A stretch of 64,000 bases of DNA from Lacinutrix sp. 5H-3-7-4. Lineage in GTDB: Bacteria > Bacteroidota > Bacteroidia > Flavobacteriales > Flavobacteriaceae. Within the stretch, counting starts at the first letter, position 1. Every line of letters starts with the position of its first letter. Location of the stretch: assembly GCF_000211855.2 (NCBI RefSeq), contig NC_015638.1, positions 2,329,001 to 2,393,000 of the forward strand, written 5' to 3'. Both the position numbers and the translations under genes were made by a program. The notes beneath the pieces were generated by a model that saw only the letters and a list, made by a program, of their open reading frames with translations, was not told the DNA's origin and did no database searches. Below are positions 1 to 64,000 of this stretch, one piece after another.

Positions 1-2
1 GG

Positions 3-1034
3 CAAAGAGTAAGTTTAAGTCAAGAAGGAGCTTTTGCTTATCAAGCGACGCTTCAAGCATTAGAACAAGCGAAAATATCTCAAGAATTTTTAGATAATAA
101 TGAAGTTGGTATACTATACGGTAACGATAGTACAGCAAAAGAAACAATAGAATCTGTAGATAAGATAAGAGAAAAAAAAGACACAACTTTGGTAGGTTCT
201 GGAGCAATATTCAAGGCAATGAATTCTACAGTAACCATGAACCTTTCAACACTCTTTAAATTAACAGGAATAAATTTTACAATTAGTGCAGCTTGTGCTA
301 GTGGTTCACATTCTATAGGAGTTGCGTTTAATTTAATAAAATCAGGACTACAAGATATAATAGTTTGTGGTGGTGCTCAAGAAATAAATAAATATGCTTT
401 TGCAAGTTTTGACGGTTTAGGCGTATTTGCCATGGATACAGAAAATCCAGAGAAAGCATCAAAACCATTCGATAAAAGTAGAGATGGTTTAGTGCCTAGT
501 GGTGGTGCAGCAACACTTATAGTAGAAAGTTACGAATCTGCAAAAAAACGTGGAGCTAATATATTAGCCGAAATTATAGGTTACGGTTTTTCATCTAACG
601 GTGAACATATTTCTACACCTAATGTAGATGGACCAACACGAGCAATGACTAAAGCAGTAGAACAAGCAAATATAAAAGCAGCAGATGTAGACTATGTTAA
701 TGCACATGCAACATCAACACCAGTTGGAGATGCAAATGAAGCTAAAGCAATAACTAAAGTTTTTGGAGAAAAAGGACCTTATGTAAGCTCTACAAAGTCT
801 ATGACAGGACATGAATGCTGGATGGCTGGAGCTAGTGAGGTTGTATATTCAATACTAATGATGAATAATAATTTTATTGCTCCTAATATTAATTTAGAAG
901 AAACAGATGAAGATTCAGAAAAATTAAATTTAGTAACAAAAACGCTAGATGAAAAAATTGATGTATTTTTGTCCAACTCTTTTGGATTTGGAGGTACAAA
1001 TTCAGCCCTAGTAATAAAAAAAAGTATTGAATAA
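3..1034 (+). CDS. beta-ketoacyl-ACP synthase (KAS I/II type), 5'-truncated by the window
   Basis: A condensing enzyme that extends an ACP-bound polyene or fatty chain by one malonyl unit in the cytoplasm. The frame is open from base 3, so the real start lies upstream; about 60 N-terminal residues are probably missing. The thiolase-fold catalytic triad is visible: Cys in SAACASGS (codon at 294), His in NAHATSTP (codon at 705) and His in SMTGHECW (codon at 810), followed by the glycine-rich C-terminal motif NSFGFGGTNS. It ends 2 bp before an ACP gene, which suggests the two are used together. As the first of several KS genes in a flexirubin/aryl-polyene cluster, it could be the initiating or the chain-extending synthase; sequence alone does not decide. 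Family assignment is firm, exact step is inferred. Confidence 0.93.
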   Translation, partial: QRVSLSQEGAFAYQATLQALEQAKISQEFLDNNEVGILYGNDSTAKETIESVDKIREKKDTTLVGSGAIFKAMNSTVTMNLSTLFKLTGINFTISAACASGSHSIGVAFNLIKSGLQDIIVCGGAQEINKYAFASFDGLGVFAMDTENPEKASKPFDKSRDGLVPSGGAATLIVESYESAKKRGANILAEIIGYGFSSNGEHISTPNVDGPTRAMTKAVEQANIKAADVDYVNAHATSTPVGDANEAKAITKVFGEKGPYVSSTKSMTGHECWMAGASEVVYSILMMNNNFIAPNINLEETDEDSEKLNLVTKTLDEKIDVFLSNSFGFGGTNSALVIKKSIE

Positions 1035-1036
1035 GT

Positions 1037-1279
1037 ATGGTAAAAGAAGATATTATTGACAAGATTAACCTATTCCTTGTTGATGAATTTGAGGTAGATG
1101 AAGATGATATTGCTCCAGAAGCAAATTTAAAAGAAACGTTAGAATTAGACAGTTTAGACTTTGTGGATTTAGTAGTAGCTGTCGAGTCTAGTTTTGGTGT
1201 TAAACTTGTTGCTCAAGATTTTGTTAATGTAGTTACACTTCAGGATTTCTATAACTTAATAGAAAATAAATTAAAATAG
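1037..1279 (+). CDS. acyl carrier protein
   Basis: An 80-residue acidic acyl carrier protein that carries the growing chain on a 4'-phosphopantetheine arm. The attachment serine is Ser39 in the motif LELDSLDFVDL, at the usual place at the start of helix II. Length and the abundance of Asp/Glu are normal for the family. It starts 2 bp after the upstream ketosynthase stop, so it is translated from the same message. A second ACP lies at 10808-11065; aryl-polyene systems are known to use two ACPs, and this one is probably dedicated to one arm of the product (aryl polyene or dialkylresorcinol), which is inference. Confidence 0.93.
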   Translation: MVKEDIIDKINLFLVDEFEVDEDDIAPEANLKETLELDSLDFVDLVVAVESSFGVKLVAQDFVNVVTLQDFYNLIENKLK

Positions 1280-1292
1280 TAAGCTAATTACT

Positions 1293-2165
1293 ATGGCAAC
1301 TCAATGGAAAGGTAAATCCAGAGGTACTGTTTTAGGCTATAAAATATTTGTTTTTAGTATGAAAACCTTCGGGCTTTCTTCTGCTTACTTTATATTATAC
1401 TTTGTAGCATTTTATTTTTGTTTTTTTGCTTTTGAGAGCACAAAAGCTAGCTATAAATATTTTCGAAAAAGGCAAAGCTATTCATTTTTTAAGTCTATAA
1501 TAAGTATTTACAAAAGTTACTATGTTTTTGGGCAAACCATATTAGATAAAGTAGCTATATCCTCAGGACTTAGAGATCGTTTTACTTACGATTTTGATGG
1601 CATTCATTTAATTAATAGTGTTCTAAAAGAAAAAAAAGGAGGTATTTTAATTAGTGCTCACGTTGGTAATTTTGAAATTGCCGAACATTTTTTTGGAGAA
1701 CTTGAAGACAAAGCAGCAATAAGTTTATTAACTACAGATACAGAGCATACTGCTATAAAAGAATATCTTGAAACAGTTACAAATAAACCAAATGTAAATT
1801 TAATTTTAATAGAAGAAGACTTATCGCATATTTTCGAAATTAATGCAGCATTAGCAAGAAATGAAATTGTTTGCATTACTGGAGATAGATATTACGAAGG
1901 TTCAAAATTTTTAGAAGAAAAACTGCTTGGTAAAAAAGCAAAATTTCCTGCAGGACCATTTTTATTAGCTTCAAGATTAAAAGTTCCAGTATTGTTTGTT
2001 TATGTAATGAAAGAAACAAATAAACACTATCATTTATTTGCACGTCAAGCCACTGTAAAACATAGAGACGAAAAAGCTCTACTTAAAGAGTATACATCTA
2101 GCGTTACAACCATTCTTAAAAAATACCCGTTACAATGGTTTAATTATTTTAATTTTTGGAAATAA
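1293..2165 (+). CDS. LpxL/HtrB-like lysophospholipid acyltransferase family protein
   Basis: A 290-residue membrane-associated acyltransferase of the lipid A biosynthesis (LpxL/LpxM/HtrB) superfamily. A hydrophobic N-terminal segment covers about residues 25-48. The catalytic HX4E motif is HVGNFE (His123, Glu128), followed by a typical mid-domain around GDRYYEGSKF and AGPFLLASRL. Family members move an acyl chain from ACP to a hydroxyl group. Homologues are regular members of aryl-polyene and flexirubin clusters, where they probably attach the polyene acyl to a lipid or resorcinol acceptor; that acceptor is not shown by the sequence. The gene sits 13 bp after the ACP gene and is followed by an 83-bp gap, the first real break in the operon. 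Confidence 0.85.
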   Translation: MATQWKGKSRGTVLGYKIFVFSMKTFGLSSAYFILYFVAFYFCFFAFESTKASYKYFRKRQSYSFFKSIISIYKSYYVFGQTILDKVAISSGLRDRFTYDFDGIHLINSVLKEKKGGILISAHVGNFEIAEHFFGELEDKAAISLLTTDTEHTAIKEYLETVTNKPNVNLILIEEDLSHIFEINAALARNEIVCITGDRYYEGSKFLEEKLLGKKAKFPAGPFLLASRLKVPVLFVYVMKETNKHYHLFARQATVKHRDEKALLKEYTSSVTTILKKYPLQWFNYFNFWK

Positions 2166-2248
2166 ATACAGTAATAAAAACCTAAATTATTACCATAACA
2201 ATAACTTTAAAGTTTGTACCTTTTCAAGCTTAATATAAAACTGTTTTT

Positions 2249-3196
2249 GTGAAAAACTTATTGGTTATACATTATTCTCAATCCGGGCAACTAACAGAGA
2301 TAATTAAAAATATAACATCAACTATAACAACAAAGGAAATAAATATAGATTACCATGAAATTAAAATGGTAAAACCATACCCTTTTCCTTGGCCAAAAGA
2401 TGAGTTTTTTGATGTTTTCCCAGAAACATTCCAGCAAATACCTCAACCGATTTTGCCTGTTCCACAGCATATATTAAATAAAAACTACGATTTAATAATC
2501 TTTGGTTATCCCGTATGGTATTTAACAGCAGGATTACCAATAACCTCATTTTTAAATACACCAGATGCTAAAAAACTATTAAAAAACAAGCCAATAATTA
2601 CTGTAATAGGCTGTCGTAATATGTGGATTATGGCACAAGAAAAATTAAAAGTCAAACTAGCACAATTAAATGCTAATTTGGTAGGAAACATTGTGTTGGC
2701 AGATAGGCATATAAACCATATTAGCGTTATTACTATTGTAGATTGGATGTTTACAGGAAAAAAAAGAAAAAAATTTGGTGTTTTTCCTAAACCAGGAGTA
2801 TCTCAAAGAGATATTAACGAGAGTACTAAATTTGGAGAAGTTATAAAAGAACACCTTATAAAAGGTAACTACACAAACCTGCAAAATAACTTATTAAAAA
2901 AGGAAGCAGTTAAAATTAAACCCTTTTTAATATTAGCAGATAAAAGAGCAAATATTATTTTCTCTAAAATGTCCACATTAATTTTAAAAAAAGGAGAACA
3001 ATCTCTATCTAAACGTAAATTTTGGCTTAATTTCTTTAATTATTATTTATTATTTGCAATTTGGGTTATTGCTCCTATAGTTTTTATGTTATTTTTGTTG
3101 ACTTATGTATTTTCTATCCATAAAATAAAAAAGGATAAAGAATATTACTCATCAGTTAGAAATACTTATAATAATGAAAGAAGTTTACATAAATAA
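2249..3196 (+). CDS. darA: dialkylresorcinol condensing enzyme DarA
   Basis: DarA works with the ketosynthase DarB in making 2,5-dialkylresorcinols, the alcohol half of flexirubins: DarB joins two chains and DarA cyclises/aromatises the product. The N-terminal 190 residues look flavodoxin-like, with a phosphate-loop-like SQSGQLTE at about residues 10-17 and the segment GYPVWYLTAGLP; the C-terminus (about residues 265-295) is strongly hydrophobic, probably a membrane anchor. The GTG at 2249 is the only start that keeps the first beta strand (KNLLVIHYS). The 83-bp gap before it has -7-like boxes (TAACTTTA at 2202, TACCTTTT at 2217), so a secondary promoter is possible. It overlaps darB by 23 bp, as in other dar loci. 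Confidence 0.85.
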   Translation: MKNLLVIHYSQSGQLTEIIKNITSTITTKEINIDYHEIKMVKPYPFPWPKDEFFDVFPETFQQIPQPILPVPQHILNKNYDLIIFGYPVWYLTAGLPITSFLNTPDAKKLLKNKPIITVIGCRNMWIMAQEKLKVKLAQLNANLVGNIVLADRHINHISVITIVDWMFTGKKRKKFGVFPKPGVSQRDINESTKFGEVIKEHLIKGNYTNLQNNLLKKEAVKIKPFLILADKRANIIFSKMSTLILKKGEQSLSKRKFWLNFFNYYLLFAIWVIAPIVFMLFLLTYVFSIHKIKKDKEYYSSVRNTYNNERSLHK

Positions 3197-4307
3197 AACA
3201 TCAAAATTTTTACCCAATCGTCCAGTATCTAATGACGAAATGGAAGAGAAATTAGGTATGGTAAACGGTAAAACTTCAAAAGGAAGACGTATCGTACTTC
3301 GAAACAATAAAATTGAAACCAGATATTACGCAATAGATGATAGTGGTAATATTTCTCACAATAACGCCCAATTAGCAACCGAAGCTATAAAAGGATTGTT
3401 GAGTGACGATTTTCAAGCTAACGATATAGACGTATTATCTTGTGGAACATCAAGTGCAGATCAAATTTTACCTTCACATGCTGCAATGGTTCACGGTTTT
3501 TTAAAAAACGGAAACACAGAAATTAACTCACCAACAGGAGCCTGTTGTTCAGGAATGAATGCCTTAAAATATGGGTTTATGTCAGTTAAATCAGGGCAAT
3601 CAGAAAATGCAGTATGTACCGGTTCAGAGCGTGTTTCAACCTGGTTAATGTCTCAAACCTATGAAGAAGAGATTAAACATCTTGAAACCTTAGAAGAGAA
3701 GCCAATTATAGCCTTTAATAAGGATTTTTTACGTTGGATGCTATCAGATGGAGCTGGCGCTTTTCTGTTAGAAAATAAACCAAGAGGTGAACAACCATTA
3801 AAAATAGAATGGATGGAAGGTTTCTCTTATGCAAACGAAGTAGAACCTTGTATGTATTCTGGTAGTGAAAAACTTGAAAATGGATTTTTAAAATCTTGGA
3901 GTGAGTACGACTCTAAAGAGTGGCAAAACCAATCTATTTTTGCTTTAAAACAAGACGTAAAATTATTAGGGAATAATATTTTGTCTAAAGGTGTAGATAG
4001 CTTAAAGAAAGCTATAGGAAAACACGACTTAAAACCAAGTGAGATAGATTATTATTTACCACACATTTCATCATATTTTTTTAAAGATAAATTATATGAA
4101 GAAATGAAAAATAACGACGTTCATATTCCATGGGAAAACTGGTTTATTAACTTAAGCAAAGTAGGTAATATAGGTTCGGCATCCATATATATTATGCTTG
4201 AAGAATTAGCAAATTCTGGAAAGCTTAAAAAAGGACAAAAAATATTACTATCTGTACCAGAAAGTTCTAGATTTTCATACATGTATGCACTATTAACAGT
4301 TTGCTAA
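3174..4307 (+). CDS. darB: DarB, KAS III-like ketosynthase for dialkylresorcinol
   Basis: A 377-residue FabH/KAS III-type condensing enzyme. Its family joins a beta-ketoacyl and a second acyl thioester to form the dialkylcyclohexanedione precursor that DarA turns into a dialkylresorcinol. The KAS III triad is visible: Cys125 in TGACCSGMNA, His297 in YLPHISSYF and Asn332 in KVGNIGSAS. Length and the characteristic N-terminus (KTSKFLPNRPVSNDEME) match DarB rather than housekeeping FabH. The ATG at 3174 lies inside the last codons of darA (23-bp overlap), which suggests translational coupling of the two partners. Function is by family and by this darA-darB pairing. Confidence 0.88.
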   Translation: MKEVYINKTSKFLPNRPVSNDEMEEKLGMVNGKTSKGRRIVLRNNKIETRYYAIDDSGNISHNNAQLATEAIKGLLSDDFQANDIDVLSCGTSSADQILPSHAAMVHGFLKNGNTEINSPTGACCSGMNALKYGFMSVKSGQSENAVCTGSERVSTWLMSQTYEEEIKHLETLEEKPIIAFNKDFLRWMLSDGAGAFLLENKPRGEQPLKIEWMEGFSYANEVEPCMYSGSEKLENGFLKSWSEYDSKEWQNQSIFALKQDVKLLGNNILSKGVDSLKKAIGKHDLKPSEIDYYLPHISSYFFKDKLYEEMKNNDVHIPWENWFINLSKVGNIGSASIYIMLEELANSGKLKKGQKILLSVPESSRFSYMYALLTVC

Positions 4308-4308
4308 T

Positions 4309-4743
4309 ATGAGTCAATCACTACCATTACAAGATATAAAACATTTAATACCGCAAAAAGAGCCATTCACAATGGTAGATACTTTGTTGGCATTCTCTAG
4401 TACAGATATAGTTTCAAGTTTAAAGATCTCAAAAAGTAATTTATTTACAGACAATGAAGCTTTTCTAGAACCTGGAATAATAGAGAATATGGCGCAAACC
4501 GTAGCATTACATACAGGATACGATTTCTTTTTAAAAGGAGAAAAAGCGCCACTAGGATATATAGGAGCAATTAAAAAAGCCGAAGTTTTCAAGCTTCCAA
4601 AAATAGAAGAGACGATAACTACCGAAGCTAAAATATTACACGAATTTATGGGAGTTAGTTTAGTAGAGGCAACCGTTTGGGATAGTAATAAAACACTTAT
4701 CGCAAAAGCCGAAATGAAAACTGTAATAGTTAGTGATGAATAA
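4309..4743 (+). CDS. hot-dog-fold 3-hydroxyacyl-ACP dehydratase-like protein (ApeP type)
   Basis: A 144-residue single hot-dog domain. The opening LIPQKEPFTMVDTL matches the FabZ signature (LPHRxPFLLVDR), and the central helix motif EPGIIENMAQTVA carries the glutamate that aligns with the FabZ/FabA catalytic acid. The canonical FabZ histidine 14 residues earlier is absent (Leu there). Such proteins are the ApeP-type dehydratase of aryl-polyene pathways and are expected to remove water from 3-hydroxyacyl-ACP during polyene growth. It begins 1 bp after darB and overlaps the next, paralogous gene by 8 bp; the pair may form a heterodimer, which is inference. Confidence 0.78.
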   Translation: MSQSLPLQDIKHLIPQKEPFTMVDTLLAFSSTDIVSSLKISKSNLFTDNEAFLEPGIIENMAQTVALHTGYDFFLKGEKAPLGYIGAIKKAEVFKLPKIEETITTEAKILHEFMGVSLVEATVWDSNKTLIAKAEMKTVIVSDE

Positions 4744-5203
4744 TATACAGGCATTAGACATTTCTAAATTTTTACCACACAGAGCGCCATTTTTAATGGT
4801 AGATCGCATCATGGTTTTAGAAGACGATTATGTCTCTACAGAATTCTATATAAATAAAAACTGTATTTTCTTAGACGAAAATGCTAATTTTAGTGAGGTT
4901 GGTTTAATAGAAAATGCAGCCCAAACCTGTTCTGCTATAGTAGGAAAAAGTTATTTTGAAGATGATGATACTCAAGGTACAGGAACAAAGCTAATAGGTT
5001 TTATAAGTGGCATAAAAAAAGTAACAGTAAACAGTTGCCCAGAAGTAGACCAAACAATATACTCTCAAGCAAAATTAAAATCTAGGTTTGATGCAGACCA
5101 TTACAGTATTTGTGCTTTAGAATGTGTAATTAAAACCAAAGAAAAAGAATTGCTATCTTGTGAAATGAATTTATTTATTCAAGAATTACCTAATGAAAAA
5201 TAG
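4736..5203 (+). CDS. second hot-dog-fold 3-hydroxyacyl-ACP dehydratase-like protein
   Basis: A 155-residue hot-dog protein, paralogous to the gene just upstream. It has a FabZ-type start FLPHRAPFLMVDRI and the helix motif EVGLIENAAQTCSA, so the putative catalytic Glu is present while the FabZ His is missing (Phe at that place). I chose the ATG at 4736 over the GTG at 4733; either makes an 8-11 bp overlap with the upstream stop, so translation is coupled. Two adjacent Glu-only hot-dog proteins plus a distant His-bearing one (15966-16331) suggest shared or complementary active sites. The substrate is inferred from the cluster. Confidence 0.75.
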   Translation: MNNIQALDISKFLPHRAPFLMVDRIMVLEDDYVSTEFYINKNCIFLDENANFSEVGLIENAAQTCSAIVGKSYFEDDDTQGTGTKLIGFISGIKKVTVNSCPEVDQTIYSQAKLKSRFDADHYSICALECVIKTKEKELLSCEMNLFIQELPNEK

Positions 5204-5606
5204 TGAAGTACCACAAGATAAAAGTAATTTAAAAGACTCAAATATTAAAGAGTTGTGCTATGCTGTAGACGAAAACGGAGACTATATCACAGTAAACTCT
5301 ACAGGTTGGGACCCTAAAACCATAGCTTTAAATAATGCCATAGAAGATATTAACGAACGTATTGAAGCTGCTAGACAACGTGTTATTGAAAACAAAACAA
5401 GCCCAATAGAATATTACATGGAAGTCAATAAAATGGATATTAATATTTTATCAAGCTATGTGGGGCTATGGAAATGGAAAGTAAAACGCCATTTTAAGCC
5501 AAAGGTTTTTAAAAAATTACCTCAAAAAACATTGCAAAAGTATGCCAATGTATTTAATATAAACTGTAATCAATTAAAAGACATAACATTGCCAAATGGA
5601 AATTAA
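5193..5606 (+). CDS. uncharacterised flexirubin-cluster protein
   Basis: A 137-residue soluble protein that I cannot assign to a named family. The first 30 residues are polar, residues about 50-70 are helical and charged (AIEDINERIEAARQRV), and the C-terminal half is basic with Trp-containing WKWKVKRHF. No cysteine, metal motif, signal peptide or membrane segment stands out. It overlaps the upstream dehydratase by 11 bp and the downstream BtrH-like gene by 11 bp, so it is tightly locked between two acyl-handling enzymes and is probably a structural or adaptor partner of one of them. A role in pigment assembly is inferred from position only. Confidence 0.7.
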   Translation: MKNSEVPQDKSNLKDSNIKELCYAVDENGDYITVNSTGWDPKTIALNNAIEDINERIEAARQRVIENKTSPIEYYMEVNKMDINILSSYVGLWKWKVKRHFKPKVFKKLPQKTLQKYANVFNINCNQLKDITLPNGN

Positions 5607-6591
5607 ATTTACACATCATCAAACAGCACATTGCGAAAATGGTGTGATTTCTAATTTAATGAAACATAATGGTTTCAATATTAGTGAGCCTATGGCTTTT
5701 GGTATTGGTAGCGGTTTATTGTTTTGTTATATTCCTTTTTTAAAGGTAAACCATGCACCATCATTTTCATATCGCTCAATGCCAGGTACAATTTTTAAAC
5801 GCTTTGCTAAACGTACAGGTATAAAAATTAAACGCCAGAAATTTAAAAATTCCAAAGACGCTAAAGCTGTTTTAGATAAAAACTTAAAAGACAACAATCC
5901 AGTAGGTTTACAAGTAGGAGTTTTTGGGTTAACTTATTTTCCAGACGAGTATCGTTTTCACTTTAATGCACATAACCTAGTTGTTTATGGAAAAAATGAA
6001 AACACTTATTTAATTAGCGATCCGGTAATGGAAACTGTTACCACATTAACAGATAAAGAGTTAGAAAAAGTACGTTTTGCAAAAGGCGCTTTAGCTCCAA
6101 AAGGTCACATGTATTATCCTGTAGATTTCCCAAAAGAGTTAAGCCTAGAAAAAGCTATAGTAAAAGGAATAAAACATACCTGTAGAGATATGTTAGCACC
6201 AATGCCAGTAATTGGAGTTAAAGGCATAAAATATACAGCAAAACTAATTAGAAAATGGCCTAAAACTAAAGGTACAAAAAAAGCAAATCACTATCTAGGG
6301 CAAATTGTACGTATGCAAGAAGAAATAGGAACTGGTGGTGGCGGTTTTAGGTATATTTTTGCAGCTTTTTTACAAGAAGCAAGTAAAGTATTAAATAATG
6401 ATAAACTTTTAGAGCTATCTAAAGAGATGACACTAATAGGTGATTTATGGAGAGATTTTGCTGTAGATGCATCAAGAATTTACAGAAACCGAAGTTCTAA
6501 AGTCGATGGTTATAATGATATTGCAAATCAACTTGAAATTATAGCAGATAAAGAGAAAGCATTTTTTACAACGTTAAAAAAAGCAGTTTAG
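5596..6591 (+). CDS. BtrH-like (butirosin biosynthesis protein H, N-terminal) acyltransferase
   Basis: A 331-residue protein with the BtrH_N papain-like (C39-like) fold at residues 1-150 and a DUF4872-like helical region after about 180. The likely nucleophile is Cys13 in QTAHCENGVISN; a conserved His is in RFHFNAHNLVVYG and an Asp follows in YLISDPVME. BtrH moves an aminoacyl chain from an ACP to an aminoglycoside, so by analogy this enzyme could move the aryl-polyene chain from ACP onto an acceptor such as the dialkylresorcinol. It is a better ester-forming candidate than the housekeeping-like acyltransferases nearby, but that is inference. It is followed at 7 bp by an ABC transporter. Confidence 0.75.
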   Translation: MEIKFTHHQTAHCENGVISNLMKHNGFNISEPMAFGIGSGLLFCYIPFLKVNHAPSFSYRSMPGTIFKRFAKRTGIKIKRQKFKNSKDAKAVLDKNLKDNNPVGLQVGVFGLTYFPDEYRFHFNAHNLVVYGKNENTYLISDPVMETVTTLTDKELEKVRFAKGALAPKGHMYYPVDFPKELSLEKAIVKGIKHTCRDMLAPMPVIGVKGIKYTAKLIRKWPKTKGTKKANHYLGQIVRMQEEIGTGGGGFRYIFAAFLQEASKVLNNDKLLELSKEMTLIGDLWRDFAVDASRIYRNRSSKVDGYNDIANQLEIIADKEKAFFTTLKKAV

Positions 6592-6598
6592 AATTAAT

Positions 6599-7342
6599 AT
6601 GATTGAAATAGAACAACTTTCTAAAAAATATAAAGATGCCGAAAATTATTCAGTATCTAATTTAGACTTGTGCATTGAAGAAAAAGAAATATTTGGACTT
6701 TTAGGCCCTAACGGAGCTGGGAAAACAACACTTATTTCACTTTTGTGCTCACTTATAAAACCAACATCTGGAAGTTTTTCTATTAATGGATTAACCTATA
6801 AAAAAAACAAAACCAAGCTTAAGCAGCTTATAGGTATTGTGCCTCAGGAATATGCTCTATATCCAACTTTAACAGCTTTCGAAAACCTAACCTATTTTGG
6901 TAGTATGTATGGTTTAAAAGGAAAAACACTAACCAATAAAATAAACAAAGCACTTGAGATTTTAGGGCTTTTAGAGTTTTCAAACAAAAAAATAAGCTCG
7001 TTTTCCGGAGGTATGAAACGTCGTATAAATTTAATAGCAAGTATACTTCACGAGCCAAAAATTTTATTTTTAGATGAGCCAACTGTTGGTGTAGATGTAC
7101 AATCTAAAAATGTAATAATGAAATTCCTTTTAGAATTAAATGAAAGAGGAACAACAATTATTTATACATCGCACCATTTAAATGAAGCCGAAAAATTTTG
7201 TACTAGAGTAGCCATTATCGACCATGGTAAAATAATTATAAAAGGAAAACCAGAGCAATTAATAGCTGCAGAAAAAGACGCACATAATCTTGAAGATGTT
7301 TTTATAACATTAACAGGAAAAGCCCTTAGAGATTATGCATAG
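6599..7342 (+). CDS. ABC transporter ATP-binding protein
   Basis: A 247-residue ATPase subunit of an ABC-2 type exporter. Walker A is GPNGAGKTT (residues 36-44), the Q-loop is VPQEYALYP, the signature is SSFSGGMKRR (about residue 136) and Walker B is ILFLDEPTVG, followed by the H-loop in YTSHHLNEAE. Together with the permease encoded next (8-bp overlap) it should form a transporter in the inner membrane. In a pigment cluster the cargo is most likely the flexirubin or a precursor lipid bound for the outer membrane; the sequence does not show cargo. Confidence 0.92.
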   Translation: MIEIEQLSKKYKDAENYSVSNLDLCIEEKEIFGLLGPNGAGKTTLISLLCSLIKPTSGSFSINGLTYKKNKTKLKQLIGIVPQEYALYPTLTAFENLTYFGSMYGLKGKTLTNKINKALEILGLLEFSNKKISSFSGGMKRRINLIASILHEPKILFLDEPTVGVDVQSKNVIMKFLLELNERGTTIIYTSHHLNEAEKFCTRVAIIDHGKIIIKGKPEQLIAAEKDAHNLEDVFITLTGKALRDYA

Positions 7343-8597
7343 ATTTTTAGCGTCAACATATAAAGAATTTAGACTATTAACGCGTGATTTTGGCGGGATG
7401 GTAATACTTTTTGTAATGCCATTAGTATTAATTATTACAATAACGCTAATACAAGATAGCACCTTTAAAACTATAAGCGATAATAAAATACCTATATTAA
7501 TAGTAGATAATGACAATGGAAACGTTGCAAAAACGATAATAGAAGGTCTTCAAGTATCTAGTGCTTTTCAAATTATTAAAGAAAAAAAAGAAAGTATAGC
7601 CAAAGCGCAAGTTTTTAAAGGTAAATACCAATTAGCAATTATAATTCCTGAAAAATTATCACAGGATTTAGAAGCTAAAGTAAACCAAAATGTTAACGAG
7701 ATTATAGCAAAGTTTGGTTTAGAAGACAATACGCAAGAAAAAATTAAAATTAAAAAAAAAGAAGTGCGTTTGTATTTTGATCCAGCAACACAACAAACCT
7801 TTAAAAGCTCTGTAAAAAACGGAATTGATAAAATGATTGCTACCATAGAAACGCAATCAATTTACAAAGCCTTTCAATCTCAAATAACAGATGATCCTAC
7901 AGAAACAATTTTTGAAACCGAAAATTTTATAAGCTTTAAAGAAGTTCCATTAGAAAAAGAAGGAGAAGTTGTTTTACCAAATTCTGTACAACACAATGTT
8001 CCAGCATGGTCATTATTTGCAATATTTTTTATAATTGTTCCTCTATCAATAAATGTTGTTAAAGAAAAAAATCAAGGAACCTTTGTTAGATTGCGTACAA
8101 ATCCAGTGTCTTATGCCACTGTATTGGCAGGTAAAACAGCTGTTTATTTAATTGTATGTATGTTACAATTTGTATTCATGCTACTTATAGGTGTTTATTT
8201 TTTTCCAAGTATAGGTTTACCAACATTAGATGTTTCGGGAAAATTACCATTATTATTTTTAGTCGCATTTTTTGCAGGTTTAGCAGCAATAGGCTTAGGT
8301 TTATTATTAGGTACAGTAGCAAAAACACATGAGCAATCTGCACCGTTTGGCGCTACATTTGTTGTAATATTAGCAGCGATAGGAGGAGTTTGGGTACCCG
8401 TTTTTATTATGCCAGAATTCATGCAAATGTTATCTCATATTTCACCAATGAATTGGGGACTAAATGCGTTTTACGATGTATTTTTACGACATGGTTCTTT
8501 AATAGATATTTTACCAGAAATAGGATTGTTACTATTATTTTTTTTAGCAACAACTACATTTGCAATAATCTACAATGAAAAAAAATATGCTGTCTAA
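7335..8597 (+). CDS. ABC-2 type transporter permease
   Basis: A 420-residue permease with the usual ABC-2 layout: one N-terminal membrane segment (about residues 18-40), a long periplasmic domain (about 50-220), then five membrane segments (about 225-250, 265-290, 305-330, 335-360, 390-412). The ABC2-type stretch KEKNQGTFVRLRTNPVSYA precedes the second group of helices. It overlaps the ATPase gene by 8 bp and the downstream thioesterase gene by 23 bp, so all three are one transcriptional unit. Probably exports the pigment or a lipid intermediate across the inner membrane (inference). Confidence 0.9.
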   Translation: MHRFLASTYKEFRLLTRDFGGMVILFVMPLVLIITITLIQDSTFKTISDNKIPILIVDNDNGNVAKTIIEGLQVSSAFQIIKEKKESIAKAQVFKGKYQLAIIIPEKLSQDLEAKVNQNVNEIIAKFGLEDNTQEKIKIKKKEVRLYFDPATQQTFKSSVKNGIDKMIATIETQSIYKAFQSQITDDPTETIFETENFISFKEVPLEKEGEVVLPNSVQHNVPAWSLFAIFFIIVPLSINVVKEKNQGTFVRLRTNPVSYATVLAGKTAVYLIVCMLQFVFMLLIGVYFFPSIGLPTLDVSGKLPLLFLVAFFAGLAAIGLGLLLGTVAKTHEQSAPFGATFVVILAAIGGVWVPVFIMPEFMQMLSHISPMNWGLNAFYDVFLRHGSLIDILPEIGLLLLFFLATTTFAIIYNEKKYAV

Positions 8598-9045
8598 AAC
8601 CCAAATAAAAGAAATATCTCATACTAGCGAAATACGTATTCGTTTTGCAGAAACCGATCCACTAAGCATTGTTTGGCACGGTAACTATATACAGTATTTT
8701 GAAGATGGTCGCGAAGCTTTTGGGCGTGCACATGGTATTTCATATTTAGACCAAAAAGCATATGGTTTTACAACACCAATTGTAAAAACAAATACAGAAC
8801 ATAAATTGCCATTGTTTTATGGAGATATTGCAACAATAAAAACAACATTTATAAACTCTAATGCTGCTAAAATGGTATTTAAATATCAAATATTTAATGC
8901 CAAAAATCAAGTGGTTTGCGAAGGCTCTACAACACAAGTTTTTGTATCGCATGTAGGAGAAAAAATGAATGAAGGCGAATTGCAATTAGTAGCACCAAAG
9001 TTTTTTTTAGATTGGAAACGTAAAGTAGGTTTGCTAGATGAGTAA
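8575..9045 (+). CDS. 4-hydroxybenzoyl-CoA-type acyl thioesterase
   Basis: A 156-residue hot-dog thioesterase of the 4HBT/YbgC family. The family signature is clear in AETDPLSIVWHGNYIQYFED at about residues 23-42, where the Asp in TDPL and the HGNYIxYFE segment form the active-site region. It would hydrolyse acyl-ACP or acyl-CoA thioesters in the cytoplasm, either releasing chains or clearing misprimed carriers. The start ATG lies 23 bp inside the permease gene and its own stop overlaps the next ketosynthase by 8 bp. Confidence 0.85.
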   Translation: MKKNMLSKTQIKEISHTSEIRIRFAETDPLSIVWHGNYIQYFEDGREAFGRAHGISYLDQKAYGFTTPIVKTNTEHKLPLFYGDIATIKTTFINSNAAKMVFKYQIFNAKNQVVCEGSTTQVFVSHVGEKMNEGELQLVAPKFFLDWKRKVGLLDE

Positions 9046-10180
9046 TATTTACGTTTCATACAATAACATAACATCTTCACTTGGTTTCGACAGTGAAACA
9101 GTAGTACAAGCTATTAGTGAAGAAAAATCTGGATTAAAATTAGTAGATGATAAAGCTATTTTGCCAAATAATTTTTATTCATCTTTAATAAATAGAGAAG
9201 CATTAAAAAGAGAGTTTTTAAAACAACAACCTAAAGGAGAATTTACACATTTAGAAAAAATGATGATAAGCTCATTATCTAAAGTTGTAAAAGCATCAAA
9301 TTTAGAAATAAATGATAAGGTTGGGCTTATAATTTCTACAACAAAAGGTAATATAGATGCTCTAGATGAACACTCAATATTTAACAAAAGTAGAGCTTAT
9401 TTAAGTGCACTAGGTAATACTTTAAAAACCTTTTTTAACTTTAAAAACGAACCTGTAATAGTTTCAAATGCTTGTGTTTCTGGTGTTTTGTCTGTAGCTA
9501 TCGCAAAACGTTTTATTCAACAAGAAAAATACGATCACGTGTTTATTGTTGGCGGAGATATCGTAACAGCATTTATATTATCTGGTTTTAATTCTTTTCA
9601 AGCATTAAGTAATGCACCATGTAAACCTTTCGATAAAAACAGAACCGGAATAAATATAGGAGAAGTTGCAACAAGTGTTTTAGTAACAAAAGATAAAAAC
9701 AAACTATCTAAAGATGCGGTAGAAGTTTTGGGTGAAAGTTCTTGTAACGATGCAAACCATATTTCTGGACCATCGCGAACTGGTGAAGGTTTGTATAGAA
9801 GTATTATTTTAGCATTAAAACAAGCAAAAATTACGCATAAGGATATAGATTATATTTCTGCTCATGGAACAGCAACACTGTTTAATGATGAAATGGAAGC
9901 TATAGCATTTAATAGGTCTGGTTTAAGTCATGTGCCAATAAATAGTTTAAAAGGTTATTTTGGTCATACTTTAGGCGCTTCAGGATTATTAGAAACTATT
10001 GTTGGGATGCATTCTTTATATAATAATACACTTTATAAATCTTTAGGTTTTAGTGAACTGGGTGTTTCAAAAGCACTAAATGTAATTTCTAAAACTCAAA
10101 AAAAACCTTTAAAAACATTTTTAAAAACAGCTTCAGGTTTTGGTGGATGTAATACTGCAGTAATTTTTAAAAAAGTGTAA
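9038..10180 (+). CDS. beta-ketoacyl-ACP synthase (KAS I/II type)
   Basis: A full 380-residue ketosynthase with an intact Cys-His-His triad: Cys146 in SNACVSGVLS, His276 in SAHGTATLF and His310 in GYFGHTLGASG; the C-terminal KTASGFGGCNT loop is also present. It extends ACP-bound chains in the cytoplasm. In aryl-polyene clusters a second KS beside the KS-CLF pair is thought to start chains (ApeR-like), and this gene, which stands beside a KS-fold protein lacking a cysteine, is a candidate. It overlaps the thioesterase gene by 8 bp. Confidence 0.92.
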   Translation: MSNIYVSYNNITSSLGFDSETVVQAISEEKSGLKLVDDKAILPNNFYSSLINREALKREFLKQQPKGEFTHLEKMMISSLSKVVKASNLEINDKVGLIISTTKGNIDALDEHSIFNKSRAYLSALGNTLKTFFNFKNEPVIVSNACVSGVLSVAIAKRFIQQEKYDHVFIVGGDIVTAFILSGFNSFQALSNAPCKPFDKNRTGINIGEVATSVLVTKDKNKLSKDAVEVLGESSCNDANHISGPSRTGEGLYRSIILALKQAKITHKDIDYISAHGTATLFNDEMEAIAFNRSGLSHVPINSLKGYFGHTLGASGLLETIVGMHSLYNNTLYKSLGFSELGVSKALNVISKTQKKPLKTFLKTASGFGGCNTAVIFKKV

Positions 10181-10188
10181 TACAGCTA

Positions 10189-10806
10189 ATGGGAATTTCA
10201 TATAAAATAAAATCGTATTGCCGTATTAAGGATAATAAAATTATGCTTAATAACACTGTAGTATTTGAAAATAAAGAACAGGAGTTTTTAACCTTCATAA
10301 AAAGTGCTTATAAAGCTTTAGACTCAAAATACCCTAAGTTTTTTAAAATGGATAGGCTAAGTAAACTTGCTTTTCTGGCTGCCGATGTATTATTAAAAAA
10401 CGAAGCTTTAGATACCGATAAAGAGAATAATATAGCGGTTATTTTATCAAATAACGCTTCAAGTTTAGATACAGATAGAAAACATCAAAAAGCTATTCAA
10501 AATAAAGAAGATTACTTTCCAAGTCCTGCAGTTTTTGTTTACACGTTACCAAATATTTGTATTGGTGAGATAAGTATAAAATATAAACTGTTTTCTGAAA
10601 ATAGTTTTTTTATATTTGAAAGCTTAAATGCAGAACATTTATCACTGTATTCAAATAATTTATTGCAAAATAATAAAGCCGAACAGGTGCTTTGTGGTTG
10701 GGTAGAATTAGATGGAGAAAATTACGATGCTTACTTATATTTGGTATCACCAAATGGTGAAATTGAGCATACAAAAAATAATATAGAAAAATTATACAAT
10801 ATATAA
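10189..10806 (+). CDS. short ketosynthase-N-terminal-like protein lacking the catalytic Cys
   Basis: A 205-residue protein resembling the beta-ketoacyl synthase N-terminal-like family found in aryl-polyene and flexirubin clusters. The segment SPAVFVYTLPNICIGEISIKY occupies the place where a KS has its nucleophile elbow, but the pattern does not look like a functional elbow (ICIGE, not ACSS). No His motifs (AHGT, GHT) follow and the C-terminal half of the thiolase fold is absent, so it cannot be a condensing enzyme by itself. It lies 8 bp after a KS gene and 1 bp before an ACP gene. A scaffold or KS-partner role is inferred. Confidence 0.7.
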   Translation: MGISYKIKSYCRIKDNKIMLNNTVVFENKEQEFLTFIKSAYKALDSKYPKFFKMDRLSKLAFLAADVLLKNEALDTDKENNIAVILSNNASSLDTDRKHQKAIQNKEDYFPSPAVFVYTLPNICIGEISIKYKLFSENSFFIFESLNAEHLSLYSNNLLQNNKAEQVLCGWVELDGENYDAYLYLVSPNGEIEHTKNNIEKLYNI

Positions 10807-10807
10807 T

Positions 10808-11065
10808 ATGGACGCTTTAAAATTAGAATTAAAAGAAAACATTATCGAACAATTAAACTTAGAAGATATGACTTCTGAAGATATTGGTAATGATGATGCT
10901 TTATTTGGCGATGGATTAGGATTAGATTCTATTGATGCTTTAGAATTAATAGTTATGCTTGATAAAAACTACGGAATAAAATTAGCCGACCCAAAAGAAG
11001 GCCGTGCAATATTTCAATCTATAGATACTATGGCAGCTTATATTGCCGAAAATAGAAGTAAATAA
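10808..11065 (+). CDS. acyl carrier protein
   Basis: An 85-residue carrier protein with the phosphopantetheine motif GLGLDSIDALELIVML (attachment Ser at about residue 45). It differs clearly from the first ACP (1037-1279) in helix II and in its acidic loop, consistent with separate partner enzymes. The gene starts 1 bp after the KS-like gene and lies 26 bp before the next ketosynthase, which together with the following chain-length-factor gene forms the classic type II PKS trio ACP-KS-CLF. Confidence 0.93.
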   Translation: MDALKLELKENIIEQLNLEDMTSEDIGNDDALFGDGLGLDSIDALELIVMLDKNYGIKLADPKEGRAIFQSIDTMAAYIAENRSK

Positions 11066-11091
11066 TAATCCTGCTTTAGTAGGGAAGTAAT

Positions 11092-12294
11092 ATGAGTAAA
11101 GGCGTAGCAATTACAGGAATGGGAATAATATCTGCCATTGGAAACAATGTTGCAGAAAACTATCAATCCCTTATAGATGAAAAAAAAGGCATCACTAAGG
11201 TAGAAAAAATAGATACTATTCACAGAGACGTAATTATGGTTGGAGAAATAGCAACCACAAACAAAGCTTTTGAAAAACAACTTGGTCTTGATAAAAATAA
11301 TAATTACTCAAGAACAGCATTATTGGGTGCAGTTGCAGCAAAACAAGCTGTTAAAAATGCTCAAATTACTAATATTAATAAATACAAAACAGGTTTAATT
11401 TCGGCAACAAGTGTTGGCGGAATGGATAAAACCGAAAACCATTATTACGAATACTTAACTAAAAGTGAACCTAGAAAGTATATTGATGGTCATCATGCTG
11501 GAGATTCTTCTCAAAAAATAGCTGAACAACTAGGTATAGAAAGTTCACTGGTAACTACAATTAGTACAGCATGTTCATCTGCAGCAAATGCAATTATGTT
11601 TGGTGCTAGATTAATTAAAACAGGACAGTTAGAACGTGTGGTTGTTGGTGGTACAGACTGTTTGTCTAAATTTACTATTAACGGTTTTAAAACTTTAATG
11701 ATACTTTCAGATACTTATAACACACCTTTTGATGAAAACCGAAAAGGTTTAAATTTAGGTGAAGCTGCTGCGTTTTTGGTGTTAGAGTCTGATGCTGTTG
11801 TAAAAGCCGAAAATAAAAAAGTATTAGCCTACGTAAAAGGCTATGCTAATGCTAACGATGCACACCATCAAACAGCCTCATCAGAAAATGGTGATGGCGC
11901 AACATTAGCAATGCAAAAGGCATTACAAGTAGCAGGATTAAAAGCTAAAGATGTAGATTATATTAATGCACATGGAACCGCAACAGGAAATAATGATTTG
12001 TCTGAAGGTCGTGCAATTATAAGAGTATTTGGAGAACAAGTACCAGATTTTAGTTCTACAAAAGCTTATACAGGTCATACATTAGCAGCAGCTGGTGGTA
12101 TTGAAGCTGTATATTCTGTTTTAGCTTTACAAAACAATATTATATATCCAAATCTTAACTTTAAAACCCAGATGAAGGAATTTAATATTACACCACAACT
12201 TACTTTAAAAACCAAACCATTAAATGTTATTATGTCTAATTCTTTTGGATTTGGAGGTAATTGTTCAACCGTTATATTTTCAAAAGAAGCCTAA
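11092..12294 (+). CDS. beta-ketoacyl-ACP synthase, KS partner of a KS-CLF pair
   Basis: A 400-residue FabF-like ketosynthase. The triad is intact: Cys161 in ISTACSSAANA, His294 in NAHGTATGNND and His329 in YTGHTLAAAGG; it ends with SNSFGFGGNCS. The stop codon overlaps the start of the chain-length-factor gene (TAATG, 1 bp), as expected for subunits made in equal amounts. By analogy with the ApeO:ApeC heterodimer of aryl-polyene pathways, this should be the main polyene-extending synthase. Start ATG at 11092 follows AGGGAAGTAAT, a fair ribosome-binding context. Confidence 0.93.
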   Translation: MSKGVAITGMGIISAIGNNVAENYQSLIDEKKGITKVEKIDTIHRDVIMVGEIATTNKAFEKQLGLDKNNNYSRTALLGAVAAKQAVKNAQITNINKYKTGLISATSVGGMDKTENHYYEYLTKSEPRKYIDGHHAGDSSQKIAEQLGIESSLVTTISTACSSAANAIMFGARLIKTGQLERVVVGGTDCLSKFTINGFKTLMILSDTYNTPFDENRKGLNLGEAAAFLVLESDAVVKAENKKVLAYVKGYANANDAHHQTASSENGDGATLAMQKALQVAGLKAKDVDYINAHGTATGNNDLSEGRAIIRVFGEQVPDFSSTKAYTGHTLAAAGGIEAVYSVLALQNNIIYPNLNFKTQMKEFNITPQLTLKTKPLNVIMSNSFGFGGNCSTVIFSKEA

Positions 12295-13358
12295 TGCAAA
12301 AAGTATATATAAATAGTGTTTGTGCTATAACGCCTCAAAAAACGTTTGATAATTCAACGTTCTTAGACGATGTGATAGAGTATAATGATACTGTTTTAAA
12401 TGTTGTAAATCCTATTTATAAAGATTTTATTCCGCCAGCGGCAGCACGACGTATGGCAAAAGGAATAAAAATGGGAGTTGTAGCTTCAAAACTAGCATTA
12501 AAAGAAGCAGGATTAGAAAATGTAGATGCAATTATAACAGGAACAGGAATGGGCTGTGTTCGTGACTCAGAGAAATTTGTAAGCGGAATAATTGATAATA
12601 ATGAGCAATACTTAACACCAACATCTTTTATACAGTCAACTCATAATACTGTTGGTGGCCAAATAGCTTTAGAGATTGGTTGCAAAGGCTATAATTTTAC
12701 TTATGTACATTCTAGCGTGTCTTTTGAGTCTGCTTTACTAGATGCAAAAATGCAGTTAGAATTAAATGAAGCTCAAGCAATTTTAATTGGTGGTGTAGAT
12801 GAGTTAGGAGATCACACAGTAGCAATTCACAAAAAAGTAGACCACATAAAACCAGATGCGGTAAGCTCTAATAATTTATTAAAAAGTAACACCAAAGGAG
12901 CAGTGTTTAGTGAAGGCGCAGGTTTTTTTGTATTAACTAACAAGCAAAAAGAGTCAAGCTATGCACAAGTAATAGCATTAAAAACATACAATACATTAGC
13001 TGAAAAAAATATAACCACAGAAGCACAATTGTTTTTAGCTGAAAATAATTTGAAAGCAGAAGATATAGATGTTATTGTTTTAGGGAATAACGGTGATGTA
13101 AATTTTGATGGTTTTTATAATAAACTTACTACTGAAGCTTTTAAAGACACACAACAAGTATACTATAAACATTTATCTGGTGAGTTTAACACGGCATCAT
13201 CTTTTGGTTTTTGGTTAGCGGCAAGAATATTAAAATCACAACACATTCCAAATATTACTAAGCTTAATACAACAGATAAAAAACAGTATAGAACAATATT
13301 ATTATACAATCAATACCGTGGAAAAAACCATAGTTTTACAGTATTGAAACAATGCTAA
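12294..13358 (+). CDS. ketosynthase chain-length factor (CLF-like, no catalytic Cys)
   Basis: A 354-residue thiolase-fold protein in which the nucleophile elbow reads YVHSSVSFES: the position of the catalytic cysteine (about residue 140) is Ser, and the two KS histidine motifs are absent. This is the pattern of a chain-length factor such as ApeC, which pairs with an active KS and shapes the tunnel. I start it at the ATG at 12294, which overlaps the KS stop by one base; the longer in-frame start at 12261 would run back into the KS gene. Its immediate pairing with the upstream KS supports the call. Confidence 0.87.
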   Translation: MQKVYINSVCAITPQKTFDNSTFLDDVIEYNDTVLNVVNPIYKDFIPPAAARRMAKGIKMGVVASKLALKEAGLENVDAIITGTGMGCVRDSEKFVSGIIDNNEQYLTPTSFIQSTHNTVGGQIALEIGCKGYNFTYVHSSVSFESALLDAKMQLELNEAQAILIGGVDELGDHTVAIHKKVDHIKPDAVSSNNLLKSNTKGAVFSEGAGFFVLTNKQKESSYAQVIALKTYNTLAEKNITTEAQLFLAENNLKAEDIDVIVLGNNGDVNFDGFYNKLTTEAFKDTQQVYYKHLSGEFNTASSFGFWLAARILKSQHIPNITKLNTTDKKQYRTILLYNQYRGKNHSFTVLKQC

Positions 13359-14125
13359 AAAGGAAAATAGATATATTTTTTATAACTGTTTTAGTTGGTG
13401 GAACTATTTTGTTATTTGTAAATAGTTTTCCGCTTTTTGTTTTATTTATTTGGCTTTTTTTATGGTTTGTTATAACAGCATTGGGATCTTTTAACATAGA
13501 CTGGAATTACCACTTAAAATCATTAAACTCTAGCCCAAATACAATTAAAAATCAGGTGTCCATAACATTTGATGATGGTCCTAATCCCGAGTTTACACCA
13601 CAAGTTTTAGCATTGCTTAAAAAATATAATGCAAAGGCTACATTTTTTTGTGTAGGCAAAAATATAGAAGCTAATCCAGAGTTATTTAAAACTATTATAG
13701 CTCAAGGTCATACTGTTGGTAACCATACGTATTCACATTCAAAAAAGTTTGGTTTTTTTAAAACGCAGCAGGTAATATTAGAATTAAAACAAACCAATAC
13801 AGTTGCTAAAACTATAGGCGCTGTTAATTTAAAACTTTATCGGCCGGCATTTGGTGTCACAAATCCACAAATAAAGAAAGCATTAAAAAAAATAAAACTA
13901 CAAAGTATAGGTTGGAATACTAGATCTTTTGATACTTCATTTTTGTCATCAAAAGTTATAATAAAAAAAATAACAAAAAACCTTAAAAAGGGCGATGTTA
14001 TTTTACTGCATGATAGTAGTGAGAAATCGGTTCTTGTTTTGGAACAGTTATTGTTATTTTTGCATAAACAAAACTTACAATCTGTAACTATAGATACTTT
14101 GTTTAACATTAAGGCTTATGCGTAA
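13352..14125 (+). CDS. polysaccharide deacetylase (NodB) family protein, membrane-anchored
   Basis: A 257-residue protein with one or two N-terminal membrane segments (residues 7-48) and a NodB carbohydrate esterase 4 domain. The family motifs are visible: TFDDGPNP (metal Asp at about residue 74), the HxxxH motif in GNHTYSHS, RPAFG, and the late motif VILLHD. CE4 enzymes remove N-acetyl groups from sugars, using a divalent metal, outside the cytoplasm or at the membrane. Homologues occur regularly in flexirubin clusters, where the substrate is unknown; a glycan or an amide-linked intermediate is possible. It overlaps the CLF gene by 7 bp and the LolA-like gene by 8 bp. Confidence 0.83.
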   Translation: MLKRKIDIFFITVLVGGTILLFVNSFPLFVLFIWLFLWFVITALGSFNIDWNYHLKSLNSSPNTIKNQVSITFDDGPNPEFTPQVLALLKKYNAKATFFCVGKNIEANPELFKTIIAQGHTVGNHTYSHSKKFGFFKTQQVILELKQTNTVAKTIGAVNLKLYRPAFGVTNPQIKKALKKIKLQSIGWNTRSFDTSFLSSKVIIKKITKNLKKGDVILLHDSSEKSVLVLEQLLLFLHKQNLQSVTIDTLFNIKAYA

Positions 14126-14735
14126 TTTATATATTATATTTTTCTTTTCAGTTTTTGTAATGCAATCACAAACAAAAATGAGTGCAGCTAATGCAAAAGC
14201 TTTACAGGCAAAAGTTAAAACATTAGCAAAAAACTCTAAAACAATAACTAGTGATTTTGTACAATACAAGCATTTAGATTTTTTAGATAATGATATAGAA
14301 ACATCTGGAAAAATGTATTTTAAAGCACCAGATTTTGTAAAATGGGAGTATGTTAAGCCTTTTGTTTATGTGGTGATTTTTAAAGAAAAAACACTTTATA
14401 TAAACGATAATGGTAATAAATCTAAGGTAGATATAGGTTCTAATAAAATGTTTAAACAATTAAATAATTTGGTTATAGCAAGTGTTAAAGGAGATTTGTT
14501 TAACGAAGAAGCTTTTAATATTTCATATTTTACATTTGGAGAAAACAGTTTAGTTTATTTTAATCCAAAAGATGAAAAAATGGCTAAATACATTAAATCT
14601 TTTCATATTACATTTAATACAAATGGAGATGTAATAGAGGTGAAAATGATTGAACCATCTAACGATTTTACAAGAATTGTATTTACAAATAAAGAGATTA
14701 ATAAAACGCTTCCAAATGCGGTATTTACTCACTAG
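14118..14735 (+). CDS. LolA-like outer membrane lipoprotein carrier
   Basis: A 205-residue secreted protein with an N-terminal signal peptide (residues 1-17) and a LolA/LolB-like fold: typical strings are SDFVQYKHLDFLDNDIETSG and GKMYFKAPDFVKWEYVKPF, the LolA pattern of a half-barrel with a hydrophobic cavity. Family members shuttle lipoproteins or other hydrophobic cargo across the periplasm. In an aryl-polyene/flexirubin locus the cargo is probably the hydrophobic pigment travelling to the outer membrane. The gene overlaps the deacetylase by 8 bp and the following lipoprotein gene by 20 bp. Confidence 0.8.
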   Translation: MRNLYIIFFFSVFVMQSQTKMSAANAKALQAKVKTLAKNSKTITSDFVQYKHLDFLDNDIETSGKMYFKAPDFVKWEYVKPFVYVVIFKEKTLYINDNGNKSKVDIGSNKMFKQLNNLVIASVKGDLFNEEAFNISYFTFGENSLVYFNPKDEKMAKYIKSFHITFNTNGDVIEVKMIEPSNDFTRIVFTNKEINKTLPNAVFTH

Positions 14736-15324
14736 TTTAATTTTTTTATTATTAATGTCTTGTGGTTCTTATTCTAAATCACAACATTTTCAGTCTTCAG
14801 AAATTAAGGAAACCATAATTATAAACCCATATTTTTCTAATCCCGAAAAAGATTATGTTTATAAAGCAAACATTGAGGTTTACAACAATAGTTTTGGAGG
14901 TATTTTTATAGTTAAAAAAATTTCAGCTCAAGAACATCGCATTGTTTTTACAACAGAAATGGGGAATAAACTTTTCGATTTTTCTTTTAAAGAAAATGAA
15001 TTTAAAGTCAATTCTATTTTAGATGAGTTGGATCGAAAAATTTTAATAAATATTTTAGAGAAAGATTTTAGAGTATTAATAACCAAAACTTTAAAAAGCA
15101 CAGCTAACTTTACCCAAGAAAATACAACAATTTATAAAGCTGTAGTAAATAATAAGCCACACTATTACTACAAAAAGGATCATCTAAATAAAATAATAAA
15201 AACCAAAGGACGAAAAGAAAAAATCACATATACATTTTCGAAAATTAGTGATAATATTGCAAAAGAAATTAATATTATTCACAATAACATTAAATTAATA
15301 ATAAGTCTAAAATCAATAAACTAA
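14716..15324 (+). CDS. small lipoprotein of the pigment cluster
   Basis: A 202-residue lipoprotein. The start at 14716 is chosen because it gives a clean lipoprotein signal, MRYLLTSLIFLLLMSCGS, with lipobox Cys16; the longer in-frame start at 14650 would add a charged 22-residue extension overlapping the LolA-like gene. The mature part is beta-rich and has no cysteines or catalytic motif I recognise. Position after a LolA-like carrier suggests a LolB-like acceptor in the outer membrane, which is inference. Confidence 0.75.
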   Translation: MRYLLTSLIFLLLMSCGSYSKSQHFQSSEIKETIIINPYFSNPEKDYVYKANIEVYNNSFGGIFIVKKISAQEHRIVFTTEMGNKLFDFSFKENEFKVNSILDELDRKILINILEKDFRVLITKTLKSTANFTQENTTIYKAVVNNKPHYYYKKDHLNKIIKTKGRKEKITYTFSKISDNIAKEINIIHNNIKLIISLKSIN

Positions 15325-15326
15325 CT

Positions 15327-15962
15327 ATGAAAAAAGCAGTATTACTTTTAGTTATATTTTTAACCACAGCATCAATTTTTGCACAAGTTAAAATAAGACC
15401 AGGAGTTAAATTAGGTATAAATAATTCTAGAGTTCAAGGTATTAACGACTCAGAATCTTTACAAGGTATAAATGCCGCTGCATTTGTAAATTTCGATTTT
15501 ACTCGTTTTTATGAGTTGCAATTAGAAACAGGTTACTCTCAACAAGGTACAAGCGTACGCACATATAATTCAAATTTTATAAATGGTGATAATCCTACTT
15601 TTGGAACTCAATATCAAACCGAGGATTTAAACCTTAATTATTTAACTTTAGGTATTGCAAATAAGTTTTTTGTTGCGGCTAAAGATCATGGTTTTCATTT
15701 TATTGTTGGACCATCTATAGATATTTTAGTAAACGATACGCGTTTTGAAAGTACACCAATAGATTTTTCGTTTTTTGCAGGTATAGGATATGAGTTTTCA
15801 TTTGGTTTGGCAATAGAAGCGAGATATAAGCAAGGTATTGTAAATGTTGAAGACGACTATTATTACGACGACTATTATTACGATGATTATTATTACGATA
15901 ACGACAATTATTACACAAACTCTGTATTTCAAGTAAGTGCAGCCTATAAATTTGATTTTTAA
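15327..15962 (+). CDS. outer membrane beta-barrel protein (PorT-like)
   Basis: A 211-residue protein with a signal peptide (residues 1-20, ending SIFAQ) and alternating beta strands ending in the terminal aromatic FQVSAAYKFDF, the pattern of an eight-stranded outer membrane barrel of the Bacteroidetes PorT/outer-membrane-beta-barrel family. A strikingly low-complexity loop of Asp and Tyr (residues 176-197) separates the last two strands. It may help anchor or present the pigment at the cell surface, which is inferred only from its place between the lipoprotein and a dehydratase gene. It lies 2 bp downstream of the lipoprotein gene. Confidence 0.82.
   Translation: MKKAVLLLVIFLTTASIFAQVKIRPGVKLGINNSRVQGINDSESLQGINAAAFVNFDFTRFYELQLETGYSQQGTSVRTYNSNFINGDNPTFGTQYQTEDLNLNYLTLGIANKFFVAAKDHGFHFIVGPSIDILVNDTRFESTPIDFSFFAGIGYEFSFGLAIEARYKQGIVNVEDDYYYDDYYYDDYYYDNDNYYTNSVFQVSAAYKFDF
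15855..15899 (+). repeat. three 15-bp tandem repeats coding Asp-Tyr-Tyr-Tyr-Asp
   Basis: Three in-frame copies of GACTATTATTACGAC (with GAC/GAT changes at the third base) code for DYYYD units within the predicted surface loop of the outer membrane protein; a degenerate partial copy follows. In-frame copy-number change by slippage would alter the loop length without a frameshift. Confidence 0.85.
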
Positions 15963-15965
15963 TAC

Positions 15966-16331
15966 ATGCAATTACAAGATTTTTATAAAGTAAATACAAT
16001 AGAAACAGTTGAAAATAAAACAACTGCTAACATTAAAATAAACAAGAATCACGAGATTTTTAAAGGGCACTTTCCTAACAATCCTGTGACACCTGGAGTT
16101 TGTATGATGCAAATAATAAAAGAACTTACAGAAAAAGTAGTAAGTAAAAATTTATTTATGCAAACCTCAAGTAATATTAAGTTTATGGCAATAATAAATC
16201 CAGAACTTACGCCAAATTTAGATCTAACTCTAGACATAACTAAAACAGATGAAGGTTATAAAGTAAAAAATGTAACTAAGTTTGAAGATACTGTGGCATT
16301 AAAATTGAGTGCATTATTTACAGTAAAATAA
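15966..16331 (+). CDS. FabZ-like 3-hydroxyacyl-ACP dehydratase (ApeI type)
   Basis: A 121-residue hot-dog protein with the canonical FabZ signature GHFPNNPVTPGVCMMQ at residues 35-50. The catalytic His is present, but the residue 14 positions later, Glu in FabZ and Asp in FabA, is Gln here. That is the reverse of the two hot-dog proteins at 4309 and 4736, which keep the acid and lack the His. It probably takes part in dehydration of the growing polyene, perhaps as one half of a heteromeric active site (inference). It lies 3 bp after the barrel gene and 7 bp before a conserved unknown. Confidence 0.8.
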   Translation: MQLQDFYKVNTIETVENKTTANIKINKNHEIFKGHFPNNPVTPGVCMMQIIKELTEKVVSKNLFMQTSSNIKFMAIINPELTPNLDLTLDITKTDEGYKVKNVTKFEDTVALKLSALFTVK

Positions 16332-16338
16332 ATACAAT

Positions 16339-16827
16339 ATGAAACTCTTTTTTTTTATAACATCGGTTTTTTTAAGCCTGCAAACACTTAATATTAAAGA
16401 AGTACGTTTGGCATTTAAAGAAGCAGGACAAAACGATGCTAAAATAGAAGCTTTTTACAATAGTTTAGACACTGTTAAAAAAACAGATAATGTAGTTTTA
16501 GTTGCTTATAAAGGTGCGGCAACAGCCATGATGGCCAAAACAAAAAAAACTATAAAAGAAAAAAAAGAAGGTTTTATAAAAGGTGTTGAACTTGTTGAAT
16601 ATGCAATTAATAAGGCACCAAATAATATTGAAGCACGTTTTATAAGGTTTGGTATTCAAGAGAATACACCAAAACTTTTAAAATATAAAGCTAATATGGA
16701 AGAAGATAAATATTTTATTTTAAACCAGTTTAATACTATAAAAGACACGTACTTAAAATCACATATCAAAGAATACATCTTACAGTCTAATGCGTTTTCT
16801 AAAGAAGAAAAGAATAATATAAAATAA
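16339..16827 (+). CDS. uncharacterised secreted protein of the pigment cluster
   Basis: A 162-residue protein that I cannot assign. It begins with a short hydrophobic segment (LFFFITSVFLSLQTL) that looks like a signal peptide, then is all-helical and lysine-rich, with a TPR-like central stretch (ELVEYAINKAPNNIEARFIRFG). It lies 7 bp after the FabZ-like gene. A 73-bp gap follows, where TAGTTTAG at 16877-16884 could be a -7 box for the next gene. A periplasmic helper role in pigment handling is inferred from position only. Confidence 0.7.
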   Translation: MKLFFFITSVFLSLQTLNIKEVRLAFKEAGQNDAKIEAFYNSLDTVKKTDNVVLVAYKGAATAMMAKTKKTIKEKKEGFIKGVELVEYAINKAPNNIEARFIRFGIQENTPKLLKYKANMEEDKYFILNQFNTIKDTYLKSHIKEYILQSNAFSKEEKNNIK

Positions 16828-16900
16828 AAGATTATACATTTTTCTTAACAGTTTTTAACAAATCAATAAAAAACATTAGTTTAGCGCCACCTATTAATTA

Positions 16901-18106
16901 ATGTTTATAGTGGAAAAAAAACTACTAAATCTTAAATTTAAAAAGCAAAATATATGTGTGTTAATCCCAACATACAACAATGCTGCTACATTAAAACGAG
17001 TAATTGACGGTGTTTTAGAATACACAGATAATTTACTAATTGTAAATGATGGTTCTACAGACGCTACACCACAAATTTTAGAAAATTATACAACAGTAAA
17101 ACAATTACATATTCCAGAAAATAAAGGAAAAGGTAATGCTTTACGCGAAGGATTTACAAAAGCAGAAAGTTTAGGTTATACCTTTGCTATTACAATAGAC
17201 TCAGATGGGCAACATTATCCAAACGATTTACATAATTTTATTACAGGCTTAGAAAATGCTGCAAACGATAATGTTATTATTGTAGGTGCTAGAAATATGG
17301 AACAAGCAAACATTCCTGGTAAAAGTAGTTTTGGGCATAAATTTTCTAACTTTTGGTATTGGTTTGAAACAGGTATTAAATTAACCGATACCCAGTCTGG
17401 ATATAGACTTTATAATTTAAAAGCAGTAAATGCTTTAAATCTGGTAACAAATAAATTTGAATACGAAATTGAAATTATTGTAAAAGCAGCTTGGAAAGGT
17501 ATTGATGTTTTTAATGTACCAGTTAAAGTTCTATATGATAAAGATGAACGTGTATCACATTTTAGACCATTTAGAGACTTTACGCGAGTAAGTATAATTA
17601 ATACATACTTTGTGATTTTAGCTATATTTTTTTATAAACCGCGACAGCTTTTTAGAAATTTAAAAAAAAAAGGCATTAAACGTTTTTTTTTAGAAGATTT
17701 TCTAGGTCAAGATGATTCTCCTTTAAAAAAAGCACTTTCTATAGCCTTAGGTGTTTTTATTGGTCTATCTCCTTTTTGGGGATTTCACACTGTTATTGTT
17801 TTATTTTTAGCAGTTTCCCTCAACCTTAATAAAGCCATTGCTTTTGCATTTTCTAATGTAAGTTTGCCTCCATTTATACCTTTTGTTTTGTATGCAAGTG
17901 TAAAAGTAGGACAGTTTTTTATGGGTGAAAAAAACAATCAAAGTATGAGCGAAATGATAGATAATTTTGAGGTAATTACACATTTGCAGACCTATTTAAT
18001 AGGTAGCTTTTCGTTAGCAGTAATTTGTGCAATAACCTTTGGATGTTTAGGTTATTTTATTTTAAAATTTTTTGAAAGAAAACCTTTAGCGATAACTAAT
18101 GCGTAG
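16901..18106 (+). CDS. glycosyltransferase family 2 protein with C-terminal DUF2062
   Basis: A 401-residue two-domain protein. Residues 15-240 are a GT-A glycosyltransferase like dolichyl-phosphate mannose synthases: VLIPTYNNAATLKRVIDGVL, IVNDGSTD, the metal site TIDSDGQH, and DTQSGYRLY. Residues about 265-395 are a DUF2062 membrane domain, with GVFIGLSPFWGFHT and further hydrophobic segments. It would transfer a sugar from a nucleotide or lipid donor at the inner membrane. GT2-DUF2062 proteins recur in flexirubin and aryl-polyene loci but their acceptor is not established. It overlaps the following MMPL gene by 8 bp. Confidence 0.85.
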   Translation: MFIVEKKLLNLKFKKQNICVLIPTYNNAATLKRVIDGVLEYTDNLLIVNDGSTDATPQILENYTTVKQLHIPENKGKGNALREGFTKAESLGYTFAITIDSDGQHYPNDLHNFITGLENAANDNVIIVGARNMEQANIPGKSSFGHKFSNFWYWFETGIKLTDTQSGYRLYNLKAVNALNLVTNKFEYEIEIIVKAAWKGIDVFNVPVKVLYDKDERVSHFRPFRDFTRVSIINTYFVILAIFFYKPRQLFRNLKKKGIKRFFLEDFLGQDDSPLKKALSIALGVFIGLSPFWGFHTVIVLFLAVSLNLNKAIAFAFSNVSLPPFIPFVLYASVKVGQFFMGEKNNQSMSEMIDNFEVITHLQTYLIGSFSLAVICAITFGCLGYFILKFFERKPLAITNA

Positions 18107-21100
18107 TGGTTTTTATAAAATATATAAAGTACTAAAAAGGCAACGTGTATTAAGTCTTATAGGTTTAATTATATTAATTCTTAGCTTAGGTTTTTTTGCT
18201 TCTAAAATTACGTTTGAAGAAGATATAACTAAGCTTATTCCTACCAATTCAAAATCCAAAGAATTTCAAAAAGTATTAAAGAACGTCAATTTTGCAGATA
18301 AGATTATTATTAATTTTAAAAGGAAACAAAATGCTAAAACTGCTAGTTTAACTAACGCAGCAACTGCTTTTGTTGATAGTGTTAATAATCTAGCAAAACC
18401 ATATATAAAAGACATACAAGGTAGAGTAGAAGATGAAGATGCTTTAGCAACTATAGATTTTGTTTACAATAATTTACCACTTTTTTTAGAGCCTGAAGAT
18501 TATAATAAAATAGAAAAAAAATTAACAGCAGATAGTATTAAAAATATAACAAATGCTAATTATAAAACTTTAATTTCTCCTTCTGGAATAATAGCCAAAG
18601 ATGTTATTTTAAAAGATCCTTTAGGACTTTCTTTTTTAGGTTTAGAGCATTTAAAAGCGTTGAGTTTTGGAGATGATTTTAACTTAAATAATGGGTTTTT
18701 AGTAAGTAAGGATAATAATAATTTATTGTTATTTATTACTCCAAAGTATGCATCATCAGACACGAATAACAATACTGCTTTCTCAGAAATATTAAATACC
18801 ATAAAACAAACTATTAATACTTCATTTAAAAATAAAGTAGAAGTAGAGTATTATGGAGGAGCATTAATTGCTGTTGCTAATGCAAACCAAATTAAGCAAG
18901 ATATACAGTTTACAATAAGTATTGCTTTAACAGTTTTACTTGTAATATTAATTCTGTTTTACAGAAAATTACTAATACCTTTTATACTTTTTTTTCCAAC
19001 AGTTATTGGAGGTTTATTTGCAGTTGTAACATTATATATATTACGAGATAGTGTATCTGCAATATCTTTGGGTATAGGATCTGTTTTATTGGGTGTTACT
19101 CTAGATTATTCTTTACACATATTAACTCATATCAGAGGCAATAATAGTATAGAATCATTATATAAAGAAATCGCAAAGCCTATATTAGTAAGTAGTTTAA
19201 CTACAGCATTAGCATTTTTATGTTTATTGTTTTTACAGTCTCAGGCATTGCAGGATTTAGGTGTTTTTGCAGCAGTTAGTGTGGTAAGTGCTTCAGTTTT
19301 TGCGTTATTATTTATACCTCAAGTATATAAAAATACCGTAAAAAATAAACAAAAATTAACGGTTTTAGATAAAGTTGCTTCGTATAACTTACATAAAAAT
19401 AAATTTGCTATAATCACTATTACTTTACTATTAGTGGTTAGTTTATTTACCTATAACAAGGTTACTTTTAATAATGATTTAGCCAGTTTAAATTATCAAC
19501 CCGAATCATTTTTAAAAGCCGAAAAAAATTTAGACGCCTTAACAAACGTGTCTTCAAAATCAATATATATTGTTGCTTTTGGAGACACAGAGCAACAAGC
19601 TTTAGAAGCTAATGATTTTGCTTATTTTAATTTAAACATATTAAAAAAAGAAAATAAAATTATAGAATTTAGTTCTATAGCGAGTTTACTAAAATCTAAT
19701 AAATTACAAGAACAGAAAGTAAAATTGTGGAATCAATTTTGGACAGATGCTAGAATAGAAACCACAAAAAATAATTTAGTTTCCAGTGGTAATATTCATG
19801 GTTTTAAACCTGCAACATTTAACAAGTTTTACACTTTGTTGAATAGTAATTTTAATACATTACAAGCTAAAGATTTTTCTGCTTTGCAGAGTATTTCAAC
19901 TTCAGATTATATAACAAAAAGCGATAAAATTACAACTGTAGCAACACTTGTAAAAGTAGAAGAGCAAAATTTAAACACAGTAATTTCAGCTTTTAAAAAT
20001 AACTCACAAATAGTAGTTATTGACCGCCAGCAAATGAATGAGACCTTTTTAGGGAATTTAAAAACAGATTTTAATAGTTTGGTTTTATACTCTCTAATCG
20101 TTGTTTTAATAGTGTTAATATTGTATTATAAAAGCTTGTCATTAACCTTAGTTACGGCGATTCCTATAGCGCTTACGTGGCTAGTTACAATAGGTATAAT
20201 GGGACTTTTTAATATTAAGTTTAATATTTTTAATATAATTATTTCAACTTTTATTTTTGGCTTAGGTGTGGACTATTGTATTTTTTTAACAAACGGTCTA
20301 TTGCATGAGTATAAAACAGGAGAAAAAGCTTTACCTACTCATAAAATTTCAATTATATTATCTGTAATAACAACAATATTAGGTGTTGGTGTATTAGTAT
20401 TTGCAAAACATCCAGCGTTACATTCTATTGCATTAGTTTCAATTGTAGGCATTGTTTCAGCATTAATAATAGCCTTTACATTACAACCTTTACTATTTAA
20501 ACTTTTTATAGGTAGTAAAACCAAACGACCAATAAGTTTAAGGCTGTTATTACACTCGGTAATTTCTTTTGGTTACTTTGGTATTGGTGGTGCATTACTA
20601 TCGGTTTTAAGTGTTTTTTTGGTTAAAATTGTACCAGTTAGTAAAAAGAAAAAAATGCCATGGTTCCATAAGGTGCTTTCTAAGTTTAAAAAATCTGTAC
20701 TTTATACTAATTGGTTTGTAGATAAAAAAATAATAAATCCAAATAACGAATTTTTTAAAAAGCAAGCTGTAATAATTGCAAATCACACCTCTTTTTTAGA
20801 TATTCTTGCCATTGGTATGCTACACCCAAAACTTGTTTTTTTAGTAAACGATTGGGTTTATAACTCTCCCGTTTTTGGTAAAGCAGTAAAACTAGCCGGT
20901 TTTTATCCTGTTTCTAGTGGTATTGAAAATGGAGTGTCTCATTTACAAAAAAAAGTAAATCAAGGTTATAGTTTAATCGCGTTTCCAGAAGGTACGCGTT
21001 CTACAACTAATAAGGTTAAACGTTTTCATAAAGGCGCATTTTACCTAGCAGAACAGTTTAAATTAGATATTGTACCGGTTGTAATTCATGGTAATTCTGA

Positions 21101-21782
21101 AGTGCTTCCTAAAGGTAGTTTTGTTATAAAAAACGGAAGCATAACACTTAAAGTTTTAGATAGAATTCCTTTTAATTCTAAAAAATATGGTGAAAATTAT
21201 TCAGTTAAAACTAGAAAAATTGGAGCATATTTTAGAGACGAATTAGATAAATTGAGAACTGAAATAGAACATAAAAATTATTTTCATAACTTAGTTTTAC
21301 AAGAGTATCGTTATAAAGGTAATTTGCTTTTTAAAACCGTAAAAAAAGATTTAAATAGTAATTCAAAATTATATAAAACTATTTTAGACACTTTACCAAG
21401 TAAAAGTAAAATTATACATAGTTCTAAAGCTTATGGGCAGTTAGACTTTTTATTAGTTTTAGATAGACCAGAACGTACAATAAATACACATATTCAAGAT
21501 TCTGAAGTTTCTAAAATTGTAGCTCACAGTTTTATAACCAATTACGATTATAAAATTAATGTTTGTAATACAGTTAAAGACTTAATAGTAACAACTAGTG
21601 ATATTGCTATTATTAATAATGAGGATTTAAAAGCTGAAGAAATTTTAGAAATCTCTAAAAAGGTATCAATGTTTTTCTTACTTAAAAAAAGTGTAAAACA
21701 GTACCAGCAAACAATTATAAATTTAGGTTTTACAGTGAAGAAATCTAATACAGATTTAATTATTTTAAATAAAAACAAATAA
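18099..21782 (+). CDS. MMPL/RND-type exporter fused to a PlsC-type acyltransferase
   Basis: A 1227-residue fusion. Residues 1-790 are an MMPL-type transporter: an N-terminal membrane segment, periplasmic domain, then two membrane bundles with the paired motifs GVTLDYSLHI and GLGVDYCIF, whose Asp-Tyr pairs are typical of proton-coupled RND pumps. Residues about 850-1075 form a 1-acylglycerol-phosphate acyltransferase-like domain with HX4D in NHTSFLD (His896) and FPEGTRS (about 962-968). The last 110 residues are unassigned. The fusion suggests that acylation and export are linked at the inner membrane, and homologous exporters are known in aryl-polyene clusters (ApeM/ApeK-like). The pigment as cargo is inference. 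It lies 9 bp before the next gene. Confidence 0.87.
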   Translation: MRSGFYKIYKVLKRQRVLSLIGLIILILSLGFFASKITFEEDITKLIPTNSKSKEFQKVLKNVNFADKIIINFKRKQNAKTASLTNAATAFVDSVNNLAKPYIKDIQGRVEDEDALATIDFVYNNLPLFLEPEDYNKIEKKLTADSIKNITNANYKTLISPSGIIAKDVILKDPLGLSFLGLEHLKALSFGDDFNLNNGFLVSKDNNNLLLFITPKYASSDTNNNTAFSEILNTIKQTINTSFKNKVEVEYYGGALIAVANANQIKQDIQFTISIALTVLLVILILFYRKLLIPFILFFPTVIGGLFAVVTLYILRDSVSAISLGIGSVLLGVTLDYSLHILTHIRGNNSIESLYKEIAKPILVSSLTTALAFLCLLFLQSQALQDLGVFAAVSVVSASVFALLFIPQVYKNTVKNKQKLTVLDKVASYNLHKNKFAIITITLLLVVSLFTYNKVTFNNDLASLNYQPESFLKAEKNLDALTNVSSKSIYIVAFGDTEQQALEANDFAYFNLNILKKENKIIEFSSIASLLKSNKLQEQKVKLWNQFWTDARIETTKNNLVSSGNIHGFKPATFNKFYTLLNSNFNTLQAKDFSALQSISTSDYITKSDKITTVATLVKVEEQNLNTVISAFKNNSQIVVIDRQQMNETFLGNLKTDFNSLVLYSLIVVLIVLILYYKSLSLTLVTAIPIALTWLVTIGIMGLFNIKFNIFNIIISTFIFGLGVDYCIFLTNGLLHEYKTGEKALPTHKISIILSVITTILGVGVLVFAKHPALHSIALVSIVGIVSALIIAFTLQPLLFKLFIGSKTKRPISLRLLLHSVISFGYFGIGGALLSVLSVFLVKIVPVSKKKKMPWFHKVLSKFKKSVLYTNWFVDKKIINPNNEFFKKQAVIIANHTSFLDILAIGMLHPKLVFLVNDWVYNSPVFGKAVKLAGFYPVSSGIENGVSHLQKKVNQGYSLIAFPEGTRSTTNKVKRFHKGAFYLAEQFKLDIVPVVIHGNSEVLPKGSFVIKNGSITLKVLDRIPFNSKKYGENYSVKTRKIGAYFRDELDKLRTEIEHKNYFHNLVLQEYRYKGNLLFKTVKKDLNSNSKLYKTILDTLPSKSKIIHSSKAYGQLDFLLVLDRPERTINTHIQDSEVSKIVAHSFITNYDYKINVCNTVKDLIVTTSDIAIINNEDLKAEEILEISKKVSMFFLLKKSVKQYQQTIINLGFTVKKSNTDLIILNKNK

Positions 21783-21791
21783 CAATTACTA

Positions 21792-23348
21792 TTGTCTAAA
21801 GAAAAAAATAATAAGCAAAAACATTACGATGTTGTTGTAATAGGAAGCGGTTTAGGTGGTTTTGTGTCTGCAATCATTCTAGCTAAAGAAGGATTAAAAG
21901 TTTGTGTTTTAGAAAAAAACAATCAATACGGTGGTAACCTGCAAACCTTTGCTAGAGATAAAACAATTTTTGATACAGGAGTGCATTATATTGGTGGATT
22001 AGAACCAGGACAAAATCTTTATCAATATTTCAAATACATTGAAATAATGAACGATTTAAAACTTCAAAAATTAGACGAAGATGGTTTTGATGTTATCACG
22101 TTTGATGATGATGAAAAAGAATATAAACACGCACAAGGTTACGAGAATTTTATACGTGTTTTAGTAGCCGATTTTCCAGATGAAGAAAAAGCTATAAGGT
22201 CCTATTGTGATAAAATAAAAGAAACCTGTGCAAAATTCCCTTTGTACTCACTCGAGAAAGGAAAAGGAAACTATGGAGATAGAGATGCTTTTGAGTTGCC
22301 AATAAAAAAATATTTAGAAGATTTAACACCCAATAAAAAACTACGTGCAGTTTTAGGAGGATCTAACACGCTTTACGCTGGAGACCAATATAAAACACCG
22401 TTATACGTACATGCATTGGCAATAAACTCTTATATAGAAAGTTCTTACAGGTGTGTAAACGGTGGAAGCCAAATAACAAAGTTATTAATAAAATCTCTTA
22501 AAAAATATGGAGGAGAAGTATATAATCACCAAGAAGTTTGTGAGTTTACATTTAATGAAAACGATGAAATTGAAACTGTAAAAACAAAAAAAGGAGATGA
22601 GTTTTTTGCCAACCTATTTATTTCAAATATAGAACCTAAAACAACATTAAAGTTTGCAGGCGAAAAACGTTTTAAAAAGCCTTATGCAAGACGAATTAAT
22701 AAAATTGAAGCTACAATAGCACCATTTAGCTTATATATAGTTTTAAAAAAGAATACTTTTAAGTACCAAAATTTTAATTATTACCACTATAAAAATGCTA
22801 ATAAAATTTGGTCTGCTTTAGAGTACACACAACACAGTTGGCCAGAAGGTTATATGGTATCTATGGGATACCACAAAAACCAAAAAGAATATGGCGATAA
22901 CTTAACAGCCATGACTTATATGCATTATGAGGAAGTAGAGCAATGGGAAAACACACACAATACAGTTGCTCAAAAAAATGACCGTGGCGAAACATACGAA
23001 GAGTTTAAAAAAATAAAAGCAGAAAAGTTTATAGACGAGTTAGAAAAAAAATATCCAAATATTAGAGAATGTATAGCATCGGTTTATACCTCTACACCGT
23101 TATCTTACCGAGATTATATAGGTAGCCATAAAGGCGCAATGTATGGCTATGCAAAAGATGCTCAAAAACCTTTGTACTCACACTTATCTCCAAAAACAAA
23201 AATTAAAAATTTATATTTAACAGGACAAAGTATAAGTATGCATGGTATTTTAGGCGTAACAATTAGTGCTGTAATTACATGTTTGGAGATTGTTGATAAA
23301 GAATATTTGCTAGACAAAATATATAATTTCGAGAATACAACAACTTAA
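21792..23348 (+). CDS. FAD-dependent oxidoreductase, CrtI/phytoene-desaturase family
   Basis: A 518-residue flavoprotein. The N-terminal dinucleotide fold is complete: VVVIGSGLGGFVSAIILAKE with the acidic end of beta-2 in VCVLEKN and then QYGGNLQTF; the C-terminal flavin motif is LTGQSISMHGILGVTISA. It is a CrtI/CrtN/RetSat-like enzyme that would desaturate, saturate or hydroxylate a polyene or carotenoid-like chain. Translation appears to begin at TTG (21792), 9 bp after the upstream stop, because no ATG keeps the first strand; this start is uncertain by a few residues. A tailoring role on the pigment chain is inferred. Confidence 0.85.
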   Translation: MSKEKNNKQKHYDVVVIGSGLGGFVSAIILAKEGLKVCVLEKNNQYGGNLQTFARDKTIFDTGVHYIGGLEPGQNLYQYFKYIEIMNDLKLQKLDEDGFDVITFDDDEKEYKHAQGYENFIRVLVADFPDEEKAIRSYCDKIKETCAKFPLYSLEKGKGNYGDRDAFELPIKKYLEDLTPNKKLRAVLGGSNTLYAGDQYKTPLYVHALAINSYIESSYRCVNGGSQITKLLIKSLKKYGGEVYNHQEVCEFTFNENDEIETVKTKKGDEFFANLFISNIEPKTTLKFAGEKRFKKPYARRINKIEATIAPFSLYIVLKKNTFKYQNFNYYHYKNANKIWSALEYTQHSWPEGYMVSMGYHKNQKEYGDNLTAMTYMHYEEVEQWENTHNTVAQKNDRGETYEEFKKIKAEKFIDELEKKYPNIRECIASVYTSTPLSYRDYIGSHKGAMYGYAKDAQKPLYSHLSPKTKIKNLYLTGQSISMHGILGVTISAVITCLEIVDKEYLLDKIYNFENTTT

Positions 23349-23358
23349 ACTTTTAAGT

Positions 23359-24228
23359 ATGGGACAATTTAAATTATCAAAAGTTGAACGTGTAAAATCT
23401 ATTTCTAAAAAAGATTTTATCGCGCAATATTATAAAAAGCAAAAACCAGTGTTAATAGAAAATTTAACAGAAGATTGGCCAGCTTTAAAAAAATGGAATT
23501 TAAACTACATACAATCTCTTGCAGGAGATCAAGTTGTACCGCTATACGATAGTAAACCAACAAAAGGGACTCAAAAATCTGCCGAACCAGCAAAACACAT
23601 GAAACTCTATGATTATATAGAGCTTATAAAAGCAGGACCAACAGATTTAAGAATTTTCTTTTTCGATTTAATAAAAAAAATGCCTGTTTTAGCAAACGAC
23701 TTTAAATATCCAGACATAGGTTTAAAATTTTTTAAACGGCTGCCAGTTATGTTTTTTGGAAGCAAGAACTCTAAAGTCTTGGCGCATTTTGATATGGATT
23801 TGGCAGATTTAATGCATTTTCATTTCCATGGCGAAAAGGAAGTAACATTATTTTCACCAAAACAAACCAAATACCTTTATAAAATTCCATACGCAGTACA
23901 TAATCTAGAAGCCATAGATATGAGTAATCCAGATTTTGAAAAATATCCGGCATTACAATATGTAGAAGGTTACCATACAAAAATGAGTCATGGCGAAGCA
24001 TTATATATGCCAAGTGGTTATTGGCATTATATAGAGTATTTAAACGGAAGCTTCTCTATGACGCTTAGAGCCTTTACAAAAAAGCCAAAAACAGCATTAA
24101 AAATGTTGTATAACGTAGCTTTTATGAGAAATTTTGAGAATGTAATGCGAAGAATTAGAGGTCAAAAATGGATAGACTATAAAGATACTTTAGCTATTAA
24201 AAAAACAAATAAAGCCATTAAAAAGTAA
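23359..24228 (+). CDS. cupin-like (JmjC/Cupin_8) putative Fe(II)/2-oxoglutarate oxygenase
   Basis: A 289-residue protein of the Cupin_8/JmjC-like family. The N-terminus has the family motif PVLIENLTEDWPALKKW, and the metal triad is visible as HxD (His143-Phe-Asp145, in VLAHFDMD) and a distal His223 in PSGYWHYIE. These would bind Fe(II) and 2-oxoglutarate and hydroxylate a substrate. Cupin-like oxygenases near flexirubin genes could hydroxylate the ring or chain, but no substrate is shown. It starts 10 bp after the oxidoreductase gene and overlaps the next gene by one base (TAATG). Confidence 0.82.
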   Translation: MGQFKLSKVERVKSISKKDFIAQYYKKQKPVLIENLTEDWPALKKWNLNYIQSLAGDQVVPLYDSKPTKGTQKSAEPAKHMKLYDYIELIKAGPTDLRIFFFDLIKKMPVLANDFKYPDIGLKFFKRLPVMFFGSKNSKVLAHFDMDLADLMHFHFHGEKEVTLFSPKQTKYLYKIPYAVHNLEAIDMSNPDFEKYPALQYVEGYHTKMSHGEALYMPSGYWHYIEYLNGSFSMTLRAFTKKPKTALKMLYNVAFMRNFENVMRRIRGQKWIDYKDTLAIKKTNKAIKK

Positions 24229-25898
24229 TGTTTAAAAAGCAGTTTTATGGTTTTAGGTTTTTGGCAGTTCTTGTTTTATTTACAAGCTTATTGTCTTGTG
24301 GTGTCTCGAAATCCCTTAAGGATATACCAGATGTCTCGCTGTATAAAATAAATATAGCCGAACGTATACAAAAAAACGACTCTACATTTATTTCTGGTCC
24401 CAATACTTTATCGAAAAACAAACAAGGGCAATGGGAAATGTATGTAGAAGGTAACCCATACCAAATAGGCTTAACAACAGGTTTATTAACAAAAGAATTA
24501 TTTAAATATCAAGAACATGCTTTTTTAAGTAAAGTTAATGAGTTGGTACCATCAAAAACTAAACAATGGCTTTTAAGAAAAATGTTAGCATGGTATAACC
24601 GTAAAATGTATTTAAACGTTCCAGAAGAATACAAAGCAGAAATTTATGGTTTATCACAATATGCCGCTAGCGATTATAAACATATTGCAGATAACTATTT
24701 GCGTATACTATATCTACACAGTGCGCATGATATTGGTCATGCGCTACAAGATTTAGCCTTAGTAGGTTGCTCATCTTTTGCTGCCTGGGATAATAATACT
24801 AAAGATGGAAACCTTATAATAGGAAGAAATTTTGATTTCTATGCAGGAGATGATTTTGCTAAAAATAAAATTATAGCATTTGTAAAGCCTACAAATGGGT
24901 ATAAATTTATGTCTGTAACTTGGGCCGGAATGATTGGTGTAGTTTCAGGAATGAACGAACATGGATTAACAGTTACAATTAATGCAGGAAAATCTAAAAT
25001 TCCATTAGTAGCAAAAACACCAATATCTATAGTAACACGCGAGATATTACAATATGCTAAAAATATAGACGAAGCCATTGCAATAGCAAAAAAACGAGAA
25101 GTATTCGTGTCAGAATCAATATTTATAGGTAGTGCTATAGACAACAAAGCCATTACAATAGAAGTATCACCTAAAAACTTTGGTGTTTACGAAAGCCCAA
25201 ATACTGGACAATTAATTTGTTCCAATCATTTTCAAAGCAATGCATATAAAAATGATAAAAACAATATAAAACATAAAGCAGAAAGTCATTCGCAATACCG
25301 TTATGAGAGAATGCAAGAGTTGTTAAATACTAATAATAAACTAACTGTAAAAAAAGCAATAGCAGTTTTAAGAAATAAAGAAGGATTAAATAATAAAAAC
25401 ATAGGTTTTGGTAATGAAAAATCTTTAAACCAATTATTGGCACATCATGGTATTGTTTTTAAACCTTCAGAATTATTAGTTTGGGTATCTTCAAACCCAT
25501 ATCAATTAGGCGAATTTGTAGCATATAATTTAAATGAAGTATTTAGTGATGTAGATAAGTTGCAACTTTCAAATCAAGCCTTAAATATAGAAAAAGATGC
25601 GTTTTTATATACTAAAGCATATAGCGATTACGAAAGCTATAGAACATTTAGTCGTACATTAGAAAAAGCAATAAGTAAAGACCTAAAAGTAGAAAACAAA
25701 CTGTTAACTAATGTAATAGAAACCAATCCTAATTATTGGAAGGCATATTATTTAGTAGGTAAATACTATTATAATAAAGGCTATTTAACAGCAGCATTAC
25801 AAATGTTTGAAACAGCACTAACTAAAGAGATTACTACAGTTCCAGATAAAGAAATGGTAGCACATTATATACAAAAGATAAATAGAAAATTAAATTAA
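24228..25898 (+). CDS. C45/Ntn-type acyltransferase or hydrolase, lipoprotein
   Basis: A 556-residue lipoprotein (lipobox LLSC, Cys24) of the acyl-coenzyme A:6-aminopenicillanic acid acyltransferase-like (peptidase C45) family. The Ntn nucleophile is Cys181 in ALVGCSSFAAWD; it would become the new N-terminus after self-cleavage. Supporting motifs are IIGRNFDFYAGDDF and GMNEHGLTVTINAGK. Residues about 490-550 look like tetratricopeptide helices (KAYYLVGKYYYNKGYLTAA). C45 enzymes move acyl groups between amines or alcohols, so this one may attach an acyl chain to the pigment outside the cytoplasm; that is inference. It overlaps both neighbours by one base. Confidence 0.8.
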   Translation: MFKKQFYGFRFLAVLVLFTSLLSCGVSKSLKDIPDVSLYKINIAERIQKNDSTFISGPNTLSKNKQGQWEMYVEGNPYQIGLTTGLLTKELFKYQEHAFLSKVNELVPSKTKQWLLRKMLAWYNRKMYLNVPEEYKAEIYGLSQYAASDYKHIADNYLRILYLHSAHDIGHALQDLALVGCSSFAAWDNNTKDGNLIIGRNFDFYAGDDFAKNKIIAFVKPTNGYKFMSVTWAGMIGVVSGMNEHGLTVTINAGKSKIPLVAKTPISIVTREILQYAKNIDEAIAIAKKREVFVSESIFIGSAIDNKAITIEVSPKNFGVYESPNTGQLICSNHFQSNAYKNDKNNIKHKAESHSQYRYERMQELLNTNNKLTVKKAIAVLRNKEGLNNKNIGFGNEKSLNQLLAHHGIVFKPSELLVWVSSNPYQLGEFVAYNLNEVFSDVDKLQLSNQALNIEKDAFLYTKAYSDYESYRTFSRTLEKAISKDLKVENKLLTNVIETNPNYWKAYYLVGKYYYNKGYLTAALQMFETALTKEITTVPDKEMVAHYIQKINRKLN

Positions 25899-27196
25899 TG
25901 ATTCCTGAAATAGAAAAAGCATCAAAGCAAGAAATTAAAGCATTTCAAGAAGAAAAGCTTCAAGAGTTATTAATGTATTTAAATAAAAATTCATCATATT
26001 ATAAAACGATTTTTTTTAAGCATAACATCAATATTTCTAATATAAAAACAATAGAAGATTTATCAAAAATTCCTGTAACAACAAAAGATCAATTGCAAAT
26101 ACATAATGATGATTTTTTATGTGTAGAGCGAAATAAAATAGTAGACTATGTTACTACTTCAGGTACTTTAGGAGATCCTGTAACATTTGCATTAACAGAT
26201 AAAGATTTAGAGCGCTTAGCCTATAACGAAGCTATTTCTTTTGCATGTGCAGAAGTTACTAATAATGATGTTTTACAGTTAATGACAACAATAGATAGGC
26301 GTTTTATGGCTGGATTAGCCTATTTTCTAGGAGCAAGAAAATTAGGAGCAGGAATAATAAGAGTAGGAGCAGGAATTCCAGAATTGCAATGGGATTCTAT
26401 ATTAAAGTTTAAACCAAGCTATTTAATTGTAGTTCCATCTTTTCTTCTAAAATTAATAGAGTACGCTAAAAATAATAATATAGATGTAAATGCCTCAGGA
26501 ATTAAAGGCGCTATTTGTATTGGAGAACCTATTAGAGAACAAGATTTTTCATTAAATCCATTAGCGAAAAAAATTAAAAAAAGCTGGGATATACAATTGT
26601 TTTCAACCTATGCTTCAACAGAGATGAATACAGCATTTACAGAGTGTGGAAACAAAAATGGAGGACACCATCATCCAGAGCTCATTATTGCCGAAATTTT
26701 AGACGATGATAACAATCCTGTTAAAAAAGGTGAAGATGGTGAACTAACCATTACAACTTTAGGAGTAGAAGGTATGCCATTATTACGTTTTAAAACGGGC
26801 GATGTTGTTAAAGCACATACAGAGTCTTGTAATTGTGGCAGGAATACAATGCGCTTAGGACCAGTAGTAGGTAGAAAAAAGCAAATGATTAAGTATAAGG
26901 GCACAACATTGTATCCACCAGCAATGAACAATATTCTTAATGATTTTGATCAAGTAAAAACGTATGTTATAGAAATATATCACAATGCCATTGGTACAGA
27001 CGAGATTTTAATAAAAATAGCAACAAAAAATGATAATTCTGAAGCATTATTAGCTAAAATTAAAGATCATTTTAGAGCTAAGCTAAGAGTATCACCAAGT
27101 ATTGAGTTTTGCGATAAAGAGCAAATTCAAAAAATACAATTTCCTAAAATGTCTAGAAAACCAGTAATGGTTATAGATAGAAGAAAACAAAAATAA
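25898..27196 (+). CDS. phenylacetate-CoA ligase-like adenylate-forming enzyme
   Basis: A 432-residue AMP-forming ligase of the PaaK type. The phosphate-binding motif is TTSGTLGDPVT (about residues 84-94), the A5 motif is TYASTEMN, and the A8-like region is MPLLRFKTGDVV; the C-terminal domain carries GRKKQMIKYKGTTLYP. It should adenylate an aromatic acid such as 4-hydroxycinnamate and load it onto CoA or an ACP to prime polyene growth, as is known for flexirubin and aryl-polyene ligases. This is the last gene of the pigment operon; the LacI-type gene follows after 46 bp. Confidence 0.85.
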   Translation: MIPEIEKASKQEIKAFQEEKLQELLMYLNKNSSYYKTIFFKHNINISNIKTIEDLSKIPVTTKDQLQIHNDDFLCVERNKIVDYVTTSGTLGDPVTFALTDKDLERLAYNEAISFACAEVTNNDVLQLMTTIDRRFMAGLAYFLGARKLGAGIIRVGAGIPELQWDSILKFKPSYLIVVPSFLLKLIEYAKNNNIDVNASGIKGAICIGEPIREQDFSLNPLAKKIKKSWDIQLFSTYASTEMNTAFTECGNKNGGHHHPELIIAEILDDDNNPVKKGEDGELTITTLGVEGMPLLRFKTGDVVKAHTESCNCGRNTMRLGPVVGRKKQMIKYKGTTLYPPAMNNILNDFDQVKTYVIEIYHNAIGTDEILIKIATKNDNSEALLAKIKDHFRAKLRVSPSIEFCDKEQIQKIQFPKMSRKPVMVIDRRKQK

Positions 27197-27242
27197 TGTT
27201 TACTTTAGTCTATTGGTTTTTACATATTAAAAAATATTAATA

Positions 27243-28244
27243 ATGATTACTTTAAAAAAGATTGCTGAAGAGTTACAAGTATCTGTATCAACAGTATCAA
27301 AAGCGCTACATAATAGCCCAGAAATTAGTGAAGCTACTATTGAAAAAGTTAAGGAAATAGCAGAAAAATATAATTACAGGCCTAACCAAAGCGCACTAAA
27401 TTTAAAAAAACGTAGTACAAAAACCATAGGAGTAATTATACCTAATATTTTAAACTTCTTTTTTGCAAAAGCCTTATTAGGTATAGAAGAAGAGGCTACA
27501 AAACAAGGCTATAATATTATTACATGTTTAAGTAATGAATCTATAGAGAAAGAAAAAAAGACGCTCGATTTATTATCAAACGGTAGTGTAGATGGTTTTA
27601 TATTATCTGTAGCTGAAGAAACCCAAGTAAAAAAGGACAAATCACACTTTAATAACATTATAAATCAAAACTATCCATTAGTTATATTCGATCGTTTTTT
27701 TGATGTAATTAACTGCAACAAAATTATTGCAGACGATTATGAAGCTACCTATAATGCTACAAAACATTTAATTAGTGAAGGAAGACAAAATATAGCTCTA
27801 GTAAGTAATATTAGTGGATTAAACGTAGCAAATCTTCGAATTAACGGTTATAATGAAGCTATAAATGAAGCAAAACAAAAACCATTAATTTTAAATATAG
27901 AAAATCCTGAAAACCAAGAACAGGAAATAGAAGCGTTTATAAAAATGCATAAAAATAAAGTTGATGGTATTATAGCTATAGATAATACATCTGGTGTAAT
28001 TATTTTAAACAAAGCTCAAAAATTAAAAATAAACATACCTAAACAACTCTCTTTAATAGGTTTTTCCAGTAGCAACGTTTTAAAGTTTACAAACCCAAAA
28101 CTGTCTACAATAGAGCAAAATCCAGAACTTTTAGGTGCGGCATCTGTAAAAAAAGTAATAGAGATTATTAATAGTGATACTAAAATTAAACCAACCACTA
28201 GTATTATTAAAACAACTTTAAATTTAAGAGAAACTACACTATAG
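27243..28244 (+). CDS. LacI family transcriptional regulator
   Basis: A 333-residue regulator. Residues 1-50 are a LacI helix-turn-helix (ITLKKIAEELQVSVSTVSKAL, then the hinge helix around RPNQSALNLKK). Residues about 60-333 are the periplasmic-binding-like ligand domain (IGVIIPNILNFFFAK ... IGFSSS). LacI-type proteins bind palindromic operators and respond to small ligands, often sugars. Its proximity to the pigment operon would allow local control, but no LacI palindrome was recognised in the neighbouring spacers, so the target is unknown. A -7-like box TACTTTAG at 27200-27207 lies 36 bp upstream of the start. Confidence 0.87.
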   Translation: MITLKKIAEELQVSVSTVSKALHNSPEISEATIEKVKEIAEKYNYRPNQSALNLKKRSTKTIGVIIPNILNFFFAKALLGIEEEATKQGYNIITCLSNESIEKEKKTLDLLSNGSVDGFILSVAEETQVKKDKSHFNNIINQNYPLVIFDRFFDVINCNKIIADDYEATYNATKHLISEGRQNIALVSNISGLNVANLRINGYNEAINEAKQKPLILNIENPENQEQEIEAFIKMHKNKVDGIIAIDNTSGVIILNKAQKLKINIPKQLSLIGFSSSNVLKFTNPKLSTIEQNPELLGAASVKKVIEIINSDTKIKPTTSIIKTTLNLRETTL

Positions 28245-28379
28245 ATTAAAAATAATAAAACTGTCTAAAAAAATCAAGTAATTATTGTAAAGTGCTGATA
28301 ATGATAAGTATAGCTTTTGTTTAGAGCCTTTCTTATAAAATTATTAAAAGAATAAGCTATTAGTTAATAAATTAGAGGA

Positions 28380-30272
28380 ATGAAAATTTTAAAAAAAACA
28401 AGCCTCTTATTATGTGTTTTTAGCATTTATACAGCATTGGTTTTTGCACAATCAACAAAAGTAAAACAAGACAGTATAAAATATTATTACTCAGTTTCTA
28501 GAAGTAGCAAATTTGAAGTTCCAAAAAGATTAACTGCAGTATCAAATGCATTAAAACTACTAAAAAAGGACACTACAAGTAGTTTATATTTAAAAACTAT
28601 AAATCAAAAAAGCTATTTATTTAATAAAGCAAATCAACTAGATAGTGCTTTAGTTTTTGCTAAAATTTTATTAAATAAAAGTATAGCACAACAGGATATT
28701 AAAATGCAAAAATTGGCATTAAGAAAATTAGCCAATTATAACCGTAGTAATTTCAACTTTATAAGGTCGTATAATTATAATATACAACTTAAAAATATTA
28801 GTTTAAAAAGTAAAGATACATTAGAGGTTGTAAAAGCTTTACAACATATATCCAGTTTGCAAAATATAATAGGACTACCGTTTGAGAGTGAAGCGTCTGC
28901 TGTTGAGTGTTTAAAATTGTTAGATGCTTTAAAAGATACACCTAAAATTATAATCTCTAAAATAGGCATATACAATCAATTAGGGATTATTTATAAAAAT
29001 CTTAAAAATTACGAACGCGCATTATCTCTATATGATAAAGCACTTTCAAAAACCGAAAATGCAACATATATTTCCACATTATTAAATAATAAGGCAAATG
29101 TATATAGAGATCAAAAAAAATATGCAAAAGCAGAAATTATTTTAAAACAGGTATATAAAAAAGCTTTAGAAATTAACAAACCAAGTGTAAAAAATAGAGC
29201 TTTAGATAATTTAGGATTTGTACAATCAAAATTAAACAATCCAAGAGGAGAACAAAACTTAAAGCAAGCATTAAAGGCCAGAGAATTAAATGAAGATCTT
29301 TATGGCATTTATACAAGTTGTATGCACCTAGCAGAGCATTTTATATATAATAATAACTTAATAAAAGCTAGAGCCTATGCACATAGAGCCTACAATATAG
29401 CAGTAAAATTAAAAAGTAATACAAATACTTTAGATGCTCTGGCATTATTAAGTAAAACCTCAACCGATGCTTTTGTTACAAACTTTATACACTTAAAAGA
29501 CAGTATCCAAAATGCAAATTTAAAAACAAGAAATAAATATGCATCCGTTAAGTATGATTATGCAAAACAAGAGTTATTGGCAAAAGAAAATGAGCTTGAA
29601 AAAGAAAAAGAAAAACGCCTTAAATTTATTTACTTAGCAGGTATTTTTTTAGTATTAATTACCTCAACTTTTTTATATTTTCTTTTGAGAGCAAAACACA
29701 AAAAAAACAATTTGAAACAAGTGTTTTTAACCGAAGCACGAATCTCTAAAAAGGTACATGATGAGGTAGCAAACGATGTTTACCATGTTATGACTAAACT
29801 ACAAAGTGATAATATGATTAATATTTCGGTGTTAGATGATTTAGAATCCATTTATACCAAAACCAGAGATATTTCTAGAGAAAATAACGCTATAAATACT
29901 ACAGGAAATTTTGAAGAAGCTTTAATAGACTTATTACTTAGTTACCAATCAAGTAATGTAAACGTAATAACAAAAAATTTATCTAAAATAAATTGGAGTC
30001 AATTTTCAAATTTAAAAAAAATGACTATTTATAGAGTATTACAAGAGTTAATGGTAAACATGAAAAAGCACAGTCAAGCATCTCTTGTTGTTTTAAGTTT
30101 TGAAAAAACGAAAGAAAAACTCATTATTAAATATAACGATAATGGCATAGGTACTACATTTAAAAAAGCAAACGGTTTGCAAAATGTGGAAAACCGTATA
30201 GTAACAATAAAAGGAACTATTACTTTTGATACTGAAGTAAATAAAGGCTTTAAAGCCATAATAAAAGTATAA
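28380..30272 (+). CDS. TPR-type sensor histidine kinase
   Basis: A 630-residue membrane kinase of the Bacteroidetes TPR-sensor type. It has a signal peptide (residues 1-22), a periplasmic tetratricopeptide-rich region (about 60-400, for example YERALSLYDKAL), one membrane segment (about 417-437) and a NarX-like (HisKA_3) dimerisation region with the phosphoacceptor His460 in KKVHDEVANDV. A HATPase_c domain follows, with the nucleotide motif YNDNGIGT. The response regulator gene lies 2 bp downstream, so the two are a cognate pair. A promoter with TTG at about 28286 and TATAGCTTTTG at about 28310 is plausible. The signal sensed is not known. Confidence 0.87.
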   Translation: MKILKKTSLLLCVFSIYTALVFAQSTKVKQDSIKYYYSVSRSSKFEVPKRLTAVSNALKLLKKDTTSSLYLKTINQKSYLFNKANQLDSALVFAKILLNKSIAQQDIKMQKLALRKLANYNRSNFNFIRSYNYNIQLKNISLKSKDTLEVVKALQHISSLQNIIGLPFESEASAVECLKLLDALKDTPKIIISKIGIYNQLGIIYKNLKNYERALSLYDKALSKTENATYISTLLNNKANVYRDQKKYAKAEIILKQVYKKALEINKPSVKNRALDNLGFVQSKLNNPRGEQNLKQALKARELNEDLYGIYTSCMHLAEHFIYNNNLIKARAYAHRAYNIAVKLKSNTNTLDALALLSKTSTDAFVTNFIHLKDSIQNANLKTRNKYASVKYDYAKQELLAKENELEKEKEKRLKFIYLAGIFLVLITSTFLYFLLRAKHKKNNLKQVFLTEARISKKVHDEVANDVYHVMTKLQSDNMINISVLDDLESIYTKTRDISRENNAINTTGNFEEALIDLLLSYQSSNVNVITKNLSKINWSQFSNLKKMTIYRVLQELMVNMKKHSQASLVVLSFEKTKEKLIIKYNDNGIGTTFKKANGLQNVENRIVTIKGTITFDTEVNKGFKAIIKV

Positions 30273-30274
30273 CT

Positions 30275-30940
30275 ATGTATAAAAAGGTTCTTGTTGCAGA
30301 CGATTTGTTGAGTATTAACCAAGGCGTATTAACTACTTTAAAAACACTAGAAATAATTAATATTGAAGAAGTACAATACTGTGATGATGCCTATTTAAAA
30401 ATAAAAAAAGCTGCTCTAGATCAAGATCCAATAGATTTATTAATTACAGATTTGTCTTATAAAAAAGACCATAGAAATCAAAAAATCACATCAGGAGAAG
30501 CTCTTGTAGCAGTAGTAAAAAAAGAATTTCCAGACTTAAAAATTATTGTATATTCTATTGAAGATCGTTTACAAAAAGTAAGAACATTAATAAATAAACA
30601 TCAAGTAAACGCTTATGTTTGTAAAGGTCGAAAAGGTTTAATTGAATTAAAGACCGCAATAAATACAGTTTATAATAATAAATCTTATGTATCACCTCAA
30701 GTAAGCGCTGCATTAGGAGCAAAAACTAATTTAGAAATAGAAGATTTTGATTTAGAGTTGCTTCAACAATTATCTTTAGGTTTATCTCAGGACCAAATAT
30801 CAAAATACTTAAAGGCTAATAAAATTTCACCTCACAGTTTAAGTACTATAGAAAAGAAAATTAATAAATTAAAAATTCAGTTTAACGCAAATAATACTAT
30901 TCATTTAGTAGCAATTAGCAAAGATTTGGGACTTATATAA
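30275..30940 (+). CDS. response regulator, NarL/LuxR-like
   Basis: A 221-residue response regulator paired with the kinase just upstream. The receiver domain (residues 1-125) has the acidic pocket Asp9/Asp10 and the phosphoacceptor Asp59 in LLITDLSYKK, with Lys in YVCKGRKG. Residues about 155-221 form a degenerate LuxR-like helix-turn-helix (LLQQLSLGLSQDQISKYLK...). The palindrome TTACGGATATCCGTAA starts 11 bp after its stop and forms both a terminator stem and a candidate binding site for a dimeric regulator; see the promoter entries at 30952, 31792 and 53282. That this protein binds that palindrome is inference. Confidence 0.83.
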   Translation: MYKKVLVADDLLSINQGVLTTLKTLEIINIEEVQYCDDAYLKIKKAALDQDPIDLLITDLSYKKDHRNQKITSGEALVAVVKKEFPDLKIIVYSIEDRLQKVRTLINKHQVNAYVCKGRKGLIELKTAINTVYNNKSYVSPQVSAALGAKTNLEIEDFDLELLQQLSLGLSQDQISKYLKANKISPHSLSTIEKKINKLKIQFNANNTIHLVAISKDLGLI

Positions 30941-30947
30941 ATCTTGA

Positions 30948-30977
30948 AGCTTTACGGATATCCGTAAGGCTTTTTTG
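30948..30977 (+). terminator. terminator of the kinase-regulator operon
   Basis: The palindrome AGCTTTACGGATATCCGTAAGGCT folds into a GC-containing stem and is followed by six T residues, so it can end the response regulator transcript. The same bases contain the TTACGGATATCCGTAA dyad used in the promoter entry starting at 30952. Confidence 0.7.
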
Positions 30978-30996
30978 TTCTAAGAATATACGTTTG
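30952..30996 (+). promoter_or_regulatory. TTACGG-type dyad plus -7 box, for the lipoprotein gene at 31042
   Basis: A perfect 16-bp palindrome TTACGGATATCCGTAA (30952-30967) lies exactly 21 bp upstream of TACGTTTG (30989-30996), a full match to the Bacteroidetes -7 consensus TAnnTTTG. The dyad centre would lie near -41, the usual place for an activator that contacts RNA polymerase. The same geometry recurs at 31792 and 53282. Role as operator is inference; base matches are direct. Confidence 0.55.
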
Positions 30997-31041
30997 TATT
31001 GCTTTTAATTAAAGCATTTTAACAAACTAATATATATTATT

Positions 31042-31767
31042 ATGAACAAAACACTACTAATTATCTCATGCTTATTATTATTTACATCATGTAGCCTTAA
31101 AAAAGGATATATTCAATTTAATGAAGAAAATAAAGACGAAATAATATCTTCTCAAGCAATAAAAGAACATCTAAAAAAACACCCAAATCCTTCAATTGTT
31201 TTAAAAGCTCCAGATGTAGGGAATCATGTTACAGAGTCTAATGACAATTCTTATATCTATAATGCCATAGAAAAAGAACTTTTACTTGGTGGGTTTGATG
31301 TAAAAGATAGAGGTCTTTTTAATGAAGTTGTTAATAAATCTAAAGAGATTGATTACGCCGAAATTAAAAGAATTACAGGAACAGATTTAATATTAGAACT
31401 CGTCCAGATAGATGTAGAAAGAGGCTATAAAACAAATACTTTTTTTGGAGCAAATGGTAATCAAATTGTTGAACCAGGTATTGTTTTTGAAAAAGGAGGA
31501 GTAATTGTCGAATTTAAAATTACAATTATTGAGAATAATGTATACGGAGGTAGTTACTTGTTTCATTACACACCTTGTAAAGAAAAAACGACAAGTTGTG
31601 ATTGTGAAGTCATATACAAATCTATGCCACAAACAGTTTATTTAAATAGAAGTTTTTGTAATGATCCTAATGTAGATAAAAAAGGATATAAAATTTTTCC
31701 TAGAGATAAAGCAACAAGCTTTGTTAGAGATGTTGTAAGAAAAATGATAAGCGCTATAAAAGAATAA
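31042..31767 (+). CDS. lipoprotein with weak CsgG-like similarity
   Basis: A 241-residue lipoprotein; the lipobox is LLLFTSC with Cys17. The mature part contains a pattern reminiscent of the CsgG/FlgO nucleotide-fold group (YNAIEKELLLGGFDVKDRGLFNEVV ... ITGTDLILELVQID), proteins that sit in or near the outer membrane, but the resemblance is too weak to name a function. Six cysteines in the later part (CKEKTTSCDC, FCNDP) may be disulphide-linked in the periplasm. The gene has its own promoter with a TTACGG palindrome and a perfect -7 box 45 bp upstream. Confidence 0.72.
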   Translation: MNKTLLIISCLLLFTSCSLKKGYIQFNEENKDEIISSQAIKEHLKKHPNPSIVLKAPDVGNHVTESNDNSYIYNAIEKELLLGGFDVKDRGLFNEVVNKSKEIDYAEIKRITGTDLILELVQIDVERGYKTNTFFGANGNQIVEPGIVFEKGGVIVEFKITIIENNVYGGSYLFHYTPCKEKTTSCDCEVIYKSMPQTVYLNRSFCNDPNVDKKGYKIFPRDKATSFVRDVVRKMISAIKE

Positions 31768-31791
31768 AAAAAATCAATAAACTTAAGCGAC

Positions 31792-31836
31792 TTACGGATA
31801 CCCGTAAATAACAAACATTTACTTTTATTAATATTG
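31792..31836 (+). promoter_or_regulatory. second TTACGG-type dyad plus -7 box
   Basis: TTACGGATACCCGTAA (31792-31807; one mismatch from a perfect palindrome) is exactly 21 bp upstream of TAATATTG (31829-31836), one mismatch from TAnnTTTG. A transcript from here would start near 31843 and meet the hairpin at 31868 before the gene at 31962. Confidence 0.5.
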
Positions 31837-31867
31837 TGTGCTATTAATTAATATCTAGAATAAATTA

Positions 31868-31899
31868 GAGGTATTCTTCATGTGGAATGCCTCTTTTTT
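31868..31899 (+). terminator. Rho-independent terminator or attenuator hairpin
   Basis: GAGGTATTC (31868-31876) pairs with GAATGCCTC (31885-31893), allowing one G-T pair, across an 8-base loop, and is followed by six T residues. It may end the 31042 transcript, or act on a short RNA starting near 31843 (about 57 nt), upstream of the next gene. Confidence 0.7.
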
Positions 31900-31952
31900 A
31901 TTATTTACTTTGTAATATACTTTTTTTAAATTATACTATATATTAATAATAG

Positions 31953-32321
<369 letters not shown>

Positions 32322-32391
32322 CATTAAAAAATAAAGGTTAATTATAATAAGACTTTCTCAACTCAATTTTAAGGTTTACTAATTAATAAAA

Positions 32392-32437
32392 TCACTAGAA
32401 ACCGTGAGTTATAATTTTAAAAATAGTCTCAATTTTG
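32392..32437 (+). promoter_or_regulatory. regulon dyad 1 plus -7 box, for the Hcp-like gene
   Basis: TCACTAGAAACCGTGA (32392-32407) followed after exactly 22 bp by CAATTTTG (32430-32437), one mismatch from TAnnTTTG. It is one of seven copies of the pattern TC(A/C)CTRNWWWC(A/C)GTGA - 22 bp - -7 box in the 32-52 kb block. The leader to the start codon would be about 93 nt. Confidence 0.55.
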
Positions 32438-32536
32438 TCGTGTAGCTTAGAAAAAACAGGTTTGTTTTTTTTCCTGAACTTATAATTCAACAAGCTTCAT
32501 AAAACAAAGATTATTTAAAATTATAATAAAAACATT

Positions 32537-32938
32537 ATGCAAGACTCTGAGATAACTAATAGAATTGAATTGGTTTTAAAAAATGACCAAAAAACCCCAA
32601 AAAAATACATACTCAATCAATGTGATTATAACTTTTCACCAAGTTATAATATAGATGATAACAAAGATTTTACAATAGATATTAACCTCACAGGAGGTTT
32701 AATTACAAAGGCAGACGCTTTTTTTATGGAATGGATAAGTAAGAAAAATGGCAAATGGTCTGGTAGCTTAAAGGTTTATAATAGTGATTCTAATGAAGCA
32801 AAAGAAACTTTAGAGTTTGATGAAATTATACCAACAGGATACAATCAAGCTTTTACAGAATACATTGGTAATGTAAATGCAGGATACTTTTATGCTAATT
32901 TAAAAGGCGTAAAACTTATGGATGTAAAGCTTAATTAA
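32537..32938 (+). CDS. Hcp/TssD-like protein (type VI tube family), tentative
   Basis: A 133-residue beta-rich protein resembling the Bacteroidetes TssD/Hcp tube proteins of type VI secretion: the order of motifs CDYNFSPSYNIDDNKDFTID, MEWISKKNGKWSGSLKVYN and KETLEFDEIIPTGYNQAF recalls the family pattern C-x-Y-x-F, EWM, GxxxF and LxFxxAY. Hcp forms hexameric rings, stacks in tubes and also carries effectors. No other T6SS gene is in the window, so it would be an orphan Hcp, or a related domain in a different complex. It is monocistronic, between a regulon-type promoter and a strong terminator at 32961. Family similarity is by eye. Confidence 0.5.
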   Translation: MQDSEITNRIELVLKNDQKTPKKYILNQCDYNFSPSYNIDDNKDFTIDINLTGGLITKADAFFMEWISKKNGKWSGSLKVYNSDSNEAKETLEFDEIIPTGYNQAFTEYIGNVNAGYFYANLKGVKLMDVKLN

Positions 32939-32960
32939 AATTAAACAAAAAAGTATTTAA

Positions 32961-32998
32961 AAAAAGGAAAACGTTAGATGTAATGTTTTCCTTTTTTT
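32961..32998 (+). terminator. Rho-independent terminator after the Hcp-like gene
   Basis: AAAAAGGAAAAC (32961-32972) pairs with GTTTTCCTTTTT (32985-32996) across a 12-base loop, and the T-run continues to 32998. It is 22 bp past the Hcp-like stop. Confidence 0.85.
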
Positions 32999-33100
32999 AT
33001 AGTTAAAATAGAAATATTACATGAGTTAATTTATAAGCTATTTTATAAAAGCCATGTATTGCTACTATAATTCAACCAATTTTAAATAAAAAATAAAAAC

Positions 33101-33146
33101 TCACTGATTTCAGTGATTTAAAAGAAAATACAACTTATTACCTTTA
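33101..33146 (+). promoter_or_regulatory. regulon dyad 2 plus -7 box, for the lipoprotein at 33166
   Basis: TCACTGATTTCAGTGA (33101-33116) is the best copy of the motif, a perfect TCACTG/CAGTGA dyad with a 4-bp centre. Exactly 22 bp later comes TACCTTTA (33139-33146), one mismatch from TAnnTTTG. The ATG at 33166 is 20 bp further. Confidence 0.6.
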
Positions 33147-33165
33147 TTTTTTTAAGAAATGAATT

Positions 33166-34146
33166 ATGAAATACATAATAATACCAATCGCTCTTTATGC
33201 GTTATTTTTAATTTTATCAGGTTGCTCTAAGTATATTGGTATAACTAAATCACAAGCTAAAAAGAATTTAATAGCTTACTTAGAACGTGATTTTGAAGAC
33301 GATTTAGCTTTTAAAAATTTAAATAGGTTTTTTAATGCAGCAACTATGAATCCAGATATATTTAGTGTATTAATTTACAATAAAGAAATTCCGGAAATAG
33401 AATTTTATGCACACCTTAACCTTAAAACCATATTAGACGATACAGTTTTACCGTTACAAGCTGGAGAACAATTAACTTGTCAAGATTTATACCAAGCCTC
33501 TAAAAAACGTTATAAAGCGAGACAGGCAGTGATAAAAGAGCTGCAGCCCGATTTTGATATACATTTTAATTATAAAGAAATTAATATTTCTCTTAACACG
33601 CAACCAACACCAGATGCTTTAAACAGTATTTTACAACGCTGTGTTAGTATTTTAAATCAATACCATAAAGCATTAGACCATTATAATGATTTTGAAGTTA
33701 CTATTAAAACACCAGAGCAACCAAAAGGTTTTGTTACTTTTACTTTAGAGGACGATAGAGAACAATGGACGCGTTCTCCATTACAATTGTCTAATAATTA
33801 TAGTAATTATAAAAATTTAAAACATCAATTAACAAATTATGCTTTAAACCAAATAGCAACATATAAAACGCCTTATATTTTAGCTGAAAGACAATCTATT
33901 TATATAGATACTAAAACGTTATCGCGAGCAGCTTTAATACAATATTTAGATGATTCTTCTATAGATAACACTAATAATGGACCTTGGATAAACCCGCAAA
34001 AAGGTATTTATATTATTTATTTTGATGTATACTCCAATTTTATTTATAGAGGTGAATTGCTAACAGAAACTAATGATACTTTGGATTACGATGAAACTTT
34101 AGCGCTAATTAAAACAGCTCTTAATACTGAAGGTATACAGTTTTAA
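33166..34146 (+). CDS. uncharacterised lipoprotein in the DUF4132-type block
   Basis: A 326-residue lipoprotein with lipobox ILSGC (Cys20) and no recognised domain. The mature part is helical and charged; notable stretches are YKARQAVIKELQPDFDIHFNY and a C-terminal beta-rich part ending near GPWINPQKGIYIIYFDVYS. It is a single-gene unit, with its own dyad promoter 20 bp upstream and a long inverted repeat downstream, so it is expressed together with the other units of the block but independently of them. It may place the system at the cell envelope; this is inference. Confidence 0.75.
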   Translation: MKYIIIPIALYALFLILSGCSKYIGITKSQAKKNLIAYLERDFEDDLAFKNLNRFFNAATMNPDIFSVLIYNKEIPEIEFYAHLNLKTILDDTVLPLQAGEQLTCQDLYQASKKRYKARQAVIKELQPDFDIHFNYKEINISLNTQPTPDALNSILQRCVSILNQYHKALDHYNDFEVTIKTPEQPKGFVTFTLEDDREQWTRSPLQLSNNYSNYKNLKHQLTNYALNQIATYKTPYILAERQSIYIDTKTLSRAALIQYLDDSSIDNTNNGPWINPQKGIYIIYFDVYSNFIYRGELLTETNDTLDYDETLALIKTALNTEGIQF

Positions 34147-34238
34147 ATACGATATTTTTTTTTCAGGCTAATTCTTCAAATATATTAAAGCTGCTTTTTT
34201 TAACTATTAAAAGATTTATTTTGTTTGTCCTCACTAAG

Positions 34239-34279
34239 GCGTTATTAATTTGGCTATGCTAACACCAAATTAATAACGC
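34239..34279. terminator. long inverted repeat between convergent genes
   Basis: GCGTTATTAATTTGG (34239-34253) is the exact reverse complement of CCAAATTAATAACGC (34265-34279), with an 11-base loop. It lies between two convergent stop codons and can serve as a bidirectional terminator, though the T-run is poor on both sides. Confidence 0.65.
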
Positions 34280-34297
34280 TTAATACAGCCAGCAGTC

Positions 34298-36553
34298 TTA
34301 ACTAAAATAGGTTGTGGTTATTTTAGATTTAATTGCTTTTAACAGTTCTGGTTCATTGTTTTCAAAATCTGTATTAGATGTTGTGATTTTTTCTAATATA
34401 TTATGACGACTAAAAAGTACATCTGTTTTAGAAGTTTCAATCCATTTTAAATGTTCTAATAAAGCATCAGTAGAAGGTTCGTCTTTACTCAAAAACATAG
34501 CATTATACTTCGCATGAGCTTTAGTATAACCCAAGGCTTTGGTAATGTTTTTTAAAGTTTGTAACAGCATATGGTTTTGATCCTTTGGGAAATTAAAAAA
34601 GGAGTGCTCTGGGTAACTTTGTAACAAGTGTTTAAAAGCAAGTAGCGCTTGGTCGTACCTTTGTTCTTGATACAATAGATTAGCATATTCATAATCTGTT
34701 TTCCAGTCGCAAGCTTCTGGAGCTTCAGTTTTAATGACTTCGCAAATCTCGATGCTTTTTATGTTATTAAAACCTTCTTTAGCGCAGGCTAAAGCTAATT
34801 TTAAATAATAGGCTTTGTTGTTGGCTAAAGATGCAGCCGCTAGTAAAGCATCTGCTCCTGCATTAGTATTACCTGTCATCCAATAGATTAAGCCATTATT
34901 ACGATAATCTGTAAAAGTAATGGGTTCTGGTATTAAATCTTTGGTAGAGGCTTCAGCAAGATCTTCAGGTTTTTCGTTTAAAAAATCATAAAAACAAATC
35001 CATTGAAACACAGGATATAACTCTGGTGATAAATACTCTTGCTCATGATTATAGATGGCATATTTATAGCATTCTTCATAATCTTCCTTTTCCAAAAGTA
35101 CTTCAATTGCCATATTTATTGTACTGCAATATTCGCTATCACCTTCTGTATAATAGTAGATTTCAGAATTTAGATCTTCAAAAAAACCATCGTAGTTTTG
35201 GTTCATTTTATGAATACTCATGCGTAAATTATAAAACCAAGGCGCATACGATTGTGGTGGTAAAGGAAAACCAGTTAAGGCTTCATTTATAACCACTAAA
35301 GCTTCATCAAACTGTTGTAGTTTAAACAACGCTCGTGCTTTAAAGTAGAGTGTTTTAAGAGTTGGCGGATTTTTAATATGAAATTGTTTTACAATATCTA
35401 AAATACCTTGCCAACTTTCTATTCTACTATTAACTTCTAGTAAATACAATAAATATTCGCTTATTCTAAGTCCGTTTTTAATTGCAGCATGATACATAGC
35501 TCCTGTATCATTATAATTAGCTTCTATAAAAAAAGATTTTGCTTTTAACACATAAAACAATGGGTTGTTAGGGTTTAAAGTTAAACCTTGAGCCACAACT
35601 TGCTCTAAAATCGTTTTATTTTTGGTGTAATAATACGCAGCATTTCCTAACAAAACATAACTGTGTTGAGCTTGTTGCCAACCAGAATTAATAAAGGCAT
35701 TTATATGGTTTTGATAGCCTTTAAAAGTTGTGTAATCATTTTCTGGAAATTGTGGCGTAGCAGGAACTTTTATAATTTGTGATACCATCTCATACAGCAT
35801 AAAAGCTTTGGCGTAATCTGCTAATAAGAATTTTGTGTTATTTGATAAGTCTAATAATGACCATTCTGTTTTCCATTGTTTTAAATTGTTAGCAGTCTTG
35901 TTTTCCCATAAAGCAACTTGTATATGTGCTAAATTTAAACTGGTTTGGTCTAAACGTTCATCTAACTGTAAGCCTTTTAAAACCTCCAAATTATGTGTAG
36001 AAGAAGCTAATTCTAATAGCTGATAGCAATCTGATTCTTGATTGGATTGACAAAGAATTTCTAATTGAATAGCTTCAATATCCCTTAATAAAAATCTAGC
36101 TTCGGTTAGAGCAGGATAACATTCTAAAATGTATTTTAAAATGGTGATAGCTTCATCAAAACGTTGTTCTTCTTTAAGCTTTAAGGCATAGTGAATGTGT
36201 AAACTCTCGTTGTATGGATACAATATTAATGCCTTTTGGTAGATGTGCTCTTCACACTGTGTGTAAAAGCTGCAAACGTATTCAAAATCTGAAGCTTGAG
36301 CTTCATTTATGTTTACTAAAGCACTTAAATACGATTGTAAAGCAGGCATGTTTATTTGTTCAAAAGCACTAATGTATAACATATAAAGCCTGTAATATCT
36401 AGCATAATCTGCTGCTTCCGTAAGGCGTTCTAAATGCTCCTTTATAAAATTAATAGCAGTATGTAAAGCAGTATACTGGTTCGTTTGGTATAGCTTTTCA
36501 GCACGCTCTATTTGTTTTATAATAACCTGTGTTGAGATGTTTGTTACAGCCAT
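34298..36553 (-). CDS. large TPR-like helical repeat protein
   Basis: A 751-residue, almost entirely helical cytoplasmic protein. Repeated paired helices of the tetratricopeptide kind are visible, e.g. LHIHYALKLKEEQRFDEAITILKY cut in two (residues near 127-150), PTLKTLYFKARALFKLQQFD, and ANLLYQEQRYDQALLAFKHL. Such proteins act as scaffolds. It is the last gene of a four-gene minus-strand operon that begins at 40804 and overlaps its upstream neighbour by 10 bp. A scaffold role for the SMI1-like and DUF1266-like partners is inferred. No enzyme motif found. Confidence 0.72.
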   Translation of the reverse strand: MAVTNISTQVIIKQIERAEKLYQTNQYTALHTAINFIKEHLERLTEAADYARYYRLYMLYISAFEQINMPALQSYLSALVNINEAQASDFEYVCSFYTQCEEHIYQKALILYPYNESLHIHYALKLKEEQRFDEAITILKYILECYPALTEARFLLRDIEAIQLEILCQSNQESDCYQLLELASSTHNLEVLKGLQLDERLDQTSLNLAHIQVALWENKTANNLKQWKTEWSLLDLSNNTKFLLADYAKAFMLYEMVSQIIKVPATPQFPENDYTTFKGYQNHINAFINSGWQQAQHSYVLLGNAAYYYTKNKTILEQVVAQGLTLNPNNPLFYVLKAKSFFIEANYNDTGAMYHAAIKNGLRISEYLLYLLEVNSRIESWQGILDIVKQFHIKNPPTLKTLYFKARALFKLQQFDEALVVINEALTGFPLPPQSYAPWFYNLRMSIHKMNQNYDGFFEDLNSEIYYYTEGDSEYCSTINMAIEVLLEKEDYEECYKYAIYNHEQEYLSPELYPVFQWICFYDFLNEKPEDLAEASTKDLIPEPITFTDYRNNGLIYWMTGNTNAGADALLAAASLANNKAYYLKLALACAKEGFNNIKSIEICEVIKTEAPEACDWKTDYEYANLLYQEQRYDQALLAFKHLLQSYPEHSFFNFPKDQNHMLLQTLKNITKALGYTKAHAKYNAMFLSKDEPSTDALLEHLKWIETSKTDVLFSRHNILEKITTSNTDFENNEPELLKAIKSKITTTYFS

Positions 36554-37200
36554 GTTTTAAATCCGTTTTTGTGTTCTATATGTAATCTTTGGTAGACTTC
36601 CCAAAGTGTTTCTGTTCCTGGAAATTTACTAATATCTTGTTCTGTTGGGCCTGTAACCAACTCGTAACCTATACAAACGTTATTATGAAAGGCTTCCCAA
36701 CTAGAAAAATTAGATTTTATAATATTACAAGCATCTTCTAAACGTAAAGCAATTTCGTTAGTAGTAATAAAATTTAATACCAAACCTAAACGCATTTGGA
36801 AAATATACATTGCCATATCGTAACCTATAAGTTTTTGGTTTTTTAAGCTGAAACGATACTTCCACACTAATTTATAAAGTTGTTGGTTTTTTGGATTTTC
36901 TTCGGCATTATATTTAGCCTCAAAAGTTGTAGTAGTATCCATTCGCAATTGGGAAGCTAAGGTTTCAAAGGTTTTTGAAGCCATTTGTCCGTTTTCATAA
37001 CGGTGTAAACTGTTACGTAAATGTAATCCAGATTTTATGCCATATAAGTTTAAAAGTCTTTTGGCTTGTTGGATGTGTAAATCGTTTGATATGTCAAAAC
37101 CCGACCAACTATAAAGGTCTGCTTTTTTATAATTTTTTTTCAAAATCAAAGCCGATAAATTAAGTTGATCTTGAATTTTTGGAGTGATAGTGTCTGTCAT
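36544..37200 (-). CDS. DUF1266-like protein
   Basis: A 218-residue helical protein that resembles DUF1266 proteins: an N-terminal helical part, then the family-like W-xx-Y/F pattern around LYKLVWKYRFSLKNQKLIGYDMAMYIFQ, a central RLGL helix, and the region SNFSSWEAFHNNVCIGYELV near residue 170. DUF1266 has no established function; members often stand near SMI1/KNR4 and toxin-immunity genes. It is third in the minus operon, 4 bp downstream of the 823-residue gene and 10 bp overlapping with the TPR-like gene. The domain assignment is by eye and moderate. Confidence 0.6.
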   Translation of the reverse strand: MTDTITPKIQDQLNLSALILKKNYKKADLYSWSGFDISNDLHIQQAKRLLNLYGIKSGLHLRNSLHRYENGQMASKTFETLASQLRMDTTTTFEAKYNAEENPKNQQLYKLVWKYRFSLKNQKLIGYDMAMYIFQMRLGLVLNFITTNEIALRLEDACNIIKSNFSSWEAFHNNVCIGYELVTGPTEQDISKFPGTETLWEVYQRLHIEHKNGFKTWL

Positions 37201-37204
37201 TGTC

Positions 37205-39676
37205 TTAAGCGTTTAATTGAATTATCACTTGTGATACTGTTTTTGATACATGGTCTGGAAAAGCTCCAGATTTTATCATGGTTTTTAGTCCCATAGCATA
37301 CGAACTTGCCATTTTAGTGTCTTTTACTAATTCAACAAATAAGGTTTGGCAATGGGTATTAAATGTTGATAGCGCTGGATTGGAAGCTAATTCTGCATCC
37401 AATATCACACTGTAAAGTGCCTGAGTAAATCTAGAATCTGAATGAGTTTTATCATCCTCAAGCCAAGTTTTTAGTGTTGTTATATTTTCGACTAAAAAAG
37501 ATAAAGACTCCGTATCGTAGGTTTTAAGTCGTGTATAATTTTCAAGATTTGAAAGCACATAACTTATAAACTTGTGATTAATCTCTTTAGGTTGTAAAAT
37601 TACTTGAGACGTTGATGGTGTATTTAAACTGTTAGTTGTTGCTGTATTTTGGTTAAAGAAAGCGTCGTTAAACGTACTAATAATTGTATTTAATTGGTTT
37701 TTAGAGGTAAAAGCATTACTTGTATCTGTATCGTATTTAACTAATTGTGTCACAGTTTTTGCACTAAGTTTAGTATGCTTTAAAGCACCAAGAAAATCAA
37801 CTAAAAACACTTCTATTTCTTCCCAAACGTCATTTGAGGCAACTGAGTTATGTGCTGTTTTTTTGCTTTTTTGGTGAATAGAAACTAAACGTTTTATGGT
37901 TTTATCTAAAAAGTAGCTAACATCATCCTCTACAGCATTAAAAAAGTTTGCAGTGCGCACACCTTGTGTCGTTAGCATAGCTTTAGTCCAAACGGCTTCT
38001 TGTTTAAAACTGTAATAATAATCTAACAAATAATTAAACCAAGCTTGTATTAGATTAAGTGTTAGCGGATTGTCTTGGTTTAGATAATGTTTACCAGCAA
38101 ACGCGTTACAAAGGTCTGTAACACATGGATTAATATCTTTTAGCGCCCAAATTTGGTTTACACGTGTATAATTACCAGCATCTCTACATAATACAGTTAG
38201 TGTTTTAACAATATAAGGTAGGTTTTTTGTGGTGATAGCTTCAGTTGTTTTTGTAGCTGAATATGCCATATTTAGCAAATACAGTTGTAAGGTCTCTTGT
38301 TGTTCTAGAGTATAGCAATTAAACAATTCTTGATTGGCATCATAAAACATGCGTACCAAAAACTGATTTAAAGGGTTAACTATACCAGAGGCTTCAAAAC
38401 CTTTTAAAAAAGCATCTAAGTTATTAGTGTTTTGAAACACGTGTGTGATTAAAAAAGATCCTGTAAGTTTAAATGTTTCATTTTGGTAACGCATACTTGG
38501 TAATGCGTTTTGATTATCATCAAGTAATAATTTTGAAAAGATAGCATTATAGGTCTCGGTTTGATTTTTTATTCCTGATTTTGGATGACAGGTATTAAAC
38601 CAAAAAGCAAGACTTGTTAAAGGTAAAACAGAAGCTGTAGCTTCGTTTAATAAGGGTTTTGCAAAATCTGTAAAAACCTCGGTATTGTAATTTGGTCGGT
38701 GCTGTAGCCATGCTATTAGATGTTGATAGCAACTATCTAGTTGGTTTTGTGGTATGGCTTTTTCACGATTGTTAAATAAAATAACATCACCAGAATCCCA
38801 TAGTTTTGTGCTTAGCGCATTAATTAATGGATAGTTATTTTGGTTTGTTTTTATGTTTAATAGCGCTGTACTTTTAACTTCACCAAAAATCCAACGCTCT
38901 TTTATAGCTTGATGTGCCTTATGGCAGGCTAATGGATTATTTAAATAATAATCTGCTAAATCACTTGTAAACCAAGACGACACGACATTGTAAACATCTG
39001 GTTGGTATACCTTGCCAACAGGTAGTATATTATGAAATGCATTAATAAATTCCTGCCAGTTGCCATTAAAAAAATGTGTGATAAATGTGTCGTTAATTTT
39101 AAATGGATACGTTTGTATTGCTTCCTTATTTTGAATTACAGTGTACGAATCATTTAAAATATTATAATCCAAACAACACTGTACCAAAAAGTTTAAATTT
39201 AAAACATTGGTAAGATCAAAAAGACTATCTATTAAAAAACGGGAAATAATTAAAGAGGCTTCCGATTTACTTTTTACCAGCAATGTTATAATTTCAAAAA
39301 ATGAATCAATAATAGTTTGTTCACACTGTTCTGATTGAAAATAATTTAAATTGAATTTAAAAAAGCGAATAAATAATTCGGTACTTTTTTTATCAGGAAA
39401 AAAACCTTGTTTTACTAACGGAAGCCAAGCCAAAACAAAGTCTGTACCTTGTTGTGTATTACTATATAATTTAGGGTAATAGTAAATGTTTTGTGCCAAT
39501 GTATTTGTAAAAGTAGCATTTAAATTATTTAAACGCCTGTTTTTTATCTCCTTATAAACCTTAGCATCAGTTATATCTAAAAGTTCTAAAATTGTAATTA
39601 ATGTATATTGTTCTGTTGCATCTAATGTTTTTAGATTGATATTAGGTAGTACTTCTGTTTTAAATATTGAAGACAT
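37205..39676 (-). CDS. very large helical protein of unknown function
   Basis: An 823-residue protein, helical throughout, without a signal peptide, nucleotide-binding motif or metal site that I can see. It reads like an alpha-solenoid (repeated hydrophobic helices such as LYLLNMAYSATKTTEAITTK and LIQAWFNYLLDYYYSFKQE). It is the second gene of the minus-strand operon: 66 bp after the SMI1-like gene and 4 bp before the DUF1266-like gene. I do not recognise a family. Likely a scaffold or large partner of the DUF4132 protein, which is inference. Confidence 0.68.
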   Translation of the reverse strand: MSSIFKTEVLPNINLKTLDATEQYTLITILELLDITDAKVYKEIKNRRLNNLNATFTNTLAQNIYYYPKLYSNTQQGTDFVLAWLPLVKQGFFPDKKSTELFIRFFKFNLNYFQSEQCEQTIIDSFFEIITLLVKSKSEASLIISRFLIDSLFDLTNVLNLNFLVQCCLDYNILNDSYTVIQNKEAIQTYPFKINDTFITHFFNGNWQEFINAFHNILPVGKVYQPDVYNVVSSWFTSDLADYYLNNPLACHKAHQAIKERWIFGEVKSTALLNIKTNQNNYPLINALSTKLWDSGDVILFNNREKAIPQNQLDSCYQHLIAWLQHRPNYNTEVFTDFAKPLLNEATASVLPLTSLAFWFNTCHPKSGIKNQTETYNAIFSKLLLDDNQNALPSMRYQNETFKLTGSFLITHVFQNTNNLDAFLKGFEASGIVNPLNQFLVRMFYDANQELFNCYTLEQQETLQLYLLNMAYSATKTTEAITTKNLPYIVKTLTVLCRDAGNYTRVNQIWALKDINPCVTDLCNAFAGKHYLNQDNPLTLNLIQAWFNYLLDYYYSFKQEAVWTKAMLTTQGVRTANFFNAVEDDVSYFLDKTIKRLVSIHQKSKKTAHNSVASNDVWEEIEVFLVDFLGALKHTKLSAKTVTQLVKYDTDTSNAFTSKNQLNTIISTFNDAFFNQNTATTNSLNTPSTSQVILQPKEINHKFISYVLSNLENYTRLKTYDTESLSFLVENITTLKTWLEDDKTHSDSRFTQALYSVILDAELASNPALSTFNTHCQTLFVELVKDTKMASSYAMGLKTMIKSGAFPDHVSKTVSQVIIQLNA

Positions 39677-39742
39677 GTAAATGGTATTATTCTAATTAGT
39701 TTTTACTTTTTTGTAGTAAATTGTATTTGGTAACGTTAAGGT

Positions 39743-40804
39743 TTAGGCTGTGTATAACCACTCAAAATCTTCGATATCAGTTTGGTCATTAGCAAGGTTT
39801 AATAAAAAACTGTTTAAGTTTTTATCTTGTATGTAACCAATCTCTTGATCTGCACCAAACTTTATAATTTGACCTGGAGTACCTTTTGTGTTTGGCGCAA
39901 AATCTATAGCTAGAAAATTTCCGTTTTGTAAATCGAAAAACGGAATCCAATAAGGTGTAGTGTACATTAGTAAGGCTTTACCTTGGTTTGTACTGTAGTT
40001 ATCTAATAATTCATCTTGTGTCCAATCGTCGTAAATTTCTTTCCAGTTGGTCCATTCAGATACTATAGCTTCAGCAGACATAAAAGCGGTGTTTTTAATA
40101 CCGTTGTGTAGACTTAAAAATGATTTTAAAATTTCAGGAAAATCAAAGCCAGCTTTATTTTTAAAAGCCTCATAAACAGTAGTGTTATCTTTTGGCGGTG
40201 AAATGGTTAAGTTTTTTTTCTCAACTAAGGTGTCAAAACTAGCTTTAATATTGTTAGAATTATACGTAACGTTTAATGTGATATAAGGTGATAAAAATTC
40301 TGTTTTCTCATTACCAAGTTGTTCTGCTATAAATTGATTAGGAATAAAATGCGCTATAAAAGCACCTGTATTGTCTTCAAAATTTAGTGTTTTTAAATTG
40401 CTTATAGGTTGGCTACTATAGTTGCTATTACTAAACTCATAAATTAAGGATACTGGATTATTATAATTGTTCTCATCATCATCGCGAATAGTAGTAGCAA
40501 ACCAAGTTTCAAAAGCAGGTGTGTTTTCAAAAATTACAGTAAAAACAATTTTACCATCTAAATAAGCAACACCGTAATAATCGTTTATAGATGAATAATT
40601 AGGTGTAATTAATACTAATTTATAAACCTCTTTTTTAGTTATTAATTTAATAGCTTCAAGTAGTGTGTCTCTAAAAATAAAACAGTTACTGTAATGGTCA
40701 GGATCGTTAAGTTCAGGAAATGTATTTATTGTTATTGTGTTAAAATTAAAATCACTTCTTTTAAAATCACTAAATCCTTTTAAATAAGGTTTGCTATTAT
40801 TCAT
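39743..40804 (-). CDS. SMI1/KNR4-like protein
   Basis: A 353-residue protein whose C-terminal half (about residues 200-353) fits the SMI1/KNR4 (SUKH) family: FPEILKSFLSLHNGIKN, the Trp-rich region WIPFFDLQNGNFLAIDFAPN, then GQIIKFGADQEIG and a final helix. SUKH proteins are often immunity proteins or organisers of complexes. I start it at the ATG at 40804, not at the longer ATG at 40888: the segment between carries a regulon dyad and a -7 box (40827-40872), so the shorter form is the transcribed one. It heads the four-gene minus operon. Confidence 0.75.
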   Translation of the reverse strand: MNNSKPYLKGFSDFKRSDFNFNTITINTFPELNDPDHYSNCFIFRDTLLEAIKLITKKEVYKLVLITPNYSSINDYYGVAYLDGKIVFTVIFENTPAFETWFATTIRDDDENNYNNPVSLIYEFSNSNYSSQPISNLKTLNFEDNTGAFIAHFIPNQFIAEQLGNEKTEFLSPYITLNVTYNSNNIKASFDTLVEKKNLTISPPKDNTTVYEAFKNKAGFDFPEILKSFLSLHNGIKNTAFMSAEAIVSEWTNWKEIYDDWTQDELLDNYSTNQGKALLMYTTPYWIPFFDLQNGNFLAIDFAPNTKGTPGQIIKFGADQEIGYIQDKNLNSFLLNLANDQTDIEDFEWLYTA

Positions 40805-40826
40805 ATACTCGTATAATTTAATACGG

Positions 40827-40872
40827 CTAAAGTACTTTACTAACTGCGATTTTTTATCCCTGAAAGTAGGGA
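40827..40872 (-). promoter_or_regulatory. regulon dyad 3 plus -7 box, for the minus-strand SMI1-like operon
   Basis: Read on the minus strand, TCCCTACTTTCAGGGA (40872 to 40857) is followed after exactly 22 bp by TACTTTAG (40834 to 40827), one mismatch from TAnnTTTG. The ATG at 40804 is 22 bp further. The element is inside the longer ORF and so decides the start. Confidence 0.6.
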
Positions 40873-40907
40873 TTTTAATAATTAACAATGCTAAATACTG
40901 TTAAAAA

Positions 40908-40953
40908 TCACTGAATATGGCGAGTTACTTCTAAATTTCAAATGTTATTTTTA
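40908..40953 (+). promoter_or_regulatory. regulon dyad 4 plus -7 box, for the gene at 40974
   Basis: TCACTGAATATGGCGA (40908-40923) precedes, by exactly 22 bp, TATTTTTA (40946-40953), one mismatch from TAnnTTTG. It is divergent from dyad 3, so two operons are fired from one 150-bp spacer. Confidence 0.5.
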
Positions 40954-40973
40954 CAAATATAAAATCTTAGTTT

Positions 40974-41879
40974 ATGACAACACTACACTTATCTGCTAAA
41001 GGCTTTCAAATTAATACAGAAATAATAAGTTTTCCTGTATCTATAGAGGTTTTAAAAAATAGTTTAAATGCTAATTTTAGAGTTTCAAAAACAAAACACA
41101 ACACGATTTATACTTGGGACGATTTGGGTATAATGGGCTATGCTAAACAAGGAGATATAATAGAATCTTTAGTGATTAGTTATCAACGAGAGTCCTACAA
41201 TTTTAGCCCTAAAAATATTTTTTCAGGAATATTTCATTTTAATAATCAAGACATTATAACTTATTATAAGTCTCATGATTTTAAGCATGTTAAACTATTT
41301 AAAGGTGATAATAACGGTGCATTAGTTATGGCAGAGGTTAGTGCTTGGTTTGATGTAGATGATTCAATAATTAGAGCCATAGAAGTTGGGCAATATATAC
41401 CTTATGATAAAAGAAAAGGAATACCAGAGGATAAATACACCATCGAACCTTTAGATGAAGAAATAATAGAGTTTAAAGATTTTGGTTTTAAATTATCTGT
41501 TATTGAAGAGTTGATGTATGTTAAAGAGTTACTTCTCCCTAAGTTTGATTTATATGAATTTGCAAACTGGTATAAAGCACGAGATATAGATATTGATGAA
41601 GAAGGTTATAATCCTATTACAGAAGTCGAGCAGTATTTTAAAAACTTACCAATACCTAAAAAATTTGCTTCGGCTTTGACTGAAATTTATCAAGATGGAG
41701 GCAATGATATTTATATGAATTTATCTCCTTTCTCTGGTGGTGCTGTAGAATTTTGGGACATACAAACCAGCGAAGATGCTAAGCATTTTCCTAATTTAAA
41801 AAAAGCCACATTATGCTACGCAACAGATACTGCATATAATGAAATGCGTGCATTAGGAATCGATGCTCAATGGTTATAG
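40974..41879 (+). CDS. DUF6892-like two-domain protein
   Basis: A 301-residue protein with two parts. Residues 1-140 form a beta-rich domain (TLHLSAKGFQINTEIISFPV, then IYTWDDLGIMGYAKQGDIIESL) seen beside SMI1-like proteins. Residues about 155-301 match the DUF6892-type pattern: a helical part, then DIYMNLSPFSGGAVEFWDIQ and HFPNLKKATLCYATDTAYNEM. No catalytic residues are apparent. It has its own promoter (dyad 4), so it is its own unit, head to head with the SMI1-like operon. Domain naming is from memory and only moderate. Confidence 0.68.
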   Translation: MTTLHLSAKGFQINTEIISFPVSIEVLKNSLNANFRVSKTKHNTIYTWDDLGIMGYAKQGDIIESLVISYQRESYNFSPKNIFSGIFHFNNQDIITYYKSHDFKHVKLFKGDNNGALVMAEVSAWFDVDDSIIRAIEVGQYIPYDKRKGIPEDKYTIEPLDEEIIEFKDFGFKLSVIEELMYVKELLLPKFDLYEFANWYKARDIDIDEEGYNPITEVEQYFKNLPIPKKFASALTEIYQDGGNDIYMNLSPFSGGAVEFWDIQTSEDAKHFPNLKKATLCYATDTAYNEMRALGIDAQWL

Positions 41880-41922
41880 TTTAATAATAAAACAGTTAGT
41901 GCGCGTTGATTATTTATTAATA

Positions 41923-41968
41923 TCCCTATTTTCAGTGATGTAATCCGCTATTTCTAATTGTAATTTTG
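41923..41968 (+). promoter_or_regulatory. regulon dyad 5 plus -7 box, for the 42007 operon
   Basis: TCCCTATTTTCAGTGA (41923-41938) precedes by exactly 22 bp TAATTTTG (41961-41968), a full match to TAnnTTTG. The ATG at 42007 is 39 bp further. Confidence 0.62.
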
Positions 41969-42006
41969 GAGCACGATTTAGACCACTAAAATTTAATACA
42001 TAAAAG

Positions 42007-43278
42007 ATGAAAGAGACCAATCAAAATATAAATGCGATAAAAACAGAATGGAATACTTTAGGGAGTCAATATGCTATTGCTGTAAATGAGATGGTTAAAT
42101 TTGGCGATACTAAAGGTTGGGAAAATTGGAAAGGCGCAGAACCAAAAGATGAAAGAGACCATTTGTCTGATGCTGTTTTTCAACTTTTAAAAGAAGCTAA
42201 TACTAACAATACAGTAGAGCAATTTAGACAAGATTTTCCGCCAGCACACACACCTTTATTAAAGTTTTTTAAAGATAAAGGCCAAAGTATTTCGCAATTA
42301 AATTTTATAACTGAACAAAAAATCGTGTTTTTGGTGGGTACAGCATATCAAAAAAGACAAGCCTATATTCTTGATAATGCGACTGTTTTAGAGCTAGATA
42401 ATTCTATTAAAGCTATTGGTAAATCTAAACAAAATAACGTGTTTGCAATAGCTTCTAATAATACTATTGTAACCACTCAAGGTTGGCAAGGCAGTGTTAT
42501 AGAGACATTTCAATTAAATAACACTAAAAATATTGGTATAACAGACTTGATACCGTTTAACGACGGGAAAAAAGTATTGCTAGTATCTGCCGATGGTATT
42601 TTTATTATTTCAAATACATCAGAGCATTTAATACATCCATTACCCGAATTAGAAGATGATTTAGAAGAAGGTGAAGCATGGGAGCCTTATTTAGATATGG
42701 AAAATGCAACATTATCTAACGATAATAAATATATTATTGTTGGCGATCAATGTTACGATCATCGTATTTTAAATAGCGATGGAACACAAGTAGGAGATAT
42801 TGGTCCGCAATCGTCTTACCCACATTTTTGTTTGTTCTCAAAAAATGATAAGCAAATCATTACAAATTCTTGTCATTTTTATAATGGTGTTACCATTGGT
42901 GTAGACACTAAAAATATGGAAGCTATTAGTGTTGAAGCTTATCAAGACAGTGAGGATTACACGGTTATAGACGATGGTATGCGTGTGTATTGTGGTGTAG
43001 CGACTTCAAAATACTACATTTTAGGCGATGCTTACGGTTATATAAAAGCTATAGATACTAAAGGACATTGCGTTTGGAAATACTTTTTAGGGTCTACCAT
43101 TAGCGGAATGACTATTTCTGAAGATGAGAAGACATTATGGGTAGGATCATACTCTGGGATGTTACATAAACTACAATTGGATAAAGGATTACGAGATAAT
43201 CATACTATTGGAACAGGTCAACATTACGAAGATTTTAGGTTGGTGATTTGGAAAGACGAACCTATTAGAAAATGGTAA
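42007..43278 (+). CDS. beta-propeller (WD40/quinoprotein-like) protein
   Basis: A 423-residue protein. Residues about 1-95 are helical; the rest shows repeated four-strand blades typical of WD40- or PQQ-like propellers: KKVLLVSADGIFIISNTSEH, KYIIVGDQCYDHRILNSDG, KYYILGDAYGYIKAIDTKG and KTLWVGSYSGMLHKLQLDKG. Propellers are usually docking platforms. No signal peptide, so it should be cytoplasmic. It is the first gene of a five-gene operon (42007-45239) driven by dyad 5. Specific partner unknown. Confidence 0.74.
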   Translation: MKETNQNINAIKTEWNTLGSQYAIAVNEMVKFGDTKGWENWKGAEPKDERDHLSDAVFQLLKEANTNNTVEQFRQDFPPAHTPLLKFFKDKGQSISQLNFITEQKIVFLVGTAYQKRQAYILDNATVLELDNSIKAIGKSKQNNVFAIASNNTIVTTQGWQGSVIETFQLNNTKNIGITDLIPFNDGKKVLLVSADGIFIISNTSEHLIHPLPELEDDLEEGEAWEPYLDMENATLSNDNKYIIVGDQCYDHRILNSDGTQVGDIGPQSSYPHFCLFSKNDKQIITNSCHFYNGVTIGVDTKNMEAISVEAYQDSEDYTVIDDGMRVYCGVATSKYYILGDAYGYIKAIDTKGHCVWKYFLGSTISGMTISEDEKTLWVGSYSGMLHKLQLDKGLRDNHTIGTGQHYEDFRLVIWKDEPIRKW

Positions 43279-43293
43279 TAAGCAATTAAAACT

Positions 43294-43719
43294 ATGAAAA
43301 TCACTAAAAATAACCTTGAAAAAGAACCTAAATTAGAAGGTAGTTACAAAATAAAATTAACGTTTAATGATGACACTGTTGTTTTTAGATTAAGTCCTGA
43401 TGGTGCTAGTTTAAGTGACATTTTAGCATTAGCAAATAATGTAGCAAACAACTTTAATGACTATAAGCAAAGTGCAACAGATGCAATTGTAGAAGATTAT
43501 TTTGATAATTATAATGATAATTGGGCAGATGAAGACGAAGGTTATCCACAATTAACTAAAGAGGCATTTATAAGCAAACTAACCATTACAGCCATAAATT
43601 TTACTTCAACAGATTTAATAGATGTGTTTTTTAATGAAGACGGCATGTTTGGTTACCATACATTAATTGCTCAATCTTATGATGGTGAAACTTTTAAAGA
43701 CACCACAATGTTTGGGTAA
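43294..43719 (+). CDS. DUF2262/DUF6985-like small acidic protein
   Basis: A 141-residue acidic protein. Residues 15-45 form beta strands (YKIKLTFNDDTVVFRLSPDG), and the pattern NDNWADEDEGYPQLTKEAFIS followed by ITAINFTSTDLIDVFFNEDGMFGYHTL matches the DUF2262/DUF6985-type signature (W-acidic-x-T-x-E-x-F, then a late FxDGxxFxxH). These families are common among SMI1-type immunity neighbourhoods. It lies 15 bp after the propeller gene in the same operon. The naming is by eye; function unknown. Confidence 0.6.
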   Translation: MKITKNNLEKEPKLEGSYKIKLTFNDDTVVFRLSPDGASLSDILALANNVANNFNDYKQSATDAIVEDYFDNYNDNWADEDEGYPQLTKEAFISKLTITAINFTSTDLIDVFFNEDGMFGYHTLIAQSYDGETFKDTTMFG

Positions 43720-43749
43720 TGTTTCAATAAAATTATTACAAAAAAAGTT

Positions 43750-44277
43750 ATGGATAAAACAAAAATAGAACAAGCCTATCAACATACATTTTCAGGTTTA
43801 ACCATGTATTATAGAGATTGCGAGCTTGAAGAACATTTGGTTTCGCGTTATAAAGTAAATCAAGTTATACAAGAACGTGGTTTTACAGATGTCTCTAATC
43901 AAGCCGAAGGTTTAGCTAAAACTGTACGCTTTGCTATTGCATCAAATAACGCTTCAAATTTAGGAGGTATAAATCCAGATGTTGTTAAATATGGATTTCA
44001 TTTAATAACTTCAGGTGCTTATTTTAAAGTCTTAGATATTTATAAAATTGAAAATAAAACCCAAATATTACTAATGCATTTTAATGAGGTGTATCTAGAC
44101 ATTTTCAATAGCACTACATCTAATATAGAAGAGAAAATAATACAAGTAGGTAGAAAAAGTTTAGATGCAAAAATACAACTACAACCCAATGCTATATTAA
44201 ATAATGAAGAATGGACCGAGCGCACAAAACATCCAATCGGTATGCTAGATTCGGGCGTGTTCTTTTTAAATAATTAA
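43750..44277 (+). CDS. protein of unknown function, third gene of the 42007 operon
   Basis: A 175-residue cytoplasmic protein with mixed helices and strands; it has a YxHxxSGLTMYYRDCELEEH-like start (residues 11-32) and a later FRxL-like stretch HLITSGAYFKVLDIYKIEN. I recognise no family. It lies 30 bp after the DUF2262-like gene and 4 bp before the endonuclease V-like gene, so it is translated with that gene. Two Cys/His-containing stretches near the start could bind metal but do not form a known motif. Confidence 0.6.
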   Translation: MDKTKIEQAYQHTFSGLTMYYRDCELEEHLVSRYKVNQVIQERGFTDVSNQAEGLAKTVRFAIASNNASNLGGINPDVVKYGFHLITSGAYFKVLDIYKIENKTQILLMHFNEVYLDIFNSTTSNIEEKIIQVGRKSLDAKIQLQPNAILNNEEWTERTKHPIGMLDSGVFFLNN

Positions 44278-44281
44278 ACAC

Positions 44282-44791
44282 ATGATACTTGCTTTTGACA
44301 CCTATTATTACGACGGAAAAGCCAAAACCATTGCGGTAAGTTTTAACGATTGGGAAGACGAAGTGCCAATACAAATTTATACCGATATTATTGAAGGTGT
44401 AGCCGATTACCAACCAGGATCTTTTTATAAACGTGAATTACCATGTATTTTAAGTGCATTAAAACAAGTAAATCTAGAAACAGTAGATTTAATAATCGTT
44501 GATGGCTATGTTATTTTAGAAGAAAAACATTTAGGTTTAGGTGGTTATTTATACCAAGCTTTAAAAGGTGAAATTCCGGTTGTAGGTATTGCTAAATCTG
44601 AGTTTGTATCTAAAACTTCGGTATTTAAAAAAGTATTTCGCGGTGAAAGTAAAAAACCATTATATGTCACATCTATTGGTATTGATAAAGATACAATTTG
44701 CAACGCCATAGAACGTATGCACGGAAACTACAGAATACCGACATTGCTACAAATTGTAGATACAAAAACTAAAGAAAACACTAATAAATAA
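44282..44791 (+). CDS. compact endonuclease V-like protein
   Basis: A 169-residue protein of the endonuclease V (Nfi) fold. Three acidic residues stand where the nuclease has its metal site: Asp6 in ILAFDTYYY, Glu52 in YKRELPCIL and Asp74 in LIIVDGYVIL; the family motif YxPGxxxxRE is present as YQPGSFYKRE. Real Nfi cleaves next to deaminated bases (inosine) in DNA or RNA. It is shorter than Nfi (about 220 residues), has DGYV in place of DGxG, and stands in a conflict-type operon, so it may cut a different target. It lies 4 bp after the upstream gene and 19 bp before the next. Confidence 0.7.
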   Translation: MILAFDTYYYDGKAKTIAVSFNDWEDEVPIQIYTDIIEGVADYQPGSFYKRELPCILSALKQVNLETVDLIIVDGYVILEEKHLGLGGYLYQALKGEIPVVGIAKSEFVSKTSVFKKVFRGESKKPLYVTSIGIDKDTICNAIERMHGNYRIPTLLQIVDTKTKENTNK

Positions 44792-44810
44792 AGTATTAAA
44801 GAGTTAAAAT

Positions 44811-45239
44811 ATGAATAAAGATTTAATCGTAGAAAACGTTAATCTGGCTGAGAATTTATTTACAAAACACTATAGCAATTTTATTAAAGAAAAACCAAGA
44901 ACAGTTACTGTTGAAGATGAGGATTTTAAATTATTTAGTTTTGAGGAAATGATTACTCTTACAACTATAGATGGAATGGAAGTTAGTAAAGTTAGAGCCT
45001 TAAAAGCGTATGTAAATACTTTAAAAAGCATTTTAGGACCAACAGTATCCGATCAAAAAGGAAAACAGTGGTCTATGTTAATGTTATCTGCAAGTATTAC
45101 TATTGGTAAAAATACAGAAGGTGATTTGTTGTTTATTGATAGGCATGATGGTAAAACGCTTTATATTTTTCGTCATGATGATGGCAGTTTATTTAAAACT
45201 AAAATGACGGTGTCTAAATTAATTAAAGCCTATTCTTAG
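44811..45239 (+). CDS. protein of unknown function, last gene of the 42007 operon
   Basis: A 142-residue cytoplasmic protein, with mixed helices and strands (VNLAENLFTKHYSNFIKEK, then GKQWSMLMLSASITIGKNTE and LLFIDRHDGKTLYIFRHDDG). The repeated DRHDG/RHDDG may bind metal or just be turns. No family recognised. As the gene next to the endonuclease V-like one it could be a partner or an inhibitor; that is only inference. A bidirectional terminator follows at 45263. Confidence 0.6.
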   Translation: MNKDLIVENVNLAENLFTKHYSNFIKEKPRTVTVEDEDFKLFSFEEMITLTTIDGMEVSKVRALKAYVNTLKSILGPTVSDQKGKQWSMLMLSASITIGKNTEGDLLFIDRHDGKTLYIFRHDDGSLFKTKMTVSKLIKAYS

Positions 45240-45262
45240 ATAAGACTAATTAATTCACAATT

Positions 45263-45300
45263 AAAAAGCCCAATTACAATAATGTAAAAGGGCTTTTTTT
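45263..45300. terminator. bidirectional terminator between convergent operons
   Basis: AAAAAGCCC (45263-45271) pairs with GGGCTTTTT (45290-45298) and ends in a T-run to 45300; on the minus strand the A-run gives the matching T-tract. It separates the stop at 45239 from the minus-strand stop at 45353. Confidence 0.85.
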
Positions 45301-45352
45301 ATAGTTGTGATTTTATTTATGGATAAATTAAATGTAATTAATTTAGAAAGCT

Positions 45353-45727
45353 TTAAGCAGACAAACTGTTTATTGCTTCCATTTTATTTAAAATTATAGG
45401 CACAAATAGAGCAAATTTTGCGTTGAATTCTTCTTGTGTTTTAGAAGTGTTTAAATTTTTACCCATAATCATCCAGGTATTAAATAGCGCTTCTTCTTGA
45501 TTTTGTGTTTCGGTATCAATATTTAAAGACTTTATTAGCATGAAATTATCATCATGATTATAAAAACCTGTAGTACTTACAATCTCAAAAACAAGTTCAA
45601 AGATACTTCTGGTGTCTAATAATTCGTTAATTTTTATTTCAGTTTCTTTAGATGCGCTTATAGCATCAAAAACGTCTACCATTAAGTTTTGTACTCTGGC
45701 ATTAGTACTAAAGTCTAAATATTTCAA
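45353..45727 (-). CDS. small helical protein of unknown function
   Basis: A 124-residue helical protein (VQNLMVDVFDAISASKETEIKINELL cut in parts, then NTWMIMGKNLN), without motif, signal or membrane segment. No family recognised. It is second in a two-gene minus-strand unit, 45 bp after the gene ending at 45773, and driven by dyad 6 at 46425. Role unknown; it may be a partner of that neighbour. Confidence 0.55.
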   Translation of the reverse strand: MKYLDFSTNARVQNLMVDVFDAISASKETEIKINELLDTRSIFELVFEIVSTTGFYNHDDNFMLIKSLNIDTETQNQEEALFNTWMIMGKNLNTSKTQEEFNAKFALFVPIILNKMEAINSLSA

Positions 45728-45772
45728 AATCTTATAATTTATAAATTAAAGCGAATTGTTGCTACTATTGTT

Positions 45773-46399
45773 TTATTGTTGATTTAAAGGTACATGTCCT
45801 ACAATACTTCCGTTTTTTACAACAAATAAAATGTTGGCAATTGGTGCATTACCATAACTGTCGTCATTCCAAGTATGATTATGTAAAAAAATAAATTTAT
45901 TTAGTAAAGCTTTATCTGCATCATTAGCTATAACCATCATACATGAGCGTCTTGGTATTGAAACTAAAAGTGTTTCTGCATCAAGTAAACTATGCGCTTT
46001 TAACATGTGCGATTTACTCAAAATGCGTTCGCTTGAAAAACTTGGCCCACTAGAAGTTAGTACTTGATTTTGGAAGGCTTCAGAAATTTCAAACTCAGTA
46101 GTATAGTTTTCTAAGTTTTCAAAAGCTTCCTTTGTAATTTGCTTAGCATCCATGGTTTCTAAATGCTGCTTTGTTAAAAACACAAAGTTTTCTGGTGTAT
46201 CCATACCGTAACCAACAACAACGCCATGAGCTTCACCTTCGGCAGGAATTAATGTAGAGCTTAATGCTCCTGCTTTTAAACCAACCCAATTGCTAGGTTT
46301 TAAAATAGGATATATTTTTTGATCGCTATTTTTAGTTTGTTCTACTATTTGTTCTATTTCTTCTGGTGTTTTTTCTGGACCGTGAATGGTATTACTCAT
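45773..46399 (-). CDS. DUF1444-like protein, tentative
   Basis: A 208-residue cytoplasmic protein that faintly resembles the YtpQ/DUF1444 group (VGYGMDTPENFVFLTKQHLE, then SLLDAETLLVSIPRRSCMMVI and KALLNKFIFLHNHTWND). No catalytic motif seen. It is the first gene of a minus-strand unit whose ATG lies 26 bp after a -7 box preceded by a regulon dyad. The similarity is weak, so the name is only a pointer. Confidence 0.55.
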   Translation of the reverse strand: MSNTIHGPEKTPEEIEQIVEQTKNSDQKIYPILKPSNWVGLKAGALSSTLIPAEGEAHGVVVGYGMDTPENFVFLTKQHLETMDAKQITKEAFENLENYTTEFEISEAFQNQVLTSSGPSFSSERILSKSHMLKAHSLLDAETLLVSIPRRSCMMVIANDADKALLNKFIFLHNHTWNDDSYGNAPIANILFVVKNGSIVGHVPLNQQ

Positions 46400-46424
46400 A
46401 ATAATTATGTTTAATTGTTTTAAA

Positions 46425-46470
46425 CAAAATTATTGAAGAAATTAATTTTTTTTATCACGGTATTCAGCCA
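46425..46470 (-). promoter_or_regulatory. regulon dyad 6 plus -7 box, for the 46399 unit
   Basis: Read on the minus strand, TGGCTGAATACCGTGA (46470 to 46455) is followed after exactly 22 bp by TAATTTTG (46432 to 46425), a full match to TAnnTTTG. The left arm is the most diverged of the seven, while the right arm and box are intact. Confidence 0.55.
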
Positions 46471-46521
46471 TTTAATTATTTAAAAAACTAGTGTTTATAA
46501 TGGTCTTATTGTTTTAAAATT

Positions 46522-46935
46522 TTACCAATATGTGCCTACTAAAAATGTGAGTCTTATAAAGGCAATCACACTATTAGATGTTAAGTTTAAAGGCGTTGAT
46601 AAATCGGTTATTTCTTCATCATCCACAAAAACCACAAACAATCCATCTTTAAATGCTAACAATATATTGTTTATTGCATCTTGTTGGTTAGCTAGTGTTT
46701 TATTATAAATTTCTCCAAAATCTACTTTACCATTTTGTGCTTGTTCTTCTATTTGCGATGGACTTAAAAAACCCACTACGTTTACTTCTAACCGTTTGTT
46801 ATTAAATGCTTCTACTTGTTGTTTTACACAAGTAATTAATAAGTGCTCTAACGTTTTAGGTGTTTCGTCTAGCGTAAACTGTACTTGTTTTACTTTTTTC
46901 TTACCAAGTTTTTTTAATTGTAACTGGAGTTCCAT
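46522..46935 (-). CDS. small partner gene of the DUF4132 gene
   Basis: A 137-residue mixed alpha/beta protein. The ends are beta-rich (LQLKKLGKKKVKQVQFTL and VVFVDDEEITDLSTPL), while the middle is helical. The final strand SNSVIAFIRLTFLVGTYW is hydrophobic but short of a membrane segment. No family recognised. It is read from the same strand as the DUF4132 gene, 115 bp downstream of its stop, and the GC-rich repeat at 46951-47039 lies in that gap. It probably shares the DUF4132 promoter (dyad 7), and is a likely small partner (inference). Confidence 0.6.
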   Translation of the reverse strand: MELQLQLKKLGKKKVKQVQFTLDETPKTLEHLLITCVKQQVEAFNNKRLEVNVVGFLSPSQIEEQAQNGKVDFGEIYNKTLANQQDAINNILLAFKDGLFVVFVDDEEITDLSTPLNLTSNSVIAFIRLTFLVGTYW

Positions 46936-46950
46936 GGTTTGCTGTGTTTT

Positions 46951-47039
46951 GCGTTAGCGATTGTCGTGGAAAGCCCACAGTGCGATAGCGCGAGGACTTG
47001 TAACAGAAAGCGCGACCTTGCCTAAGCAAGGTAACGCCC
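46951..47039. repeat. GC-rich dispersed intergenic repeat
   Basis: An 89-bp element, far more GC-rich than its surroundings, between two minus-strand genes. It starts GCGTTAGCG and ends GGTAACGCCC, so the ends are short inverted repeats (GCGTTA/TAACGC). It has an internal hairpin, CCTTGCCTAAGCAAGG (47016-47031). I recall similar elements beginning GGGCGTTACC and ending CTAACGC in intergenic DNA of many flavobacteria, so a non-autonomous dispersed repeat is likely. Only one copy is in this window. Confidence 0.6.
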
Positions 47040-47050
47040 TAATGTTATTA

Positions 47051-50000
47051 TTAACTATTAATTTGAGCCAAAATGGTTGGATCTTGGATTTTATTGTCTT
47101 CTGAAAGTAGTTTCATTTTAGAAATAATTTCGGCAGATTTTGGATCTTCATCAACAAAAGGTAAAAATAGTCGTCCACGATGTTGACTGTGTACCGGAAT
47201 TATAGATAAAGCCAATCCGTTTTTGCTTACTTGACCACTACCTAAATGAATACTATAATCGCCAAGAGTTCCTTTTATAAAAATATGTCGCTCTTTTACA
47301 GTACTATTTTTAAGCTTAAATAATTGCGCTGATGCTTGAGCTAATGCACCACGCATTTGCATGGTACTGTGGCTGGCTTCTGGATCTACACCACCAACAT
47401 GAGCAACACTAACAACAAGGTCGATGTCTCGCATGATTTCGCTAAAAATTACTGATGGAATCTCTGTTAACGGAATTGTTTTATAAGTATCTATAGAGTG
47501 AAAACGAATGTCTTCTAGTGTTGGAGCTTCACTGTCTGATGGTGAAAACCAATCTGCCATAGCATACATTGTGGCTATAAAACCGTGTTTATGATATACT
47601 TTTTGCAAACCATCTTCCATGCTAACTGTCCAACCACGACCACGTAATAATGCTACCGTTTTTTTAGGTTGAATTTGGTGTCCTTGGTAACGCTCTGAAT
47701 GATTATTAAGTTCACGCTCATTATCTGTAATTAAATATAATTCTCTAAACACTTGCTTAAACGGTTGTGTTATACGCTCTGCAAACAAATACTTTTGATA
47801 TAAATCCCATGTAACGTCTTGATATAAATGTGAAGCATGTGCGATAAGTAAAATATCATCTTGTTCTAATTGGTAAGAGGCTCCAGTGGCATTGGTTAAA
47901 AAGCCGTTATTATAAAAACCTGAAACTTCCTTTTCTGGAATACATAATATTAGATTTTGCAACATGGCTTTAACAATAGGATGTTGCATTAAATTATGAA
48001 TTTCGGGAGCTGTAAATTCATCTTCATTTACCATCGCATTTTCAAGCGATAAGCGTGTGCGACTGTATTGTTTAGACAAGTAGTTTTTGTTTTCTTTTAA
48101 GGTAATAACCTGCTTGTCTTTACGCAATTTAGCAGGAATATTTTTTAAAGTTTTACCAGCTTTAGTCACTATAATATTTGCTTTTCCAAGTGCTGTAATT
48201 GTGAGTTTTAAAGTGGTATTATCTATAGCAACTGTAGCATTCTCCATGATGGCTTGCGTGGCTTTGGCTTCCATTGCCCAGCTAAAACGTACGCGATCTT
48301 TATAACCTGCATTTCGTGACAAATTATCTAAAGCGATATCTACTGCTATAGCTTCACTTTCTTGTCGTTGTGCACCAAACTGTTTGCTTTCTTTTAAAAA
48401 GGTTTGTAATAGGTTGTAACGTTTTAATAAATCTTTTTGTGGTACAGTTTTACTTAATGGTATTAGTCCTAAAGCACGCACGTAATCTTTATCGCGTTTG
48501 TCTTTAATTTTTTTTAAGGTTTCTGTTATTTTAACTTCACCTAGCATTACACTAGAATACAGTTTTACTTGCCTGTGGCCATTACCATCTGTTATATATT
48601 TGGCAGCATCATGAAGTAGTTTCCAGTTCGCTTTTCCTAAGTTTTTATAAACTTTATTAAACCAGTCTATATCTATTGCTCCCAATGCAAAATCACTTTT
48701 TGGTATATTAGAATAGCGAGAAATAATGGTTTCTTTTTCGCTATTCATATAATCTGATGCATGTGCCTGGAACCACCATACAGCATTTTCTAAGTTATCT
48801 ATTTTTAAATAATCTCCAACAACACCAGCCCATTGTGTGGCATAACAAGCGAGCTCGATAAGACGTTTTTTACTAACTTTTGAAGTGTTTGCAAGTGTAG
48901 CAAAATCTATATAAGACTCTGTGTCTTTAAAGGTTGTTTTTTTTAGTAGAGCACTAAATTTAGATTTTTTACTATCACCATAATAACTATAACCGCGTTC
49001 GAAATTGTCTTTACCTAAGCGTTCTAAAATTCTAAATACATAACTAACACCTTCTACTTTATGTATACTATTTACATAATTTGAAGCAGGCGTTGCAAGA
49101 TCTCCACGTTCTAATTCGGTTTCTAACAAATTGGTTTTTAAAGGAAGAAATACCTGATTAGAAATCATGTTACGTTCTATGCCTTTTTTGTAATTCATTC
49201 TATAATTAAAGCCACCATCAATAATGGTCATTAATTCTGCTGAATGTAATGCTTGAAACAATAAGTCATCATCATTTATTAAACCTTGTTGGTAGAGTTT
49301 GATAGTAATTTCAATTTCAGGAAAATTAATTTTATCTCTAGAATCGCTATTGCTAATTAAGGCTGTTTTATCTGTTACATCATTAGGATGCGCAATATTA
49401 TTAGCCGCCAAATACATACGTATACACCAATATTTATACATTTGTTTAGTAGTTAATCGCTCTAAAAAATCTAAACTAAAATGTGGTGTAGATTGTAATA
49501 CAATTGTGGTCCAATTATATGTAACAGTATTAAAGTATCTGCTATTATCTTGAAATTGTGTTAGTTTAAACTTTTTAGGAAAATTAGCAATCATATCTTC
49601 AAATAAATTGAATTTAAAATCGCTTATTGTTTTTGTATCTGCAAAAGCATTAAACAAACGTTTTAAAATTTTGCTATAGATTTTAGATTTTGAGTAGTAA
49701 TTTTTTTCAGTATCTAAATGCAATCCAGACAAATCAGGATAATATTGTTTTAAATAAGGTTCAAGAGCTGTGTAAGCTCCAAAAGGTGCATGACGATTGT
49801 TGATGTAACGTATTGCAGTATACATTTCAAAATCATTAAGCTTGCTGCTTTCATACCATTCAATCCAAAGTGAAGCTAGTGGTAAGCTATTTAAATAATC
49901 TAAAGCAGTTGCGGTATCTCCTAATTTTTTAGTATCGTGTATCCCTTTTTCAAGGTAAGTGGTTTGTGTAGCACCAGTATAATGTGCTGCTTGGTATTCA

Positions 50001-52054
50001 TGATTGTGGTTTTTAGTTACTAATGCAATTAATTGGTTTACCTGAGTTACAATTTTATTAGCGTCTATAAAATCACTAAACTTAAAACCAGTCGATGCAG
50101 AACTTAATATACCTAATTTATCTAAAAAGCTTGTGTTGCTTTTAAAATGAGATTGCGGTGTATAAAGCGGTGATAAATTATTATAATTAACAACACCAAA
50201 ACCATTACTAAAATTATACTCTTGAGCTTTGTTAAAGTATTTATCTAAATAAACTTGCTCGTTTTTAGTAATATTAGCACGTTTAGAGTAGTTTTTAAAG
50301 TGTTTTTCTACAAAATCTGTTTGTCTGTTTTTTTCGTGTAACAATAATAATATTTCTAGGCCTGCAATACGTTGGCTAATAATTTTTGAGCTTACTAAAT
50401 TGGTAGTGCTGGATTGTAAACGATCTTGAGGAAATGAGATTATTAACTTGATTAAATTAGTACGTAAACCTTTATTTTTTCGTCTTAATAAATCTTCAGC
50501 AATAGCTATGTCTGTATCAAAAAGTGGCATACAATTAAATAGTTTAAGAGCAGTTGCCATAACTAGTTCGTTTCTATTATAAATAGCACGTCTCACTAAA
50601 GCTCTTTTCCAAGAATTTTCGTCAAAGTTTACAGGATCTTTTTTATGAGTTTCTTTATTATTATAATACAGAGAATAACTGTAATGTTTTGGGAATACTT
50701 TTCTAATATATTCTTCTCTGTACTCTGTTGGGAAATCTTCAAAATCATTAGCCATTAATTCTAGCTGCTCGGTTGTTGCGCTATAAATTAAAAACCTAAA
50801 AAAATGTGTTGGGCCAGGCGTAAAATGCCACCATGAAAAAATATTGCTTTGGTAGGTTTTTCCTTTTTTGGTTACATTTTTTGCAACATCAAGTAACTTT
50901 AAAAATGTGTCGTTATCTAAAGTGGTTTCAGGTAAATTTATAGATATCCAGTGGTCAAGTGCATAATCTTTTCCTAAATGCTCAATAAAATAAGGCACTA
51001 AAGCATCGTTTGTTCTATCGGTTTGATAAATAAAATATAATGCTAGAATTTTTTTATTCCTGTCTTCGTTTTCAAAAACAATATCAAGTGCTTTTCTATT
51101 TGCTGTATCAACATCTAAAATACCAATTGCCCATAAGCCTACTAATACCTCAATATTGTCTTTGCTTTTAAGATAGGTGTCAACCTGTTTTAAATTTAAA
51201 ATTAAAGACTGCGCCAGTGTCAATATTCTGTTTATAACTGCTTTTTTAGGGTTTTCCCATCGTAAACCAAACCAAGTACAAACAGCTCTATTTATACTTG
51301 TAAATCGAGCTAAGTCATTATCTATTACAATTTTTATGATATGCTTTAACGCACCAAGACTTGCAAAATCTAATGCTTCTAAAATAGTTTGCCTCAAACC
51401 TTCTTGACGTTGTGCTGCAAGTAATAGTTTGGCAACCATATCCCAATGTTTTTCATCCTCAGAAAGTAATAATGCTTGAATAAAAGCAGCACTTATGCCT
51501 CCAATTTCATCTTCTCCTTGAATGATATCGTCTAATAAAGTATCAAACATACCATCTGCATTATGTAATACTGTGGCTAAAAAATAGCTGTTTGCATGAG
51601 GGTAATATACGCTGTATTGAAAATGCTCTTGTAGGCTTAACCCATTAAAACCTTTGCGACTATAGGTTAAAAACTGAGTGAATATTTTCAACTTATTTTT
51701 TAAAATATCTTTGTTTGGTTTTGCTCTAAACGCTTGCTTACTATAGCCAGTTTGGTAAGGTATAGTGTTTAAAAAATCCCACATAGCTGTAAGATATGGC
51801 GCTTGAACAATACCATATAATTGTACGGCAAGGCGCATGCCTTCTGGATTAGACCACGGATTAATTGTAATTGGATTATTAAAGGCTTCTATAAAATCGC
51901 TTGTGTTATAATAAACACGTTCCTCTTTTTCTATACCTCCTAGTATTTTGGCTAACACTCTGTAAGGAGTAGAAAAATGAGAAAAGTCAAACCTATCTAT
52001 TTCTGGTTTTTGATGTTTTTTTATATGTTTATGTGCGACTTCTACCGGAATCAT
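47051..52054 (-). CDS. DUF4132 domain protein (MolR-like), 1667 residues
   Basis: A giant cytoplasmic protein. The N-terminal 1100 residues are a helical solenoid with HEAT-like regularity. Residues about 1150-1350 include RALGLIPLSK and a helical part, followed by a beta segment (NTTLKLTITALGKANI). Residues about 1400-1580 are the DUF4132 domain: the typical ITQPFKQVFRELYLITDNER and LLRGRGWTVS, then YHKHGFIATMYAMADWF. The end, with MRDIDLVVSVAHVGGVDPEAS and SIHLGSGQVSKNG, matches the domain usual after DUF4132. It lacks the WGR domain of the E. coli relative (yehI/molR region). DUF4132 function is not established. It is driven by dyad 7 and followed by the small partner gene at 46522. Confidence 0.82.
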   Translation of the reverse strand: MIPVEVAHKHIKKHQKPEIDRFDFSHFSTPYRVLAKILGGIEKEERVYYNTSDFIEAFNNPITINPWSNPEGMRLAVQLYGIVQAPYLTAMWDFLNTIPYQTGYSKQAFRAKPNKDILKNKLKIFTQFLTYSRKGFNGLSLQEHFQYSVYYPHANSYFLATVLHNADGMFDTLLDDIIQGEDEIGGISAAFIQALLLSEDEKHWDMVAKLLLAAQRQEGLRQTILEALDFASLGALKHIIKIVIDNDLARFTSINRAVCTWFGLRWENPKKAVINRILTLAQSLILNLKQVDTYLKSKDNIEVLVGLWAIGILDVDTANRKALDIVFENEDRNKKILALYFIYQTDRTNDALVPYFIEHLGKDYALDHWISINLPETTLDNDTFLKLLDVAKNVTKKGKTYQSNIFSWWHFTPGPTHFFRFLIYSATTEQLELMANDFEDFPTEYREEYIRKVFPKHYSYSLYYNNKETHKKDPVNFDENSWKRALVRRAIYNRNELVMATALKLFNCMPLFDTDIAIAEDLLRRKNKGLRTNLIKLIISFPQDRLQSSTTNLVSSKIISQRIAGLEILLLLHEKNRQTDFVEKHFKNYSKRANITKNEQVYLDKYFNKAQEYNFSNGFGVVNYNNLSPLYTPQSHFKSNTSFLDKLGILSSASTGFKFSDFIDANKIVTQVNQLIALVTKNHNHEYQAAHYTGATQTTYLEKGIHDTKKLGDTATALDYLNSLPLASLWIEWYESSKLNDFEMYTAIRYINNRHAPFGAYTALEPYLKQYYPDLSGLHLDTEKNYYSKSKIYSKILKRLFNAFADTKTISDFKFNLFEDMIANFPKKFKLTQFQDNSRYFNTVTYNWTTIVLQSTPHFSLDFLERLTTKQMYKYWCIRMYLAANNIAHPNDVTDKTALISNSDSRDKINFPEIEITIKLYQQGLINDDDLLFQALHSAELMTIIDGGFNYRMNYKKGIERNMISNQVFLPLKTNLLETELERGDLATPASNYVNSIHKVEGVSYVFRILERLGKDNFERGYSYYGDSKKSKFSALLKKTTFKDTESYIDFATLANTSKVSKKRLIELACYATQWAGVVGDYLKIDNLENAVWWFQAHASDYMNSEKETIISRYSNIPKSDFALGAIDIDWFNKVYKNLGKANWKLLHDAAKYITDGNGHRQVKLYSSVMLGEVKITETLKKIKDKRDKDYVRALGLIPLSKTVPQKDLLKRYNLLQTFLKESKQFGAQRQESEAIAVDIALDNLSRNAGYKDRVRFSWAMEAKATQAIMENATVAIDNTTLKLTITALGKANIIVTKAGKTLKNIPAKLRKDKQVITLKENKNYLSKQYSRTRLSLENAMVNEDEFTAPEIHNLMQHPIVKAMLQNLILCIPEKEVSGFYNNGFLTNATGASYQLEQDDILLIAHASHLYQDVTWDLYQKYLFAERITQPFKQVFRELYLITDNERELNNHSERYQGHQIQPKKTVALLRGRGWTVSMEDGLQKVYHKHGFIATMYAMADWFSPSDSEAPTLEDIRFHSIDTYKTIPLTEIPSVIFSEIMRDIDLVVSVAHVGGVDPEASHSTMQMRGALAQASAQLFKLKNSTVKERHIFIKGTLGDYSIHLGSGQVSKNGLALSIIPVHSQHRGRLFLPFVDEDPKSAEIISKMKLLSEDNKIQDPTILAQINS

Positions 52055-52120
52055 ATTACAATGTTTTTATAAAATTAGAGCTTTTATTTAACCGTTTTAA
52101 TAAGCATTAAATAATAGAAA

Positions 52121-52166
52121 GCAAGATACTAGTAATAATGATTTTTGTTCTCACTGTTTATAGTGA
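52121..52166 (-). promoter_or_regulatory. regulon dyad 7 plus -7 box, for the DUF4132 gene
   Basis: Read on the minus strand, TCACTATAAACAGTGA (52166 to 52151) is followed after exactly 22 bp by TATCTTGC (52128 to 52121), a weaker match to TAnnTTTG. The ATG at 52054 is 67 bp further on. Confidence 0.5.
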
Positions 52167-52502
52167 TTTTTTTAAGTTTATATATTTTTTAAGAAAGTTC
52201 AAAATACTTATTAAATAAAACTTGTATTGGAGGAAGATGCATAAGAAACTATTGAGAAATGGATTATTGTTTTAGTAAATTTTGAGATAGAGTAGGAGTG
52301 TGTAGTTTGGAGAATATTTTAATTTTATTTCAGAAAAAAAAATATTTAGTTTAAAGTAAATAAATATTAAAACGAGACTTCTTCCTATCAAAAAAAATAA
52401 TACTTATACTTTATAATTGATTAAATATTAAAACTTAGTATTAAACGGTATGCACTTAAATAACTTGATTTTCAATTAAAAAAAATATAAAACAACTATA
52501 AT
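52167..52502. other. non-coding AT-rich spacer
   Basis: No open frame with a credible start, no hairpin with a T-run and no repeat was found in this stretch of about 340 bp. It separates the DUF4132 promoter from the small minus-strand gene. Confidence 0.6.
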
Positions 52503-52652
52503 TTAGTTACCTGCTCCGCGCTTTTTCCTATCATCACCTTGTTTGCCATACTGGTTATAATGCTCTTTTTTTTGAGCTCCTTTTTCATCAGTAGCATTTT
52601 GATATAATGTCTTTTCGTGTTCAGTTTTAGGGTTTTCTCTATCTTTAGCCAT
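52503..52652 (-). CDS. 49-residue hydrophilic protein
   Basis: A short open frame on the minus strand: ATG at 52652 and TAA at 52503. The product is highly charged and Gly/Asn/Gln-rich (begins MAKDRENPKTEHEKTL, ends YGKQGDDRKKRGAGN). No hydrophobic stretch, so probably a small disordered, stress-type protein; I recall similar short Lys/Gly-rich proteins in flavobacteria but do not name a family. It is isolated in a 1.5-kb spacer, with AATTTAAAGATT before the start. No regulon dyad precedes it. Confidence 0.6.
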   Translation of the reverse strand: MAKDRENPKTEHEKTLYQNATDEKGAQKKEHYNQYGKQGDDRKKRGAGN

Positions 52653-53281
52653 AATCTTTAAATTATATTATTAATTCTATTTATATCAACTAATTAATCG
52701 TTTTAAATTTGTTATAGATTTATCATTATCATTTAAATGATTAACTAATTGCGATTAAACATGATATAACCTAAAATTAGATATTGTTTAGCAATAATTA
52801 TAATGCATTTAAAACATATTTTAACTCAATAAAAATAAATGATATTAAAATTTAAGCATAAAAAAGCAGTTTAATAAATCTAAACTATTTCTTAATTTTT
52901 TTTCTTTTAGTGAGGTTGCAATACGATTCTATAACCTCCAGGTTATAAATTAATTTAAGAAAAAAGAAATCGCCTTTTTTATAGGGGTTTCCAAGCTTTG
53001 TGTGTTCAAAACCGTATGCAAATCGTATGCAGTTTAACCTTTTGGTTAAAAAATATTATTATCTACAATTTAGAAAATAAAATCAAATTTTATGGTGTGT
53101 TTTAGTAGAATGTTTTAAGTGAAAATTATTGGATTATTTTAGTGAAATTCCAATTCTTAAAAGAGAAAATATAACAGGTTTTATTGGTTACTAATTTTTG
53201 ATAATAGGAATGAGGTAATTACGTTTTTCTTAAACTTTTGCGTCTTGTCAACAAAATAAAACAATTAGTTTTTCAATGGTC
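52653..53281. other. non-coding spacer with palindromes upstream of the restriction operon
   Basis: No gene seen. It contains the inverted repeat TATAACCT-CC-AGGTTATA (52930-52947), an A/T-stem hairpin AAAAAAG-AAATCGC-CTTTTTT (52960-52980), and two direct copies of CGTATGCA (53013-53020, 53024-53031). These could be remains of an insertion or attachment site at the edge of the defence island, but no integrase is nearby, so this stays a possibility only. Confidence 0.4.
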
Positions 53282-53326
53282 TTACGGGAAACCGTAGGAC
53301 TTTTTTGTTTTTAAAATTTATGTTTG
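53282..53326 (+). promoter_or_regulatory. third TTACGG-type dyad plus -7 box, upstream of hsdR
   Basis: TTACGGGAAACCGTAG (53282-53297) precedes by exactly 21 bp TATGTTTG (53319-53326), a full match to TAnnTTTG. The surrounding bases (GGAC then TTTTTTGTT) closely resemble the copy at 30952. The dyad with its GAAA loop and T-run can also form a terminator. Transcription from here would start near 53333, giving a leader of about 270 nt before hsdR. Confidence 0.55.
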
Positions 53327-53602
53327 AATTTTATCAAACAAAGTAATATTAAATTATATAACAAAGTTTTAAAATTTGCACTAGACTAAAAAATAACTTT
53401 AAAAAATACCATCGGTAAATTTTTTAAAATTTACGATTTTATACAAATCAATTCTTTAAAAAGGTTTTATATTTAAGGTCTGTATATTCAAAATCTAAAA
53501 TTAATTATTTCGAGAATAAACTAACCTGCAAAAAATAGTGTGAACGTATAATCGCTAAATAAAATACTTAAACACCTTTGCAATGCTATTAAATCGCTAT
53601 TA
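53327..53602 (+). other. leader of the restriction operon, no coding frame
   Basis: No ATG-initiated frame of useful length. It holds GTAAATTTT-TT-AAAATTTAC (53415-53434), a perfect AT-rich hairpin, and a second -7-like box CACCTTTG (about 53574-53581) just before hsdR. The hsdR gene could be driven by that proximal box, by the distal TTACGG promoter, or both. Confidence 0.45.
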
Positions 53603-56600
53603 ATGAATATAAATACCAATTTTAATTTTTTAGAAAAAAACTATATTTCTTTATTTCAATTAGCGCTGTTAGCGGAACAGAATTGTTATCGAGATCCAAG
53701 TACTACTTTGTCTAAACTTAGAATACTTACAGAAAAGTTAACAAGTATTTTAATTGATTTTGAACAATTAGAAGAACCTTATGATAAGAAGCAAATAAGT
53801 AGATTAGTTGTATTGGCTAATAATTCTGATACGCCACGAGAAATTATTGATATTTTTCATAGCATTAGAAAATCTGGTAATAAAGCATCACATACGGGAG
53901 AAGGATCACAGGCAGAAGCAAGATATATGCTTAGACAGGCATTTTATTTAACTAAATGGTTTGTTGAAGTTTATGAAAATGAAGATGTTTTACAAGACTA
54001 CATAATACCTAAGGAATCTTGGTTTGTTAATGACTCTAAAACAGAACAATTAGAAAAGGAGTTGGAACTTCTTAAAAAAGAAGTAGGCGACTACAAACAA
54101 AAAATAAAGGAACACACTCAAATTTCTGAAGAAGCAAAACAAGAACGTAAAGAACGAGCTTTTGCTAAAGCAAGAAAAACAGAAGAAAGTGAGCTAGAAA
54201 CCAGAGACCGTATTGATAAACAGTTGCGTGATGCAGAATGGGAATGCGATACACAAACTTTAAATTATAGAAAACATAAAACGTTACCACAAAAAGGAAG
54301 GCAAATGGCTATTGCTGAATGGAGATGTGGAACAAAATGGGCAGACTATGCTTTGTTTAATGGCTTGGAGTTAATTGGTATTGTTGAAGCTAAAAAGCAC
54401 ATTAAGAATGTAATGAGCGATTTGTGGCAGGCTAAAGCCTATAGTGAGCTCGTTACTAACGACCATGATATAACATTTCCTGATCATGCTAATAGTACTA
54501 CATATAAAGTGCCATTTATGTTTGCTAGCAATGGAAAATCTTATCTAGAACAGTTTAAAACAGCATCTGGAATTTGGTTTTGGGATGCTAGAAATCAGAA
54601 AAATTTAGCTAGACCTCTACCTAATTGGTTTTCACCACGTGATTTAATCGAAAAGTTGAATTATGACGAAAATGAAGGTGTAGAAAAATTAGAAAAAACA
54701 GATTATGATTTGTTATCCGATCCAAGTGGATTAGGATTAAGAGACTACCAAGTAGATGCTATAAAAGCAGTAGAGCAAAAAATACTTAATAATATAGAAG
54801 ACAGGCGTGCTTTATTGGCAATGGCTACAGGAACAGGTAAAACTCGTACCATGATTGGTATGTGTTATCGTTTAATTAAGTCTGGACGCTTTAGGCGCAT
54901 TCTCTTTTTGGTAGATAGACGCATGTTAGGTAAACAAGCTTCAGATGCTTTTAAAGAAGTTCACGTAGAAGGCTTACAAACTTTTGCACAAATTTATGAC
55001 CTACAAGAATTAGAAGACAAAGCCTCAGAACTCGATACAAAAATTCATTTTGCAACCGTTCAAGGTATGGTGCATCGTATTGCATATTCTGATAATTCAC
55101 CTAGTGTTGGAGATTACGATTGTATTGTTGTAGATGAAGCACATAGAGGTTATACATTAGATAGAGAAATGGATCAAGAAGAGATTATGCTTCGCGATCA
55201 AATCGATTTTCAAAGTAAATATAGAATGGTGCTCGATTATTTTGATGCCTATCGTATTGGATTAACTGCAACACCTGCAATACATACTAAAGAAATTTTT
55301 GGAGATCCAGTCTTTACATATTCTTATCGTAAAGCGGTGGTTGAAGGTTACTTAATTGATTTCGAACCACCTTTTGTATTCCAAACAAAACTTTCAAAAA
55401 CAGGAATTAAATGGGAAAAAGGAGATGAAGTAAAAGTATATGATCCTGAAGAAAACGAGATTAAAAGTTCAGGTATTGCTCCAGACGAAATAAAAGTTGA
55501 AATAAAAGGTTTTAACCGAAAAGTCATTACAGAGAGTTTTAATCGTGTTGTTTTAAACGAGCTTATTTCTACTTATGGTATACTACCAGAAAATAAAGGC
55601 AAAACGTTAATTTTTGCTGCTACTAACGATCATGCAGATACTATTGTAAGGTTGTTTAAAGAGGAGTGTGTTGAATTAGGTGAAGATGTAGACGATAATG
55701 CAGTTGTGAAAATTACAGGTTCAGTTTATAATAGACAAGACCTTTTACGAAAATTTAAAAACGATCAATATCCTAGTATTGTAGTAACAGTAGATTTATT
55801 AACAACAGGAATAGATGTACCAAGTATATCTAATTTAATATTTCTACGTCGTGTAAACTCTCGTATATTATACGATCAAATGATAGGTCGTGCCACAAGA
55901 CGATGTGATGACATTGGTAAAGAAGTTTTTAAAATTTATGATTGTGTTGGAGTAACAGAAATTATGGCTAAAGAACAAGTTATGAAACCTGTTGCGCCTT
56001 TGGTTTCTAAAACTTTTGCTAATTTAATAGAAGAGCTCTCTATTATAGAAGATGATTACTTAAAAGAGGTTAAACTCGATCGTATAATCGCAAAAATGCA
56101 ACGTAAAGTCTCTAGGTTTAATAACCAACAAAAAGGGCAATTCGAAATCCTTTCAGAAGAACCATCCGTAAAAGATTTTGCAATAAAACTAAAATCCATA
56201 GAAATAGAAAACATAAACCAATCTATTCAAGATTATGGTCATTTGTGGGAATTTTTAGATCGCGAAAAAGGTAAAGCTTTAGGTTATGGTACTTTGTATA
56301 GTGAGCATGAAGATAAATTAGAAGAAGTTTCTCGTGCTTACGAGAAAAATCTAAAACCTAAAGATTATTTAGAGTCATTTACGGAGTATATTAACAACAA
56401 CCGCAACGAAATTACAGCATTAAACATTGTATGTACTAAACCAAGTTCATTAACACGTCATGATCTTAAAGAGTTAAGGTTAATTCTAGATACCCAAGGT
56501 TTTAATAAAAACAACCTTAATACAGCCTATAAAGAAGTAACTAACACAGAAATTGTTGCAGATATTATTGCTCATATACGTACCTCTGCTCTAGGAGAAG

Positions 56601-56851
56601 AATTAGTAAGTCATCAAGAACGTATTGCAAATGCAGTTTCTAAATTAAAATCAGGTAACAGTTGGAATCAAATTCAATTAAAATGGCTTGATAAAATAGA
56701 AGCACAACTGCAAAAAGAATCCATTATTACTTTAGAAGATTTAAATAAACCACCATTTAGTGTAGATGGAGGTTTAAAGCGTTTAGATAAAGTATTTAAA
56801 AATGAAACGGCAGGAATTATTAAGGAGTTAAACGAGTATTTGTACGCTTAA
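53603..56851 (+). CDS. hsdR: type I restriction endonuclease subunit R
   Basis: A 1082-residue HsdR of the EcoEI/EcoR124-like kind. It has an N-terminal DUF4145 region (residues 10-130, ending QAFYLTKWFVEVYEN), a coiled coil (about 148-210), the PD-(D/E)xK nuclease with Asp and ExK in WADYALFNGLELIGIVEAKK, and then the DEAD-like motor: Walker A ATGTGKTRT, DEAH in VVDEAHRGY, GLTATPA, and the C-terminal helicase motifs TTGIDVPSI and QMIGRATRR. It translocates and cuts unmethylated DNA with HsdM and HsdS. It is the first of a tightly packed defence operon. Confidence 0.92.
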   Translation: MNINTNFNFLEKNYISLFQLALLAEQNCYRDPSTTLSKLRILTEKLTSILIDFEQLEEPYDKKQISRLVVLANNSDTPREIIDIFHSIRKSGNKASHTGEGSQAEARYMLRQAFYLTKWFVEVYENEDVLQDYIIPKESWFVNDSKTEQLEKELELLKKEVGDYKQKIKEHTQISEEAKQERKERAFAKARKTEESELETRDRIDKQLRDAEWECDTQTLNYRKHKTLPQKGRQMAIAEWRCGTKWADYALFNGLELIGIVEAKKHIKNVMSDLWQAKAYSELVTNDHDITFPDHANSTTYKVPFMFASNGKSYLEQFKTASGIWFWDARNQKNLARPLPNWFSPRDLIEKLNYDENEGVEKLEKTDYDLLSDPSGLGLRDYQVDAIKAVEQKILNNIEDRRALLAMATGTGKTRTMIGMCYRLIKSGRFRRILFLVDRRMLGKQASDAFKEVHVEGLQTFAQIYDLQELEDKASELDTKIHFATVQGMVHRIAYSDNSPSVGDYDCIVVDEAHRGYTLDREMDQEEIMLRDQIDFQSKYRMVLDYFDAYRIGLTATPAIHTKEIFGDPVFTYSYRKAVVEGYLIDFEPPFVFQTKLSKTGIKWEKGDEVKVYDPEENEIKSSGIAPDEIKVEIKGFNRKVITESFNRVVLNELISTYGILPENKGKTLIFAATNDHADTIVRLFKEECVELGEDVDDNAVVKITGSVYNRQDLLRKFKNDQYPSIVVTVDLLTTGIDVPSISNLIFLRRVNSRILYDQMIGRATRRCDDIGKEVFKIYDCVGVTEIMAKEQVMKPVAPLVSKTFANLIEELSIIEDDYLKEVKLDRIIAKMQRKVSRFNNQQKGQFEILSEEPSVKDFAIKLKSIEIENINQSIQDYGHLWEFLDREKGKALGYGTLYSEHEDKLEEVSRAYEKNLKPKDYLESFTEYINNNRNEITALNIVCTKPSSLTRHDLKELRLILDTQGFNKNNLNTAYKEVTNTEIVADIIAHIRTSALGEELVSHQERIANAVSKLKSGNSWNQIQLKWLDKIEAQLQKESIITLEDLNKPPFSVDGGLKRLDKVFKNETAGIIKELNEYLYA

Positions 56852-56875
56852 TAATAATCAATTTAAAATTATTTA

Positions 56876-58339
56876 ATGGCAGAGGCTATAATTGAAAATA
56901 TAGAACAAATTGAGGTTTTAAAACATACATTAAAACCTAAAGTCAAGACTGTAAAAGAAATTTTATATAATCAAGATTTAAAAATACCAGAATATCAAAG
57001 ACCTTATAAATGGCAACCAAAAAATGTAAAACAATTATTAGAAGATATTGTTTTACATCAAAAAAAATCAGCTTACAGAATTGGTACAGCTGTTATGCAT
57101 AAAGACAAGAAAGAATTAAATATTGTAGATGGGCAACAACGTATAGTAACTCTTACTTTAATAGCACATGCTTTAAATAGTAATGAATCAACACAATATT
57201 TTGCTAAAAAATATGGAGGAGATGGTAAGCTCAAGCTACTTTCAGAATCTATGGATAATGATATATCAAAAGCAAATGTTATTATTAACTATAAAGAAAT
57301 TGAAAGAGAGATAAAAAGTTTTACGGAAGATGAAGTTCGTTTCTTTTTTACAAAATGTGAATTGGTATGCATAACATTGACTAGTATTTCTGAAGCTTTT
57401 CAGTTTTTCGATTCTCAAAATGCAAGAGGTAAAGATTTAGATCCTCACGATTTATTAAAAGCTTTTCACTTACGTGAAATGTCTAGTTTTTCAGAAAAAG
57501 AAAGACAGCAATGTATCGAAGAATGGGAAAGTAAAAATGACGATGAACTGCACGAAGTTTTTTCACAATATTTATTTAGGATTCGTAGATGGTCTAAACG
57601 TAAAAATGGACGCTATTTAAACAAAACCAATGCTAATACCTTTAAAGGGGTTACTTTAGATAAAACACAAGATTTTCCATACATCTATCCTCTAAAGATT
57701 AATAATGTTTTTACAGATGAGTTTAATCAACATCTCCATAGAAAAATAGATAATAACACAAAACTTTATCCTTTTCAAATAGACCAAGTAGTTCTTAATG
57801 GACAACGTTTTTTTGAAATGATTAATTTTTATCAAGAAAAAATAAAACAAATTAAAGGAACGCATAGTGCAAAATACTTTAATAAAGAAGAGAAAAAATG
57901 GGTGTATGATGAAGATTTTTTTCTTGGTAAGCTTCAATTTCTATCTATTAGTTCTAAAACCAGTATTTCTTTTAAAGTTTTTAAAACCTTAGCTACGTAT
58001 GAAGGACGGAATAGATCTGGAGATCAATATGTAAGAACCCTTTTTGATTGTACACTACTTTATTATACCGATAAATTTGGGAATCAAGATCTAGACAGAG
58101 TAATTACCAAACTGTTTATTTGGGCATATAGATTGCGCTTAGATTCGCAGGCAGTGCAACTGGCTTCTGTAGATAACCATGCTAGAGAATGGAGCAGTAT
58201 GTTTTCTGTTATTAGAGAAGCAACACAACCAAAGGAAGTTTACCAAATGTATTTAGAAAGTTTAAATGCCATAAGGTCTTCAAAAACCGAAAAATTAAAA
58301 GACTTATTTAAATCTTTAAACTATTACCATGGCGAATAA
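56876..58339 (+). CDS. DUF262 (GmrS-like) protein 1
   Basis: A 487-residue DUF262 protein. The domain starts with LKIPEYQRPYKWQPKNVKQL and carries the nucleotide-binding loop IVDGQQRIVTLTL, as in GmrS, where it binds and hydrolyses nucleotide to sense modified DNA. The C-terminal half is helical and lacks a visible HNH nuclease motif. GmrSD family type IV systems cut phage DNA with modified bases. It lies 24 bp after hsdR and overlaps the next DUF262 gene by 11 bp, so it belongs to the operon. A regulatory or additional restriction role is inferred. Confidence 0.85.
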   Translation: MAEAIIENIEQIEVLKHTLKPKVKTVKEILYNQDLKIPEYQRPYKWQPKNVKQLLEDIVLHQKKSAYRIGTAVMHKDKKELNIVDGQQRIVTLTLIAHALNSNESTQYFAKKYGGDGKLKLLSESMDNDISKANVIINYKEIEREIKSFTEDEVRFFFTKCELVCITLTSISEAFQFFDSQNARGKDLDPHDLLKAFHLREMSSFSEKERQQCIEEWESKNDDELHEVFSQYLFRIRRWSKRKNGRYLNKTNANTFKGVTLDKTQDFPYIYPLKINNVFTDEFNQHLHRKIDNNTKLYPFQIDQVVLNGQRFFEMINFYQEKIKQIKGTHSAKYFNKEEKKWVYDEDFFLGKLQFLSISSKTSISFKVFKTLATYEGRNRSGDQYVRTLFDCTLLYYTDKFGNQDLDRVITKLFIWAYRLRLDSQAVQLASVDNHAREWSSMFSVIREATQPKEVYQMYLESLNAIRSSKTEKLKDLFKSLNYYHGE

Positions 58340-60263
58340 TTTAGTAGAACTAAATATCGAAGAGGTATTCTCAAACAATACCTATGCAATTCCAATATAT
58401 CAACGCAATTATGCTTGGAAAGAAGCACAAATAAAACAGCTTGTTCAAGATGTTTATGACTATGCTAAATATGATAAAACAACTACACAAAAGTATTATA
58501 TAGGTAGTTTAGTGGTTTTTGAGCGTAAAACGGAAGACGGAATTGTTTATGAAACAATTGATGGTCAGCAACGTTTAACAACGCTAAACATCTTGTTTTC
58601 GGTTTTAAAAAATGAATTTGATATTCATATTAACAACTATAAAACAAATCTTCATTTTGATAGTAGACCTATGTCTTCTTATACTTTAGAGCACCTTTAT
58701 AATAAGACTAAAAAGGAAGATGTAAACAAGTCAGAAAAAAAGTTAAATGTTAGAATTACTGATGCCTATACCATTGCTAAAAAGGAATTAAATAAGATAA
58801 AAAAGGCCAATCATTTAGAACAGTTTGTTAATTATTTAAAGGCAAATGTTATTATTTTAAGGGTTCCTGTACCTAAAGATACAGATTTAAATCATTATTT
58901 CGAGATAATGAATAATCGTGGGGAGCAGCTAGAAAAACATGAAGTCTTGAAAGCTAAAATGCTAAAGGTCTTTAGTAAAGAAAAAAAGGAAAGCCACGTT
59001 TTTAATACCATTTGGGAAGCCTCTGCTAATATGGAGAAATATGTTCAACATGGTTTTAATACAGAGGTACGTACTGCTCTTTTTGGTAAAGATTGGAATC
59101 ATTTTGAAGCAGAAGTTTTTGAAGATGTTATCACTAGTTTTAGCACTAAAATTAAGGTAGATAATACTGCATTAACTATAGAGGCTTTATTAAAAGATAA
59201 ACAGCAAATAGAAATAAATAAGGAAGAGGAAGATGATGCTCCAGAACGCTTTAATTCTGTAATAAACTTTTCTAATTTCTTATTACATATTTTAAGAATA
59301 TTGGTTAATAGTAATCCTAATTATGAATTGCTTTCTGAGGATGAAAAAAATATTCCTTTAGACGATAAAAGGCTAATGGAAACTTTTGATTTTTTCTTAA
59401 ACGTAGAAGACAAAAACAAGAAAAAAACATTTGTGAAAGACTTTGCTTTTCTGTTATTAAAAGGAAAACACTATTACGACAAGTACATCATTAAACGTAA
59501 TTTAAAAGATGATAAATGGAGTTTAAAATACCTTAAAGTAGAATATTATAATAAAAAGGCATCGCATCAATATATAAACAGTTTAGATACTAATAATAAG
59601 TCAATTTTAATGTTATTATCAATGTTTCATGTGTCTGCACCAACTTTAATCTATAAACATTGGTTAAATGCTGCCTTAAATTATGTGCTAGATGATGGTA
59701 AAGACAGAATAGATGGAGAAGATTATATCTGCTATTTAGAAGATTTAAGCGATGCGTATTTATACGATCGTTTTCTTGCTAAACAAGAAAATGATTACTT
59801 TAATATAATTTATATAAATGATGCTTATTCTACTGCAAATATGGATGACTTAGATAAATCTAAACTAAATCAAGGTACAAGCGTAGAGAATTTTGTATTT
59901 AACAGATTAGATTATTTACTTTGGAAACAAGATCAAGAAAAAGAAAATAAACAATTTTCCGATTTTAGTTTTTCTTTCCGTACCTCTGTAGAACATTACT
60001 ATCCTCAAAATCCAATGGAAGGACAAGAAAGGTTAGACACTAGTGCTTTAGATAGTTTTGGAAATTTATGCTTAATAAGTAGAAATAAAAACTCTAAATT
60101 AAGTAACTACATGCCAACTGCTAAAAAAGAACATTATGCAAAACGAGGTAGTATAGAAAGCATAAAACAACAAATTATGATGCAAGAAAAGCATTGGCAG
60201 GAAATTGAAATTGAGCAACACGCAGAAAAAATGACAAAAATACTTTTAACAACAAGAAAATAA
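58329..60263 (+). CDS. DUF262-DUF1524 (GmrSD-like) protein 2
   Basis: A 644-residue two-domain protein. The N-terminal DUF262 domain has IPIYQRNYAWKEAQIKQL and ETIDGQQRLTTLNIL (the DGQQR motif). The C-terminal DUF1524 domain has the His-Me nuclease pattern SVEHYYPQNPM followed by FGNLCLISRNKNSKLSNYM. This is the GmrSD arrangement of type IV restriction in a single chain, so it probably cleaves DNA by itself or with the first DUF262 protein. It overlaps that gene by 11 bp and ends immediately before hsdM (no gap). Unusual is its place inside a type I locus. Confidence 0.87.
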   Translation: MANNLVELNIEEVFSNNTYAIPIYQRNYAWKEAQIKQLVQDVYDYAKYDKTTTQKYYIGSLVVFERKTEDGIVYETIDGQQRLTTLNILFSVLKNEFDIHINNYKTNLHFDSRPMSSYTLEHLYNKTKKEDVNKSEKKLNVRITDAYTIAKKELNKIKKANHLEQFVNYLKANVIILRVPVPKDTDLNHYFEIMNNRGEQLEKHEVLKAKMLKVFSKEKKESHVFNTIWEASANMEKYVQHGFNTEVRTALFGKDWNHFEAEVFEDVITSFSTKIKVDNTALTIEALLKDKQQIEINKEEEDDAPERFNSVINFSNFLLHILRILVNSNPNYELLSEDEKNIPLDDKRLMETFDFFLNVEDKNKKKTFVKDFAFLLLKGKHYYDKYIIKRNLKDDKWSLKYLKVEYYNKKASHQYINSLDTNNKSILMLLSMFHVSAPTLIYKHWLNAALNYVLDDGKDRIDGEDYICYLEDLSDAYLYDRFLAKQENDYFNIIYINDAYSTANMDDLDKSKLNQGTSVENFVFNRLDYLLWKQDQEKENKQFSDFSFSFRTSVEHYYPQNPMEGQERLDTSALDSFGNLCLISRNKNSKLSNYMPTAKKEHYAKRGSIESIKQQIMMQEKHWQEIEIEQHAEKMTKILLTTRK

Positions 60264-61667
60264 ATGGCATTAACAACCCAAGAAATAGTAAACAAACTCT
60301 GGAACCTTTGTAACGTATTGCGTGACGATGGTATCACCTACCACCAATACCTAAACGAGCTCACCTTTATTCTGTTCCTTAAAATGGCAGAAGAAACCGA
60401 CTATAACGATAAGTTACCAGAAGGCTACCGTTGGGAAAATCTAAAACAAAAGGAAGGCGTAGAACTCGCCACCTTTTACCGTAAACTATTATTGCATTTA
60501 GGTACAGAAAGCACAGGTAACATTCAGAAAATTTACAACAACGCACAAACCAGTATACAAGAACCTGCCAACCTGCGTAAAATTATAAAGCACATAGACG
60601 AGCTGGATTGGTTTGAAGCCAAAGACGAAGGTTTAGGCGAAATGTACGAAGGTTTGCTAGAAAAAAATGCAAGCGAGAAAAAATCGGGAGCAGGACAATA
60701 CTTTACACCACGACCATTAATTAATGTGATGGTGCGCTTAATGGATCCTAAAGTAGGAGAACGCCTTAACGATCCTGCTTGTGGAACCTATGGTTTTATG
60801 ATTGCGGCACATCATTACATTTTAAAGCATAACGATATTTATAACCTTACCGAGGAACAAAACAACCACTTACAAACCGAACAATACAGTGGTTGCGAGT
60901 TGGTAGGCGATACCCATCGTTTAGCCATGATGAATGCTTTTTTACATGGTATGGGCGGAAACATTGCTTTAGGCGATTCTTTAAGTAGTTATGGCGAAAG
61001 CATAAAAAACATGGACTTAGTGCTGGCAAATCCTCCGTTTGGAACTAAAAAAGGTGGCGACCGACCAACTAGAACCGACTTAGTCTATCCAACCTCTAAC
61101 AAGCAACTCAACTTTTTACAAGGTATTTATAGAAGCTTGCATACACGAGGAGGCGCAAGAGCAGCTGTAGTATTACCAGATAACGTATTGTTTGAAGATG
61201 GCGACGGACAAAACGTACGTAAAGACCTTATGGAAAAATGCAACCTACATACCATTCTGCGTTTACCAACAGGTATTTTTTATGCAGCAGGTGTAAAAAC
61301 AAATGTATTATTTTTTGAACGTGGTAAAACAGACAAAGCCAACACCAAAAACGTATGGTTTTACGATATGCGTACCAACATGCCAAAATTTGGAAAACGT
61401 ACACCATTTACCGAAAGCTATTTTGCCGATTTTGAGAAAGCCTACACCGCCAAAGACCGAAACAAAATTAAAGACGAACGCTTTAGCTGTATCTCTAGAG
61501 AAACTATTGCCAAAAAGAACGACTCTTTAGATTTAGGTTTAATTGTAGACGATAGCATTACCAAAGCCGAAGATGTTGGAGAGCCTTTAGATATTGCCAA
61601 AGAAGCCTTAACCGAATTAACTAGCATTACCAAAGAGTTAAATGCCTTAATAAAAGCATTAAACTAG
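60264..61667 (+). CDS. hsdM: type I restriction-modification DNA methyltransferase subunit M
   Basis: A 467-residue N6-adenine methyltransferase. The N-terminal helical domain (residues 10-125) is normal; SAM motif I is NDPACGTYGF (about residues 171-180) and catalytic motif IV is LANPPFG (NPPF, about 255). GAGQYFTPRPLINVMV is the classic HsdM signature. It methylates the target with HsdS to protect self DNA. It starts directly after the DUF262-DUF1524 stop. Its codons are richer in G+C than those of its neighbours (for example many GCC, ACC and CGT), a sign of a different origin or of strong conservation. Confidence 0.95.
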   Translation: MALTTQEIVNKLWNLCNVLRDDGITYHQYLNELTFILFLKMAEETDYNDKLPEGYRWENLKQKEGVELATFYRKLLLHLGTESTGNIQKIYNNAQTSIQEPANLRKIIKHIDELDWFEAKDEGLGEMYEGLLEKNASEKKSGAGQYFTPRPLINVMVRLMDPKVGERLNDPACGTYGFMIAAHHYILKHNDIYNLTEEQNNHLQTEQYSGCELVGDTHRLAMMNAFLHGMGGNIALGDSLSSYGESIKNMDLVLANPPFGTKKGGDRPTRTDLVYPTSNKQLNFLQGIYRSLHTRGGARAAVVLPDNVLFEDGDGQNVRKDLMEKCNLHTILRLPTGIFYAAGVKTNVLFFERGKTDKANTKNVWFYDMRTNMPKFGKRTPFTESYFADFEKAYTAKDRNKIKDERFSCISRETIAKKNDSLDLGLIVDDSITKAEDVGEPLDIAKEALTELTSITKELNALIKALN

Positions 61668-63041
61668 ATGAAAAATAAATTGCCAAAGAATTGGGTTGAA
61701 ACAGATTTAGATACAGTTATTTTGAGAATGACTAATGGTTCTAGTTTGAAACAAGAAGAAGAACCATTTCAAGGTTCATTACCTATTTCAAGAATTGAGA
61801 CGATATGGAATGAAACTATTGATTTAGATCGTGTAAAATATGTAGACGCTTCTGAAGATGATATTGAAAAATACGGTTTACAGAAAGGGGATGTTTTATT
61901 TAGTCATATTAATAGTGATAAACATTTAGGAAAAACAGCAGTATTTAATTTAGATCAAACTATTATTCACGGAATAAATTTACTATTACTTAGGGCGATG
62001 CCTCAATTTGATGGAGATTTATTAAATTATATTTTAAGACATTATAGATTTTCAGGAAAGTTTATAGAAGTTGCACAACGATCTGTAAACCAATCTTCAA
62101 TTAATCAAAAGAAATTAAAATCGTTTTTAGTTCCACTGCCGCCACTAGCAGAACAACAACGCATTGTTGCCAAGTTAGACGAGTTATTTGGACATCTAGA
62201 CAGTCTTAAAACCCGTTTAAACCACATACCAGAAATACTTAAAAACTTTAGACAAGCAGTATTAAACCAAGCGGTAACCGGTAAACTTACTGAGGAATGG
62301 CGTGTTGGGAAGGCGTTGGAGGAATGGGAGGAAGTTGAATTAGAAACTATAGCTAAGGTAGTAGATCCACAACCTAGTCATAGAACACCACCAATTCACG
62401 AGGATGGGATACCATATGTTAGTATAAAAGATGTAAACAAAAAAGGAGAAGTAATATTAGAAAATGCTAGACCAGTTTCTAAAGTAGTTTTAGCAGAGCA
62501 TATTAAAAGGTACGATCTACAAGAAGGTGATTTTGGTTTTGGTAAAATAGGAACATTAGGTAAACCTTTTTTATTGCCTATGTTTCCAGAAAGAAAATAT
62601 ACTCTTTCTGCGAATATTATTTTAATTCAACCTAGGTCTAAAGGTAATCCAAAGTTTCTTTATTATTATTTAAACAGTTCAATTATAGAACAGAAATTGA
62701 GAGAAGGAACAAATTCAACTTCTCAGCCTGCGTTTGGTATAAAAAAAGCTAGAAAGTTTCCTACACCAAATCCTTCGCCAGAAGAACAAACCGAAATCGT
62801 AAAACGTGTAGAGCATTTATTTGACAAAGCAGATGCCATAGAAGCCCAATACCAAAGCCTAAAAACTAAAATAGACAGTTTACCACAAGCTATTTTAGCT
62901 AAAGCCTTTAAAGGCGAGTTGGTGGCGCAGTTGGATAGTGATGGTAGTGCTGCCATTTTGTTGGAGGAGATAAAGAAGTTGAACGCGTCATTGCGAGGTA
63001 CGAAGCAATCTGTTAAAAAGAGTAAGAAAACAACTAAATAA
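61668..63041 (+). CDS. hsdS: type I restriction specificity subunit S
   Basis: A 457-residue HsdS with two target recognition domains (about residues 1-150 and 220-370) and two coiled-coil conserved regions: PPLAEQQRIVAKLDELFGHL (about 160-180) and SPEEQTEIVKRVEHLFDKAD (about 368-388). Each recognition domain reads half of the split DNA target. The recognition parts are AT-rich and the conserved parts less so, as when domains are exchanged by recombination. Near its 3' end it contains a 27-bp copy of a dispersed repeat (62986-63012, coding ASLRGTKQSV), after which only a Lys-rich tail follows. It starts one base after the hsdM stop. Confidence 0.93.
   Translation: MKNKLPKNWVETDLDTVILRMTNGSSLKQEEEPFQGSLPISRIETIWNETIDLDRVKYVDASEDDIEKYGLQKGDVLFSHINSDKHLGKTAVFNLDQTIIHGINLLLLRAMPQFDGDLLNYILRHYRFSGKFIEVAQRSVNQSSINQKKLKSFLVPLPPLAEQQRIVAKLDELFGHLDSLKTRLNHIPEILKNFRQAVLNQAVTGKLTEEWRVGKALEEWEEVELETIAKVVDPQPSHRTPPIHEDGIPYVSIKDVNKKGEVILENARPVSKVVLAEHIKRYDLQEGDFGFGKIGTLGKPFLLPMFPERKYTLSANIILIQPRSKGNPKFLYYYLNSSIIEQKLREGTNSTSQPAFGIKKARKFPTPNPSPEEQTEIVKRVEHLFDKADAIEAQYQSLKTKIDSLPQAILAKAFKGELVAQLDSDGSAAILLEEIKKLNASLRGTKQSVKKSKKTTK
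62986..63012 (+). repeat. REP-like dispersed repeat within hsdS
   Basis: CGTCATTGCGAGGTACGAAG followed by CAATCTG (27 bp) lies in frame near the end of hsdS. I recognise it as a short sequence that occurs many times in intergenic DNA of flavobacteria and other bacteria. ATTGC and GCAAT around it form a 5-bp inverted pair. Confidence 0.6.
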
Positions 63042-63046
63042 TTGTT

Positions 63047-64000
63047 ATGAGATTAGCTGCTATATATTTAGATTTTCATGATTATTTGTTTGAAAAAGCG
63101 CAGTATGTAAATCTAGGAGGAAAATATATTTATGAATTTGATAAAAATGGAGAATCAATTGATGTATCTAGGCGTATAAATAATGATTATTTAGAAGGTT
63201 TTTTTGATGTTACAAATCTTGATTCAAAACTGATTAATGTAAATGCAATTGTAGGTCAAAATGGTGCTGGCAAGTCCTCTCTTTTAGATTCTATTAGAAG
63301 CCTTTTTGTTGAAAACCCTTATGCCCTTCCAACAAATAACACATACTTGTTTTTTGAAACAGAAGATGATAAAACATTGAAATTTGTAAGTTCAATATAC
63401 GACGTAGGAATTTCCACAGTTAGTTTTAAACCAATTAAGGATGATTTTACAATTGAAACAGAAAGATCAAATAATCTATGTAAAACAATATATTATTCAC
63501 CACATTTCGATTTTAAATATAATCCAAATTTTGATGAAGTAGATAATTTTGATATATCATTTGATCAAATTCTTAATGAAGACTTAGCAGATTTACAAAA
63601 TAAAAACCTAGACCAATCTGGTTTTAATTTCTCAGCAAGTGAAGAATTGGTATTTAAAAATAGTATAAGACAAATACTTTTTTCTAATTCAGATTTAGTT
63701 AAAAAAGAAAAAATTTTTAAAGACTTATTCGATTTTCCAGAACATGGAGAGGCAAGGCTTACCATAAGAGGTCATAAAAATCAAAAAGAGTGGAATACAC
63801 CAGAAGCTTTTAGGCCAATTTTAAAAATTATTAAAGACAAGCTAAAAAAGGAACTAGATGACTGGACTAAAGTTAGAAAATTTAATAGTCCTGGTCGTGT
63901 TTCAAACCAAATAGAAGTTAACAAGTATATTTTAGAAAGAATAATTCTTCGAGATTTAATTTCTGTAATTGAAAGACAAATGGAAAAGGACAATACGTAT
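63047..64000 (+). CDS. AAA family ATPase, 3'-truncated by the window
   Basis: The open frame starts at the ATG at 63047, 5 bp after the hsdS stop, and runs to the end of the window (318 codons, no stop). It has a Walker A motif, AIVGQNGAGKSSLLDS (about residues 71-86), of the SMC/RecF-like ABC type. The central region has a helical insertion without motif (residues about 170-318). AAA ATPases of this kind are common partners of a nuclease in phage defence (OLD, Septu, PARIS and relatives). The Walker B, signature and any nuclease partner lie beyond the window. Confidence 0.8.
   Translation, partial: MRLAAIYLDFHDYLFEKAQYVNLGGKYIYEFDKNGESIDVSRRINNDYLEGFFDVTNLDSKLINVNAIVGQNGAGKSSLLDSIRSLFVENPYALPTNNTYLFFETEDDKTLKFVSSIYDVGISTVSFKPIKDDFTIETERSNNLCKTIYYSPHFDFKYNPNFDEVDNFDISFDQILNEDLADLQNKNLDQSGFNFSASEELVFKNSIRQILFSNSDLVKKEKIFKDLFDFPEHGEARLTIRGHKNQKEWNTPEAFRPILKIIKDKLKKELDDWTKVRKFNSPGRVSNQIEVNKYILERIILRDLISVIERQMEKDNTY

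What the first reader, a model, noticed from the sequence alone, without database searches (positions are those of the whole stretch)
32392..52166. One 16-bp dyad at a fixed 22-bp distance from the -7 box precedes every promoter of a 20-kb block
The copies are at 32392, 33101, 40857 (minus), 40908, 41923, 46455 (minus) and 52151 (minus). They fit TC(A/C)CTRNWWWC(A/C)GTGA, with positions 1, 4, 5, 13, 15 and 16 invariant in all seven. Each is followed, after exactly 22 bp in all seven, by a TAnnTTTG-like box (two exact, most others with one mismatch), 20 to 100 bp before a start codon. The dyad is therefore centred near -41, where class II activators bind. It serves all transcription units I can define between 32.3 and 52.2 kb, in both directions, and none seen outside. 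I know of no published regulon with this operator. It implies that sixteen genes, most uncharacterised, act together.
Basis: partly seen in the sequence, partly recalled or inferred. Interest (0 to 1): 0.88.

Follow-up and report, generated by a model that had tools for sequence, protein, structure and literature searches.

The report
Conserved activator operator of uncharacterised island
Seven near-identical DNA palindromes sit at exactly the same distance from the promoter box in front of every operon of a 20-kb block of mostly unknown genes, and such palindromes at that distance precede the same genes in related marine bacteria, next to a sensor pair that probably switches the block on and that this genome seems to have lost.

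Summary
All seven dyads exist, each exactly 22 bp before a TAnnTTTG-like -7 box. Of five exact genome-wide matches to TCMCTRNNNNYMGTGA, four lie in this block and one inside an ORF. The block recurs in Flavobacteriaceae; in 22 loci examined afterwards, 74 of 81 promoter dyads have the box at 22 bp, against a background of 1.2% per offset. Against Olleya sediminilitoris, dyads are 82% and boxes 92% identical, spacers 49%. The likely binder is a NarL/LiaR-type response regulator encoded with a TPR histidine kinase inside 23 of 24 named loci. No close copy was found in this genome (best 41%). That paralogue, about 83 kb beyond the window, has dyad-N22-TACATTTG before its kinase gene, and its family has such dyads in 13 of 20 other loci. 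Best reading: regulator dimers at about -42.5 activate sigma-A promoters of an inducible system that includes an orphan Hcp-like protein; here the paralogous pair has probably taken over. Binding, activation and function are inferred.

The parts
32392..32407 (+). Dyad TCACTAGAAACCGTGA, box CAATTTTG at 32430-32437, serves the Hcp/TssD-like gene
   Evidence: orthologous site before TssD in the Olleya sediminilitoris genome (G397); in most other relatives read the dyad precedes the 229-aa gene just upstream of TssD
33101..33116 (+). Perfect dyad TCACTGATTTCAGTGA, box TACCTTTA at 33139-33146, serves the 326-aa lipoprotein-like gene
   Evidence: dyad and box identical in G397 while the spacer matches at 4 of 22
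40857..40872 (-). Dyad TCCCTACTTTCAGGGA, box TACTTTAG at 40827-40834, serves the SUKH/823-aa/DUF1266/TPR operon
40908..40923 (+). Dyad TCACTGAATATGGCGA (weak), box TATTTTTA at 40946-40953, serves the DUF6892 gene; 51 bp from its divergent partner
   Evidence: below the matrix threshold
41923..41938 (+). Dyad TCCCTATTTTCAGTGA, box TAATTTTG at 41961-41968, serves the 42007-45239 operon
46455..46470 (-). Dyad TGGCTGAATACCGTGA, box TAATTTTG at 46425-46432, serves the 208-aa gene
   Evidence: identical dyad at 22 bp before its orthologue in G014
52151..52166 (-). Dyad TCACTATAAACAGTGA, box TATCTTGC at 52121-52128, serves the DUF5724/DUF4132 operon
   Evidence: TANCTTGC box at 22 bp also before this gene in G346, G100, G329, G014, G257, G236; below the matrix threshold
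32537..32938 (+). Hcp/TssD-like protein (133 aa)
   Evidence: PF17642 just below its cut-off; predicted fold (pLDDT 76) matches Hcp1 of F. johnsoniae best
33166..34146 (+). 326-aa lipoprotein-like gene, conserved in the block
34298..36553 (-). TPR protein (751 aa)
36544..37200 (-). DUF1266 protein (218 aa), block marker used for the named-genome search
37205..39676 (-). 823-aa protein without Pfam match
39743..40804 (-). SUKH-domain protein, start placed at the ATG giving 353 aa
40974..41879 (+). DUF7738/DUF6892 protein (301 aa)
42007..45239 (+). Operon of five genes (423-aa protein with weak beta-propeller match, DUF2262, 175 aa, endonuclease V-like, 142 aa)
45353..46399 (-). Two small genes (208 and 124 aa)
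46522..52054 (-). DUF5724/DUF4132/DUF7737 giant (1667 aa) and a 137-aa protein with a ubiquitin-like-looking model

Best explanation
The dyads are operators for a NarL/LiaR-type response regulator. A dimer of the phosphorylated regulator binds AAWA-TCAC(T/G)GNNNNC(A/C)GTGA at -50 to -35, replacing the -33 contact of the housekeeping sigma factor, and switches on sigma-A promoters with a TAnnTTTG box exactly 22 bp downstream (class II activation). In most relatives the regulator and its TPR histidine kinase are encoded in the block, mostly downstream of the SUKH-to-TPR genes whose promoter has the same operator, which would give positive feedback. In this genome that pair has been lost; the most likely controller is the paralogous TPR kinase/regulator pair at C1:2476458-2479215, whose own promoter carries a related operator and an exact box. 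Shown: motif, spacing, conservation, co-occurrence, absence of a close regulator. Inferred: binding, phosphorylation, activation, take-over by the paralogue.
For: Fixed 22-bp geometry: 74 of 81 dyads in 22 loci looked at after the motif was set, and 24 of 52 oriented dyads in the window plus six first relatives, at most 3 at any other offset from 8 to 45. Selection: dyad 79/96, box 44/48, spacer 65/132 identical to G397. Regulator: a GerE-domain RR at 78% identity or more was found in 6 of 397 family genomes, the next listed being 48% or less; all six have the block; it lies in 23 of 24 named block loci. Operator at the regulators: dyad-N22-TACATTTG before the detached block TCS of G346, before the paralogous TCS here and before its counterparts in G294 and G397. 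Of nine LuxR-type HTH matches in this genome I scanned the loci of five; only that one has dyad plus box. Paralogue family: 21 dyads in 41.6 kb of promoter windows, 2 in 211 kb elsewhere, 13 of 20 loci (windows set); two of five exact dyads in seven block-free genomes lie 2.1-2.5 kb upstream of such an RR. Solved relatives of the paralogue include VraR, RcsB and DesR; LiaR of S. mutans also uses a 16-bp inverted repeat with an A4 stretch upstream (PMC4447274, passages), and here A stands 4 and 3 bp before the dyad in 68 and 65 of 74 sites.
Against: No binding, transcript or phosphorylation data. The TCS found here is only 41% identical to the block RR, its recognition helix differs (SKHTIESYRKN against SVNTVETHRKN), and its own operator has 2 mismatches; take-over rests on operator resemblance. 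7 of 20 paralogue loci show no dyad at the stringency used. Of 13 exact TCACKGNNNNCMGTGA places in seven block genomes, 10 are in the block or beside its TCS, one precedes a second Hcp-like gene and two lie elsewhere. G297 keeps DUF5724 and a tssD-like match with an in-frame stop, with one weak dyad at 23 bp and no close block RR. Joostella (L144) lacks the TCS in its 20-kb locus, though its genome has a 78% copy on another contig. The scan of G397 found no site for its DUF5724 gene at the threshold used. One search scored only the 7 best of 44 candidates in this genome, so absence of a close regulator rests on that ranking. The loci are related, so counts are not independent.
Confidence: 0.65

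Rival explanations
1. The operators are vestiges: the lineage lost its kinase/regulator pair recently, nothing reads the dyads now, and the block is silent or constitutive.
For: The block regulator was not found in this near-complete single-contig genome (best 41%) though present in the nearest relative found (88%). Window dyads at 40908 and 52151 fall below the matrix threshold.
Against: All seven keep exact 22-bp geometry and five keep strong scores; the paralogous TCS carries a related operator and an exact box.
Confidence: 0.25
2. A different factor, such as a one-component repressor or an unrecognised protein of the block, binds the dyad.
For: The block has several proteins without a family match, and a dyad next to the core promoter could also be a repressor site.
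Against: Among the block proteins scanned, none but the RR has a transcription-factor domain match above cut-off. Dyads also stand in promoter windows of paralogous TCS loci in other genomes. The site sits where the -33 element would be, as an activator site does.
Confidence: 0.12
3. The right half (GTGA) is the -33 element of an alternative sigma factor and the palindrome is incidental.
For: Constant spacing to the -7 box is also what a two-part promoter shows; the DUF5724 promoters have a TANCTTGC box that fits the TAnnTTGY class of F. psychrophilum (PMC9723704 passages).
Against: Several sites are perfect palindromes, the box is otherwise the sigma-A type, and in relatives one dyad faces two divergent genes with boxes at 22 and 48 bp.
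Confidence: 0.04
4. Chance or a dispersed repeat.
For: At one mismatch the dyad alone is no commoner than the reversed control.
Against: Cluster of exact sites, fixed spacing, conservation at orthologous genes with diverged spacers.
Confidence: 0.01

Closest known systems
LiaR/VraR/CesR-type (NarL family) response-regulator regulons of Firmicutes
   Same: Receiver plus LuxR-type HTH; 16-bp inverted repeat with an A stretch on one side (LiaR of S. mutans, PMC4447274 passages)
   Different: Different half-site from the CesR motif quoted there (TCAGHCTnnAGDCTGA), other phylum and promoter class; kinase has N-terminal TPRs; the -7 box lies at a rigid 22 bp; target genes here are of other families
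Flavobacterial sigma-A promoters with the TAnnTTTG -7 box
   Same: Box sequence (PMC9723704 passages)
   Different: A palindromic operator occupies the region where a -33 element is expected
Type VI secretion subtype iii Hcp (TssD)
   Same: Predicted Hcp fold, best match Hcp1 of F. johnsoniae
   Different: Four of seven full-block genomes have no TssC match; no T6SS core family was matched by other block genes
DUF4132/MolR-like giants
   Same: DUF4132 domain; annotated relatives in Deinococcus and Bacteroides
   Different: In what I saw, the papers that name the domain describe neither this cluster nor this operator (listing; one passage of PMC8533742)

Membership tests
NarL/LiaR-type response-regulator regulon | Receiver plus GerE (LuxR-type) HTH regulator linked to the operators | tested here: met
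   PF00072 and PF00196 in the block RR and the paralogue here; linkage
NarL/LiaR-type response-regulator regulon | Cognate histidine kinase next to the regulator | tested here: met
   HisKA_3 and HATPase_c with TPRs
NarL/LiaR-type response-regulator regulon | Close block regulator present in this genome | tested here: not met
   Best match 41% at C1:2478582 (7 of 44 candidates scored); no match in the window; 151 bp between the genes that flank it in relatives
NarL/LiaR-type response-regulator regulon | Regulator binds the inverted repeat when phosphorylated | not testable with these tools
   Needs EMSA or footprinting
Class II activator-dependent promoter | Site overlapping the -35/-33 region, centred near -41.5 to -42.5 | tested here: met
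   22-bp spacing in 7 of 7 window sites and 74 of 81 later ones; centre -42.5 if the box is at -12 to -5
Class II activator-dependent promoter | Transcription starts 5-8 bp after the box and depends on the activator | not testable with these tools
   No transcript data held
Type VI secretion system iii | Core genes such as TssC with the block | tested here: not met
   TssC in G000 (117 kb beyond the window), G236, G346, G297; no match in G014, G100, G257, G329
Known anti-phage defence system (PADLOC-DB) | Match of block proteins to a defence model | tested here: not met
   0 of 10 proteins matched: 8 of the 16 window genes and 2 from a relative

The most novel reading that the evidence does not exclude
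An island of unknown function that includes an orphan Hcp-like protein, a DUF4132 giant and a putative ubiquitin-like partner is a new inducible apparatus of marine Flavobacteriaceae under one dedicated two-component system, and the window's lineage is a natural rewiring: the dedicated system was deleted and its operators were captured by the paralogous housekeeping system that uses a like dyad and the same spacing.
Probability: 0.35. Interest if true: 0.78.

Novelty: new member of a known kind. Interest (0 to 1): 0.62.

Why it matters
It gives a sequence-defined, testable activator operator for Flavobacteriaceae; it ties about sixteen mostly unnamed genes into one unit found in nine named genera; and it offers a natural case of a regulon that kept its operators after losing its regulator, next to relatives that still have it.

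Tried and rejected
The response regulator inside the window (30275-30940), just upstream of the block, was the first candidate. It was dropped: it has no GerE match, its relatives occur in 189 of 397 family genomes against 7 of 397 for the Hcp-like gene, and it is only about 25% identical to the block regulator. Four other LuxR-type regulator loci scanned here (L124-L127) have no dyad with box at the threshold used; four further HTH matches were not scanned.

A defence-system or T6SS reading of the block was tested and not supported. Rfam and tRNA scans of the window were empty. NCBIfam gave two matches far below cut-off for 10 proteins; phmmer against the PDB found nothing for the DUF6892 and DUF5724 proteins. 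The eLife paper on NTP-dependent conflict systems (PMC7159879) holds none of six terms searched in its text. Further own-genome regulon members were not resolved: 34 of 42 hits at two mismatches lie outside the block, one of them before the paralogous kinase, against 22 control hits.
Full report
CHECK OF THE OBSERVATION. Mismatches of the box to TAnnTTTG are 1,1,1,1,0,0,2 in the order of the finding; that box with at most one mismatch occurs at 1.3% of window positions. In the whole 3.3-Mb genome TCMCTRNNNNYMGTGA has five exact places, four in the block and one inside a 175-aa ORF. With N22-TAnnTT and at most one mismatch there are six places, five in the block. At looser settings the signal is diluted: dyad alone with one mismatch, 38+37 against 31+39 for the reversed control; spaced pattern with up to two mismatches, 42 against 22, eight of them in the block.

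THE BLOCK IS CONSERVED, WITH ITS OPERATORS. The Hcp-like gene at 32537 has relatives in 7 of 397 family genomes, the window's own included. Five of those genomes (G014, G100, G257, G329, G346) share most of the block, G297 a remnant; G236, found through the regulator, has the block without a TssD hit. Orthologous genes carry dyads such as TCACGGAATTCCGTGA at the same distance from the box. Among 52 oriented dyads from the window and six relatives, 24 have YAnnTTTG (at most one mismatch) at offset 22, 17 exactly; no other offset from 8 to 45 exceeds 3. These 52 count both directions of divergent intergenic regions, so part of them cannot be expected to have the box.

LATER TEST. A scan of named genomes with the DUF1266 alignment returned 24 loci: Winogradskyella, Mesonia, Formosa, Olleya, Maribacter, Leeuwenhoekiella, Salegentibacter, Joostella, Flavobacterium frigidarium. 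In the other 22 loci, dyads within one mismatch of TCMCKRNNNNYMGKGA number 84 between genes and 10 within genes; the base counts, over all 24 loci, are 63.5 kb intergenic and 432 kb coding. Of 81 distinct dyads 30-170 bp before an ORF (42 of them facing two genes), 74 have the box at 22 bp in at least one direction; the background rate is 62 of 5043 offsets, 1.2%. The loci are related to each other and some may be near copies of genomes already used (L147 shares a promoter with G236), so the count is not a sample of independent events. Against the nearest relative found, Olleya sediminilitoris (G397), six orthologous promoters keep 79 of 96 dyad bases and 44 of 48 box bases but 65 of 132 spacer bases (shuffled spacers: mean 42); the seventh, before DUF5724, was not found in G397 at the threshold used.

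FINER ANATOMY. Divergent promoters often carry two dyads 50-51 bp apart, one for each direction (window 40857/40908; G014 twice, G346, G236 and six named loci); exceptions are L153 with 40 bp, L140 with 73, G329 with 77 and G100 with 79 bp. In the named loci a second peak of 18 boxes, 17 exact, lies at 48 bp; 17 of the 18 face the 131-aa gene, which shares one dyad with the lipoprotein gene. A stands 4 bp and 3 bp before the dyad in 68 and 65 of 74 sites, and the seven window sites have A-rich 5' flanks. The DUF5724 promoter keeps a TANCTTGC box in the window and six relatives, which fits the TAnnTTGY class described for F. psychrophilum (PMC9723704, passages).

THE REGULATOR. Inside the block most relatives read encode a TPR histidine kinase (HisKA_3, HATPase_c) and a response regulator with receiver and GerE domains. 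The regulator at 78% identity or more is found in 6 of 397 family genomes, all with the block; the next listed are 48% or less. It lies within 23 of 24 named loci; the 24th genome (Joostella) has a 78% copy on another contig. In the window's genome the best match is 41%, at C1:2478582 (7 of 44 candidates scored), and 151 bp separate the two genes that flank the pair in most relatives. That 41% protein is a paralogue with its own TPR kinase. Upstream of its kinase stands CCATTGTTTTCAGTGA-N22-TACATTTG-CGC-ATG. The G294 (same genus) and G397 counterparts have TCCCTGTTTTCGGGGA and ACCCTGTTTTCAGGGA, each N22 before TACATTTG. In 20 paralogue loci, chosen by me from the non-block hits listed, 21 dyads lie in 41.6 kb of promoter windows and 2 in the other 211 kb; the windows were set; 13 of 20 loci have at least one, and 12 of the 21 dyads have an exact YAnnTTTG 46 bp downstream. 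In L122 a second dyad 24 bp downstream sits at 22 bp, so tandem sites may be the rule there. In seven block-free genomes, two of five exact TCACKGNNNNCMGTGA places are 2.1-2.5 kb upstream of such regulators; in the seven block genomes 10 of 13 are in the block or beside its TCS, one precedes a second Hcp-like gene, two lie elsewhere. Of nine LuxR-type HTH matches in this genome I scanned five loci; only this one has dyad plus box.

HOW IT PROBABLY WORKS. With the box at -12 to -5 the dyad spans -50 to -35, centre -42.5. A dimeric NarL/LiaR-type regulator there would touch region 4 of sigma and make up for a missing -33 element: class II activation (inference). Solved relatives of the paralogue by sequence include VraR, RcsB and DesR. 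LiaR of S. mutans needs a 25-bp site made of a 16-bp inverted repeat and an A4 stretch (PMC4447274, passages), which resembles the A-flanked dyad here; the half-sites differ. In most relatives the regulator genes follow the SUKH-to-TPR genes on the same strand, so the loop is probably self-reinforcing; in the window it is broken. Whether the paralogue drives the block here or the operators are vestigial is open; I favour the paralogue because its own promoter has a like operator, the same spacing and an exact box, and all seven sites keep the geometry.

WHAT THE BLOCK MAY BE. Products: Hcp-like protein (PF17642 just under cut-off; predicted fold, best hit F. johnsoniae Hcp1), TPR, DUF1266, SUKH, DUF6892/DUF7738, DUF2262, endonuclease V-like, DUF5724/DUF4132/DUF7737; in most relatives also an adenylosuccinate-synthetase-like protein not seen in the two Olleya loci or the window. 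A T6SS is not required: TssC was not found in four of the seven full-block genomes. The 137-aa partner of the giant gives a model of moderate confidence (pLDDT 78.6) whose top matches include ubiquitin-like and MoaD-like proteins, none below E 0.04. No PADLOC match among 10 proteins, 8 of them from the window. Function stays open; an inducible stress or conflict apparatus is my guess.

COMPARISON WITH WHAT IS KNOWN. Regulation by a NarL-family regulator at a class II position is a known kind. The operator, its 22-bp rule and the regulon I did not find in print in searches of an open-access library; most subscription papers are not in it.

On recounting against the calls I added exceptions and caveats (dyad distances, capped scoring, five of nine HTH loci, post hoc windows, G397 DUF5724 site) and lowered the main confidence from 0.66 to 0.65 for the capped scoring.

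Noticed in passing
window 1-27196: Gene cluster with ketoacyl synthases, FabA-like, MMPL and acyltransferase proteins and an AMP-binding enzyme, resembling a flexirubin/aryl-polyene cluster (that label is recalled); a LacI-type regulator follows at 27243..
   Followed up: no
window 28380-30940: TPR kinase-like protein and a divergent response regulator without a GerE match; the regulator family is in 189 of 397 family genomes. Not the block regulator..
   Followed up: partly
window 53603-63041: Type I restriction-modification genes (R, M, S) interleaved with two GmrSD-like genes (one with DUF7834), right beside the block..
   Followed up: partly
window 52121-52128: The DUF5724 promoter has a TATCTTGC box, conserved as TANCTTGC in six relatives; it fits the TAnnTTGY class of F. 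psychrophilum, so the giant may use another sigma factor..
   Followed up: partly
window 46522-46935: The 137-aa partner of the DUF4132 giant gives a moderate-confidence model resembling ubiquitin-like proteins (E 0.04 and worse)..
   Followed up: partly
L104-L123: A paralogous TPR kinase/LuxR-type regulator family with palindromes such as CCCCTGAAAACAGGGG, box at 46 bp for 12 of 21 dyads (22 plus 24, perhaps tandem), in several loci followed by a similar 139-aa membrane-like protein..
   Followed up: partly
L039 1501-1863 (G100): A second Hcp-like gene far from the block has the exact dyad TCACTGTTTTCAGTGA upstream, with GATTTTTG at 22 bp..
   Followed up: no
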